From Tribonema minus (Eukaryota > Sar > Xanthophyceae > Tribonematales > Tribonemataceae): 64,000 bases of DNA. A program made the translations under genes and the position numbers. Each line of letters opens with the position of its first letter. Position 1 is the first letter of the stretch. The stretch is from the NCBI GenBank assembly GCA_017506865.1, contig JAFCMP010000557.1:62001-126000 (forward strand), read 5' to 3'. The notes beneath the pieces are model-generated. The model did not search any database. It was not told the origin of the DNA and was given only the letters and a program-made list of their open reading frames with translations. Positions 1 through 64,000 of the stretch are shown here, piece by piece.

Positions 1-517
1 ATGCTTCCCTCGCTGATGATCATTTACAGCGACAGTGAGCGTCCTGAAGCAGCAGCTCACATTTATTGCTGCAGTTCCTGTAGTCGTGCACGCCCGAGAT
101 CCACAGTCACCGAACAACCGCCTGCAGACAGTTCCAAACTGCAGGGGGGGGCACGTGGCATCTTTGGGCAGCAACTGCGCTCTAATTAGGAAAGTGTGGT
201 TGTTGTGAGCAGGCGGCGTACGGCTTTAGTTACAGATGCCCTGGAATTACCATTGTGGTGAGCTCAACGCAGGCATCAGTGTAGTGCAGCACGATTTGTG
301 GGAAACAGCGATATAATCGTAGCAGGCGGCACACGCCTTTACTTATGGGTACTCTGGAATCACAATGGTAGCAATGAGCTTCACGCAAACACTCTCATGG
401 TGTAGCACGAATTGCGCAGCGCGCGGCGCAGTGCCCCACGGTATCAACCGGCACCATCGAGACGCACGTCTCACTTCCGCTCTAACTTCAACGCCGCGAC
501 GCCCCCCTCGCGCGCAG
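1..517. other. 5' flank or intron upstream of lactonase copy A
   Basis: I find no exon here. Two imperfect copies of a roughly 90-bp segment lie at about 205-297 and 319-412 (shared GGCGGC...CTGGAAT...ATGGT...GTAGCACGA). Lactonase copy B has two further upstream exons, coding for a VFVGCYNR-type propeller start and a TLLTVNNTLE strand. Their counterparts are not visible here, so they lie outside the window, have diverged, or are lost. The segment ends in a C-rich tract and a CAG acceptor at 515-517. Confidence 0.5.
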
Positions 518-2237
518 AACCCCGCGTTCTTCCGCTACCACCCCACCAAGAACGTCCTGTATGCGTGCACGGAGGACATCACCAAGGACAACCTCGTGGC
601 GGCGTTCGCAGTGAGCCCCGTCAGCGGCGAGCTCACGCACATGGTCAGCCGCTCCGCCATGGGCAAGAGCACGTGCTACCTGACAATAGACGCGCCCGCG
701 GATCACATGCTGTTCTGCAACTACTGGGACTCTGTCATCGGCACGGTGAGTCGCGTGGTCGCCGCGAGGGTGAAGGTCACAGCTACATGTCAGTTGCCCG
801 TAACCCCCCGGCGTTTGGTGTGCGCTGGTGGTGTTGCATCTTGGCCATCCGATGTCCCGCAGCGCTCGTGCGCTGACGCGCAGCGGGCAGCTGCGCAACT
901 GCAACAGCGCGATCCAGCTGGCAGTAACACTGCCACGCGACGCTCACATCAGCAGCAGCGCTCAGTTCACCACAGAAGCGCTTCTCCGGTTTTCGCGGTC
1001 GTGCGTACACTGTCGTCGCGGCGCGCACCCCTCACCCCCCCCCCTCTTGTTCCCCTTTCTAGATGCCCATGAAGCCCTGCGGCATGCTGGAGGACGTCTC
1101 CGTCAAGCTGGAGCCGCCGAAGCGCGTCGTCGCGCGCGGCATCTCGGACCACCTCGCCAACCGCCAGTCGGAGCCGCACGCGCACGCGATCGTGCTGGAC
1201 CCGTTCTTTGGGCGCGTCGCCTTTGTGCCCGATCTCGGCGACGATGACATCAAGCAGCACCTGTACGACGAGAAGACGGGAACGCTCACGCCCACGTGCA
1301 CGATACCGTGCGGCCCGGAGGGGGTGGGCGCGCATGGCCCCAGGTCAGTTTCGCTGCTTGTGTTGCTCTTGCTTCTGAGTTGAAGTTTAAGGTTGAAGTA
1401 GTGTCAAGATCGTGACGCTCACGCGCACGCTCCCGTGGTCACTTGAACTCCCCTGCTAGGCAAGTGAGGTCGCTGGTCAATGCAAAGTTGAACTTTCCTA
1501 CACATTGCAGGCAAATTGCGAGCACAGGCACGCATCCGCTGCGACGCCGTGGCGCGAGCATGCGCGACCTGTGCATCAATTGAAACCCACCACCTTCGCG
1601 CCACACTGCACACAGCGACTGCCACTGCTGCACGCTCACACAACCGCGCATGACCCTAACCCTAACCCGTGCTACCGTCCGTACGTGCAGGTACATCTGC
1701 TTCCACCCTACGCTCAACACGGTCTACGTCATCAACGAGCTGTCCTCCACCGTCTCCGTCTTCGAGTTCAACGCGAACATCGCCGAGACGCTCGAAGCGG
1801 GCTCGAGCAAGTCCACGCTGCGCCTCGTGCAGAACATTTCCACGATCCCCTCGGCATTCCCGCGCAAGCTCAACACGTGCGGGCGCATCTGCATCGACCC
1901 GTCGGGCCGCCACGTGCTCGTGTCGAACCGCGGCCACGACTCCATCGCCGTCTTCGCGATCCACTCGGACACGGACGCGTGCGGCGAGGGCGGCAAGCTG
2001 AGCGTCGTGTCGTACACGCACACGCGCGGCAAGACGCCGCGCCACTTCCAGTTCGACCCGAGCGGGCGCTACTTGCTCTCTGCCAACCAGGACACGGACT
2101 CCATCACGCTCTTCAACTTTGACCCCGACACGGGCGCCCTGGGCTTCACCGGCGACGTCTACGACTGCCCGTCGCCCAACTTTGTGTGCATCCGCGAGCC
2201 GCACACGACAGGCCGCAGGCAGCCGGGGCTGCCCTGA
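518..2237 (+). CDS. Lactonase, seven-bladed beta-propeller (YbhE/6-phosphogluconolactonase-like), copy A, 5'-partial
   Basis: Three exons are clear: 518-745, 1063-1343 and 1691-2237 (TGA stop). The introns have GTGAG/CTAG and GTCAG/GCAG ends, and the exons join in frame to 351 visible residues. The Lactonase (PF10282-type) family signature is seen in the repeated propeller blades: FFRYHP near the start, SEPHAHAIVLDP, a GPR/YICFHP junction matching the family's GPRH..FHP motif, GRICIDPSGRHVLVSNRGHDS and FQFDPSGRYLLSANQD. Family members hydrolyse sugar-acid lactones such as 6-phosphogluconolactone in the oxidative pentose phosphate pathway; fungal relatives cyclise carboxymuconate, so the substrate here is not settled. 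No N-terminal exon or start codon is visible. The three shared exons have exactly the same lengths as in copy B (228, 281, 547 nt), which supports the model. The gene is followed by a GGC repeat array. Confidence 0.85.
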
Positions 2238-2245
2238 GCGGGCGT

Positions 2246-2430
2246 CGGCGGCGGCGGCGGCGGCGCTGCGGCAGGCGGACGCTGCCAATGGCGGCGTGCA
2301 CACTGCCGCGCTGCTGCTGCGGCGACGGCGGCGCTGCTGCTGCTGGCGACAGCGGCAGCAGCGGCGGCGGCGGCGCCGGCGCTGTGAGCGGCGGCAGCGC
2401 TGCGTGGCGGCGGCGGCGGCGCTTGTAGAT
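2246..2430. repeat. GGC/GCG trinucleotide-rich array after lactonase A
   Basis: About 185 bp of GCGGCGGCG-like sequence starts within 10 bp of the lactonase A stop codon. A mirror-image and longer array follows the stop of lactonase B at 4684-5034, so the array probably belonged to the ancestral duplicated unit. Confidence 0.8.
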
Positions 2431-4683
2431 GCTGCATCATACTCATCACACCACGCACCCACTCGTGCGTGCCCAATGCGTGCCTGCACGCATTTGCGAC
2501 ACTGCCCACAAGCATCAAAACCATAGTATAGGTTCACTCCCCCCCCCTCCTGCTGGCAAATGCGGAAGGCGTCCAAGGATCCCCCTTCCATCGGAAGAAC
2601 GCCTGCCGGCGCGCGCTGTGTGCGCGCTTGCGTTGTTGCTGCGCCGCGGCAGCGCTCGTCCACATCACACCACCAGCACGGCAGGGCAGTAGATGAGTGT
2701 TGTGTGTAGCTGTTGTTTGCAATGGGGCGCGGCGCGCGCATGTAACTGCGCGTCGGGCCCCGCCATCTGTGCTGGTCTGTTACTTCTCGCTGTATTTAGG
2801 TGCGCATGCGGGCGCGTGTTGAGACATCCACGGGGGGTCGCGCAGGGGGTCTCTCTGCCTGGTCTAGCAGGGTCCCGCGCGACCGACGGGCGCCGCGCAC
2901 GCACATTCACACACACTTACGAAATGCTACGTTTATCACCATCACCGTCAGCGCTGCCTTTCCGTGTTTGATGCCTGCACTTCACTGCCCTGTCTCGTGT
3001 GCTAGGGTCAGAATTAGGGCAAGCTACCTGGGCCAGGGTTAGCTACTAGGGCTCGGGTTAGCTACTAGGGCTCGGGGTAGCTACTAGGGTAGTAGCACCA
3101 TGCTGACCTGCTCCAATGCATTTACCAATCCTTGTACAAGCATTAAACCAGTGGCGATATGTAGCTCCAGTGCATGCTGCTATTTTACAGTGCGGCGTGA
3201 CACACATCTTGCCAGACCACTGACAAGGTGATGGTTTTTTTTTTCGTTTAGGTACTGTAGAAATGTGGCGTGCGTCGTGATTGGCGACATTTGATTTGAG
3301 TGGCAGTTGCACCAGTACATACTGCTCGTTAGCACCGAGAGGTGCGGCAGCACTCGCGGTGGCGCTGATGGTGGCGAGGGTGCATCAGGCAGCAAGGGGA
3401 TGGGAGATGCTGGCTGTGAGCAGGAGCTGCGGAGTCGCGTGTGGTGAGGATACGGCTTTGGGCAGCAGCAGGGGATATTGGAACATGGGGATACGGATAG
3501 CATCAGGGCACACTGTAGATCGTTTGCTTGAACACGCAAGAAAGAGAACCTCGGCCAGGCACGTCAGCGGCGTGCTTAGGCAAGGAATCGAGGACCGGGC
3601 GCCTCTGGCCCAAATGTATACTAGAGGCATAACCGCGGTCCTCCGGCGTTTTCGCTCAAGAGATGGAGACATCGGCTACGATAGGTGTGGCTCAGACTGG
3701 GTGCCGCTGTGTCTGCCCCCCATGAGTCTAGTACAAGCCTGCAACGCAGGGCTCTAAGGGCCCGTCCGATTTTAGTTTTTTGCATTCTTATCCAACGCAT
3801 CAAGCCCACCTTGGGGCTGCTATAAATACAAGATCATAAGTACAGCATGCCTGTGTGCCCCGACAGAGAGCTTGTGAATGTTCTGTCGAAACTGTGTTAC
3901 CGTGCTCCACAGCAGTAATGCACAGGTCCTATAAATGTCAAGTAAATGCTACTACGCCATCGCACAACATACAAAGAAGCACGTGTCTGCACAGATCCTA
4001 TACATGTCAATGCAACTGTACATCACACAAAAGCGCTCAGCATCGGCGGCGCTGTGCAAATAAATGCATGTGCGTCTGGCATCAGCATGGCAAGTGCCTC
4101 CCGTGCAACTTCCAACGCCAACATGAGAAAAAGCAAGCAATGCTCAGCAGCAGCAACACAACACAAAAACAAAATTCGCTGGCGCAAATGCACGTGTGTA
4201 TTTCGGCAGCATGTGCCTCGTTGGCGTGCCTTTTGAAAAGACTGCACTCAAAAGAAGTGCCGCCGCGTGCAGCGACCACAATGTGTGTACCACGCGAATC
4301 CACTATATAGCTATGCACCCACTGCGCGGCGAGACCGCCCGCAGTGCGAAATCCGGCGTGAGCAGCCTTCGGCAGTTACAAAACGGTTGCGCAGAAACAG
4401 CCGCTGCGAGCGCGCGCCGGCCGCTCGAGTGAGCGTGCGCGCACCGAAGTTGCGATATGCCGGTATGTGTTGTGGCGCTACTGCCGATACTGCCAATGTG
4501 TGCGCGCGCGCGCCCGAAGGAGGGCAAATGTGTACAGGAAAAGGGGGGGGGGGGGAGGGAGGGGGGGGGGCACAAGCGCTCCCATGGTGCCCGGCATGCC
4601 AGAACGGTCAAATCACACAAAAAAGAAAAACAGGGTGTTACCGTGACCCAGTCGGCCACTGTGGCGCCTTCAGCCGCTGCCTT
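2431..4683. other. Intergenic region between the two lactonases' 3' ends
   Basis: I see no convincing gene. It contains a short tandem array at 3003-3092 (unit near 19 bp, GTTAGCTACTAGGGCTCGG, about four copies). A lower-GC stretch at 3780-4320 has an imperfect duplication (CCTATAAATGTCAA and CCTATACATGTCAA blocks near 3930 and 4000). A G-homopolymer block lies at about 4540-4570. Both genes terminate into this region, so their 3' UTRs and polyadenylation sites must lie within it. Confidence 0.5.
3003..3092. repeat. Short tandem repeat (about 19-bp unit)
   Basis: The unit GTTAGCTACTAGGGCTCGG recurs about four times with small changes between 3003 and 3092. The TAGGGCTC core resembles the degenerate TTAGGG motifs seen in introns elsewhere in the window. 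Confidence 0.7.
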
Positions 4684-5034
4684 GTGAAAGCTGCTGCCGC
4701 TGCCGCCGCTGCTGCCGCCGCCGCCGCTGCTGCTGCTGCGGTGCCGCCGCAGGCTGCAGCCGCCACTTGACCATGCCTCCGCCGCAACAGTGGCCGCTGC
4801 CGCAACTACCGCTGCCGCCGCCACAGTCACTGCTGCTGCCGCCGCTGCCACAGCTGCCGCCGCCGCAGTGCCGCTGCCGCTGTCGCTGCCGCGGCGCCGC
4901 TCAGGCCGCAGCTGCCGTCACCGCCGCCGCCGCTGCTGCCGCCGCAGCTACCATCACCGCTGCCGCCGCCGCAGCCGCTGCCGCCGCCGCCGCTGCTGCC
5001 GCCGCCGCCGCTGCTGCCGCCGCCGCGGCGCTGC
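4684..5034. repeat. GCC/GCT trinucleotide array after lactonase B
   Basis: About 350 bp of nearly pure GCC/GCT/GCA triplets sits directly downstream (minus sense) of the lactonase B stop codon. It reads as long alanine, arginine or proline runs in several frames. It is a composition artefact, not a protein. It mirrors the 2246-2430 array. Confidence 0.8.
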
Positions 5035-8000
5035 TCAGGGCACCCCCTCCTGGCGCCGTATGTCCACGTGGCTCTCCGCGACGCACACAAAGTTGGGCGA
5101 AGGGCAGTCGTAGACGTGTCCCGAGAAGCCGAGGACGCCCGTCGCCGCGTCAAAGCTGAAGAGCGTGATGGTGTCCGTGTCCTGGTTGGCGGCGAGGAGC
5201 GTCGTCCCCGTGGGGTCGAACTGGAAGTGGCGCGGCGTGCGCCCGCGCGTGTGCGTGAAGGAGACGACGCTCAGCTTGCCGCCCTCGCCGCACGCGTCCG
5301 TGTCCGAGTTGATCGCGAAGACGGCGATGGAGTCGTGGCCGCGGTTCGAGACGAGGACGTAGCGCCCGGAGGGGTCGATGCAGATGCGCCCGCACGTGTT
5401 GAGCGTGCCGGGGAACGCCGAGGGGATGGTGGAGATGCTCTGCACGAGGCGCAGAGTTGATTTGCTTGAGCCTGCCTCAAGCGTCTCGGCGATGGTCGCG
5501 TTGAACTCGAAGACGGAGACGGTCGAGGACAGCTCGTTGATCACGTACACCGTGTTGAGCGTGGGGTGGAAGCAGATGTACCTGCGTCGCGGAGAATGGT
5601 GGAAGAGAGGGGGCGGGTTACGAGTGTGCATCGCGGTGGATGGTCTGTGTTTGTACTTTGTGAAGCATGTCGCACACACCATGTTGATGTCAATGAATCA
5701 ATGAGGGTATGTTGGCCGGCTGGCTTCAATCAGCGTCATGGTGAAAGCGCAGCAGCATTGGTATACTTCCGAAGTATTACCCAAAAATCACGCACTCCCA
5801 ACAAGTACTTGAAACTGCCATGCAGATGACCTACTATAAAGCATCTGCTCCTCCGAGCTCATCAAAAATGATCATGAGTGGAAATTCAGCTCCTACAGCC
5901 ACACCACCGATTTTCGTGTAGACGTCTGAATCTGCTTGTATGTGATCCGCCACGCCAGTAGTGGCTGAATGCCTCGTTCATTGATGCAGCCGACACTGAT
6001 GCCGTGACGACTTAGCAGTCTGAGCGATATGACCAATACCTTGGTGCACAGGTATACATGCTTTTAGAAAACGCAATATGTGTGATACCACAGGATTTTC
6101 TCGCTGAGTGCATATGTCAGCCACACACCGCTTTTCGATTTCCAACACGCCAATCACGCAGCGAGTTTTTGGAGCTTCAACAAACCAATCGCACCCATCT
6201 TAACGTGGGCTCCGCAGCTACATATCCTGCATAACGGACTCAGGTGATTCAGTGTTCTGAGCACAGCTGGCGCCACTACACGTTTACGCGACACAAAACT
6301 ACAGCAGCAACATGGGAACTGATTTCATTGATACACATACATAGACCAGACTCTGCATGCAGCATGGGCTTTGCAAATTCCATGTTGTGTACAACGGATC
6401 ATCTTTTCAAAACTTCAAGTGCAAAGGTGAGAAAAGTTGGACTGACATCCAGGGGGTCCGTGCGCATCCACCACTCTCCAGTCCACGCGCAATGGCGCAC
6501 GTGGCAAAGCATGCATTTGCGACAGGCTAATAATGCCTGCTGTCACGTTAAGGTACAAGAATCTGGGAGGGAAAAACTAACCTGGGTCCGTGTGCCCCAC
6601 CCCCCCGACCCCGCATGCGATGGTGCACGAAGGCAAATCAATTGTTTCCACAACTTTTTCTATTTGACAGTCAATTAAAAAGTACACGTGTGAATAATTA
6701 CAGTGTGATTGATAGAATACACAAGCGCCTGCCTTCAAGCGTTCGTCAATACAGTAAATTTAAGGGCAAACTGAGCTGCGCTCGTGCGCCCTCACCCCCC
6801 CCCCCCGGCCCGCACGCAATGGTGCAGGTAAGCAGACATGTTGCTCTTCCGAAAGCTGTTTCATTTAAAAACTGCAAATAGAGGTAAAATCATGCAGAGT
6901 CTACAATCGTCAAGTACAGAAAAATCAGAGAGAAAAACTGACCTGGGTCCGTGCGCCCCCACCCCCTCCGGCCCGCACGCAATGGTGCACGTGGGCGTGA
7001 GCGTCCCCGTGGCCTCATCGTACAGGTGCTGCTTGATGTTGTCCTCGCCGAGATCGGGCACAAAGGCGACGCGTCCGAAGAACGGGTCCAGCACGATCGC
7101 GTGCGCGTGCGGCTCCGACTGGCGGTTGGCGAGGTGGTCCGATATGTCGCGCGCGACGACGCGCTTCGGCGGCTCCAGCTTGACGGACACCTCCTCCAGC
7201 ATGCCAGCGGGGGTCATGGGCATCTGAAAGGGGATGAACAGGGGGGGGCGGGGCGCGCAACGGTGAGGGATGGGCTGCGATGACCAAGTGTTGAGCGCTG
7301 CTGCGTCGCGTCGCAGCGTTACTGCCAGCTGGATTGCGCCGTAACCTAAACGCTAACCCTGGACCCTAAACCTTCTGGTGCCCGCCCTACGCGCGTCACC
7401 GCAGCTCGGGCGCTGGGGGGCATCGGACGGCTAAGACGCAGCGCCACCAGCACTCAACCTAACTCTGCGCGAAACGCCGCGGGCACAGGCAACTGTGACC
7501 CTAACCCTAGCGGCGGCTACCGCGACTCACCCGTGCCGATAACCGAGTCCCAGTAGTTGCAGAACAGCATATATAGCATATATAGACTCGTGGCCAATGA
7601 CTGCAACAGCGGCGACCACGGTTATTGGTGGAAGGCACTTGCGGCTAACCATCCCTTGTCACCTAGAGCTCTACGATCTTTTGATTCGTTTCCATATATC
7701 ATGTAGCCACATCCCTAACCCTAACCCTGATGGAAGATGTAGTGATGCAAGGCTAACCCTAGTAACTGCGGAAAAATATCTATGATTATTTAAATTTACT
7801 AAAAGTAATAACTATGGGGAAACCAAATCTCATTTGCGTACCGCGACTCACCGTGCCAATGACCGAGTCCCAGTAGTTGCAGAACAGCATGTGCTTCGCG
7901 GGCACGTCGACCGTCAGGTAGCACGTGCTCTTGCCCATGGCGGAGCGGCTGACCATGTGCGTGAGCTCGCCGCTCACGGGGCTCACCGCGAACGCCGCAA

Positions 8001-9389
8001 CGAGGTTGTCCTTGGTGATGTCCTCCGTGCATGCGTACAGGACGTTGCGCAGCGGGTGGTAGCGGAAGAACGCGGGGTTCTGCACGGGGGGGAGCGTCGC
8101 GGCGTTGAAGTTGCATGAAATATAGCGCATGCGCAATGGGCAGTGATGATGTGAGCATGAGATTGCGGTGATGGGAGGCGAAGAAGCGGGTGGTTTAAGC
8201 TCAAGTTGGGACTTGCTGGCGCGGTTGGGTATGGCGAAAGCGTCTCTGGCGAGGGCCAAAGCACCGCCCAGTTGTAGACCAAAACCAATGCGTGCTGGTG
8301 TCAGGAGTCACATCGTATAATTTATGGAATGAAGAGAAAGCAAGGGCCAACATCTCGAGCAGCACAGTCAGTGGCCCTGCGGTGTTGTCGTGCAACTGCA
8401 AGCACGGCAGCAGCGACGCACAGGACAATTGAGACAATAAGAGGAAAGGGACACCAGTGCGCAGTGTTGTAGAGGTGGTGCACTGTCATCTGAACATGCG
8501 ATGATTGCTTCGCATGGGCTCACCTCGAGAGTGTTGTTGACGGTGAGCAGGGTCATGGTGCCAGTTGCCCGGTGAAACCGGTAAACCCTGATGCTGTGGC
8601 TGGCGGGTGTGCCCCGAGGTGCGTGTGCCAAGTTGTCGAACCTGCGGATCCAGAGACGAGACAAGGGGAGCGGGAGTGAAACGCCAAGTCTGTTGTGTGG
8701 CACTTCGACACCGGTAAAATGGCTGGCTAATGGCAGGCTGCTCAAGGCGATCGCCAGCCTGAAACAATCGCCGAAGTTGTGGCAACAGAGTCGGTTCGAC
8801 GTTCGAGTAGGTTCCACTTTCAACAATGCACAGCACCGCACGACTGCGCCGCTGCTATTCAGTATCCACCGCCTTTACATCAACAATCGGAGATTGAAGA
8901 TCCAAAGGGCTCTATGCTAAGATCCGGCTAAAGAACGCCAGGCGAGGCATACTACAGCCAATATTGATTGACACAGGAGCAGGCGTCGCAAACAACTGCA
9001 GCGGAGCCCCGGTCTTGACAAGGCACGCGATAACCTGGCTGCTTCAAGTGGTGGCCTTTCGACGCAAGAAGCACACGCGCTTCAGGCATGATGGTATGCG
9101 ACTACGCCGAGGAGAGAAGGCATGCCATGGGAGCTGGTACTCACCGGTTATAGCAGCCCACGAACACCAGCGGGTCAGGCCGATTGGCGACGCAAACTTC
9201 ATCGGTGCGAGGCATGGTTTCTGTGTTGATGCTATATGGATCGCCGCAGTGTGGGGCCAGTTGGTGTAGCTCCCTGTCCAGCCGCACACGAAGCTTCAGG
9301 CGGCACTGTGTCGCGCTCACTGGATCTGGTGGTTGTGAGTCTGCTGCTGCAATGAAAGGCGGTTGAATGGAAGCAGCAGCAAAAGGCAC
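5035..9389 (-). CDS. Lactonase, seven-bladed beta-propeller (YbhE/6-phosphogluconolactonase-like), copy B
   Basis: Five minus-strand exons join in frame: 9389-9145, 8641-8524, 8079-7852, 7223-6943 and 5581-5035 (stop). The product is 472 aa from the ATG at 9389, or about 415 aa from an internal ATG at 9215, which fits the usual family length better. The first exon ends in LVFVGCYNR, the typical first propeller strand. The second carries IRVYRFHRATGTMTLL. The last three match copy A closely and have identical lengths. Donors are GTGAG or GTCAG and acceptors are CAG. The intron lengths (628 and 1,361 bp for the two shared introns) differ strongly from copy A (317 and 347 bp). These introns hold partial copies of the preceding exon ends. 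Expected role: cytosolic lactone hydrolysis; the substrate is not proven by sequence. Confidence 0.85.
6446..6832 (-). repeat. Three partial copies of the exon-4 end in the lactonase B intron
   Basis: The 3' end of exon 4 with its donor lies at 6941-6997 (plus-strand text CCTGGGTCCGTGCGCC...CACGCAATGGTGCAC). It recurs at about 6446-6510, 6584-6640 and 6775-6832. The copies lie downstream in the intron and are progressively altered. Confidence 0.75.
7519..7571 (-). repeat. Partial copy of the exon-3 end in the lactonase B intron
   Basis: About 50 bp (ACCGCGACTCACCCGTGCC, then GAGTCCCAGTAGTTGCAGAA) duplicates the exon 3/donor region at 7839-7884. One extra C interrupts the donor context. Confidence 0.8.
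7605..7700. repeat. Dispersed repeat, shared with the p115 intron at 22490-22585
   Basis: Blocks GACCACGGT, ATTGGTGGAAGG, GAGCTCTACGATCTT and TGATTCGTTT/TGATGCGTTT occur in the same order and spacing here and at 22490-22585. This suggests a short mobile or copied element in two unrelated introns. Confidence 0.65.
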
Positions 9390-9625
9390 GCCCTGGCGCC
9401 GTCACAACCCCCGAACGGGGGAGGTAACTTCAACTGCAACTTCAAAACTTCGAAACGTTCTTCTGTGAAACAGTATATGCAACACATGAGGACTCAAGCC
9501 AGGCCAGCGAGCAGAGAAATTGGTGATTGAGCCGGAGGTAGGAACGTTTGGTTTTCCCTTTGATCACCCCTGTGCCAGCAGCAGCTTCTCTGTTGTTAGT
9601 CCAGCACTTTCTGCGCCGCTTGAAA

Positions 9626-10051
9626 TCACACTTGGGGTACGAGGCATCCGTATGCAAGCAGAAACGGAGCAGTTGTACCAGCTGAAATGAACTGACACAT
9701 GCCGCAACCGGCTTGCGCAGGCACTTGTGCCGCGCTTGTACCACCTTGTACTGCTCTGAACGCCCTCTGTATAGCCACGGCGGTCTGCTGGTGGAGGAAC
9801 AGTTCATCTTTACCATGCTGCTGCCCTACTGCAATACGACATGGGCTCGCATGGTCACTCAACCGTTGTTGTGAAGGCGTCCGGCATTTGCCAGCTATGA
9901 GCATACTTAAAAATGGGGTTATGCCGCTGGCCGCTGTTTCATCTGCCAGTGATGCTGTTTGCTTCCGTCGGGTGCTGGTAAGAGGCAGCAATTTCGTTGT
10001 GGTGCTGTCGCCGGTGTTCGCATCATTTGCGCTCAGCTTCCTTGCCCCCAA
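9626..10051 (-). CDS. Uncharacterised 141-aa ORF upstream of lactonase B
   Basis: An open frame of 141 codons lies on the same strand as lactonase B, 237 bp upstream of its first ATG. It contains an IQ-like element (TAVAIQRAFRAVQGG) that could suggest calmodulin binding, but one short motif is weak support. No splice link to lactonase B is evident. A comparable open frame exists on the opposite strand (9699-10088), so this may be chance. I do not recognise the family. Confidence 0.2.
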   Translation of the reverse strand: MGARKLSANDANTGDSTTTKLLPLTSTRRKQTASLADETAASGITPFLSMLIAGKCRTPSQQRLSDHASPCRIAVGQQHGKDELFLHQQTAVAIQRAFRAVQGGTSAAQVPAQAGCGMCQFISAGTTAPFLLAYGCLVPQV

Positions 10052-10329
10052 CGCTCATGAAACTGTCTGCTGCATGAGTTGCTGTTGATGTTGCTGACGT
10101 ACTGGCAGGCTGCATGTCCTCGAGTTAGGGGCGCGTGTCTAACGTGGCTGTACATCTTCAGGTGCATCACACCTGATGACTGGGCACGGAGTATTGCCAT
10201 GCTCGCCACGCTCATGGTGGATGTGCGGAGACGTATGACCGAGAACCACCGCCTTCATGCACACATTGCGCATGGCATCGTAATGCGCAGTGCCTCCTTC
10301 CTATACAAAACGCCTGCATACTTCACTAC

Positions 10330-11039
10330 ACATTATGAAGTATAGGGTTGAAGCACGTGCTTTATAGAGCTGAAGGGATGGTGAGGCGCTGTTCCTGCAT
10401 GATTGCCTGCTAGGGCTCTGCTGTAGCGTAGTGTGGCTGGCCTGTGATAAGAGGCTTCACAGCCTTATCTTACGCCCGTTCCCCATACAAAGGTCTCCAT
10501 AATAACGTTCAACTGCCCAGCAAAGAGCGGGCGCATGCAGCATGATAGCTTCCGGCACATGCAGCGGCTCAGGGTCTGTTTGTTGCATTTGGCAGCGGTG
10601 AATGAGTGCATACGCACGATGCTCTCGACACGCGTCGCGGAGTGCACCGCGTCCGCTTATGAATAGCAATACTCAAGGAACTCCAGGGGTGGACGGGCGT
10701 GACCTGGCAACCGCAGTCTGCCAGCAACACATGCATACCCTGCAGTGTTGGAGACGGCATTGGGTGGCCACGCGCGTCGCGGGGCGGTGCCTCTTGCGGG
10801 CGGGCCCTATCACGCCGATTACGGGTAAACTGACAACATCCAATGCATGCACACACAAGGCGACGACGCCCCGAGCAGTCGGTTACTCGGGCATGGGCGC
10901 TCTCCTATCATAGCTCTCCAACGAGGCGCGGTCGCAAAGCAGACGTTGAGCGCTGCTGCTGCTGCTGCTGCTGCTGCGCACTTCCCAAGCCCGGCGCCGC
11001 CAGCTCCAGCTGTGCATCGCCGGATGGCATCGCAGGTGG

Positions 11040-11071
<32 letters not shown>

Positions 11072-12225
11072 CTGCTGCTGGTTCTGCGCATGCAGGCGAA
11101 GATGCGGCGTAGTGTGTGCAAGGCAGCTGCGCCTCCAGCTCCGTGATGCGCGCAGCCGCCGCTCGCAGCGCCGCCCTGCACTGCTCCAATTCGCCGCCGC
11201 TGTCGCCGCCGCCGACGCCGCTGCTGCCGCCAGCACCAGCGCTCGCGCCGCCGCCATCGGCGATGGCAAGTATAAATAAACGCTGTGCCCGCTGCGCAGC
11301 GCGCTCTGTCGCTGCGCTCTGAGCGGCGGCTTCAGGAGCGTCGGGCTCTGGGTTGTAGTTGGAGTTTGCCGTTGCGGCGAGCGCCGAGCCGTGCAGCGCC
11401 GCGCAGACGCTGGCGAGGCCGACGCGCCGCTGCAGCCCGCATATCACTACCGCCTGCGATACACGAATGGCACGACGTGTGCTGTGAGAACCTCTGTTGT
11501 CGGCATCACAGATAGCGGCCTGATCCATGCTGCCAAAGGGGCACACTTGGTGCCGTAGTGCGAGCGCCACAGACAGTTACACTACTGATTGCTGCCATGC
11601 GGCAGAGTTTGTGGAGAGGCCGACGCGCCGCTGCAGCCCGCGTATCACTACCGCCTGCAATACACGAATGGCACGACGTGTGTGGTGAGAACCACATGCA
11701 GGGGTCTGCTCAAACCACATGTCTACTGGAACAACGTATAGGTGTCCTCTTGCTGCTTGCCCGCGGAACACACTTGCTGCCATGGCCCAAGCGCCACAGC
11801 CAGTTACTCTACTGATGCTGCCGTGTGCGCCAGCCTCTGGGGAGCTCATGCTGGTGCTTGCAATGGAGTACATCAGCCTTGCTGTGATGGCCGTGGGGGA
11901 ATGCAGCCCGTGAACACGGCGCATGCGAGGGACTCATTTAGAGCGGTGCATGGGCGCGGCCTTACTGCAACTCTATGCCAAAGGCATATTGACTACCCCA
12001 ACTGTCCCAGTAGCTAGCTCACTCTGGCAGCGAGCTGCAGGCTAGCGCGCACCGCACCAGCGCCTGCCCACGCTCGCGCATTCGGCATCCATTCACGGTG
12101 CCAACCATACACACCTGGGACACCCGGTTCTGCCTTCCGGCAGCTCTACCATCCTCTCTGGCAGCAAGGTGTGCGCGTCAGCACGCAGCCTTGTTTGCGA
12201 TCACTCTTGGAGCATGACCCCATCA
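10330..12225. repeat. Segmental duplication, left copy (p115 terminal-exon region)
   Basis: This region matches 15490-17430 in the same orientation, about 5.2 kb away, with point changes and small indels. Shared landmarks include CAAAGAGCGGGCGCATGCAG (10519 and 15729), GGTGGACGGGCG, CGAGCAGTCGGTTACTCGGG, the whole p115 last exon, and GATCACTCTTGGAGCATGA near the right end. The interval between the copies (12.2-15.5 kb) is unrelated. Confidence 0.85.
10908..11453 (-). pseudogene. Second copy of the p115/USO1 terminal exon
   Basis: An intact 181-codon exon follows a CAG acceptor and ends in a stop at 10908. It parallels the p115 last exon (16656-16117), starting AVVICGLQRRVGLASV and ending in a short coiled-coil-like segment (LEQCRAALRAAAARITELEA) and a Q-rich tail. 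It lies 4.7 kb downstream of the first copy. It could serve as an alternative last exon or be a non-functional duplicate; nothing upstream of it encodes the rest of the protein. A further fragment of the exon start follows at about 11566-11665. Confidence 0.6.
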
Positions 12226-13231
12226 AAAATCCACCGGAGCCTGAGGGGATTCAACTGCAAGTCAAGACTCCACAGTAGGTTAGCGCGTTGGCGGGCGCGG
12301 TCAAAGTAAGCAGCAAGCAAGCGCCGAGACCACAATGGTCGTTTGGCAGAGAAACGGTTTGCAATACAGGGTTTCCTCAAAAGAAAAGGCAACGCCGCGG
12401 TGCTGTGTTTGTGGCCTTGCAGATGTCCAGGCTCAGGCGAGTACTAGGTGACTTTTTTTGTTGTTGGAGTTGTTTGCTGCAGTCCAGGAATGGAACACTT
12501 TTCAGCTGTCACCTGCAATCTTCAAGTAAGAGGCCACTGCTGAAACCAGCACCAGTCTGGATTGAAGACACCACATATGTGGGTACGTATTCTATAAGCA
12601 ACATTTTAACGCGATACAGGCGCAGGACAGATTTCTAGCGAAACTCGCAACAAGAGCTTTGCAGAGACAAGCTCACAGCGAAGTTACTGCACGTCTTTCA
12701 CCCACTCTTACGGAGTGCTCTTGGTATCCTTGTCGTCGCTCTCGACAGTATGCGGCTAGGTCAGTGTTGCGGACGCATCAAGCACCCCCTTTCACACACA
12801 GAATGAGCTAGGATTGTAAATGTGTGATATATCTTAGGCCTGTGGAGGGTGCCCTGCTGACTGGTCATGAATCACCTTTTCGTGTCCCTCTTGCAGCATG
12901 CAAAGCTGGCAGACCGCCCGCTCTCCAAGATCATCCACAACAAAACCACAGACGACTATGGCACGGGCACACACGAGGAGGAATATCCAGGAACACCTTG
13001 CAAAGCTCTCACCCCGCAGTAGATAATGGAGCTATATGCACATAGCTGCAGCATCCCACCGCGTGAAAGCCCACTCAGCTCCACGCAGACCAAACTTTCG
13101 TAACGGGGGGATGGATAGCCCCTTCGACCTACCTCTATCACCACGCATCAAACCACCCACTGCAGAAATAGAGGATAGTCTACCTCAAGTTATCTCAACA
13201 AACTTCACCTTGTTTACGCATCCAAATCCAA
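12226..13231. other. Insert between duplicated segments, no recognised gene
   Basis: Composition is lower in GC than the flanks. Short open frames exist, but none shows recognisable protein sequence. It may be the promoter side of the coding island at 13232-14505. Confidence 0.35.
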
Positions 13232-14505
13232 ATGGTTAGCTATGTGCTGGAGCAACTGGCAACTCTCCTATCCGCAGCGGCGGCGCCTCTTATCACCATT
13301 GCTGTCACAGCAGTGGCGACCACGCTTTGGATGAATTGGAAAAGGAAGCGAGCGGAGCGCAGAGCAGCAGGAGAGTCGAATGTCATTCAATTATGCTGGC
13401 CCCGCGTTCTACACGGGCAATGGTTTGCTCGCACTGTCTTTACAGGATGATGGAGCCTACAGACACAAATAATAACAGATAAGGCTCCATATGAAGAAGC
13501 CGACCTGGACGACTTCGACGCTACAGGCATCGTCCGCAGCAACCCTTGGTGTGCGACACACCGCAAAAGTCGCATGCCGCCCAGCCGCGTCTTTCGATTT
13601 GGGTATTGGTGGGCGTACGGCGAGCCGTGCCTGACCCATGACGAGAGGGAGCTGCGTCAGCCTCACCTCCTGTTGGTTCCCAGAACTTTTGGTGACGGCA
13701 GACGCGACACTGTACTTTGGTATGGGCAGCTGGGCACTGATGGTTTCCTGCACCTCAGCAAGGAGAAAAAGCAGTCGCTGGAGTGGGTACTACAGGACGG
13801 GTTTGACCTTCAACACGCCACTGTCGCATCTACGCAGCATGAGCACTTTCTGCGCACGCTTGCCAGCAACAATGTGAGCAATAGTAACCCATATTATGCA
13901 GTGCTTGTGAGGAATGTAAGCACATCATATCTCACATGATAAGCCAGTGCACGTGGGGGTTGTCGACACACAGTGAGGCTACCCGGTCGTGCTCATTACA
14001 CCAAGTACAGCATCCATCCTTATGGAGCTGAGTTCTTTGCGTTGCAGCTGTATGGTCCCTGTCACCTTTCGTACTTGCTGACTCAAAATGGCGCATGTGC
14101 CCCCCATTGCTCTTGTTTGACCAGATTGCATCCCAAGCTACGATCACGGCAGACGTCACGGCACTACAGCGCTGTGTGAAGGTGGCCAGCGAGTGTGTCA
14201 GAAAGCTGAGCATACCTTCTGCCAGCACTTTAATCCCGAATACGTGGGGCCACCTGGTGTTGGAGGCCATGGTGATTGAGGTACAAATGCGCACAGGTGC
14301 TGACATTTTACAATCGTCAGACCATACTTTGCGCGTGTTGACGGTGCTCCATGTTGTAGATGCTTTGCGCATAAAGATGCGCTTCAGCAAGATGCTGGAA
14401 GCTCTGGGGCCACTGGATCTGGAAATCCGGAGGGCACGCTCTGCATCTCCGAAAACATTGAGCATGGTGGACGAGGCAGGCAGGGCTTGGATAGCCTTTA
14501 CGTGA
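13232..14505 (+). CDS. Uncharacterised coding island, possibly a frameshifted or multi-exon membrane-anchored protein
   Basis: Three plus-strand pieces look protein-like but are not in one continuous frame. Piece one (13232-13450) begins with a hydrophobic segment (about residues 12-32) followed by a basic WKRKRAERR stretch, as in a single-pass membrane protein. Piece two is open in the same frame after the TGA at 13448 and runs to 13939 (acidic ADLDDFD region, then FRFGYWWAYGEP and RDTVLWYGQLGTDGFLHL); a GTAAGC donor at 13916 could shorten it. Piece three (13974-14505) starts AHYTKYSIHPYGAEFFALQL, shifts frame near 14095, then reads on to a stop as a helical region ending DEAGRAWIAFT. The opposite strand is also open at 14564-13932, but its translation looks less natural. 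Family unknown; it may be an insertion-derived or decayed gene. Confidence 0.45.
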
Positions 14506-15489
14506 GACTCGACAGTGCATGATGTGGCCCTTACAGTGGCTTCACATTGCTCGGTCATATGCACACCTGAGCCTGCGGATGAGGCCAGTCGGTCACTGTG
14601 ATGTTTAAATCAAAATTGATTTTTCCCCAGCGCCTTGCCTCCTGCACACGTTACTGCTTGCGAGATCAGCAGCGGGGATGCCATGTTGTTAGGACAAGAT
14701 GTTGCCGATTTATGCTACCGGCTTGCATGATGCATTCATTTTATGGTACGCTTGTACTTCTTCTTGTCAATTTCTCGCTCAGGGGCCAAAAAGCCCGGAT
14801 GGGGGATGACCAGCTTGCAATCAGAATCTACCGCATTATCTATAAATTTTAATCTTGAAAGCCAATTTGATGAGTTTCCAAGCCCTCATAAAACGATGCC
14901 CCACCCTTTTTTCTCTCTCATCACCAATGCCCCCCCCCCCCCCTTTGTATATGCATATACAGCATGTATCTTCTACGTACATGTACTCTGCACACTCAGT
15001 GACTCATGCTACGTCACCACACGTGTGTGCGCATGCATGCACTGTCCTCCATGTGCACAGCAGGCAGAAAGGCAGCTAAGACACAACCCATATTTATGTT
15101 CAACTCGCCTCTTTAGAAGTGAAGTTCCAAGAGTGAACCGGGCTTCTGCAGCGGTGTAGAAGTATGCCGCTACCGCTACCGGCACTTCATGATGGTGGTA
15201 TGCAGATGAGCTGAAGTGGCTCAAATATGATTGCACCCCACCCTTTTTTCCTCCAAATATTAGCGCCACACCCCCCTTTTGTGGCCCTTGCCCCATGGGC
15301 TTTTTGAAAAAAAAGTATAGATTTATTATAATACGGTACGTGTGTCTTTGTAAACACTTTGTGAAGTGTCTCAATGCACATTGCCGATCACATCTTAACG
15401 ACATCGCCAAATAGCATCTCCCCCAATTCGCAGTCCTCGTCCATCTGCCCCCCCTTACACTCCACCATGTGCGTCACAACACGCAAGTC
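14506..15489. other. Non-coding interval right of the coding island
   Basis: No gene is seen. It contains one copy of a dispersed element (TTTCTCGCTCAGGGGCC... near 14768-14800), a C-homopolymer at about 14930-14943 and an A/T-rich stretch near 15300-15345. Confidence 0.4.
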
Positions 15490-17430
15490 ATGAAGTATAG
15501 GCTTGGGAGGACGAGGTTCGTAAAGCAGAAGGGATGGTGAGGGATCCTTTCGTCTCATGTTTGTCAGCTTGGGCTCTGCTGCTGCTACATGCCAAATGTC
15601 ACTGGCCTATGTCAATGAACAAAACTACGCACTCTGCTGCTGCTGTTCCTACCTCTGCTGCCGAGGCTACACATCTAGATGCTTACGCCCTTCCGCGTTC
15701 AAAGTTGTCCCCAATGTCCAATTGCCCAGCAAAGAGCGGGCGCATGCAGCATGATAACTTCCGGCACTTGCAGCAGGTCAGAGTGTGTTTGATATATTTG
15801 GCAGCGGTGAATGGGTGAATGAGTACGTTGCTTGCGACACGCGGCGCGGAGCGTACCGCGTCCGCTTACGAATAGCAATACTCAAGGAGACCCACAGGTG
15901 GACGGGCGAGACCTGGCAACCGCAGTCTGCCAGCAATACCTGCGTACCCTGCAGTGATGAAGACGGCATTGGGTGGCCGCGCGCATCGCGGGGCGGTGCC
16001 TCTTACGGGCGGGCCCTGTCACGCCAATCACGGGTAAACTGACAACATCCACTGCGTGCACACACAAGGCGACGACGCCCCGAGCAGTCGGTTACTCGGG
16101 CATAGGCGCTCTCCTATCATAGCTCTCCAACGAGGCGCGGTCGCAAAGCAAACGTTGAGCGCTGCTGCTGCCGCTGCTGCTGCTGCGCACTTTTCAAGCC
16201 CGGCGCCGCCAGCTCCAGCTGTGCATCGCCGGATGGCATCGCAGGTGGCGCTGCTGCTGCTGCTGCTGCTGGTGGTGGTGGTGGTGGTGGACGTGCTGCG
16301 CATAGAGGCGAAGATGCGACATGGTGCGCACCAGGCAGCTGCGCCTCCAAATCCGCGATGCGCGCGGCCGCCGCTCGCAGCGCCGCCCTGCACTGCTCCA
16401 GTTCGACGTCGCCGCCGCCACTGCTGCTGCCGCCAGCACCAGCGCTCGCGCCGCCGCCATCGGCGATGGCAAGTATGAATAAACGCTGCGCCCGCTGCGC
16501 AGCGCGCTCGATCGCCGCGCTCTGAGCGGCGGCTTCGGGAGCGTCGGGCTCTGAGTTGAAGTTGAAGTTTGCCGCCGCCACGAGCGCCGAGCCGTGCAGC
16601 GCCGCGCAGACGCTGGCGAGGCCGACGCGCCGCTGCAGCCCGCGTATGACTACCGCCTGCGACACACGAATGGCACGACGTTTTTTGTGAGCACCGCTGT
16701 TGTCAGCGCCAAAGAATGCGGTCTACTCCATGCTGCCCCATGGGGCACACTTGCCGCCGCAGCGCGAGCGCCACAGACAGTTACTCTACTGATTGCTGCC
16801 ATGCGGCAGAGTTTGTGGAGAGGCCAACGCGCCGCTGCAGCCCGCGTTTGACTACCGCCTGCGAAACGCACACGGCACGGCGTTTGTTGTGAGAACGCCA
16901 TACAGGTGTCCACTCAAACCGCACACAGGTGTCTACGCGAACAGCATACGGGTGTCTAATTGATGCTGCCACAGAACACACTTGCTGCAAGCGCGAGCAT
17001 CGCAGACGGTTGCTCTCCTCATTGCTGCCATGTGCGTCAGTCTCTGAAGGGCTCATGCCGGTGCATCCCAAGACGGATTGCGTCAGCCTTGATGCGATGG
17101 CCGTAGAACAAGGCAGTCAGTGAGCACGGCAGATGCGAGGGACTCATAAAGAGCGACGAATGGGCGCGGCCTCATAACATTTCTGCGCCAAAGTCATATT
17201 GGCACCCCAGCTGTCCTGTTGGCTAATTAACTTACTTTGGCAGCGAGCTGCGGGCCAGAACGCGCAGCACCACCGCCTGCCCACGCTCGCGCATTCCGCA
17301 TTCATTCACAGCGCCAACCCATACCTGGGACACCCCGGCTTCCGGCAGCGTTACTATCCTCTCTGGCAGCGCGGCGCGCGCGTAAGCACGCAGCCTGCTT
17401 GTGATCACTCTTGGAGCATGAACCCCATCG
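15490..17430. repeat. Segmental duplication, right copy (p115 terminal-exon region)
   Basis: This is the partner of 10330-12225 in direct orientation. It contains the p115 last exon that joins in phase with the upstream p115 exons, plus an extra fragment of that exon's start (about 16775-16870). It also has a degraded copy of the preceding exon's end (about 17320-17365, matched at 12110-12160). Confidence 0.85.
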
Positions 17431-20400
17431 CCGACTTACGTATGCATCGGTATGATCAGATGCATTGGCACGAATTGTGGCATGCTCATGATCTGCACTG
17501 AACGCGTCGCCTGTGTCCAGCAAGCGTGCTGTACCTGAGACACCCCGTCGCTTCCGCCCTCCGGCAGCTCGACGAGAAGCAGCGCGAGAAGCCCCAGCAA
17601 GAGCGCGTTCAGGGAACGCACGGGCCCGTTGAGCGCGCCGCCCCCCTCGAAAGTGGCGAGCGCGTCCCCCGCGACGGGCGGCGGCGGCGGCGGCGCGCGC
17701 TGCTGCTGCGGCGGCGGCAGCGCACGCTGCTGCAGGCCGAGCGTGACCGCCTCAAGGAGGCGCCAGTTGCCGCCGTTCGACAGCGCCTGCTGCGCCAGCT
17801 GCGGGGAGCGATGTTGAGGGGGGGGTGGGGGAGTAGGGGGATACTGCACGTGAGGTTTCTGCACATACATGCGGGCCATATACAATGGCTCATGCATATA
17901 TGGCTACTAAAATATATGGTTCATACATATATATACGTTAAGGTGCATGAGATTGTGCAGGGATGTTGAAGCTGTGTGTGTTTGCTGCACGTCTCTGCCG
18001 CCTTGCTTGCAGCAGACGGTGTGTGAGCTGCTGCGCCTACGATCTCCGCCTTGAGGACGTGCCCCGCCAGAAACCGTTGGCGCCATTTGTGGGTTCACAA
18101 ACACCGCATCTTCCGTTGAGCTGTCGAAAAACGCATTCCACCGCAATTCTGCGAGGCGGGCTGCCAACGGCGGCTACGCACGGGGTCTGCAGGTAGTGCA
18201 GGGTCTGCAGGTAGGTATGTATTTGCTTATAATAGTCAAGCCAGTCTGAGACCTGCTGCGCGCCCAAGATTTCAGTGGCACCGTGCGGCTAAACGCGCCT
18301 GAGCACTGCCACCTGTGAGGCACGTCACCACCTGAAGTGCGCCTCGGCCCTCGCCGGCACTGCGCAGCTGTACCCTGAACTCCATTCACTGGGAAGTGCA
18401 GCCCAAAAGCAGCGCAAACCTGTTGCGAACATGTAGTACCCGAAGTACTAAACTACCTTCACAAGACACATGACACTGTAGATTCTGGTAGCAGACTGGA
18501 CATGTACCATCCTGGGCTCTTTCGCGCCAAAAGCGAGAACCAATGACAGGTACTGACACTAATATGGGCGGAATGTAGCGTGTGTAGACCGACATATGGT
18601 AAGTAAGAGTACTGACATAAAACTGCAAGTACCACATGGAGGCCTGCGCACCTGTGGCGAACCAGCCACCCACACGCACAGCGCCGCAGATTGGCACCGC
18701 GACGTCAGCAATCACGCCGAGCCTGGGGAGGCGCCCTGGACGCAATGCAGCGCACATACACTAACCTATTCAAGTAGAAGCACACAAATAAAACGGCAAG
18801 CACCACATGGAGGCCTGCGCACCTGGGGCGAACCAGCGACCCACGCGCACAGCGCGCGCGCCAGCGCCGCCAGGTGCACGCAGAGGGCCAGGCCCGGCGG
18901 AGCGCCGCTGCCGTCTTCGCAGCGCACGCCCCCCCTGAAGGTCCTTATTAGCAGCGCGTGCCCCTCCAGCAGCAGGTCGAACGCAGCCTGTGCGAAGGGG
19001 GGCGCCGAAGACGAGAACACGCGTGAGCGGCGTGTTGTGGAGCGCAGCCTAGGGTTCGTGATGCGTGCAGCGGCCGTCACGTGGGCAACTACCCCTGACC
19101 GTAACCCTAACCCAGCGTGTCAGGCCTGTCATCTTCAGGATTAGGCTTAGGGTTAGGATTGGGATTAGGGTTAAGGTCAGTCAGGGTTAGCGCGGCGGCT
19201 CCCCTGAGAATCCTGGTCGCCTGAAGGTCCTTATTAGCAGCGCGCGGCGTTCCGGCAGCAGGTCGAACGCGGCCTGGCGGTAGGACTATGGCGCGATGAA
19301 TGGCGGTGTGCGCTGCTGGCTCAGCGCTGTGACGCGTTGCGGTTCAAGCGTGCGTCGCGCATCCCGTGATGGTTCACCGGCGACCGCGGAGGCAGTGTGA
19401 CGACCAATCAGCTAACCCCTCCCCTAACCCCAACCGTAACACTTACCCTGAATATTTGAATCATCCGGCTGTGCTCCTCGTGAAATCTCCGTGAAATCTC
19501 GCCTGGGACATAAAAGACCCCAAGATAACTGTGAAGCCGTATCACTGAACCATTCAACACTAATACAGCACACAACGCACACACACCGCACCGCAGTAAA
19601 TCGTTCGCACTGGCACGTGTCACGGGCGGTGCAGGGGGGCCAGCCCCAGCGTCGGCGGCGCAAGGACCACACAGCGGTACATCTGAACCGTTCAGCAGTA
19701 CACACACAGTACACTGCGGCGCACTGAATCGTTCACCTGCAGCGCGGGGACGTGTCGCGGGCGGTGCAGGGGGGCCAGCCCTAGCGTCGGCGGCGCAAGG
19801 ATGGGGACGCCCGCCAGGCACACCCGCAAGTCCGGCCCCCCGTGCTGCAGGAACGCCGTCAGTGCCTGCGCGGAACGGGTGCCAGAGGAGGGGCGTGTCA
19901 TACGGCGCTAACGCTGTGTACGGACCGCTACTGCAGCGTATGTACATTACCAGGCACACCCGCGCGTCCGGTCGCCCGAGCTAGAGAAACGATGTCTGTG
20001 CCTGCACAGAGCGCGTACCGCAAGGTGGGCACCTGGACTCGTTGGCCAACGTTGGACAGCAACAGGTCGTTGATGCTCTTGAGAGTATTCCAGGTGCACC
20101 CTTGCGTCATCCGCTCCGCAGCAGCGCTCAGCAACGGCTGCGCTGCGAACCGGGTTGGGCCGCAAGCGGAACGCTAGCGCGACGCGCAACACCACAACAG
20201 AACCTTTACCATCCGGTTTCTGCCGAAACGAGCTGCGAGCTGCGAGGGGCGCGCCGCGCGTGTCTGCAGCCCGTCCCCCCTGCTGCCTCATCAAAAAGCA
20301 GCAGCGCTCCACGGCGCGTGCACGACTTAGGGGGTAAGGTTACGCTAACTTTAAACTCCGACCCTCTATCAAAGTCATTCGCCGTCTTCTCGTAGTCAAA

Positions 20401-23400
20401 AGCTGTGAGGCGAGTGCTGTCGCCAGGAGTGCGAGCCTTTGTGGCGGCGGCGCTGATGGAAGAAGCCGCAAGCTTCTAGCTGCACGCCACCTTGCCCGCA
20501 CCGCGAGTTGTCACGGTACGCACAGCCACAACAACACCTTTGCTGCCACGTTCTTGTAAAAATACACTTTGAAGTATGAGCTGCACACTGCGAGCTGAGC
20601 CCTGTCACCTGGAGCGCGGACACCTGCGCCGGCAGCGCTCGACGGTGCTGATGGAAACAACTGCAAGCTTCTAGCTGCACGCCACTCAGGCGGGGCCGTG
20701 CGTTGTCGCAGTGCTTACACCCACAACCGCCTATGTTGCCGTTTATGTACAGATATGAGCGGCAAACTTCAAGCTGAGCGTTGTCACCTGCAGTGCGAGC
20801 CCCGCCGCAGCGGCGCTCGGCGGCGCTGCGCGCTTTGCGTCGGCGGCGAGCAGCGCGCCCTTAAGGACGCCGCTGTAGGCCAGTGCAGCACGCATCTTGG
20901 CGGCCTCGAGCTCCCCCGCTTCCCCCCCCGCCGCCCCCCCGTCCCCTCCTGCAAAGCCAAGATCCCCCAGGAAATCTGCCGCGCCGGCGCCGTCGCCGCC
21001 GTCGGGGGGGGGTCTGCGTGTTGGAAGGCGGGGGGGGGGGGGGGGGGGGGCTGTAACTGCCGCAACTGACATAACTGTCACGAGCGAGCGCGGCGGGGCA
21101 CGCGGCGCGGCGCTGGCCAGCGGGTGGTGCAGGCGCGTCGCACGTGCGCGGGTGTAAGTACTTCGCACAAAGGCAGAGGCGGCGGCTGATTGCCAGAGCG
21201 GAGGGCGGTTCAGCGCTGCTACCAAGCAGCAATTGCTGCTACCATGTGATGCACTGAATCGTGCATCGGCGCGGAGCAGTGCTGACGCTTGTATGATGCG
21301 CTGCTGCGCTCACGCCGCGAGCGCATCGCTGGCTCTGCAACTGGCGAGCGCTGTGGCGGGGTTGGTGCCGCCGCAATACGCGTATTGCAGCAGCGGAGGC
21401 TCGCTCTTTCTTCAACGTGGTCCTTCCGCACAACATCAACAGGTCCATGTACCTCAAAGCATGCCTCTATATATATCGTAGAGGTATGAATCTCGTAGAG
21501 CACGCACAGACTTGTAGAGCAAGCACAGCCATTCAACACTGCAACCCGATCCTTGCTGCAGCATCACACACCCTGCAACAAACGACTCCACAAACAACAG
21601 CCCCCCCCGGGTCCTGTTCGCCTACTGCAGACATCAACCCCGAACCATCACCTATTCGTCGCATGTCAGGAACAACCCATGGCGCACTGCTCACATTGGC
21701 TTTGGGGGCCGGGGGGGCTGCGCGCCCCCCCCGCCCCCCAAGAGGCCCCTGATGAAGCCCCTAGAGGGGGCGGGCGCAGGGGCGACTCGGGGGGCGGAGG
21801 CCGCCGCGGGGGGGGCGGCGGCGCGCTTGCGATAGCTCTCCGCGACGTGGACGCTCCTGACGCGTATCGCCGTGGCAGTGCACCAGTCTGGCGACAGACG
21901 CGCGAAACAAAAAAAAAATTAGAAAAAAAAATTAGAATTCGTAGAGTTCAACCATCTACGGAGTACAGTGGACCGAGAGCCATGGCATCGGTACGTGCGC
22001 GATCGGAGGCCGCGCGTCATACGGGTGATGGGCATCTGCAACGTCGAGGCGGTGCACCAGTCTGGTAACAGAAGCGCGACAGAAATGATTAGAAAACCAT
22101 ATGAGAGCCGAAATGAACTGCAGGTCATGGTGGGCTGAGAGCGATAGAATCTGTGCATGCACGCGCGTCACCAATGCCAGACACGTGATGCGCATCCGTG
22201 GCGTCAAGGGCAATGAGGGGAGTGCGCGCCATGATGTGCGCTCTGGTGTTATCTCGTTCGGCGGTGCACCAGTCTGGCGACAGAGGCGCGACAGCAAGGT
22301 CGGGGGGGGGGGTTGCGTCACGTTGTGAGCAGCTCTGACGCGAACACTAGTGCGGCGACGAGATTTGCTGATGGTTTGTGTGCAAACGGCAGGCTGGCGT
22401 GGAGTCGGTGCTGAGCGCAGCGACCCCAATACGCCGTTGGACAGCGTGGCGGTGCACCAGTCTGGCGACGGAAGCGCGACAGAAATGATGAGACCACGGT
22501 CATTGGTGGAAGGTATTCAATTTGACGGCTAGACACACCTTGACACCTGGAGCTCTACGATCTTCTGATGCGTTTTCATTGGAATTTTAGGAGTTCAATT
22601 GAACTACAGGTCATGGTGGGCAAAGATAAGAGCGATAGAGTCCGTACATGCACGAGCATTGCGATCAGAAGCTGCGCGCCAAACCGTGATGAGCGTCCGC
22701 ATAGTCAAGGGCGATGAGGAGAGTGCGCCTCACTGCAGCTCTGATGCGAGGAATGGATTCGGTGATTGGGTGACGGTTTGTGAGCACGCGTCAGATGCCT
22801 GGCGTTGCAACGGCGCGCGAAGTGGCTGAGCGCAGCAACCAACGGGCCTTTGCGCTGCATACTGCAACCTCACAGAAGCCTTTCAATGCGCACATCCACA
22901 GCTGTACACCACTCCAGCGGCGGCGGAAGCATGAAAAACGCGGCACCTTGCATGGCGTGACGCGCAGCGTCGGAACGACTAGCAGATCGTGTGCACAGGC
23001 GCGCACGGCGCAAGCGCAAGCGCACACGACTGCTGCGGCGCTCACCTTCGTTGCCGTCGAGGAACGCGCGGCGGAGGCGGCGTAGCAGGCGACTTTCGGG
23101 TGCATGTCCGGCATTGCAGATGCGACGATCCACTGTACTTCGGCATGCATCATTTGGCATCACATGCGCCACATGGCATCGCAGTCGCTACTGATTACCC
23201 TGCGTACCTCACAGCACCCGCGCTCGCAGCAGCGCCGTGGCCTCACCTTCGTTGCCATCGAGGAACGCGCGGTGGAGGCCGCGCAGCAGGCGCGCGTATG
23301 CGCCGCTGAGCGTTGGCTCGCGCAGCAGCGCCAGCAGCACCTCCAGCGCGAGCTTGGGCGCGCGCACGGACGGCAGCACCTGCGGGGCGTTGCGCACAAG

Positions 23401-25596
23401 CACCGTCGGCAATGTAAGATCGAAACGAATGAGCAATGGCATGAGCGGCACGCAATGCACAAACCCAAGTGATGTGCGCCGCGCTTGAGGTGAAGGGGGC
23501 GATGCAGCATGATTGATTCAGCAGCGCCAGCAGCACCTCCAGCAGCGCGAGCTTGGGCGCGCGCGCGGACAGCAGCACCTGCGGACGAGCGTGGCACAGG
23601 AGCGTCATTGGCGAACGACGATAGCTGCGAACGCAGGACGGCATGAGCACTTGCTGATCCCATGCTGCCTCCCCCCCCCCCCCCCGCCCTCACACGGCTC
23701 TGATAACGAAATAACATTTGTTCGAATGTAGCATGCTTTCGTCGATGGCGGCATGCACTGCGCCTGAGCTTGTGCATGGGCGACACAGACAATGAGCACG
23801 TGAATGGACGCCGCAGGGTTCAGCAGCTGCTTGCTCGTGCAATCACACGCTTCCTCGTCTTCAAGCCGCCGTTACCGCCCTCTGCTGGCGGCGGGAAGCA
23901 GCGCAATCCCCACCGGCGCGCACGGCTGCGAACACGCCCCCAACGCGCCCTGCGGCAGCGCTCAAACACATACCTGCCTACCCTTAACACTTATACCTAC
24001 GTACCCTCACCTCGAAGCCGCCGTCGTCGTCCTCCAGCAGCTCCGGCGCGCTGTCGACGGCGGTGAGGGTCAGCAGCGCTCAGAACACATACCTGCCTAC
24101 CCTTAACACTTATACCTACGTACCCTCACCTCGAAGCCGCCGTCGTCGTCCTCCAGCAGCTCCGGCGCGCTCTCGACGGCGGTGAGGGAGAACACCTCGC
24201 GCGCGCCGGCACAACCGCTCAGCAGCGCCGCGAGCGCCGCCGCGGCGCGCGGCGGCGCGCGCGCGTCCAGCGCGTAGCGCGACCACGTCACCAGCTCGTC
24301 GTTGCTCTGGGGTGCGCGGTGGCGTTTTGGGGGGGGAGGGGTGGGGGTGGCAGCGGGGCTGAGAGGTGCCGCAGAGAAAGAATAGGTGGTCGCTGGCGCT
24401 TTCGTACGCTTGTGCTGTGAAGTGCGGCCACAGGTGGCGGCAAGTGATGAGCTTGTCGTCCCGCTGGCGCATCCAACGCGTAGCGCGCCCACGTCACTAG
24501 CTCGTCGTCCCTCTGGGGTGGGCGGGGGCGGTTTGGGGGGGGGGGGGGGGGTGGCAGCGGGGCTGAGAGGTGCCGCAGAGATGTAATCAGTCATTGGCAA
24601 AAGCAATCAGTCGTCGCTGACGCGCCGCGGCGCGCGGGGGCGCGCGCGCGTACAGCGCGTAGCGCGCCCACGTCACCAGCTCGTCGTTGCTCTGGGGCAG
24701 GCGGTGGTGGAAGGGGGGGGGGGGGGGGGGTTGGCAGCGGGGCTGAGAGGCGCCGCAGAGAAGGAATCAGTTGTCGCTGACGCTTTCATATGCTTTTGCT
24801 TTGGAGTGCGGCCACAGGTGGCGGCAAGTGATTAGCTCGTCGTCCCGCTAGCGCGTAGCGCACCCACGTCACCAGCTCGTCGTCGCTCTGGGGTGGGTGG
24901 TGACGGTAGGGGGGGGGCGGCGTTGGCAGCGGGGCTGAGAGGTGCCACACAGAAGCAACCAGTCGTCGCTGATAGTTTCATGCGTCCGTGCTGTGGAGTG
25001 CGGCCTCAGGCGGCGGCGCGTGATCAGCCCATGGTTGCTGTGATGGGGCGAGGGGAGCAGCATTGACAGCAGGGCGAAGTTGCCCACAAAGTAATCATTG
25101 AGCGTCAGCCTCCGCGGCCGCGCCTCCTGGGATACAACAAGTACGCAGACCTCGCAGTGCGGCGCACGCAACTGGCACGCGGCTCTCGTCTTGCCTCCCC
25201 ATGTGGCGCACGCGCGGTTGTCGCGCCGTGGCGCCATCTCATGTCGCCCTCTGGATCAGGATTAGGGTTAGAATCTGCAGCAGCGGGACTGTGGTTCAGC
25301 CTGAGCATGCACACTTGTGCGACATGCTCCCAGCTGCCCACCGTATCGTACGCGAACCGTCATTGGCGGCGCGCGCGCAGACGTGCCTTTGGCTGCAACT
25401 GACGTGAAGTCCTACACGCGGTCAACCCCCGTCCGGCCCGCTGGGCGCCAATATTCAACTTCAAGCGTCATCAATACCGCTGTTACATTGTGAGATCAGG
25501 CATGTCTCTCGCACCTCTGCGTGCGGGGCGGCGAACGCAACCTCGCACAGCGCGGGCAGCAGCCCCGGCTCCCGCGCCACGCGCGCCGCCGCAGCT

Positions 25597-25631
<35 letters not shown>

Positions 25632-28600
25632 GCCCCCCTCCTGGCGCCCCCGCCACTCAAGGCTCGCTCCGGACTGCGGACTTTGCAAGGCCGCTTCCGC
25701 CGCCGCCGCCGCTGCTGCCGCTGCCGCCGAGCCCACCGCCTCCACCACCGCCACCGCCGCCAGCAGCAGGCGCGCGCGCGCCGGAGTGACGCGCGCCGCC
25801 ACCGCCGCCGCCGCGTCCTCGTCGTCGTCGTCGACGTCGTCCAGCGAGCGGTCGCCGCCGCCGCCTCCGCCACCGCCGCCGTCGGCATCGTCGTCCGCGG
25901 CAGCGGCGGCGGCGGCCGCGCCGTCAATGAGGTCGCGCAGCGCGAGCGTGAGCGGCGAGACGAGCGCGGCCGCGTGGCCGCCGTCCGCAAAGAGCTGCGC
26001 GGCGCGCGCGTTGCCGCGCAGCGCCGCCGCCGCCGCGCGCAGCGCCGCGGCGCCGAGTGGCGTCGGGACGAGCGCCGTGAGCTGCGGCGGCACAGGTGCG
26101 GCCGGCGCATGTGAATGGGCTGACGGTATGAATGAGCTGACGACTGAGGTTTGGGAGCGCGAGCGTGACGAGCGCGGCGTTGTGACATTGCTCAGCAGCG
26201 CCGCCGCCGCCGCGCGCAGCGCTGTGGCACCGAGCGGCGCGGGGACGAGCGCCGTCAGCTGCGGCGGCGTGGGCATGGGTACATGTGAATGAGCTGACAA
26301 TATGGATGAGCTGACGACTGTGGTTTGGGAGCGTGAGTGTGACGAGCGCGGCCGCCGCTGTCGTGAGTCCACAAATGGCGGCGCATTAGGGCAAGCGCTG
26401 TGAAGTGCGGCGCGCGCGCGCGCGCGGCGGGATGGAAGTGTAAGCGCGACTGGCACATCGAGAGGCGATGAAAAGAATGCTGAATCTCCCTAACCCAACC
26501 CTAACCGTAAGCGGAGGGCTGCGGTCGCCATGGATTGGTGACAGGTATTGCTCGTCCTGGAATGCTGCACGCCTCAAAGTGCCGACGCTGTTGGGGAACC
26601 GCACTTTGATGTACTTGCTAACGTGTGATGACGGACCTTGGCGGACAGAAAGTCTTGAAGTTTGAAGTTGCTGTTTGGCGACCGCTCAAACTCACAATCT
26701 GCATCTTGAAGCAGCACTTTGCAGACGAGTCCAGGAAGCTGACACAAAAATGCATGTTTTTCTTTCAGTACTTCAAGTATACGACAATCATCTTCAACAT
26801 GAAATAAGTCATGTGCGCCTCTCTTCACCGGCATCAGCCACAGGGACGCTCTGCGCTCGCCCACTGCGCATACATGTACGTGTACATACATGACCATATA
26901 GTTCTACATACATTTATACACACATCACTGTATATATACATACAACATACTTTGCAGTACACACCTTGTCGAAGCCGTCGGCGAACGCGACAAAGTTCTG
27001 CAGGTCGGCGCGCGTGCCCCCCCCGTCCCCCCCTGCATCGTCGCTCAGCAGCTCGCTGAGCACTGCCACCGCGCCGCCCCGCACCTCCTCCCAGCGGTCC
27101 GACACCAGGTCCAGTATCGTCTGCGTGCAGCCAAGCCAACGATGCAGGGTTTCGGTTTAGGAGAAAATAGCGGGTTGTGGCACCAGCGATACATGCAGGG
27201 TGTGCGTGCTTTGCGTTGTAGAGTGCTGGGCGTGGCGCTTCGCGCGCGCACGGCGATGCGCGAGATATCCGTGACGACAGGGCTTCGGGCGGAGCGCGCT
27301 GCAGTTGATTGTTGATCGTTGAAGAGATACTTCAACAAGTGACGTGCCGGGCCAGCGGTCCGACACCAGGTCCAGTATTGTCTGTGTGCGCAGCCAAGCC
27401 AGTGATACACGCAGGGCTTGAGTTCTTCCTGTTGTAGATTGACAACATGCCATCCAAACAGATGCGGCCCTAACCCAAAAGTATCGCCTGCGCGTAGCCA
27501 AGCCAGCGATGTACAGTAGGGTTTGAGTTTGGGAGAACATGACGGGTTGTGGCACTTGCCGTCTGTTAGCAACCAGCAATGCATACATGCAGGATTTGCA
27601 CCTTTTGGTTTGAACTGCTGAGTGTGGCAGTTGCTGCGTCTCGTGCAAGCACGGCGACGAGCATCTGTGCGGAGCCAGCGATGCAAAGTTGTGTTTGTTG
27701 TTGTCAGTTGCTGATTGTGGTGCTTGATGCGCCTCGTGCAAGCACGGCGATGAGAGAGACGTCCATGACGACGGGGCGCGGGGGCAGAGCGGGAGAGCGC
27801 AAGCGCTGCGCCTGCAGTTGATCGTTGGAGCGAGACTTCAACAAGGTGACGTGCTGAGCCCTGCGCGTCTGCGCGTGTGGCAATGCGGCAGTGCAGGGTC
27901 AGGGTCAGCGCAGCAGTCTCTACACCGCAAGCCCTACTAGCCCTACACCCGGCCCCTGGTCCGCACTTGCTGCAGCAGTAGAGAGGAAGGCAGGTACTGC
28001 AAACCCTAGGATTGAGAGCGTAGAGCGTTGCTCACCTGGAGCCCGGAAGGCGTCCGAACGACGCGCGCGCGCGCATTGCGCGGCGCAAACATGATGTCAT
28101 GACGACGTCATATGCAACGAAAAAGCAGAACCACGCAGGTGCCGCAGAACCCTAGGGTTAGGGTTGAGGGGCGCGGAGCGCCGCTCACCTGGACCCCAGA
28201 CGGCGTGCGCACAACGCGCGCGCGCACGTTCTTATACGGCGCCGCATCCAGCAACGTCGAGCACTGCCTCAGCGGCGCAACAGCGAACCCCACGGGTAGG
28301 GTTTGCGCAGCAACAACGCTCATCTGGACCCCCGAGGGCGTCCGCACGACGTCATGCCACCGAAACACAGATGCGACAAACACGAAGAAAAGGCAAGTGC
28401 TGCTAACCCTAGAGATAGGGTGGCGCTGAGCGTTGCTCACCCGGACGGTGTCCGCACGACGCGCGCGCACCTCCGCCAAAAAGATGAGAGGTCCTTCAAA
28501 CCCTAGGTTTAGGGTGGAGGGGCGCTGAGCGCTGCTCACCTGGACCCCAGAGGGCGTGCGCACGACGCGCGCACGCACCTCCGCCAGCACTTCGAGCACT

Positions 28601-31600
28601 GCCTCGGCGGCGCGACAGCGAACCCTACGGCTAGGGTTCACGCAGCAGCAACGCTCACCTGGACCCCGGAGGACATCCGCACGACATCATGCCACCGAAA
28701 CACAGATGCGACAGACGAGAAGCACCGGCAGGTGCTGCAGAAGGTCCTAGGATCGAGGGCGCAATGCCGCCGTTCTCAGTCGTAATTTGCTTGGAGAAAA
28801 GGCAGATGCTGCTAACCCCCTGGGACCGAGGGCGCGTAGCGATGCTCACCTGAACCCCGGAGGGCGTCCACACGACGCGTGCGCGCACGTCCCGCGGCGC
28901 CAGAAGAATGAGATGAGAAGGCAGGTGCTTCAAACCCTAGCTTTAGGGCTGACGGGCGCTGAGCGCTGCTCACCTGGACCGCGGACGGCATCCGCACGAC
29001 GCGCGTGCGAACGCTTCGAGCGCTGCCCCGGAAACCACAACGAACCTTCGGGCTAGGGTTGAGCGATGAGCGCTGCTCACCTGGAGGGCTTACGATGCGC
29101 ACGCGCACCTTTGCCAACACCATAATAGTAAGATGAGAAGGCAGGTGCTTCAAACCCTAGCATTAGGGTTGAGGGGCGCTGAGCGCTGCTCGCCTGGACC
29201 CCGGAGGGCGTCCGCACAACGCGTGCGCGCACGTCCCGCGTTGTGCCGCCGCCAGCACTTTGAGCACTGCCTCGGCAGCGCGACAGCAAACCCTATGGCT
29301 AGGGTTCACACAGCAGCAACGCTCACCTGGACCCCGGAGGGCGTCCGCACGACGCGCACGCGCACGTCCCGCGGCGCCGCCGCCAGCAGCCCCGCAAACA
29401 GGTCGAGCGCGGCCACGCGCGCAAGCTCAAGCGGCGCCGCCAGCACGTCGAGCACTGCCTCGACTGCGCCCGCCGCAACGAGCTCAGGCGCCAGCGAGGG
29501 CTCCTCCTCTTCCGGGTGAGGAGAGTCACCTGAGTCAACTGGCAGGCAGTGCGCAATGGCGGGCGGTTCGGGGGTGAATAGGGTTGGGGGTAGGAAGGGG
29601 TGGGGGGGGGGGGGGCGAGCTGGGGCGCCAGCGAGGGCTCCTCCACTTCTCGCGAAGGGGGACCGTCAGCTGGCAGGTAGCACGCACAGCGATGGTATGG
29701 GGGTCAGTGACGCGGCAGGCAGTGCGCAATGGCGCGCGGTATGGGGGTGAGTAGGCTTGGGGATGGGGAAGGGGGGGGGGGGAGGAGTTCGGCAGCGGAT
29801 GCGGGTGGCAGCGTCGTGTCACGACGTACGTACACCGAGAGAGAGGTCAAAAGCGGCATTCAATGTTCCCCAGCGCAGCACATAACATAAAGCTCAGGTA
29901 CCATTACAGCTGCACGCTTGGAGCCGTCGCTCACTGCGCTCCGACTCCGGTTCGGCCGAAGTCGTCCATATTGCGTGATAACTCCCCCCCCCCCCCCTCT
30001 ACCTACGTATGCAAGTGGGAAGGCGGGGGCGCTGAGCGTTGACCTGCGGGCGCTGCCGCCGCCGCCGCGGCGATGCACGCCTGCGCAAAATACGGCTTCA
30101 GCAACGCCGCCTCGTGTGTACACGTAACAGCGGTAAAGCCAGGGGCGCTGACCTGTGGGTGCTGCCAGACCGGCAAGCGCCGCCGCCGCGGCGACGCACG
30201 CCTGCGCAAAGTACGGCTCCAGCGACGCCGCCTCGCGGAGCACTGCCACGACGTGCGGGACGGCCGCGCGCAGCGCCGCGTTCGGCGCCCTGCGCGGTGG
30301 CTCCGCGAGCTGGCTCAGGCGCTTGAGCGCAATGACCTGCGCATGGCGCACAGCGTGGGCGTCGAGCAGGTTGAACAGTGAGTTGAAGTTGCATTTGTTA
30401 TTCTTTTGAAAATCTACTTGGGTGTAACTTTGTTGAAGCAAGCTGCGCGCTGTTGAACCAAGCTGGCTCAGGCGCTTCAGCGCGATGACCTGGTGCGCGT
30501 CGCATGATGGCGTACAGCGGGGCGTTGAGCATCATGGGGTTGAAAGGTGAGTTGAAGTTGTATATTTTTTGAAGTTACAGTCGGTCTGATGGTGAAGCTT
30601 TGAAAACTGTTTAGGCATCTGGTATTGAAGTTCATCGTTGTTGGTCGAGTCGGGGACAGCTTCGGACAGCCGCCGACTAGCGTCGACGTCAAGATGGAAT
30701 TGGGAGACGCTGTGATGTTGAAGTTAATGCTGGTGACGTTATCGGACGGTTGTCGAGCAACTTGTTGCCGAGCAACATGATGCGGCGCATCGTCGCCCAA
30801 GAGAGAGCGAACTAGGGCTAGGTCCGACGGTGCAAAGTCTAGTCAAGCGAGCGCGGCACCTTGTCACGGCGGGCCTGAACGACACTCGTCGACAGTGGCG
30901 CCTGCGACTAAAGCGCAATTCGGTGCCGGATGGCATCAGCAGCGTCGTCGCGGCCGCGCGCTACGCTCGCCCTCGCCAATGTTGCTCTCGCTGGCGCATC
31001 GTCGCCCCGGAGAGAACTTGCTAGGCCTAGGTCCAAGAGCACAAGCCCTAGTTGGCAGCACAGAAGCTAGGACTAGGTCCAATGGCACAAGCCCTAGTCA
31101 AGCGCGCGCCGCACCTTGTCGCTGACGGAGGCGTGCGCGTCCAGCGACTGGATGAGCACTGCCACAGTCGCCTGCGCCTCGCGCTCCGCTGCGCGCCGCC
31201 GCGCCGTGCGGGGCGACGCCGCCTCCCTGCTGCCGCCTCCCCCCTCCGCACCGTCCAGCTGCACGATGGCAGCCTTGACCTGGGCGCGTGAGGATAAGGG
31301 GGTGGGTGGGGGGGGGTAGGGGTAGGAGTAGGTACGAAAGCGTCAGAACTGTGGAAGTTTGGCGACGGTGAGGTCGGCGCCTGACCCTGACCTGGCTGCG
31401 GCCCGTTACCCTCTTCTTCAAGTATGCCTGAACCTACTTCAACTCTTGAACCCCTGGGAGTATCATCACGCAGGCAGCGGGCTGTCGCGGTGTCGCGCGC
31501 ACCCACTGTAAGCAAGTAGCAGCGGGCTTGAGATCGCACCTGCATGCCTCACTGATACACAAGTCTAGGTTTTGCGCCCAATGCATACATACCTTGTCCC

Positions 31601-34304
31601 GCGCCCCCGACGCGCTCTTCGTGGCGCCCTGCGCGATGTCGCGCGCCGCCTTGCCCGTGCTGCGCGCCGCGCTGAAGAGCGCGCCCGCCGCCGAGAACAG
31701 CAGCATGCCGCGGCGCGCCCCCGACCCCACTGCTCGCGAAGTGTCCTCCCCCTCCCCCTCCCCCTCGCCCTCCCTGCCCCCCTCCTCTCCCCCAAGCGCC
31801 ACCTCCAACAGGTCGCCGTCCACCGATGCCGCCGCTGCCGCCGCTGCGTCGTCGCTGCCGTGCCGCTGCTGCCGCGGCGGCGTAGACACTGGCACTGGCG
31901 CTGGCGCTACTGCCGCCGCCAGCGCCACGTCCGGCTGCGGAGGTCGCAGAGTCTCCTGTGTGAACTGCGCTGGCGACTGCGCCGCTGCCACCGCCGCTGC
32001 TGATGCAGCTGGCACAGGCGTTGGCGCTGCTGGCGTTTGCGGCGCGTCTGACCACCGCGATGCGCCGTGCTGCGCTACTCCGCCGAAACTGCCGTAACCG
32101 CTGTCGTTTTGAAGGCCGCCGTCCGCGGCCAGCACAGGGAGTGCATGCACATGCTGCGCTGCCACAGGAGGCTGCGGCAGCAGCTGCTGCTGCTGCTGCT
32201 GCGGCGGCGGCTGCGGATAGAAGGGCACAAACGGCGTGCCCCCGGACGGAGCCTGCGCCGCCGCCCGGCTCTGCACGTGCGCACCATTGCGCATTGCGTC
32301 GGCGTCGCCGGGAACTGCCGCTGCAGCGCTGCTCAGCCAGTACGACTGAGCTGTTGTTGACGCCGCTCCTGCCTGTGGCCATGCAGCTGCGGGTGCACCG
32401 TGCGTTGCGCCACCGTCCGCAGCGATCAGCGCCGGCGGCGGCGCCGCAACGCCCCTCGGCGCCGCCTCCGCCGGGCGCAGCCCTGCAGCACTGCTCAGCC
32501 AGCTGCCGTAGCCCGCGGCGGCGGGCGGCGCGGCAGCGCTGCTGCTGCTGCCGCTGCTGCTGCTGCGCTGCGTGCTGCGGCCCTCGGCGTCAGACACGCC
32601 GCCGGACTGCTGAGATGTACGCGCATCACAGCGCTCAGCGTCAGGCGCCGCCGCTGCTGCTGGCGCATCGCCGGTCGCCCACTGCCGGCCATTGTGCGGA
32701 GGCGGCGGCGGCAGCGCGGGCGGCGGAGCGGCGCCTTCTTGCGCAGCAGCGGCGGCGGCAGCAGCACCTGCCGGGCTGCCCAGCCAGTCGCCGGGTTCAC
32801 TCAGCGAGTGCTGGTGCAAGGGCGGTGCTGCATAGGCTACGTTCGCAGCAGCGGTGTCGTACGAGTGACCAGCGTCACCAGCGCCGCTGCTGCCGCCGCT
32901 GCCGCTGCCGCCTCTGGCGTCAGGCAGGGCGGCAGCAGGAGCAGGGACGTGGGACTGACCGCTGCCGCCATCAGCGACGCGTGTCGCAACGGCATGATGG
33001 GGACTGAGCATCTGCAGTTGCACGGCACCGTTGTGAGGCGCAGCATCAGCGGCGGCAGCGGCGGCGGAGGCGACAGGAAAGCCACTATCGTCGTGAGCGG
33101 TCGCCGCTATATCGCCATGCAATCCGCCTGGTAAGGCCGTAAACTGGCGCTGATGACTGAGCACTGGTGCAGCCGTGCTGCCGTGCGCCGCCTGACGAGC
33201 ACCACCGCTGTCGTGCTGTAGAGCGGTGCCGCTGTCAGTCGGCTGCGCATGACCCCCATTCAACGGTGTATCAACAGTGACATTGGTCAGCTGCGGAGCA
33301 GCGCGCGCGGCCGATGCAAACGCGGACGGCGAGTCTAAGTCCACCGTCTCAATCTGCTGCTGCTGCTGGCTGAGACCACCCCCCTGCTGCCCCCCGGGCT
33401 CCCCCTCCCGCTCCTCGTCCTGCGCAAGCAGCGGCGGCGGCGGCGGCGCCGCTGCGCTGTTGAGCGCTGAAGCGCTGTTACCCGGCCACAGCGCAGCAGC
33501 ATGCGCCGCCGCCGACTGCTGCTCATAGGCTGCTGTCCCGTGTTGTGCAAGGGTAGGAGGGGGCTCCGTCAGAGGCGCAGGCGTAGGTGCGCACGGTACC
33601 CAGGGGGGCTGCGCGTCGAATGCGGCGCTGGCAGTGGACGCGCCGCCGGAGCTGCCCCACCACTGCAGCGCGTCTCCGTGCGTGGCGGGCGTTGCGGGCG
33701 ACTGCCGCCGCTGCTGCTGCTGCTGCTGCGGGTGCCACGCATGAAACACCGGAGGGGCAGCTGACGTGCCGGCAGCTGTGTGTGCTGGCTGTTGCTGCTG
33801 CTGCAGTTGCTGCTGCTGCTGGGAGTGCTGCTGCTGCTGCCAGTGCTCCTGGTGTTGCCCTGTCCAATATGTGTGTTGCTGCTGCTGCTGCTGCTGCCAC
33901 TGCGGCTGCTGCCATTGATGCACGTCCTGCTGCTGCTGCTGCTGCTGCTGCATTGCATCAGGTTCAGCTGTTGCGCTGCTCCTGGGTGATTCCAGTACCT
34001 GCTGGGCTCGCTGAAGCAGTTGGCGAGGGTCTAGCCACGAGAAAGCAGAGTGAGCTGCTGGCGGCGCTGCAGTGTCACTCGCAAATGAGTCTGAAGCAAC
34101 AGCTGCTGCTGCTGCCCTCTTCTCGTCGTCAAGCGCAACTGGCACCAGCTCTGCAGCACTGGATGTTGGCCATGTTTGTGCCCTGCCACCAGCGTCAGCG
34201 CCAGCGCCAAAGAAGGCACTCACATCAGCAGGATCCTGCTCCGATTGCTGCCTATGATTCCCATCCCCAAACAGCAGGCTCACGTCATCGGCAGGCTCCA
34301 GCAT
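16117..34304 (-). CDS. USO1: General vesicular transport factor p115/USO1-like protein with long N-terminal extension
   Basis: Fourteen exons: 34304-31593, 31279-31115, 30336-30153, 29529-29327, 27120-26965, 26081-25515, 25126-25088, 24306-24130, 23379-23247, 20975-20788, 19865-19737, 18987-18823, 17798-17535, 16656-16117. All phases agree, giving 1,873 aa. The armadillo head matches the p115/Uso1/MAG4 order: VIALKRLSQLAE (family AVRALKSLSK), VRVRVVRTPSGVQ (QEAI..SPMGVS), TILDLVSDRWEEVRGGAVAVL then NFVAFADGFDK (KIVAFENAF), LFADGGH, GLLPALCEVA, LTLNDYF, ALCAWVAG, LNALLLGLLALLL and VIRGLQRRVG (LIEKRIG). The family tethers COPI/COPII vesicles at the Golgi. Odd points: exon 1 adds 904 residues rich in Q, A, S and G, and the long C-terminal coiled coil of animal p115 is reduced to one short heptad-like segment plus a Q-rich tail. 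The 39-nt exon 25126-25088 and the start of exon 20975 are the least certain. Whether exon 1 belongs to this gene needs transcript evidence. Confidence 0.75.
18640..19285 (-). repeat. Partial copies flanking p115 exon 18987-18823
   Basis: A degraded copy of the exon end plus donor lies downstream at 18640-18740 (CACATGGAGGCCTGCGCACC is shared with 18805-18823). A copy of the exon start with its acceptor side lies upstream at about 19210-19285 (GAAGGTCCTTATTAGCAGCG shared). Confidence 0.75.
19555..20150 (-). repeat. Partial copies flanking p115 exon 19865-19737
   Basis: The exon end and donor region (19690-19802) is repeated at 19555-19667, including the GGGCGGTGCAGGGGGGCCAG block. The exon start is repeated upstream at about 19925-20010 and more weakly at 20080-20150. 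Confidence 0.75.
20395..20780 (-). repeat. Tandem copies of the p115 exon 20975-20788 end
   Basis: A unit of about 190 bp carries the exon end with its donor (GTCACCTG..GTGCGAG context) followed by intron sequence (GCAAGCTTCTAGCTGCACGCCAC). It is repeated at about 20395-20490 and 20583-20690 downstream of the true exon end at 20788. Confidence 0.75.
21850..22850. repeat. Four-copy tandem repeat in p115 intron
   Basis: The block GGTGCACCAGTCTGGCGACA (with variants) occurs near 21880, 22052, 22263 and 22453. It is followed by related sequence (GCGCGACAGAAATGAT) and GCGCGTCA/GATGGGCATC-like blocks, so the repeat unit is about 200 bp. It is not clearly derived from a neighbouring exon. Confidence 0.7.
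23040..23590 (-). repeat. Partial copies flanking p115 exon 23379-23247
   Basis: The exon end (FLDGNE plus donor) is copied downstream at about 23040-23095. The exon start with its CAG acceptor is copied upstream at about 23513-23590 (CAGCGCCAGCAGCACCTCCA shared). Confidence 0.8.
23966..24910 (-). repeat. Copies flanking p115 exon 24306-24130
   Basis: The exon end plus following intron (24083-24182) is duplicated almost perfectly at 23966-24062. The exon start with its acceptor (CAGCTCGTCGTTGCTCTGGG on the plus strand) recurs upstream about five times between 24440 and 24910. Each recurrence is followed by a G-tract and TGGCAGCGGGGCTGAGAGG. Confidence 0.85.
26185..26290 (-). repeat. Copy of the p115 exon 26081-25515 start
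   Basis: The segment reads PQLTALVPAPLGATALRAAA in the minus sense and duplicates the exon start PQLTALVPTPLGAAALRAAA, acceptor included. It lies directly upstream. Confidence 0.85.
27340..27400 (-). repeat. Copy of the p115 exon 27120-26965 start
   Basis: The segment QTILDLVSDRW is repeated upstream of the true exon with the acceptor region (CGGTCCGACACCAGGTCCAG on the plus strand). Confidence 0.85.
28025..29260 (-). repeat. About nine partial copies of the p115 exon 29529-29327 end with TAGGG motifs
   Basis: The exon end RTPSGVQ plus GTGAGC donor recurs near 29200, 29090, 28980, 28855, 28665, 28545, 28440, 28320, 28190 and 28035, with variable truncation. Between copies sits AACCCTAGG/GTTAGGGTT-like sequence. 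The copies vary from near-identical (GACGTGCGCGCGCGCGTCGT type) to strongly altered. Confidence 0.85.
30003..30495 (-). repeat. Copies flanking p115 exon 30336-30153
   Basis: The exon end (FAQACVAAAAA) is copied downstream at 30003-30120. The exon start (QVIALKRLSQL) is copied upstream at about 30440-30495, where it runs into unrelated sequence. Confidence 0.8.
30830..30905 (-). repeat. Copy of the p115 exon 31279-31115 end
   Basis: The segment shares CGCAGGCGCC..TGTC and GACAAGGTGC donor sequence and the following CGCGCTTGACTAG with the true exon end at 31115. The reading frame in this copy is degraded. Confidence 0.7.
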
Positions 34305-35306
34305 GAGTGACCTGCTGCAGGCAATGCTCGAGAAGTCACTGCGCTGCAGATCGACGCTGCCATCGCATTCAGGCAGTCTTGTGACTTTCGCAAAACCTGA
34401 ACTTCAACAGTTGGGATAGGGTTGAGGTCTACAGTAAGTAGCCCTAAGATGGAAGAGTTAGTCCGATGTTCCTACGCTGGGTATAACAACGACATGAGCA
34501 TATCTACGGTGCGCAGGTGTCCATGATGGCACAAGAACTTGAAGTGATGCATACCTGATGCTCCAAGCGGGGTCCAACAACAAATCTTTGCAACATAACC
34601 GAGCAAGAAAAATATATGGGAACGGAAATGCATGGCTGATGTCGCCAGACACAGGGCTTTAGAGACCCCTCAGATCTACTTGAACGCTTGCAACAGGGCT
34701 AGGTCCCACGTCACAGAGTTGAAGTCTTGCAGTCAAGTTGAAGTCTTGCAGGTGCTCAGCCCGCGCGCATACAGCCGGCAATCATCAAAACACAGCGCCG
34801 CGACGACAGCGAAACACATGCTGAGTCCGGTTAGCAGTTCAAAATCGGCTACCTTGAAATACATACGAATACAGTGGACAAACCAAACAGCAGTGCAGCT
34901 GCGCGCCCCGTTCATGCGCCCCTTCTGGTCCGCGCGCGCGTCACGCCTCGCGCAGCACAGGGGAATGTCCCCCCCGGACGCTGAGCGGTGCCACCGCGCC
35001 CGCAACGAGCGCAGCCGGCCTCTTCGACAGCGGCGCCGCATATGCGTGCCGGCGATGCTGTGCGCACACACTGCCGCCGCCGCCGCAGCCGCGCTCGTCG
35101 TAGCAGCAGATGGCGGCGCTGCCTCGCGCGCGCGCACACGGAAAGCCGCGCAGCGCAGCAGGGGGCCGCCGCGACAATGCCACTCAGCGCCGCCGCCGCC
35201 GCCGCTGCCGCTGCCTTGTCTCTGAACAATAGAAGTACGAGTCTGAAATGGTGCCCCCCCTGGAGGTGGCTGCAGAATCCACCCCCCCCCGTGCCCCCCT
35301 GCGTCA
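34305..35306. promoter_or_regulatory. Intergenic interval between the PFK stop and the p115 first exon
   Basis: This 1-kb gap between two same-strand genes must hold the PFK 3' end and the p115 promoter. I see no TATA box or other defined element. A 31-bp direct repeat (TTGAAGTCTTGCAG twice) is at 34720-34752. No convincing gene. Confidence 0.35.
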
Positions 35307-38300
35307 TCAGTGCTCAGGTTCGCGCGGCGCCGCGCCCTTGACGGGCCGGAACGGCACCGTGTTGGGCTGCAGCGTGATGGAGATGATGCGCTCCCACGTG
35401 CGCCCGTACGGGTCGAGCTTGCGCGGCGACGTCGCCGTGATGAGGGAGATGGGGATCAGCACCACCTGCGCGCGCGCGCGGCACGCACATGGCATCCGGC
35501 ACGGCCGCACGTTCAGGCGTTGTTCAACGCGGTTTGATCACCGCGGCGATGTGGTCACCGCGGCGTCGCGCGCGGCGTCAAGCACGCGGCATCGGGCACG
35601 GCCGCACGTTCAGGCGCTGTACAAGGCGATGTGGTCACCGCCGCGGGTCGCGCGCAATGTCAAGCACATAGCATCAGGCACGGCCGCACTTTCAGGCGTT
35701 GTTCAATGCGGTGCGGTCAGTCGTGCTGTAGTGGCAAATGAATGCAGAGCATGCATGGTGTATATGTATATACCTATGACGATCAGCACCACCTGCGCGC
35801 ACGCGCGGCGCCGCGGCGCGCAGCGTCAAGCATGAGGTATCACGCACGGCGGCCTCAGGCGTTGTTCACGGCTATATGATCACCGCGGCGATTTGGTCAC
35901 CGCGGCGTCGGGCGCAATGGCAAGCACATAGCATCAAGCATGGCGGCACAATCGGGCTCGCCATTTGAGGCGATGTAGTCATTTTGTTTAGAATGGTGAT
36001 TGCAGAGCGCGCTTGGTGGACACCTATGTGCGGATCAGCACCGCCTGCGCTGCGGCGCTGAGGAGTGCCGGACGCGTGGCGCGTCACGCGCGGCCGCCGC
36101 GAAAAGTCAGTCATGAAAGGCTACGTGCTTCTTGTGCTGACATTGCAGTACATGGGAACAAGTCACGGTACATGCCTACTCAAGGGGGGATGAGCAGCCA
36201 CAGTGGGCACACGGCGTCACGCGTGGCTGCGCATTCGCGCGCCTGTTGCGCGAGGCAACAAGCCGTCGTGCTCGGGTAGCAGTACACTGTGCATCTCGTT
36301 CTTGATAGAGCCGCAGAGGATCAGCACCCCCCTGGCGCGCAGCGCTCCGCGCACGGTGCCACGCGGTCGTGCGTTGCGTGAGAAGATACGCTACACACTC
36401 AGTAGCGGGGTATGCAGGTAAATCAGATCGCGGTCATACCTACCTACCTATGGGGGTCACGCGCTCGGTCGTTGCACAAGGCAATACTTCAAAGCATGTT
36501 TCAAGGAGCGGAGGTATATGCATACCAATCATGGCGGTACCAATGTGCTTATGGCAGATGAATGCGTGCCAGCCATCGTGGTACTGCTGTGCTGATGGAA
36601 GAAGTGGTTCCGGGCCATCATTTTTGATAGGAGTGGTTCCGGGTCATCGCCTCTGGTATTTGGGCTCTGCCCCTTGTCAAGGAGGTACAGGCTCCGCACC
36701 AGAGCATACCTACAGTACCCAGGGCGTCACCGCGCGCGCTTGCAGGCTTGGGGTCCCTGCGCCACTGAATTGAAGCGTATATAGGCCGTTGTGGACACTC
36801 CTTCACTACTTGAAGAAGCGCATCACAATGGACAGGCACGTCGCCGCGTCGCGCCGCCACCTCACCTTGTTGTTAAGCTTGCCGACGGTGCAGCTCGTGT
36901 AGCACGCCCACATCAACAAAAACTTCAAAGTTGAAGTGCAGACTGTTCGGTGACATCAACTCACGACCGCATGCCAAAAACCATAGCGTCAGAACGGATC
37001 CGCACGTCGCACCGCCACCTCACCTTGTTGTTGACCATGCCAACGGTGAAGCTCGTGTAACTCACGCTACATCAACAGCAACTTTAAAATTGCAGTGCAG
37101 GCCGTGCCGCCACACCAACTCACGACCGCGTGCGCAAGCCATCGCGTGAGCACAGAATCGCGTGCCCAAAGCATCGCAACAGAGCAGAGCTGCACGTCGC
37201 GCCGCCACCCTCACCTTGTTGTTGACCATGCCCACTGTGAAGCTTGTGTAGCCAGCCCACATCACAACAAACTCCAAAGTTGCAACTGAACAGAGTCGCA
37301 TGGCGCACCGTCACGTCACCTTTTTGTTGACCGTGCCCACTGTGAAGCTCGTGTAGCGTGCCCACATCACAAACACCTTCAAAGTTGAAGTGCAGGTCAT
37401 TCATGCCCCAAACGTCGCGTCAGAACAGAACCGCACGTCGCCGCGCCACCTCACCTTGTTGTTGACCGTGCCCACTGTGAAGCATGTGAAACGCGCCACA
37501 TCAACAAAAACTTCAAAGTTGAAGTGCAGACCATTCGGAGATAACCACTCATGACAGCGTGCCCCGAATCATCGCACCACCTCACCTTGTTGTTGACCAT
37601 GCCCACTGTGAAGCTCGTGTAGCCCGCCATGGCCGCGTGCACGGCGTTCTGCGCGAGCTGCATGCAGAGGATCTGGTCCGACGCGTTAGCCGGCACGGAC
37701 CTGCGGCGCGACAGGCACATGGAAATTGAAGTTGAAGTTGCAGTTGAGCTGAGAACCGAAGAGAAATGTTATGGCGTTCTGCGCGAGGTGCGTGCAGAGG
37801 ATCTGGTCCGACGCGTTGGCCGGCACGGACCTGCGGCGCAACACGCAGCAGCACTCAGCATGAGCACTGCGTGCTCTGAAGTACTCAGCGCTGTTGCACG
37901 CTAAGGGGCGCAAAAGCCCATGCGATGACTTGACTTCCAAGTACTACAATGCGATCAAGGTGGGCACTGATGAAAGATTGCGCTATGCTGAGTGTTGCAA
38001 TGCAGAGAGCTGCTGCTCACTAGCCTGGTGTTGCACAGCGACAGAGGTGGACATCGAGGTGACCGATGCAACAGAAGGCCGACGCCAGTCGTGTGCTGCT
38101 AGAAGTGAATGTACTGTGGTCTGTCTTTCGGCAAGTGTAACTGCCGTAGCCGTCAAGCGTGCAAACTGCAATGAGCATGTAACTGCCAGATGCTTCAACA
38201 CTCAGCAATCAGTCAAATGACATTGACTGAGCTAGTACAGAGCACATTGCCATTGCACCAAGGGGGTCCAGAAAAGAAATGCGGGGGTTGCAGCTCCCCA

Positions 38301-41300
38301 AAGATCGTGGTTGACTCATCCCTACAAAACCACTTTTAGCAGATGCACGTGATGTGTACACGACTGTAGGGCTGAGTCGACCATGCGTTTGTACGGGAAT
38401 TCCGGGGGGGGGGGGGAGGGGTGTGTGTTGCCATACGGCATCTCGACGGCCTTGTCCACCTGCCCCCCCCCCCCCCCCCTCTACATGCACCGGGGCAGAA
38501 ACCCCTGTCCTAGCGATGTAGGCAACATATATGCATATGCCATCTTATTGATTGCGCGTGATTGCTTGAGTTCAATGCTATCTCACTGCGAACGCTCCAT
38601 GAGAACATCGTCAAGATTGTTCTGGTCACAAGTGATTTCTGCGTTGCAGGCAGCAACGGCCAGCCTTCAGCAGGCGCAGTACAACGACTGCGCAGCATCT
38701 GCCGCAGGCACATCCGCCCACTCGTCACCAGCACAACATGAACTTCAACTCTGAGCAAGCCGACTTCCTGCTGCGGACGAATATTCTTGAAAACTTTGGA
38801 CAGCACGTTGCGTGTACAACGGCTACGCATCGTCCAAAAGCGCAGTCAGGCTGCCGTGAGTCGCCCACTTGTACTCCGCTGAGCAATGACACGGCGGATG
38901 CACACAACCTACATACCTACCTGACCATGTGCTGAGTAATGACACAAACAATGGGACAGGGGCGTGTTGCTTTGTGCTTTTCATTGATTCTCGCTCAGGG
39001 CGCAAAAAAAATGGTGGATGTCCAGCGTGCTGGCAGTTACTGTGTACATACCTGACCAAGTAGTTGGGGCGCAATCGGGCCATCTGGTGCATCAGGATAG
39101 CTCATGCTCCGCATGCGCACCCCGCTGAGCAGTGACACAGTGGACGCGTGTACATCATACATACGTACGTACCTGACCATGTAGCTGGGGTCGATGTACT
39201 TGGGGGAGCACTGCTTGCCCTGCTTGGCAAAGTACTCCTCGATCTTCGCCTGCATGAACTCGCCAATCTGCGCTCACGCACGCGAACGCACACAGGTACG
39301 CACACGCATAAGCGCGTGATTGCCTTCGCCAGTAAACGCCGAGTGCATGAGGAGACGCGTTGCGTTTGAGTTGCTACTGGCGTGTGCGTCTGGCCATAAT
39401 GCTCAGCAGGCCGAGGTAGGTATCTACTGCAGGTATACATGTGAGTGTCACGCGGCTCTGATGTTGCTGTGGTGTGCGCACCCATGTGGGGCCGGAATAC
39501 GGCACTTGCACTTGAACGTACTCTCGAAGTTCGAGGCGGGTAGATACTTCGATATACATGCAGGTGTCATGTGGTTCTGACATTGAACTCATCGATCTGC
39601 ACTCACATGCAAACGCACGCACGCACACACGCACATTCGCAGGAACATGATCGCCGCAGTGAGAACAAGCAAATCACACGACAGTATGCGGCATCGCACT
39701 GCTGTTGGGCGCGATCGTTTGAACACAAAAGTTGGCAGACGAAGATTCACATATGCTTCAGTATACTTGAAAGTTGATGGACACCAACAATGAACCAACC
39801 TCAACTCGCCTTGGAGAGCTTCCATTGCCGGACGTGTCCGTCTCAGTGATAACCACAAGCAGCTCGTCACACCCTGCCCTTGGCCACGACAGCAATGCGT
39901 AGCCCTCTTTCCGCCAACAGCACACATTCAGGGTCGTCATGACCGTTGCCCCCCAAACACCCATATGTGGCGCAGACTTGAACTTCAACTCAGCTTGCGC
40001 AGCTTTCTCGTTGCCGGAGGCGTCCGTCTCGGCACTTGCACCCAGCAGCTCGCAGCCCTCTTTCCGTCGACAGCACACAATCGGGGTGGTCGCGACCCGC
40101 TACACCCCCGAACACCACTTGGCAAACCACAAACTTCAACTCAGCAGACACCAACTTCAACTCACCATCGGCAGCTTCTTGTTGCCGGACGCATCCGTTG
40201 CGGCGCTCGCGCCCAGCAGCTCCTCGCCCGCGCCCTCGGCCACCACCACGATGGCGTAGCCGAGGTTGTCACAACCCTACCCCAAACCACCAACTTCAAC
40301 TCAGCGTGGGCAACTTCTTGTTGCCGGACGCGTCCGTCTCCGCGCTCGCGCCCAGCAGCTTTTCCCCTGCGCACTCGGCCACGACGACGACGGCGTAGCC
40401 CTTGTCGGCGACGACGCGCTCGAGGTGCGGCAGGCACCAACTTAAACTCAGCAGCACCAACTTCAACTCACCTTGGGCAGCTTCTTGTTGCCCGAAGCGT
40501 CCGTCTCAGCGCTTGCGCCAAGCAGCTCTTCGCCAGCGCCCTCGGCCACGACGACAACAGCGTAGCCCGTGTCTGCGACGACGCGCTCGAGGTGCGGCAG
40601 GCACCAACTTCACGTCATTAGCCCCAACTTCAACTCACCTTGGGCAGCTTCTTGTTGCCGGACGCGACCGTCTCAGCGCTCGCGCCCAGCAGCTCCTCGC
40701 CAGCGCCCTCGGCCACGACGACAACGGCGTAGCCCTTGTCTGCGACGACGCGCTCGAAGTGCGGCAGGCACCAACCTCAAACCTCTTTGCCCCAACTTCA
40801 ACTCACCTTGGGCAGCTTCTTGTTGCCGGACGCATCCGTCTCAGCGCTCGCGCCCAGCAACTCTTCGCCAGCGCCCTCGGCCACGACGACAACGGCGTAG
40901 CCCTTATCGGCTACCACGCGCTCCAGGTGCGGCAGGCACCCTTTGTCGCCCTCCAGCACGATGGGCGCCTCCGGCACGAGGCACAGGTCGACCTCGCCGC
41001 TCGCCATGGTCGCGTATGCCGCGATGAAGCCGCTGCTGCGCCCCATGAGCTGCAGCGCACAGGGGGCGGTGGGGGGGGGGGGGAGGCAGGAGGCGGGGGG
41101 GGGGGGGGGGGGGGGTTGAGGTGGGGGGTGCGGCAAGCACAGGGCCATCAGCGTTTGGTGATTTGGTGATCAGTGTCAAATGAAGCTCATGCACTAGGCA
41201 GAGGTCCACCTCAGCGCTTGTTATGGTTGCGTACGGCTGCGATGAAGCCGCTGTTGCACCCCATGAGCAAGTTTGGGGGAAAGGGGGGGGGGGGGGACCG

Positions 41301-44300
41301 TTGATCAGCTCAGAAAGTCCCTCGATGATGCATTGGGTTAGTCTCAGCGGCCTTATGCGCGCCAGGCGATGCGCGCAAGACGACCAACGCCGCCACCACA
41401 CCCGCCTAACACAGCGGCACTTGGGTAAAACACGTACCTTGACAATACCGATGCCATTGGGCAGGTTGCAGGTGGCCTCCGTAACTGCCACCTTGATGGC
41501 GTTCTGCGCGGCCTCCACGGACGTCGTGAAGCCAAAACTGCGATCCAGCAGGTCCACGTCGTTGTCGATGGTCTGCGCGGCGGAGGGGGTGAATACGGGG
41601 CGGAGGAGGGGTGATTCATGTCGTTGTCGAGGGTGTGTGAAGCGGGGGTCAACACGGAGCGGAGGAGAGGTGAGAGAGAGCGGATCCATGTACGTCATTG
41701 TCGATGGTCTGCACAGCGACGGTGAACAACGGGGCGGAGGAGATGTGAGAGGGAGCAGATGCATGTCGTTGCCGGGGATCTGCAAAGCGGGGGCGAACCT
41801 CAAGTAAATTGTAGCAGAGCAAGCGGCGACAGGGAGCCAGCGTCGCCCATGAGCCTGCTTGGTCTCTCGCATGGTGACGTGCCTGATGCTTCAAGCCCTC
41901 ATGCTCCAAGTTCATAATACTTCAAGCCCAAATGCTTCAAGCAATTGGGGCTCACGAGAGCAGAGGTGCTTGCTCATCATACTACTGGTCTGCTAGTACT
42001 CCCTGCACCTGCTGCAGGGACGAGTATGGTGCGCTGAGTTGAGCTGCGCAGCAGCAGCAGCAGCAGCGCTCGGCAGATGGCGCGCATGGCTCACCTTGGG
42101 GATGCCCGCAACCGCAATGTTGAGCTTGCGCTCCAGGCACGCGTGCGCGATCTTGTCGGCGCCTCTGTGCGTGCCGTCGCCGCCGATCACGTACAGGTGC
42201 GTCACCTGTTGAAGCACATCAATTCGATGTGGCAGCGAGCAGCAAAGTACAGGTGCGTCACATGATGAAGTGCAACATGTAGAACGTGGCAGCGAGCAGC
42301 AATGACCGATCACGTACAGGTGCATGTGCATCGCTTGTTGAGAAGGAACACTTCAACAATCAGCGAGCAGCAAATGATAATCACGTACAGGTGCGTCACC
42401 TATTGAAGAACATCAATTTCTACATGGCAACGAGCAGTGATGAATAGGCACAGGCCATGAGCACTCTATGAACAAGCAAGGCTTCTTGGGACTCGACTGG
42501 GGCACAGCATGGTGCGTCTTCAAGATCACCTGACTGAAGCAGTGATGCGTCTGCTAAGGACATGAGACCAGCAGCGTTCAAAGTACCCCCAACGGCAAAT
42601 ACGGAAAAACTGATACGGAAAACCGCTTAGGGTTAGGGTTAGGGTTAGGGTTCGGCTTCAGACAGCCCCGGGGGGCGCGTCACTGCTGACAGACAGCCCA
42701 TGCACATGGCACGCGCGGCGCAGCACGGGGTCATCGCACCTCGACCTAACCCCAGCCCAAACCCTAACCTAACCCTAACCCTAAAGGACACCTCAGAGCA
42801 GCCGTCGCGAGCGTTGCGCGCCATGCTGAGCACTGCAACGCAACACGCAGAGGAGCGACCGCTGTTGGGCCACGCGGTCCCGGGGACCACGAGCTGATCA
42901 TGAGCGTCTTGACAACGGGCGCGTGGGGTTTGTGGGCGCGAGTGCACGATGCGAACTTCAACTTGTCGCGGCCATCCTCGGCTCTAGCATCTGCGTCGGG
43001 CGACGCACGCGGCCGATGCAAGCGCCCTGCGCACGGCGGCTGTCTTCACAGCGAGCGCTCTCGCATGCGCGTTATGGACGCAGCGCGAAACTGTGTGCGT
43101 TGGGTGCCCGTTCTGACGCTGGCAGCTTCAAGCGGCCACCTGTTGAGTGACATCGATCATGTGCACCAGCGGCCCAGAACGTCATTTGTCGTACCATGCG
43201 CATCGGGCGCTCTGTAGAATTTGTGTTAGGGCAAGGGATGGGGTTACCGGCATGACGCTCGCAGACAAAGCATTGCAATGCCCTGACCCTAGCCCCAGTT
43301 GTGCGCACAGCGGCATGCCACCCACCTCGTGCTTCTGGAGGAACAGCAAGATCTTGTCGAGGTCAAAACCGCCGCGCGAGCTCCTGCGATGAGAGGGCAG
43401 CGCAGGCAGCGCGTCAGTCCAGAAGCCACAGTACACACATGTACAGTACACCTGTACGGTTGACCTGCGACGCGTGCCTACCCCAGCACGCCCCCTACAC
43501 CGGTACTTGGAACGGTCCCCATGAACGCACCGCCGCTGCATCCTTTATGGTGAACATGTACGGTAAACATGTACAGTACACATGTACTGTACAAGTGCAG
43601 TACACCTGCGACGCGTGCATACCCAACACACGCCTCCAGACCGGTACTGGGAACAATCCACAACATCGCGCTGCCGCTGCATCCGGCCGGACACCCCAGT
43701 AGCAGTCTCATACGCCGGATGTGCAGCATCCGCAGCTGCGTTCTCGGCGTACACGCGCAATCGTGATGTGCCGCGGTCTGCACACCGTGCAGGCCGGCGC
43801 CGCCGGCGCCGCCGCCGCCGCCGTCGCCGCCGCCGCCGCAGCCGGCAGGGAGGGGGGAGTCTCTACACGATGTCGCCGTCAGCGTTCAACTGCGTCGCGC
43901 AGCGGGCGCACCAACAATCGCTATTGCATATGCTTTGCAGTGCATCGCGCTGGCAGCTGCGAGGTGCGGTGCAGCGCCCGAGTACAGCTACTGTGTGCGG
44001 AGTACCTACACAGTACGGTCCCGACTGTTGCTGCCAAAACCGTGGCGCTGTGGCGCGCCATACCCCTGCACTACGACGCCTCGCCCAGACTGCAAACGCG
44101 CCACGCACACGCACCCCTGATGCTCCCGCAGCGTGTAGGTAAGTATCGCGCATCCCGCCCGCAAACCGCCAGCAGGCGTGCGCGGCAGCGTGCGGGCAGC
44201 AGTTAAATGTGCTACAAGGCTGCAATGACCCTGAACCTGGGTGCCTCATGCCACACACGCACACATACACCCACGAGTCCGTATCAGTGTTACACCCCCC

Positions 44301-44884
44301 CCCCCCCCCCCCCCCTTTCCCGCACTGCTCGACCCCCCGCTCCTGCAGCCCGTTCCACGCCGAAAGCAGCAGCAGGCGCGCGCAACGGCAGATGAGCGCG
44401 CCGCAGACTGCACTGGTCCCGCACCGCCGTGCCTTGCTCCGCACACAAAATGGCACACCCCCAGTCCCCTTAGCCGAAGGTCCGTATCCCCTTCCATAAC
44501 GTGTACCCGCAAACAGTAGGTAGGTAGGTATCCCCGCACGCATACATACCCCAGCAGCGTGCCGCCCTGGTTCTGCAGGCCGTTGACCGCGTCCATGGTG
44601 AGCTCGAGCGGCTCCAGATCGGCGTCGTAGAACCCCCCGAAGCCCCCCTTGATGCCGATGACGCGCCGCGCGCCGTAGTTCTGCAGCAGCGTCTCCGTCA
44701 CGTAGTGGATGACGCTGTTGAGCCCGGGGCACAGGCCGCCGCACGTGACGATCGCCGCGACCGTCTCCTTCGGCGGGAAGTGCAGCAGCGGGCGCGGGCC
44801 CGCGCGCAGCAGCGCCTTGAGCTTGCGCGCCTTGCCCGGGCCGCACACGTGCTCCAGGAGGATGCAGTCGCGCGGGCCGAGCAG
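35307..44884 (-). CDS. PFK: ATP-dependent 6-phosphofructokinase, plant type, 5'-partial
   Basis: Eight exons: 44884-44550, 43383-43326, 42205-42095, 41572-41438, 41049-40807, 39267-39173, 37700-37586, 35465-35307 (TGA). Phases agree throughout, giving 416 aa. Motifs in order: [16 protein letters not shown] (nucleotide-binding start), [30 protein letters not shown] then [15 protein letters not shown] (catalytic TIDND), [80 protein letters not shown] and a C-terminal [14 protein letters not shown]. It phosphorylates fructose 6-phosphate in glycolysis. Gly in GGDGT with Lys in PKTIDND is the combination known from plant ATP-PFKs; PPi enzymes have GGDD. The segment before [12 protein letters not shown] is missing, so one or more 5' exons lie upstream, unidentified. 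The introns are packed with exon-edge copies. Confidence 0.92.
35475..36340 (-). repeat. Copies of the PFK last-exon start and its upstream intron
   Basis: The acceptor plus exon start (CAG|GTGGTGCTGATC) is repeated in altered form at about 35770-35810, 36025-36055 and 36310-36340. Intervening intron sequence (CATCCGGCACGGCCGCACG, TTCAGGCGTTGTTCA) is itself repeated about five times from 35478 to 35970. Confidence 0.8.
36835..37545 (-). repeat. Five copies of the PFK exon 37700-37586 end with donor
   Basis: The 3' end of the exon ([11 protein letters not shown] plus GTGAGG donor) recurs at about 36859-36915, 37017-37075, 37211-37275, 37315-37385 and 37448-37525, downstream of the true end at 37586. 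Most copies carry a hairpin-prone ACTTCAAAGTTGAAGT or derivative 40-60 bp after the donor. Confidence 0.9.
37768..37840 (-). repeat. Copy of the PFK exon 37700-37586 start
   Basis: The segment encodes [20 protein letters not shown] on the minus strand, duplicating the exon start and CAG acceptor immediately upstream of the true exon. The two are separated by a TTGAAGTTGAAGTTG run. Confidence 0.9.
38403..38480. repeat. Poly-G then poly-C homopolymer pair
   Basis: A G-run (about 38403-38420) and a C-run (about 38463-38480) face each other across about 45 bp inside a PFK intron. They could fold as a long G:C hairpin or as a quadruplex/i-motif pair. Confidence 0.7.
38905..39085 (-). repeat. Copies of the PFK exon 39267-39173 end
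   Basis: The donor-side sequence (TACCTGACCATGTAGCTGGGG at the true end) recurs in shortened form at about 38915-38940 and 39045-39085. Accompanying intron sequence (CGCTGAGCA.TGACAC.G.GGA) is also repeated. Confidence 0.75.
39790..40770 (-). repeat. Six tandem copies of the PFK exon 41049-40807 3' part
   Basis: Copies begin near 39797, 40003, 40163, 40303, 40470 and 40636; the last three and the true exon are spaced about 165 bp apart. Each copy holds up to about 130 nt of exon 3' end, the GTGAG donor and a short TTGAAGTTG-type junction. The three nearest copies break at the same exon point (GGCAGGCACC). Similarity falls with distance from the real exon, and the most distal copies are heavily degraded. 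Confidence 0.9.
41185..41275 (-). repeat. Partial copy of the PFK exon 41049-40807 start
   Basis: About 80 bp matching the exon start (LMG.NSGFIAA) lies upstream of the true exon. It has indels that break the frame. Confidence 0.8.
41612..41800 (-). repeat. Three copies of the PFK exon 41572-41438 start
   Basis: The acceptor plus TIDND start (GTCGTTGTCGATGGTCTGC on the plus strand) recurs in altered form at about 41612-41650, 41688-41730 and 41757-41795. Each is followed by GCGGGG..GAAC-like sequence. Confidence 0.85.
42240..42405 (-). repeat. Three copies of the PFK exon 42205-42095 start
   Basis: ACGTACAGGTGCGTCACCT-type sequence (acceptor plus THLYV) recurs near 42240-42262, 42300-42340 and 42370-42405. 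GCGAGCAGCAA spacers lie between. Confidence 0.8.
42627..42652 (+). repeat. Interstitial TTAGGG repeats
   Basis: Four perfect TTAGGG units lie inside a PFK intron. Confidence 0.95.
42741..42785 (-). repeat. Interstitial CCCTAA repeats, inverted relative to 42627-42652
   Basis: About five CCCTAA or CCTAA units lie in the opposite orientation to the TTAGGG block 90 bp to the left, forming an inverted pair. Confidence 0.9.
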
Positions 44885-44952
44885 CTGCGGGAGAGTGGGG
44901 GGGGGGGGGGGGGGGGCGTTCAGTTCAGGGAGGAGGGAGGCAGGGTGCTCTA

Positions 44953-45245
44953 TGTGCTCCAGGAGGATGCGGTCGCGCAAGCCGAGCAGCTGGGGGGGGG
45001 GGGGGGGGCAGATTCGTTTATTATCTAGAGAACATCAACACTTTGTTCTAAACAAAATCTAATCTTAGGTGACAATTGTTACAAATATGTCGCTCTAATT
45101 CAAAAAATAAAAGGTCCAGCTACATACTATAACTATTTATTGGATTGCCTCAGCTCAGGGAGGAGGCGCAGGAGGCGGGGGAGGGGAGGGAGGGCGCTCT
45201 GTGTGCTCCAGGAAGATGCAGTCACGCGGGCCGAGCAGGGGGGGG
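44953..45245 (-). repeat. Two copies of the PFK exon 44884-44550 start
   Basis: The exon start [12 protein letters not shown] is repeated upstream as LLGLRDRILLEH (about 44953-44997) and [12 protein letters not shown] (about 45195-45245). Both keep the C-tract and CAG acceptor. Confidence 0.9.
45017..45150. other. A/T-rich island between two exon-start copies
   Basis: About 130 bp of strongly A/T-rich sequence (AAAAAATAAAAGG, ATAACTATTTATTGG) sits between the two PFK exon-start copies in otherwise GC-rich DNA. It resembles an inserted fragment. I see no gene in it. Confidence 0.6.
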
Positions 45246-45479
45246 GGGGGGGCAGGAGGGGGAGGGGCGATGCACGACTTTGCCGCGCTGGCACGCGTGA
45301 GCGCGAGCCGGGCGGAGACTGGCTGCCACTGGCCTGCCTGATGAAATGAAGGCAGTGATGGGCGAGAGAGCAAGACGCGATTCCACGCCCCCCACTTTCC
45401 TTCATTGGCCCTCCGCACAGGGTAAATCGCTATGTAAAGACAGCGGCACTTCCAGCTGTACTAACGGATGCACGCCTCG

Positions 45480-47260
45480 CTCCTCAAGACCACGGGCCTA
45501 AGTTGGCGGCTGAAGTGAGGGCTGCACGTGCATGCGGGGCCTGAGATACCTGCGCCATCCTTCTTGGACTGAGCGTTCCAGGTAGATATAAGCACCACAC
45601 AACCGGATTGGGTAATGGCATCGAGCGCGTGAGTTTGCAGCGCCAGGCGCCGCATCGCATATATGCGTTCTGTGCAGCAGCGTCTACAGAGCAGTCTCAG
45701 CAGGCCAGCGACTTCAAGTTCAAAGCCGGCACAAGGCATGAAGACAGTGACGACCCGCTCAGGTAGAGCACGAGACCAGGAAACGCGAAGCAAAGAAAGC
45801 TTTAGTACACTATGCTGCATTCATATGCGGCAGCTCCATGCAGTTTACAGGGTTTTGAAGTTTGTGAGCACGACGGCAGGACAACAGCGCGCACAGCTGT
45901 TACAGCACTCAAGAGCTGATGCGTATGAATTTGAATGCATGCAGAATGAAATTGCTGAACATACTTCGGTCATGCGCGAACTGCAAGATGTCGGGCTTTG
46001 TTCGGCGAATGATTTTCGTCAGATGCTAAGAAGTTGAAGTAGAAACTTGGGCATTATGAAGCAGTGCAGCCTGCTTAGCACGTACCCGATTCCACAGGCT
46101 GGGCTCCCCGGTGCTCTGCTGTGTCATGCAGTCGTTTCTCATGTTACATGGCGGGAAGGCCTCATTCAAGTTGGGAACCTCGCACATGTACACCTTGTCG
46201 AAGGCATACCTGTCGATGATAGAGCAGTGGCGAATCATGAAGCGTATGAGGCTCGCATCACTCCTGGTGTGCAATGAGCAATGCCATGCCAGCAAAGACT
46301 GAGCCTCGTGCAAGTTCCCGCAAATCGATAGAAGCAAACACAGAGCACAAGCACCAGTCACGGTGCAGGACACGGTGGCCACAGCATCAATCCGTGGGTC
46401 AGTGCGTGCGTCCTGTGGCAGTGCAGCAATTGATGGTCACCTTGGTCGAACGACGTCAACTCAGCAAACCAGAGCGCAATTGGATTGCTGTCGGAGACGC
46501 AGTCTAAATTTCATAGTCAACGACTTACTCTGTCTCCACGCATCCTGGCGGCACAATCGTCTCCTTCGCAGTTTTCGCTCCTTCCTCCTCCATGCTGCTG
46601 CAGCTAGTAAGACGCGCCTGCTCTCCAGATGCAAACCTGCGAGGAAGATACACAGATTCAACGACTTGAGGTTGGCCCACTTTCAACATGTGACCCGCTC
46701 AGTGTCACATGTTGAAAAACACCAAAATCTGCTTGACAGCAGAGGCAAACAAATGTGTACAGCTTGAGCGCAAGCTTACAGTGCATGAGGCTCTGTATGA
46801 GAACAGGCGTGGCGGATAGTTTGCGTGGGAGTGCGAACGTGCAAGCTAGAATACTACAATTTTGCAGTGTGACAGGGATCAAGTGAGCAAGCAACAGGAG
46901 CCTACGATTGCTTACCTTCGATGACAGTGTCTGTCTCTTTTTTTACCAATGCCGTGCAGTGCTGGGCACCCGCTGACCCACGGTGCTCATTTCTAGTATG
47001 TAAAGCTGCTCAGGCCAGCAAGCATCCTTCAACAGCTGTGACACATTAGGCAAGAATGCTCTTGGTGTGAGAAATGGTCGTGGAGAGCGCGCTTGGGGTT
47101 TGGCTGGGCTTTTCATAGCAACAGCACCTGTCTGTAAAATAGCGTCTGGAGGCCCATTGATCACATTGCCTAAGAGCGCGACCCTTAGATTTGAATACAG
47201 TCCTCATTTGTGGGCACTGTCGCAGCTGATCCAGGCCTGCATACCCCTGCATGAAAAAAA
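45480..47260 (-). other. Coding-like fragments of unknown function
   Basis: Several minus-strand pieces read like protein. One at about 45800-45550 has VVTVFMPCAGFELEVAGLLR, ending near a GTATCT donor. One at 46280-46060 has IIDRYAFDKVYMCEVPNLNE. One at about 46500-46440 has DSNPIALWFAELTSFDQ before GTGACC. One at about 47170-46940 has INGPPDAILQTGAVAMKS and LPNVSQLLKDACWPEQLYIL. They do not join into one frame by obvious splice sites, and stops intervene. This could be the missing 5' part of a neighbouring gene, a separate multi-exon gene, or a decayed one. Confidence 0.3.
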
Positions 47261-48570
47261 ATCTTCACCACAAGGATCGGCAAGCGCAAGACAAGCCTGA
47301 AGTTTTCTGCATTTGTTCGTGGCTCAAATGCCCGGTCCACTCCCCAGCTACGTAAGCGATTGCGGTGTCTGCAGTCTCCTGTGGTGTTGTCTAGACAATA
47401 CACGGGCGCACATAGGGAAGGAGTACACTACAGCGCAGCACATAGATGGCCATGGTTGTCAACAGCGCCCTTCAAGCTGTGTGCGACATAGCAAGCACCA
47501 GTGTGGAATAGCATCACCGTAGGCAAATAGATTGTGCCGGTTCACCAATGGTATTACAGTATGAGAGTGTATGGGATGGCGCCAAACCGCGTCACGGCGC
47601 AGCAGGTGCCAAAGCATAGCTGCCAGTGCAAGACACACATTGCACATGACTTGCTGCACACACGTGTGCAGGGGGGCACTGTACTTGTTGCTGATCTACC
47701 CCTCCAAGGTCTCAGCGAAGCACCGGCTTCGTTCATTGCCTGAAACGGCCCTACGTGGGCATTCAAATCCGTGCCACGCTGCTCATTTCGCAGGCACCAA
47801 GCGCTGAGCGTTGCCACTGCGGCCTCATCTGAGCGCTGCAGTCGATGTTGCTGCGATTCCGCAGCACAGGCTGCTGTGTCACAGCACAGATTCACAGGCA
47901 CAAATGGCACATGCCGCCGCCCAACGCGATTGCGTTGGCCGCTGCCGCCGCCCCTGAGTGCCGCGAGCGTCGCCCAGGCTGACGCCAATGGCATCACTTG
48001 CGAAGTATGCATCGCAGTCACAGATGAACGAGCCAGCGCGCCGCTGCGACTGGCCAGTGCCGATGGCACAGCCCGGAAGTGTGGTGCATGTGACACACGC
48101 TGCCAGGAGCACCGCATCGGACATGCACTCACGTCGGCCGCACGTCGCCGTACGCTGCGCTCTTCCGTTCATTGCCATGCCGCTCCGGAAGAGCCGAGGC
48201 GCGTGCAGCCCGGGCCGTGGCAGCGGCAGACGCACTGCCTGCCATTGCCTGTGGCGTGCGCAAGAGGAGTTGGCGCAGTGCAGGCAGCGCCGGAAGTGGC
48301 TGCGGCCCTGAGGCTGTGCTGCATGCGCCTGCGGGCGCTACGCCATGACACAACCGCTGACTGACAGCGGCAGCAGCGGCAGTGCCGCAACTCAGCACCA
48401 TGGTTGTGAACCTACGGCGCTGCACACGGCAGCACCTTGGCTTCTCACGCCCCAGCTGTGCTGCCGGCAGCGTCGGGGCATCTCGTGCCCCGGCAGTTGC
48501 GTGCGCGTTGCACGGTCGCCGCCGCCGCGCCACCGCCGCGCTGCAGCCTGCTGAGCATTGCTCATGCAAC
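47261..48570. other. Interval downstream of the PPR gene, no recognised gene
   Basis: Open frames occur on both strands (for example 48132-47554 minus and 47771-48364 plus), but neither shows recognisable protein sequence. The left part is lower in GC and the right part is GCC-rich. It must include the 3' UTR of the PPR gene. Confidence 0.4.
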
Positions 48571-51500
48571 TTATCGCTCAGCGTCTGTTGCGCCATTGGT
48601 GTCAGGCAGCTCTGCCTCTGCCGCGGCCTCCGCCGCAGCCGCCGCCGCTGCCCACGACGCCAGCGCCGCCGCGGCGACGTGCGCGCTCGAGCCGCCGCCG
48701 CGCCGCCGCGCAAGCTGCGGCACGAGCCCGAGGCGCTCGAGCTCCTGCGCCGCCGCCGCCAGCGCTGCGCCGCCGCCGCGCGCGCCGACGAGCGTCAACC
48801 CCGCGCCCGTCTGCGGCGCCGCCGCCGCGGCGGCACGCGCCGCATGTCGAGCCACCGCCGCCGCTGCGCCCGGCCCGAGCCCTGCGAGATCGACTGCGGG
48901 GAGGGTCAGACACGGGTCGCGCAGCGCGCCGTGCGCGACGGCGCGCGCCAGGATGGCGTCGGCGGCGGCGGGGGCGGCGGCTGCGGCGGCGAGCGCCTCC
49001 AGCGCGGCGAGCGTAAGCGCGCGGTCGTCGCACAGGCTCTGCTGCTTGTAGAGCAGCTCCTGCGGTCGTGGCGCGTGGGGGGCGGGGGGGGGCGTGTGTG
49101 AAGGGGGGGGGGGGTCCCAGAAGCGTCAAAGTGATGCTGACAGGGGCAACAGGCGGTGACGGTTCAGCGCATCAGCAACAACACGGCTGCCGTACTGCAC
49201 GGGACAGGGTGGGGACGAGAAACGCGCGGTGCTCATACAGCGACAGTGCAGCGGCGGCAGGAGCGCTGCACGGGCATTCTGCGCCGCAGCATCAGCAGCA
49301 CCGCAGCGCAAGATACCCCGCAATATAGGGGCACTACGGCGTCGCATTGCCAGCCAGGACTGCAACTACGCCGCAAACGCAGCAGCCCGGCGGCCCGGCA
49401 TGCGCGTCATCCCCCCGCACGAGACATCATAAATCACAGCAGCAGTGCTCGACGCACCACGACGCGGTCCGCGCGGCGCGCGGCGCCGCAGCCCTCCAGC
49501 ACCTCCGTCAGGAACGCCACGTCGCCGCCGCCGCCGCCGCTGCTGCTGCCGCCGCCGCCGCTGCTGCCCATCTGCATGTCTGCGTACAGCCCCCACAGCT
49601 CGTCGTGGCGCTCCGCGGCGCGGCACGTGCGCGCCGCCAGCAGCCGCATGCGGCGCGTCGGCAGCAGTCTCGCCTCCGTTGCCTCCCTCTGCAGAGAGGT
49701 TGAAGTTGAGGTTGAGGTTGGCAGGATGAGCCCCTAGGCGTCAGATGCGGTGCGCGGTGCAGAGGCATGCGCGCGTGGGCAAGCGAGCGCACGCAGCGCA
49801 TCGGCGGTAGCCCCGCTGTTGTTATCCCTCACTGTGTTGTGCGTAGAGGGAGAAAGAAGGCGTGTGCGCGGGCGGCGGTGCTGAGTCGGGTCAAAGCGCA
49901 TGCGCCCGCACGCTGAGGCACACGTGCTGCACAAATACAACTAAGTATGACGCACGAATCACGGCGGCGCCGCCGTGAGCGCATGAACGCGCCTGCTACA
50001 TGAAGTCAATCATGTGCACAAGCGAGGCGCAACAATGCTGCGAAGCGGCAATGTCGATGGAGGTCGTGCAGCAAACACAACAGCTGCAAGCAACAGCGAA
50101 TACTTGCCGCTTGTTCCAGGGATGACAAACACTTCAACTTCTTGCGGTTACACGTACCATGTACACCAGGGCGCGCTGCCAGTCGCCGACGCCGTGGCAG
50201 CAGCTCAGCGCCGCGGTGAAGCACAGCACATCCGGTGTGAACCCTGCACGCCGCATTGATGATACACAAGCGCACTGTAAGCAGCTGCTTGCGCACACGT
50301 ACACATCTGAAATTGGTGCATCTCACAAAGATAGCTGCCGCAAAGGTTGCACACATGTGCTCATGAATTGGGTGTACGTGACAACGCCCCCTGCCAGCAG
50401 CTGCCGTCAATGCAGCAGCTGCGTGAAGGTGCCACAGAACATCTCAAGAACACATCGATGACAATGCGCGCAGGCTCCGCACGCACCGTCGCTTAGGCAC
50501 GCAGCGATGATGATTGCGTGCGCATCAGCGTTTGCGCGATGCCAAGAGCCCTGCCTCTCGCCACGGTTGGCAATCGCCGCGTCGCAAGTGGCGCGCCGGC
50601 TCTGCCACGCATTTGCTCAGAGCGCAGCACTGAGGGCTTGAGCGGACACCGCGCGAGCACACCGCTTGGAGCGCGCGGACTAGCATGACTGACCATGCCA
50701 CGGCACATGAGAAATATAGCGCACGGTGGTGCCCGCAAAAGAGAAATGGCGCCGCTACGTGGATGCGGCTCACCGGCATTGCCGCGCGCCTGCTCAAAGC
50801 GCACTGCTCAAGGCTCAAAGAGAAGCCTGCACGTTCAAGTTCTGTGCGGGCTAACGCCTTAAGCAATGACACGGTGTCCCACAAGAGGAGAACGGCTCAC
50901 CAGCTTTGCCGCGCGTCTGCTCAAACAGTGCAAGGCCGCGCTAACGCTTGAAGCACTGTTTGAGCGCAAGGAAATGCCTGCAAATTCTTCAAACTTTGTG
51001 CGGGCGAACACTTTAAGCAATGACACGGTGTCGCGCACGCAAAGGAAGGCTCACCGGCTTTGCCGCGCGTCTGCTCAAATAGCGCGAGGCCGCGCTCGTG
51101 CTCGCCGGCCGTGGCGAGCGCCTCCAGCGCCGCGCCGTAGCCGACCGCGCCCGGCTGCAGCCCCTGCACCTCCATGCCGCCCAGAAGCGCCAGGGTCTGG
51201 CAGGCGCCATAAAGGGCAGCAAAGGGGAGCGACGAGCGGGGGTGGAGGTGTGAGGTTGCGGGGCATCCTTTCTTGTTTATCTGCTAAGTTCAGAGCGTGG
51301 GTGCTACCGCAATAAAGGGGCTGCGGCACTGAGGGGGATTGGCACGATTCCAGCCGTTGCCCGACGTTGCCGCGCTGCTGCGGCCCCTGCACCTCCATGC
51401 CGCCCAGGAGCGTCAGGGTCTGGCAGGAGCATAAAGGGCAATGAGCGGAAGTGGCACTATGAGGTTGCGGGGCATCGGCAGCTGTGAACGAAGTCCAGAA

Positions 51501-54069
51501 GGAGATGAGCTGTGTGATGATGCCTTTCTGGGCGCACCAGAGGGACCATGCTGCCGAGTAAACAACGCCACCTGCTACAAGAGGTAGCCACTGCAAGTTG
51601 AACTCATCATTCAGCCTACCTCAACTAATCATTCAACTCACCTCTGCCCAGCGGCGTTTCAATCTAGCATGGTGGCGACTGACGGTCACTGCTACTTCAA
51701 CTAGCCACTTCAACTGGAAGGATACATTCTCATCAATGGGCGAGTCACCTCCTCCCAACAACTCGCCGCAGCCGCGCCCGCCATTCCACTTTACGTGGTG
51801 AGCAACCATACACCACAACAACAACTAGTTGAAGTCTCATTGCTGATCGGTGCGGATGCCACTCGCTCTATCATGGTGGCTAGCAAGCGTTCACTACCAA
51901 AACAACCATTCACTTCAACTTGAAGTCTCATGATAGTGGGTGAGTCACCTCCTCCCAGCGGCCCGCCGAAGCCGCGCCCGCCATGGCCGCCAGATACGTC
52001 TTCAGGGTCGGCACCGGCCGCGAGGGGTCGGGCACATCGCCCGCCAGCAGCGCCAGCGCGCTGTACCACTGGTCGTAGTCGCTGCGCACGCGCGCACGGA
52101 AAGCACAGCGACGCCAAGTCACAAACAAGCAATTGCGCCACGTATATGTCGCCTTCGAGCGGAAGATCAGCCCGCTGTGGCGGTAGCATCAGCGCGATGT
52201 ACCACTGGTCGTAGTCGCTGCGCGCGTGCGGATGGAAAAGCATTAAAGAGTACAGCATTAGCAAGTCACAAGCCAATAGCTGCATCACATTACATGTCGT
52301 TTCAGAGCGGAGAAATCAGGCTGCTGAAGCGAATTCTTGGGGTCCCGCTGGCAGCGTCAGCGCGCGGGACCTCTAGTCGTAGTCGGTGCACGCGCGCGCA
52401 GACGGAGAGCACGACATGTGACCTATACAGCCAGGAGTTCGTGTAGCTGAGGTGCATGGTGAGCATGGGACGTCTCATTTTATTGCAACCGACAGGTGCT
52501 GCACCAGCAGCGCCGCGCAATGTTACCACTGTTCATAGTCGCTGCACGCGCGCGCGCGGAAAGTACGGCGACAGCAACTCACAATCCACCATGCGCGTTA
52601 TGTCGCAATTTGCTTCAAGGTGGAAGAGTAGTACTTAAGGTCTGCTGCTGTGGTTAGCAGCGCTTGCGTGCGGTACCGCTGGTTGTAATCAATGCACGCG
52701 CGCGCGGACGAAGAGCACGACATGTGAAGTACGCAGCAAGCAGTTCGCATTGACGTTGCTTGAGCGCACGCGAGCGTGAAGAACCGCGCTTTGCCACAGT
52801 CACTGCGCTGTGCCGCTACCCATAGCTGCTGTCCGTAATCGTTGCTCGCACTTAGGGATAGGATCAGGGTTAGGAGTAGTTATGGGGAGCACGACAGCGC
52901 CGCGCCGCAGACCGCTCGCGCCGAACGACACAAGTGACAGCGCACCGACCACACCACGCCGCGACCACACCACGCCGGCGTCACTTTCCAGCACTATTGG
53001 TGGGCCGCAGGCCCGAAGACCTGCAGGGCGATGTTAAGCTGACTATCAAGCTGACTTACAATGGTAGCTTCTGTGCACATAGAACGACGCACATCACATA
53101 TGAAGCTTGCCGCAATGACATTTCGACAAGCGGTGAGCCTCAACTTGTGCACCACGGCTCCGTGCGCATCTCCGTAGCCGCCCACCCCAGTCGCGCTCAG
53201 GGTAACGGTTAGGGTTACAGAGAGCACGGCGGCGCCGCGCCGCAAACCGCTCGCGCAACACGACAGCATGTCGATGTCGCTTTCGAGCACGTGCACTTAC
53301 AACAATGCGCATCACATATGAGGTCTATCGTGACAGTGCTGGACAAGCAGTGGGCCGTTGGGCCTCACAGTCGTCTTTTACCACGTACGACGCACATCAC
53401 TTACGAAGCCTGACGCAATAGCGTCAGAACGAGACAAAGCCTCACCTCGTACACCACGGCTCAGCGCGCATCTCGCCCAGCAGCGCGCACGCGTCGCGCC
53501 ACCGCCCCTGCAGCGCACGTTCGAACACCAAGTTCACTTGTCAGACGCCAACTTCACCTGTGAAGTGAGTCCAGCATGTCAAAATCGATATCACAAGTCG
53601 CGCGCGCGACACGGACAGACGGCACGAGTGATTGAGCCGAGGCGCGCAACGCCGTCAATGGCAAACGGCCCGGGCAGTTTTCCCTACGAGTGAAACGGAC
53701 TTCAATGTGTATGTAGGTACCGGTCCTGCGGAGCACTGACGCGCGGCAGCCCTAAACGGCACGAGAATTCATGCCAGAGGCATGCACGATCGCGAGGCGA
53801 AGATACCGCGCGCACTTCACCGTACAAGTGAGGCAGCTTTTGTCCGCGCGTTCCTCCGCATGGTGTGGATCGGTTCGTGAGGAGCGGCTCGGCAGCAGCG
53901 CTCAACATTGGCAACATCAGACCGCGCGACAACTGCACTCGATGATCGCGTGGAGATGAGGGCGCCACCAGCCAAGCACACGCTCAAAGTGAGGAGCAGA
54001 TTGGCGGCACTTTGCACTTGACACCCCCCACCAAAACGCACAGCGCGGCTGTCCCCCCAGACTCACTCA

Positions 54070-54102
<33 letters not shown>

Positions 54103-57100
54103 TCATATCGCGCCAGTTGCGGACCCTGCACTTGCGCAGACGCTGCAGAACCCGCACCACCACATTGAAAGCCTCCATGCTGCCAACCCACAGACCACTG
54201 TGTGCATCCATTCCAGCTTCTGGTCGAGGCGCTGCCGTCCCTGGTGTTCTGCCATGCTGACGGCAGCGCACGCGCCGCTCGGCGCAGCCACACGCCTGCG
54301 GCTCAAGCGCACGTCACAGGCAGCATCGAGGCTGCGGGCCTGCCGTGCTGCCGCGTTTGTGCGGCAGCGACGGCATCTCACGCGGTGCGCGATGAGGCGG
54401 CACCGCTTGGTTCAAACCGCACCCGCTTGGGCTTACGGTCAGCTATCAGGTTGGAGGTAGCATGGATGCCCACCGTGAGCTGCCGTGCGATCTCACTTAC
54501 TCTCCTCATCTGACAGGTTTGCACACCAAGGCTGGCATGACATCGCATCTCTTCTTGGGGCTGAACTCACAGTCGAGGCAAGATTTGAGGCCCAACACTC
54601 ACATTCTTCTGACACGCCCTGATTGCGGTCGCATATGCTGCAGGCCCGCGCTTCGTCCACTCGGCGTCTGCGCCCCTCGCGCCGCCGCCGCCGCCGCTGC
54701 CGCTGCCGCCGCCGCCGAAGCGCGCGCGCATGCGCGTGAAGACGTCAAGCGCGCAGTCGGCGCTGTTGTTGCTGTTGGCACGCTCGCACGCCGTGAGCGC
54801 CGCCTGCAGGCAGATGGCGTTCGGCGGAGTCCCCAGGGCCTGCGTGCGTGCGCGTGCTTGCGGTAAGTCATACGTGTGCGTGCGAGCGCGCGCAGCGGCG
54901 ATGGGCGTTCACGCGCACGCTTGATGTATTTGACTGCAGCAGAGCACTAAAGTGGAGGGTGCAGTGGCGCTGTTGTGCGCGCTTGATGTGTGTGCGACGA
55001 TAGCGGAGCGCTGTAGTGGTTGTCATGCGTGGCAACGCGGCGTCCCAATAGCGAGCCCTGTCGTGACTGCGATGAATGCCTTGAGTGGCACGGGCGTTGC
55101 AGACTGGTGCGCCGGCTGGGTGATGATGCGTCGGTGTCCAGCATCACGATTTGCTGCAGACTAAAGTAACAAACAAAAGCACAGTTCAAAAGCACAGTAT
55201 TGCATCCAGTGCACATGCAATCCATGGAGAGAGGACTTGTCGCGCCCCAAGCGAAATTGATACTTCGAACTAGAAGTACAGTTGACATTTGGCGGCGGCG
55301 GCGTTTGAGTGTTGCCGTTGAGACACTTTCAGACTGTCACACGACATGTGGATTCCGTACAGCAAGCTTCAAGTTAGATGCCATTCATCTGGGCTTTTTC
55401 GCGCCCTGAGCGAGAATTAATAAAAAGCACAGTGGGAAGCCGTCATTGCGGGCACACCTCGGATGCACAGCGGAAGGACGCTTATTTTGAGCTGTACATG
55501 GCAATGAGTCTGGTCTGGTAACCGTCATAGTTCGCAGCATCAATACTATTGATAACTACAGTCACGGTGCTCACAATGTCAACGGCTACCGAGCGGTCAA
55601 TGCTTCCCAGAAGTCAGAGCGGCAGGGTAGCTCACCTCCACGTGGCTCAGCAACTCGTTGAAGGCTTTCTTTGAGCTGTACATGGGCATGGATCTGGTCT
55701 AATAATCGACTTGGCTTGCAGCGTCGAGGTTTGCAACAACAACGGTGTGCATTAGCACATTGCGACCATTGAGCAAACAGCGCTTGCCGGAAGTGAATAG
55801 GGTGAGGGTTGGGATTAGAGTTAGGGCTGAGGGAAGCTCACCTCCATGTGGTTCAGCAGCGTGATGGCCTGGTCAGCGCCGACCCTGCGCAGCAAGCGCA
55901 AGCAACATCAACTAAGCCTGTGACGTTCCTGCTGTATGAACTTCAACTGCCACACACCTCAGATGCGCAACATGGTCATGACAGAAACCAGCGCACTGAA
56001 GCATGGTAAAACTACTAGTGACTACCGTTGATGAGTACGCCCAGAACTGCGCAACGCGTGCAAAGAGAGTGGATGAGGGGGCGATGCGCTGCGGAGTCGA
56101 TGGGAGCTGATGCGCCTGCGCACCTGCCGACCGTGGATATGATGCTGGCGAACGTCCCAATCGTAGACGCGACGCCCGCCTCGCGCCTAATGAGCACTTT
56201 CTGAGCGCCACAACACACCCGCAAACTGCGGACGCGGATCAAGCTGGCACAAAATGCGCGGGCGCACAAGCGCAATTCGCAACTACCCAAATAGTAGCAG
56301 CATTTACGCACCTGCCAACCGTGGATATGACGCTGGCGAACGTCGCGGTGGTGGGCGCGACGCTTGCCTCGCGCTTAACAAAGCACTTCTGGCTGCCAGT
56401 ACGCACGTGCCGACTGCGTCGATCGCGCCGGCGCACGTCACAATGATGGTTCGACGCATACAACCACTGAGTGCCTTACGGTAGCAACTGCGCACCTGCC
56501 GACTGTGGATATCACGCTGGCGAACGTCGCGTTAGTGGGCGCGACGCCCGCCTCGCGCATCTCGCGCAGCAGGCCGGAGGCGCGGCGGTGCAGCGGTGGC
56601 GCGCTGCGCTCGCAGGCGAGCGCGAGCGCGCCAAACGTGACGGCGTCCGGCCGGATGCCCGCCGCTTGCATCTCCTGTAGCGCGCGCGTGTGTGTGTGTG
56701 GGGGGGGGGGGGAGGGGGGGGGGGGGCAGGAACGGGGAACTTCAAACACGCGCTTCATGGAGCGCTGTCTTGGCGGAGGGCGTCTGCATGCAGCGTACCG
56801 CGACATGAGAGGGGGGGCGCGTGGACCTGCGGCGCGTCGCCGCGAAGGGACGGTGAGGGCGTGATGGCGTCGCGACGGGCGCCCAACGCGCCTATCCCCC
56901 CGCGGCGGGGGGGCAGCTGCGCCAGCGTGCGAGCGTCCGCGGGCTGCATGCTCACATACATACATACATTTGTACGGAGATGTACAGATGTACATAGGTG
57001 TAAACATGTACTCAGCTGTGCAAGACGGGGGCAGAGAGCGGCATGCAGCGATCAGGGGGTGAGCGGCGTTGAAGGGCGTGAGGGTGGGCGTGCTGAGCAC

Positions 57101-60100
57101 TTCCGCATCAAGCCGCATGCCGCAGCGTACACTCTCCCTGCGGAAACAAACGGCAGGCGCCATTTGAGGCCGAAGGTGATCGTAACCTCCCTAACCCTAG
57201 CCCTAACCCAATGCACCGCCGCAGTCGTCGCCACTTGCCGACCCAGATGCTTCTGGTCGGAGTACATGGCGGCGTTGACGCAGTACCTGAAATGGAGCCA
57301 ACATACTGTACATGCACGATATGAGACTTGGAAGACCACAGGTACCGTGAATGATACTCTCGTTTCTGGAGTACACTATAGCTTAAAGACCGAACTGTGC
57401 AACGGCTCCGCGGCGTCAAGGCCCCAAACGAGCAGGCGCGCCTTCCTCGGCTGCTGAGGGTCTGAGCCAGGGGTACAGCAGCACCGCAACGCATGCGCGG
57501 TTCGCAGAGGCTGCACGCTGATAGCCACTGCGTGTCTGCTGCCTCGACTGTGCGTTTATGTGTGAATTGCTGTCTGGGGACTGATGTTCGTTGAAGTCAA
57601 TGTAGCATCCAGCGACTCGCCTCAAAGAGCGCCACGTGCACGCTGCCCCTAGTGCATGCGCACACGCACGCCGATTGCCAAGTTGCCCAGCACCGCAATG
57701 CACGCGCGGCACGCAGAGGTTGCGCGCTGACAACGCGGTCCCGTATGCTTGATGCGCCAATTGTACTTTTCATGCACGTGATTGTTGTTTGGGCTTGATG
57801 TCGTTGTTGAAGTCAATGTGGCATCCAGCAACTCGCCTCGAAGAGCGCCACCGCGCGCTGCCCCTGGCGCATCCTCGCGAGCACACTTATGGCGGTATTG
57901 AATGATACCACATCAACCACGCCGCGCCTTGCCATGGCGTGAAACAGCTCCATCGCAGGGTCCCACTGGCGCGCGGCCGCGCACGCGGCGAGCGCGGCGT
58001 TGAACGTGTGTACGTTGGGCGCGAGGGGTGCGGGGAGGCCGTCCAGGACGTCGAGCGCCTCGCACCACTGCCCGCCCCTGCGCGCGAGCGGAGAGCAGCA
58101 GCGGAGACGATGAGAGAGATTGTGTATGCAGGTGGGTTAGCACGTACCAGCAGCGGGGAGTGCTGGAGTGCTCGCGGGGCAAGCGCCACGTTGCATTTAT
58201 GCGTGCACGTCTGGCGCCTAGCGGCTCTGGGCAGGCAGTCGCACCGCTGCCCGCCCTGCATGGATAGGGACCAGCGGAGGCGGCGCGAGGACAGCCTTGA
58301 GGGCAGTGCGCGGTGGCAGCAGGCAGGCGAGAGGTACGCACGCGCGTGCTGGGGCCCGATGGTGTCTGTGACCACGAGAGAGCGGGGACTTTCGGTACGC
58401 AGTTGCACTGCCGCCCAAACACCGACGTGGGAACAGATCGTGAGTCATGCGTCAGCGCAGCGGATGGGGCGGGCAGCGGGCGACAGCAGCGGGCAAATAT
58501 GAAGCACGCATGAGGCAGGCGCCACATGGCCACTACGTGTGTGCGGCGGGCGGCGAACGGCTCTGTGCAGGCGACCGTACCGCCGGCCAACCCTGCACGG
58601 CTGGACTCTCAAGCGAAGCAACAAGGCGGCAGTCGCGCGCAGAAGACAGTCTCACAGTGCGCGATGGCAGCGGGCCATGCACGAGCACGCGCGCGCGTGC
58701 CGCGATCGAACGGCGGCGGTGAGCGCTAGCGTCATGCGCTGCGAGTCTTTGGAGCAGACGTTGTCTCCCCGAGCGCACTGTTGTCGGACCGGTGTTGGAG
58801 ATGCATGTGGTTCACAGGTGGTTCAAACACAAGCTCATCATTGATTCTTTAGTTCAACCTGTTGACCTCACACTGCCCTTCACAAGCACAACAAGGGGCA
58901 GCAGCGGCGGTATTGGCAAGTGAAGGCACGTGCCCCCATGCGCGTTCGAGTCTGCAGAGACGCTTGGAGTGCGGCGCCGGCGTGGCATGCGTGTATGTAT
59001 CAAGGCACACCGTCGCAGCAATGTCAGCGGCAACAATGGCCCAAAACTGGCTTGAGGGGCGTTGTCAGCACTCTCACGCGCATTTGACGATGCAAATACC
59101 GCCCTCTTTCCGTCTGCTATCTAAGGCATGCGGCACTGCAAGAGTGACTCTCAAGTGACTCGCCTCCCCAGCGCCGTTATGATTGTGTTGTACGTGATGA
59201 GGTCCGGCTCCATGCCCCTCTGCCGCAGCTCCGACACCAGCACCAGCGCCTCCTGCCAGTTGCCCGCCCTGCAGAGTGGCGGCGGCACCGCTCACGCGTC
59301 AAGCGAAGGTGGGCCAGGTGCACAACCTACGAATGCAAATAGAGAGCGTCGCTTGCGAGACACAGTGCAGTGCTGCACAGCCCAGACAATGTAAGGTTTC
59401 AGGCTCGATGAGGCATTTCAGGGCTTGAACACTCAGCGTTCACCTCACCCTGGGCCGAACAACAGCGTTTTTTAATGTCAACAGCATTAGTTTATGTCTC
59501 GCTGTGCAGCGGGCGCCATGCTTGAATAAGCAGACTCTTTTGCCCAAATGGATTTGGGGCGCGGGAGGACTCCAGGGGCCTCCATAAGGTGCAGTGCATC
59601 AGAGAACCCATACTGAACTCTGCGTGAACTCTCAGAGTTTACACGATCCTGACATCAGACATGCCGACTCCCCATGCCTGTGAGCGCCGCAGAGCTAAGT
59701 GCTAGTTTTGTGCAATGTCAAGCTTGCATGTTAAAGCTTGAGAGTTGGATTTGATGTTGAAGCTTGAGGCAGCTTATACTTGTAGATGTACGCGCCTTGA
59801 CACCCCGGCCCTTTTTTTTGAGTGCGCCACTCTTGACATGTGGTCCTCTGAGGCCTCGCACCACCTGCTGTATGCGCTCGCAGCATCGCCGCTGTTGCTT
59901 CAACTTCAACTCATTATACCCAGTGCTCTTCATACACCATTGCGATTGACTACTGCAGCTGCTGTTCACACGTCGTGACTCAGCTCACCTGCTGCATGCG
60001 CTCATTGGCGCTGTTTGTGCGCGTAACTTCAACTTCAACTCAGCATGCCAGTGCTCTTCAAACACCATTGCGTTTGACTACATGGCTGCTGTTCACAACG

Positions 60101-63100
60101 TCATGACTCGACCTGCTGCACGCGCTCATGGCTGTTTGTGCGTGTTACTTTAACTTCACTTAGCATGCCCAGTGCTCTACAATCATTGCGTTTGACTACA
60201 TAGCTGCTGTTCATATGTAACGAGTCGACTGATCTGCTGCACGCGCTCATGGCGCTGTTTGTGCGCGTTACTTCAACTTCAACTTAGCACGCCCAGTGAT
60301 CTTCACACGACGGCAAAGGAGTAGATGCACTCAACCTCAACTTCAACTGCCTCAAGCTCTGGCAGAGAGAGCTTCGAGCGCTCGACGAGTCAGCAGCAGG
60401 GGCAACCGCAACTTCAACGGATCAACTAGATATAGCAACAAACGGCAAGCGCAAACGCACGGAGGCGGAGGCAGAGGCTGCGCGCGCAACGCTCCGGCGG
60501 CGGCTGCGCGCCAAGCTGGCGCCAGTACTCACGCCGGCGGTGCGGAAACAGGCTTGCACCGCGATGATAGCTACCGCCGCGGCAGCCCTGGGGGTGGAGG
60601 TCACGGGGGACGCTGCTCAGGCAGCAACGCCATTGCACTGCGGGTGGTCGTTAGGCCTGTTTGGCCAAGCGCCGCCTGCAGAAAAGCTAGAAGCTCCTCT
60701 GGGGGAGGCAGTGAGCAGGGATCCTGCTATACAAGAGGTCTTGGAGCATGCACGGCATGTGCCGCTGCCACACCTGCTCAAGGTTAATGTGGAGATCGAG
60801 GGCTGGACGGCAGATCAGGTCGCCCGCCTAATCATCTCACTGCGGCACTACGCAGCAGATTTCAGCAAGGACAAGTGGGACCTAGGGTACTGCAAAACCC
60901 TCCCATTTCGCGTAGTACTACGAGACGGCGCGCACCCCGTAGCAGATCGGCCAAACCATTACACTGGCAGCCCACAGATGACAGCGCTCATATCCGGGTT
61001 GAGGTGGACAAGCTGCTTGAGGCGGGCATCATCAGACCGTCACAGTCAGAATGGAGCTCGCCGGTTGTTGGGGTGATAAAACCTGACGGCACGGCGCGCA
61101 TAACAGTCAACTACAGGCAACTCAACGCAATGAGCATCATCCCAAAGGTCCCGATCCCCATGATTAAGGACATCTTCAACGCGCTAGGCGGCGCCCAGAA
61201 ATTCCTGGGCATAGACATCAGCGGAGCCTTCTTTGTGTCGGCAAACGATCAGTCAACAATTCCGCTGACCGCCATGGCAACGTCATTCGGCTTATACGAG
61301 TGGACAAGGTGCCGGCAGGGCGCAGCTGGCACTCCTGGGCACTTCACGCGGCTGATGGAGATAGTGCTACAGGGGCTAGACAGAGTACTGCAGTCGTTTA
61401 TTGATGACGTCATAGTGCACTCACCGGAGGTCGACACCCACATAGCGGACCTCCAGGCGCTAATGGAGAGAATGCGCAAGCACGGCATCAAGCTGGCTCC
61501 GGCAAAGATGAAGATTGGGTGCACACGCATCAAATTCCTGGGTCACAAAGTGGAGACCAACGGCATTCGGCCTGACCCAGAAAAGGTTTCAGCATTGCTG
61601 GACATGCCCATACCCGAGGACTTGTCGGCTCTTCGGAGCTGGCTAGGGCTGGCCAACTACTATCGGCGGTCTGTGAAGAACATGGCGGAGGTGATAGCGC
61701 CGCTGACGGCGCTTCATGTCGAAAGACGTGCCGTTTGTGATGAGCGCTGCTGAGCTGGCTGCCATCGAGGAGGTCAGCATGGCACTTTCACTTCATGCAC
61801 TTATGGTCTACCCCTGATCATGTGGCCGCAGCCAGCGGCGAGCGTCGTTTCATCCTAGCAACAGACGCGTCCAAGCTCAGGTTTGGCGCAGTAGTGTCGC
61901 AGTCAGATGCGCACAGGGTCGGGCATTCCATAGCGTTTGCCAGCCGGGCAACGCTTAAGCATCAGAAGAACTGGACAACCACAGATTTGGAGGCGGGGGC
62001 GGTAGTGTTCGGGGACAAGAAGTTCAGACACATCTTGTGGGGCACCCCGTTCGTCATCGACACAGATCACAGAGCACTGTTGTGGCTGGAGAGCTGTAAG
62101 GACAAGACAGCGCGACTTGCGCGCTGGTTTGAGTTCCTAGGGGCTTTCCCACACACCATCAGGTACAAAGCAGGGGAGCGCAACGGCAATGCAGATGGGT
62201 TCAGCCGGAACCCTATGCCCCCTACAGCAGCAAATGCGGCCGAGGAGGCTGCAGATGAGCTGCTGGAGGCATACACTGTCAGAGTCAGCTCGGACCCTCA
62301 ACGACACGATGCCACGTGCCGACTGGCGGCTCGCATGCTGGAAGATCTGTGCACTGAGATACACACGTGCATGGAACTTGACAGCGGCGACGGCGACGGC
62401 ACGGGTTGGCGCGCATGGCTCAGCGGCATCCCGACTGGGGGACTGGTCGCGGTTCAGCAAGCGCATCGGCGGCGCAGAGCGCCCCGGAGTTTGACTGCTG
62501 CCACAAGGTGACATACCTTGCTCCGCAAATTGTTCTGCGTGTGTGCGCGCAGTCGAGGGGAAAATGGCAGACTTCTACCGCGCCATGTTCGGGCATGGCA
62601 TGCGCGCTGACCGCCGCTGGGGCGACTCGGAGGCGGTGGCCCTCGTCAGCCAAGCTGTGATGGACTACCTCAAGACGGCGAAGGGTCTCCGGCCCGATGA
62701 CCTGAAGAACTGGGTCGAGGAACACGACACGCTGGTTGAGGAAGCCCTGCGGGGGCCAGAGATGGGCGAGGCCCTGGAGGACTATGCCCTCGGGCAGAGC
62801 GGCCGCGGATAAAGGCAAGCGCACGTCGCGCCGCAGCTGCATCTGCTTCGCAAGCGTGTTCTTGGAAGTGCTTCTGAATCACTGCACATGTTAGAGTAAC
62901 ACACACCTGTTGCCTAGTAAGCGTGCGGAACTGTCACGCCGGTGTCCGCGCTGCACTAGAACCTGCCAAGAACATGCTTGCGAAGCAGATGCAGCTGCGG
63001 CGCGACGTGCGCTTGCCTTTATCCGCGGCCGCTCTGCCCGAGGGCATAGTTCTCCAGCCTGAGGGACTGAGTGGCCCATCTCTGGCCCGCAGGGCCTCCT

Positions 63101-64000
63101 CAACCAGCGTGTCGTGTTCCTCGACCCAGTCCTTCAGGTCAGTGGGCCGGAGAGTCCGGCGGAGACCCTTCGCCGTCTTGAGGTAGTCCATCACAGCTTG
63201 GCTAACGAGGGCCACCGCCTCCGAGTCGCCCCAGCGGCGGTCGTCGCGCATGCCATGCCCGAACATGGCGCGGCAGCGCTCGCGCGTCAAGCAAAGGTGG
63301 GCCAGGCGCACAGCCTACCGTTGCAAGTAGGGAACGGGAGCCGTCGCTTGCGAGAGACACGGTGCAGCGCTGCACGGCCCGGACAACGCGAGGCTGCAGT
63401 GCCCTGACGAGGCAATTCAGGCCTTGACGCTCAGCGTTCACCGCACCCTGGGCAGATAACCGCACCCTGGGAAAAACAGCATTTCTTTATGTTTCACTGT
63501 GCAGCAGGCGCCATGCTTGGGCAAGCAGACGCTTTACCCAAACAGATTTGGGGCGCGGGAGGACTCTCCCAGGGTCCTCTAGAAAGTGCCGTGCAGCAGA
63601 GAACCCAGACTGAACTCTGAGGGAACTCGCAAATCAGATGGTCCTGACGAGGAAATATGGCGAAGACCCCATGCCTGTAAGCGCCGCAGAGCCGAGTGTT
63701 TGCTTCCATTTGTTTTGTGCGCTCCCAAGCTTAAGTATTGAACTTGGCGTTCTTGAAGCAGCTTCAACTTGTAGTAGCACGCACTTGACACCCCGCCCCC
63801 CTGCTTTCGATTGCACCGCTCTTCACGCGCAGTCTGCTGTGGCCTCACACTAGTAGTACCTGCTGCCTGCGCCCACGTTGCCGGTGTACTTCAACTTCAA
63901 CTTAGCATGTCCCGTGCTCTTCGCATACCATTGCATTTGACTACATGTGTAGCTGCTATTCACACGTCATGACTCGACTTACCTGCTGCATGCGCTCATG
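48571..64000 (-). CDS. Pentatricopeptide repeat protein with probable C-terminal Smr domain, 5'-partial
   Basis: Minus-strand exons: >64000-63983, 59268-59164 (exactly 35 codons, one PPR: RGMEPDLITYNTIITALG), 58077-57837 (PNVHTFNAALAACAAARQWD, FHAMARRGVVDVVSFNTA), 56674-56496 (AGIRPDAVTFGALALACE, VAPTNATFASVISTVGR), 55884-55842, 54839-about 54661 (LGTPPNAICLQAALTACE), 53507-53446, 52081-51949, 51196-51055 (LQPGAVGYGAALEALATAG), 50243-50158 (GFTPDVLCFTAALSCCHG), 49688-49458 and 49059-48571 (stop). The last six join in phase (380 aa). The final exon has VDLAGLGPGAA, LTLVGARGGGAAL and ALASWAA, which resemble a diverged Smr domain (DLHGL..., TGRG...). PPR-SMR proteins bind organelle RNA or DNA. 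A small exon near 57286-57235 and a PPR-like piece near 57140-57010 are uncertain. Two exons end in GC donors (AG|GCGAGT). The 5' end lies outside the window. Confidence 0.75.
50575..51430 (-). repeat. Copies flanking PPR exon 51196-51055
   Basis: The exon end plus donor (GCAAAGCCG|GTGAGC type) is copied downstream at about 50575-50625, 50755-50800 and 50893-50935. The exon start (LLGGMEVQGPQ) is copied upstream at 51365-51430 with CAG acceptor sequence. Confidence 0.85.
51735..52725 (-). repeat. Copies flanking PPR exon 52081-51949
   Basis: The exon end (AGTCACCTCCTCCCA..AGCCGCGCCCGCCAT) is copied at 51735-51790. The exon start (CACTGGTCGTAGTCGCTGCG) recurs upstream near 52190-52225, 52360-52395, 52510-52560 and 52670-52725 with rising divergence. 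Confidence 0.85.
52900..53200 (-). repeat. Copies of the PPR exon 53507-53446 end and its intron
   Basis: The donor-side block (CACCACGGCTC.GCGCGCATCTC) recurs at about 53131-53175. CGCCGCGCCGCA.ACCGCTCGCG blocks recur at 52900-52935 and 53225-53260. Confidence 0.7.
54062..54101. repeat. CA dinucleotide microsatellite
   Basis: A CACTCACTCACA lead-in is followed by a continuous CA run of about 15 units within a PPR intron. Confidence 0.95.
55630..56385 (-). repeat. Copies of the PPR exon ends 55884-55842 and 56674-56496
   Basis: The exon end LLNHMEV is copied as LLSHVEV at 55630-55670. The exon end TFASVISTVGR plus donor is copied twice, at about 56305-56385 (VAPTTATFASVISTVGR) and 56115-56200 (VASTIGTFASIISTVGR). 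Confidence 0.9.
57590..57660 (-). repeat. Copy of the PPR exon 58077-57837 end
   Basis: GCGCTCTTTGAGGCGAGT-type sequence repeats the exon end with its GC donor and about 40 bp of intron (GATGCTACATTGACTTCAAC). Confidence 0.8.
59293..59985. repeat. Duplicated PPR intron segment, left copy
   Basis: This roughly 700-bp stretch matches 63284-63985 in direct orientation (CGCGTCAAG.AAAGGTGGGCC, TTTGGGGCGCGGGAGGACTC, CTTGACACCCC). It ends in the exon-end-like HERMQQ donor sequence. Confidence 0.85.
59860..60306 (-). repeat. Four copies of the PPR exon >64000-63983 end
   Basis: CACCTGCTGCATGCGCTCAT-type sequence (HERMQQ plus donor) recurs near 59866, 59987, 60113 and 60232. It is interleaved with ACTTCAACTTCAACT and GCATGCCCAGTGCTCTTCA blocks, with a period of about 120 bp. 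Confidence 0.85.
60310..62511 (+). pseudogene. Ty3/gypsy-like pol fragment (reverse transcriptase and RNase H), frameshifted
   Basis: An open but ATG-less segment from about 60310 reaches the pre-RT linker, then shifts frame near 60990. RT follows: VDKLLEAGIIRPS, ARITVNYRQLN, GIDISGAFF, the FIDD catalytic box in SFIDDVIVHSPEVD, IKFLGHKV and LRSWLGLANYYRR. Two more frame changes (near 61715 and 61810) precede RNase H: FILATDAS..RFGAVVSQ, WTTTDLEAGAVV, VIDTDHRALLWL and YKAGERNGNADGFSR. The catalytic residues of RT look intact, but three frameshifts and a missing integrase make it non-autonomous. Coding looks otherwise well kept, so the decay may be recent. Confidence 0.85.
62543..62812 (+). CDS. 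Small ORF, possible TAF13/SPT3-like histone-fold protein
   Basis: The 89-codon frame contains FYRAMFGHG, SEAVALVSQAVMDYL, LRPDDLKNWVEEHD and ending ALGQSGRG. The pattern (short helix, G-rich turn, long helix, then an L..DL.....D helix) recalls the TAF13 histone fold, but this rests on memory of the family pattern and is weak. It could also be a retroelement-encoded or host exon fragment carried with the insertion. An inverted copy lies 150 bp away. Confidence 0.35.
   Translation: MRAVEGKMADFYRAMFGHGMRADRRWGDSEAVALVSQAVMDYLKTAKGLRPDDLKNWVEEHDTLVEEALRGPEMGEALEDYALGQSGRG
62575..63280. repeat. Inverted repeat, arms of about 300 bp
   Basis: Left arm 62575-62870 and right arm 62966-63280 are reverse complements with scattered substitutions and small indels, separated by about 95 bp. 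The transcribed form would fold into a long hairpin. Confidence 0.9.
62966..63280 (-). pseudogene. Inverted copy of the 62543-62812 ORF, frameshifted
   Basis: The same protein (MFGHGMRDDRRWGDSEAVAL) is read on the minus strand. It has an insertion after AKGLR and a frameshift near the LVEEALR position, so the C-terminus differs and the GRG stop is lost. Confidence 0.7.
63284..63985. repeat. Duplicated PPR intron segment, right copy
   Basis: This is the partner of 59293-59985. It runs up to the GTAAGT donor of the PPR exon that crosses the window edge (exon end at 63983). Confidence 0.85.

Follow-up and report, generated by a model that had tools for sequence, protein, structure and literature searches.

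Serial copies of exon edges in adjacent introns of the Tribonema minus genome

Introduction

Many introns in the genome of Tribonema minus carry serial, partial copies of the exons that they adjoin. Introns downstream of an exon hold copies of its 3′ end together with the donor (“tail” copies), introns upstream hold copies of its 5′ end together with the acceptor (“head” copies), and the copies lie in the same orientation as their source. A preliminary description, made from sequence alone, had reported this polarity for four genes in a 64-kb stretch of DNA (“the window”; ~60% G+C). Here, exon-edge copying is confirmed in the window and at other loci of the 158-Mb genome (554 contigs). How introns acquire their sequence is a long-standing question for which direct evidence usually consists of single events. 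Layered copies at dozens of edges within a single genome make it possible to measure how often exon-edge duplication happens, which polarity it has, where its breakpoints fall, and what becomes of the copies, which may preserve earlier exon states.

Gene models and approach

The window was compared with itself, and local direct and inverted repeat pairs were counted. Pfam matches confirm three of the four genes that had been named in the window, i.e., a lactonase (PF10282), PFK (PF00365), and a PPR gene. The fourth name, p115, did not hold up in this way, with no Pfam match for either of two fragments tested, and we refer to that gene as “putative p115”. An exon-level profile search for the chaperonin family returned serial matches to the same profile positions beside real exons on other contigs, and nine chaperonin loci from other contigs were each compared with themselves.

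In PFK and the nine chaperonin loci, 89 splice edges were curated by eye using profile matches, reading frame, and splice consensus. In the edge test, the outermost 60 nt of the exon was aligned to the adjacent intron, and the threshold was the 99th percentile of 2271 comparisons with the introns of other loci, a null that includes the cpn60 paralogs L036 and L037. The remaining exons were predicted by a gene finder trained on the curated exons; the gene models are thus partly predicted. One acceptor of putative p115, near 26046, was placed manually, probably at the wrong position. In L029 and L033, the donor motif occurs several times each and the first occurrence was used; one further L033 donor was reset. 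Copies were located by aligning the outer 120 nt of each exon in eight genes and L030, leaving out four copy-poor genes. Forward simulations placed tandem duplications uniformly, constrained exons, and applied the same detection; they are simple and were not fitted to the data.

Exon-edge copies lie beside their source and in the same orientation

Self-alignment of the window, a check that the preliminary description had proposed, yields 99 local repeat pairs, 94 direct and 5 inverted, with <500 bp between the members of 71 of the direct pairs. At the curated edges, the adjacent intron holds a copy of the exon edge in 30 of 89 cases (15/42 donors, 15/47 acceptors), compared with 0/89 for the reverse complement of the same intron and 1/78 for the intron on the exon’s other side (Fisher p = 1e-10 and 9e-9, respectively). 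These counts support enrichment beside the source exon as well as the reported polarity. Automatic gene models of the window give a similar picture: 34/80 edges match their own intron, 4/80 its reverse complement (all of them donors, i.e., 4/40 donors), and 3/80 the wrong-side intron. Twenty 10-kb loci were picked regardless of genes, two flanking the window and 18 elsewhere in the genome. Here, 26/194 predicted edges match their own intron, with 6 matches for the reverse-complement control and 5 for the wrong-side control, and copies are present in 11 of the 18 loci that have a predicted exon. Among pairs <600 bp apart, the twenty loci hold 127 that are direct and 12 that are inverted; a single locus, L016 (C179:500001-510000), contributes 44 of the direct ones. 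This locus is AT-richer and packed with tandem repeats, with 158 direct pairs, no inverted pairs, and no predicted exon.

The four named genes of the window comprise 28 exons with 48 inner splice edges. Exon-edge alignment finds 52 intronic copies (Table 1), distributed over 26 of these edges and 16 exons; a repeat-cluster rule scores 24 of the 48 edges as positive. The first PFK exon adds one acceptor with copies (score 62), for a total of 16–17 exons. Copies were thus found at many exons, as had been described, although at fewer than the >20 originally counted in these genes; the number of copies per edge, put at one to about nine, was measured as 1 to 10.

Table 1. Source exons and their intronic copies in the window
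Feature	Position in window	Strand	Basis or remark
PFK source exon	40807..41049	-	donor AAG/GTGAGT; PF00365 match, curated splice edges
Six downstream copies of PFK exon 40807-41049 tail with donor, fading with distance	39810..40755	-	nearest ones form a 167-bp tandem array
One upstream head copy of PFK exon 40807-41049	41191..41267	-	self-comparison, exon-edge alignment
Three upstream head copies of PFK exon 42095-42205	42247..42399	-	exon-edge alignment
Two upstream head copies of PFK exon starting 44884	44954..45269	-	self-comparison, curated edge, edge test
Putative p115 source exon	29327..29529	-	predicted gene model
Ten downstream tail copies of putative p115 exon 29327-29529	28036..29257	-	exon-edge alignment
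Youngest clean case: 119-bp tandem duplication at exon 24130-24306	23955..24188	-	98% identical; 59 nt exon tail and 57 nt intron
Three upstream head copies of exon 24130-24306	24467..24887	-	exon-edge alignment
Upstream head copy of exon 23247-23379; tail copy 23046-23091	23519..23578	-	exon-edge alignment
Upstream head copy of exon 19737-19865; tail copy 19612-19666	19950..20001	-	exon-edge alignment
Upstream head copy of exon 18823-18987; tail copy 18652-18684	19220..19273	-	exon-edge alignment
Downstream tail copy of exon 30153-30336, ending 25 nt before the junction; head copy 30461-30489	30057..30114	-	exon-edge alignment
Upstream head copy of exon 26965-27120	27352..27381	-	exon-edge alignment
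Two downstream tail copies of PPR exon 56496-56674	56124..56374	-	exon-edge alignment
Four upstream head copies of PPR exon 51949-52081; tail copy 51749-51784	52190..52690	-	exon-edge alignment
Two downstream tail copies of PPR exon 51055-51196; head copy 51371-51419	50774..50942	-	exon-edge alignment
Downstream tail copy of PPR exon 57837-58077; weak head copy 58239-58256	57621..57657	-	exon-edge alignment; PPR Pfam match
Downstream tail copy of lactonase exon 7852-8079; spacer 7571-7851 with dispersed-repeat piece	7532..7570	-	exon-edge alignment
Three downstream tail copies of lactonase exon 6943-7223	6454..6829	-	exon-edge alignment; PF10282

Copies are truncated exon ends that reach the splice junction

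In the eight genes and L030, there are 134 copies at 60 edges, and 122 of them reach the splice junction to within 8 nt. Adjacent junctions are spaced from 56 to <400 bp apart (median 153.5, middle half 124–183 bp). Truncation usually affects the end of the copy that is distal to the junction: of the exon-side breakpoints seen within 120 nt, 68/79 lie 20–80 nt from the edge, a count that omits ends running to the limit of the 120-nt window. The arrays do not consist of whole exons duplicated in frame with a splice site at either end, since the copies are usually truncated and 39 of 44 net gaps break the reading frame. Some copies do retain both splice signals, and the gene finder calls these as small exons. 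Splice dinucleotides are intact in 49/54 donors and 41/48 acceptors, which is about what overall identity predicts. On several contigs, identity within repeat pairs varies between 66 and 98%.

Within arrays, the nearest copy is the best match to the exon in 19 of 27 cases, compared with 9.5 expected. Neutral simulation also yields this gradient (60–71%), and therefore the gradient does not identify the mechanism. The intron-side flank was analyzed in 50 of 56 matches; those dropped had an offset >5 nt or lay in L031 or L032. In 38 of the 50 copies, homology of the flank exceeds the 95th percentile for unrelated splice sites, and in 30 it exceeds the 99th, meaning that the duplicated unit crosses the junction; 12 of the 50 have no intron-side homology above the 95th percentile. 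The cleanest young cases, the 119-bp duplication and the 167-bp array in PFK, are tandem duplications straddling the junction.

Copying differs between genes and between paralogs

Across twelve gene models, copies occur at 54 of 146 inner edges and are absent from the other 92. Local direct repeats account for 19,904 of 65,831 intron bases (30%). Eight genes hold copies at 53/106 edges, with repeats making up 15–50% of their intron bases, and the other four at 1/40. The chaperonin genes L032, L035, and L036 have copies at 0/30 edges and L031 at 1/10; a looser rule adds one doubtful edge in L032. Copying is therefore not universal. The proposal that it is the main process of intron growth is partly supported: local, same-orientation duplication at edges supplies much of the intron length of the affected genes, and copies are almost absent from four of the twelve genes.

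The cpn60 paralogs L036 and L037 have predicted exon lengths of 236, 238, 141, 300, and 207 in common. Their introns total 2434 bp (5% repeats) in L036 vs 6743 bp (50% repeats) in L037. One extra 645-bp intron is predicted in L037; without it, the totals are 2434 and 6098 bp. The predicted intron absent from L036 can be seen by comparing L036:4105-4607 with L037:7725-8868.

Two PFK paralogs on two other contigs, L038 and L039, have head copies of their own, two and one, respectively, at one shared acceptor. The window PFK exon at 40807-41049 precisely lacks an intron that is found in both paralogs. By eye, the array copies of window PFK begin at approximately the position where the paralog intron sits.

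Probable anchoring of duplications on exon edges

Repeat clusters at edges and within introns were counted in the eight copy-rich genes, leaving out the four with few or no copies. There are 53 edge clusters, 3 exon-touching clusters, and 10 intron-only clusters, whereas uniform-duplication simulations at two settings give ratios of 42:7:70 and 35:7:64. For pairs with ≥85% identity, the observed ratio is 31:4:1, vs 17:2:38 and 19:0:38 in simulations. Because introns in these first simulations were longer than those of real genes, the test was repeated with matched intron length (957 bp observed; 800 and 922 bp simulated). The matched simulations give edge:intron-only ratios of 48:75 and 53:91 for all pairs, and 25:43 and 28:68 for young pairs. 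Hence, the clusters are not placed independently of exon edges, as ordinary neutral tandem repeats would be, at least in these partly predicted gene models. Removing 80% of simulated intron-only events changes the ratio to 85:48, and removing 95% changes it to 98:13; the observed ratio falls between the two. Length matching thus lowers the suppression of intron-only events that is needed from ≥95% to 80–95%. The edge excess over the matched simulations indicates that duplications, or those that last, are anchored on exons.

Preservation of copies up to the junction

Identity was analyzed for 117 of 122 adjacent pairs (53 + 64). Mean identity is flat at about 0.90–0.91 on the exon side and about 0.70–0.71 on the intron side, with a step at the junction; unrelated splice sites have an identity of about 0.55. 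Two intronic copies compared with each other show about 0.82 identity on the exon-derived side vs 0.66–0.67 on the intron side. The simulated values are 0.86–0.87 vs 0.73–0.74 for exon-copy pairs, meaning that detection alone gives part of the contrast, and 0.77–0.82 vs 0.68 for copy-copy pairs (0.78 and 0.68 in the best-populated run). We weigh the exon/intron contrast lightly because the simulation reproduced much of it.

The spacer provides a sharper test. Of the nearest pairs that are ≥88% identical, 15/17 have >40 nt of unmatched spacer, compared with 3/54 in simulations, and the match ends 3–21 nt past the junction in 14/17. The expectation that copies end at splice sites is thus borne out, in that high-identity blocks tend to stop at the junction. 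A fresh tandem duplication for every copy is rejected for most of these pairs, given the unmatched spacers. Junction-limited preservation goes beyond plain tandem duplication, which does not predict it. Candidate explanations are re-templating from the exon, constraint on the copies, and unusually fast change in the spacer. If upheld, such preservation points to an unrecognized exchange between exons and introns.

Differences between copies and exons are unevenly distributed across codon positions 1, 2, and 3 (0.072, 0.056, and 0.167, respectively), with third positions accounting for 398 of 706 mismatches. Coding constraint on the copies, which a codon-position bias had first suggested (in one analysis from the same 50 of 56 matches as the intron-side flank), is ruled out by the net gaps, 39/44 of which are not multiples of three. 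Changes unique to a copy are enriched at position 3 (137/534 vs 168/1073), and a neutral simulation of serial copying gives a much weaker effect. Synonymous change in the exon combined with slow change in the copies would give a position-3 bias.

A contrasting case in the lactonase gene

The lactonase belongs to an inverted gene pair (window 484-2423 and 4867-8112) whose aligned pieces are 76–91% identical. At the edge of exon 7852-8079, the intron of the inverted paralog scores 181 against the sequence that follows the copy, where the null 95th percentile is 56, and does not match the spacer that precedes it (28 vs null 30). The spacer itself has a marginal match to later intron sequence (31 vs null 95th percentile of 29). 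Positions 7585-7699, within this spacer, are one end of a dispersed repeat with at least 41 other matches at 90–100% identity. An insertion between duplicated exon edges may thus account for some of the events. A dispersed origin of spacers in general was rejected: with very common words skipped, both of the two other spacers searched match only their own intron, the lactonase spacer being the exception.

Possible mechanisms

We consider it probable, without being certain, that the arrays are explained by recurrent local tandem duplication anchored on exons at splice junctions. Duplications of ~100–200 bp would repeatedly straddle a junction, having one exonic and one intronic breakpoint. The complete exon would keep its own splice site, and the extra piece would become intron, tolerated by virtue of lacking the opposite splice site. 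Repeated events at the same edge would push older copies outward, so that the array becomes graded by age and the copy closest to the exon usually matches it best. The mutation process would have to anchor duplication on exons rather than act uniformly, as could arise if one breakpoint must fall in exon DNA. The copies would be inert, and their exon-derived part would later survive, or be copied afresh from the exon, as the spacer decays. A bolder version, which we regard as speculative and fairly unlikely, is that exons repeatedly write their ends into neighboring introns and re-template the copies up to the junction, from DNA or from spliced RNA. If that is true, introns archive past exon states in layers and grow from a conserved master at each edge. 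To our knowledge, no described process of intron growth works by exon re-templating of intronic edge copies.

Several alternatives bear on individual parts of this scheme. Tandem duplications might occur everywhere and stay recognizable only at the edges of conserved exons; the simulations largely reproduce both the higher exon-side identity and the nearest-copy gradient, but they reproduce neither the junction-limited blocks nor the 31:1 ratio of young edge to intron-only clusters (17:38 and 19:38 simulated; 25:43 and 28:68 at matched length), and we judge such ascertainment to be quite unlikely. Gene conversion of copies by the exon, perhaps with spliced transcripts as the template, could refresh copies up to the junction. 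It would fit the blocks of 14 of the 17 high-identity pairs, which end 3–21 nt beyond the junction, the position-3 enrichment (137/534 vs 168/1073) that suggests that copies hold exon states of different ages, and the precise intron absence in window PFK relative to L038 and L039, which is what transcript-templated conversion would produce. However, the position-3 excess seems larger than a simple conversion clock predicts, and the PFK intron absence is a single case that could reflect intron gain in the paralogs. Conversion is unlikely in our view. Purifying selection could instead keep intronic copies if an exon end plus splice site acts at the RNA level. The identity step at the junction, which is also seen between copies (0.82 vs 0.66) and exceeds the simulated step (0.77–0.82 vs 0.68), is in line with this, and the rate of change seems lower in copies than at synonymous sites of the exon (position 3, 0.167 vs 0.072 and 0.056); selection would also account for the scarcity of intron-only duplications. 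Yet the frame-breaking gaps (39/44) speak against coding constraint, splice dinucleotides persist (49/54, 41/48) about as overall identity predicts, and 92 of 146 edges do without copies, with no obvious benefit from having them; selection is an improbable explanation.

Insertion at staggered breaks, which would leave filler DNA between direct repeats of the exon edge, fits the lactonase case: a ~52-nt repeat, filler containing a piece of a dispersed repeat, and a paralog intron that resumes from the donor of the copy. Unmatched spacers are, moreover, common. As a general route it seems to us improbable, given that intron-side homology is kept in 38/50 copies, that both tested spacers lack a match outside their own intron (very common words skipped), and that acceptor filler would presumably need a new polypyrimidine tract each time. 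Lastly, it is extremely unlikely that the arrays are an assembly artefact or complete tandem exons in alternative use. The gene finder does treat some copies with both splice signals as small exons, but identities from 66 to 98% on several contigs are unlike assembly error, and the copies are truncated and frame-shifted, at odds with alternative exons. Recurrent junction-straddling duplication, with later preservation of the exon-derived part, thus remains the reading that we favor.

Relation to known routes of intron gain

Introners are dispersed elements that are similar to one another. The T. minus copies resemble them in that intron DNA is expanding across one genome, but they derive from the adjacent exon, and introner-like dispersal was not found: two spacers match only their own intron, and a PFK stretch has matches on its home contig and on three more, the two examined among these being PFK-like.

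The preliminary description had attributed the copies to tandem duplication of AGGT-containing exon segments. In that model, as outlined with cases from Drosophila (PMC2891723), an exonic AGGT is duplicated and the segment between the copies becomes a new intron. The likeness lies in local tandem duplication involving splice-like sequence, as in the 119-bp and 167-bp cases here. However, the model as outlined there (PMC2891723) needs a duplicated exonic AGGT that serves as both splice sites, and none of the 79 exon-side breakpoints has AGGT within 4 nt. This zero is weak (background 2.6%, ~2 expected, p = 0.125); AGG is likewise not enriched, at 11/79 vs a background of 16.1%. These results speak against AGGT-driven intron gain as the driver, as does the location of the copies inside existing introns: the duplicated piece straddles a splice site that is already there. 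The process is intron growth, and AGGT intron gain is not supported.

Other reported events share some features with the arrays. In a potato gene, a tandem duplication across an intron–exon boundary is described as having made one new spliced intron (PMC4974935). As here, the boundary-crossing duplication carries splice signals and the duplicates differ by point changes, but the reported case is one event in one gene that created an intron (PMC4974935), whereas in T. minus dozens of edges carry copies in series, and it is existing introns that become longer. For Daphnia, the published account is of intron gain during repair of staggered double-strand breaks, with short direct repeats flanking whole new introns (PMC3443670). 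Direct repeats flank inserted sequence in both settings, and some spacers here are filler-like; unlike the Daphnia introns as summarized there (PMC3443670), the repeats here are mostly 20–80 nt of exon, lie inside existing introns, and are often serial. Direct repeats near splice sites have also been reported (PMC11782384), with lengths of 4–30 bp and the two borders of an intron matching each other. Those repeats are located at splice borders, as they are here, but the T. minus copies are longer than the lengths given in that report (PMC11782384), replicate one border, and lie within the intron. Among the open-literature matches listed, taken by title and abstract opening, there is no precedent for genome-wide serial copies of exon edges in introns, a weak negative in that subscription papers fall mostly outside this set.

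Other repeats and sequence features

The window contains further repeats of several kinds. A direct segmental duplication links 10451-12224 with 15663-17429 (84% identical). Positions 59277-60005 and 63266-63999 form a direct repeat ~4 kb apart that is 74% identical and partly overlaps a 121-bp tandem array, and 62575-63276 is a long imperfect palindrome that is 83% self-complementary over ~700 bp. Telomere-like TTAGGG runs occur inside introns at 42627-42784, as well as in L033 and L037. A recurring GTTGAAGTTG / CAACTTCAAC motif was noted by eye in introns of PFK, L034, and L036. As to the kind of organism, a green alga, first assumed on base composition, was rejected, and comparisons of cpn60 and of tubulin did not give a placement. 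A chlorophyll a/c alga is probable: there are 92 exon-level matches to the light-harvesting family in the genome, and the best of these exons is nearest, among solved structures, to fucoxanthin chlorophyll a/c proteins.
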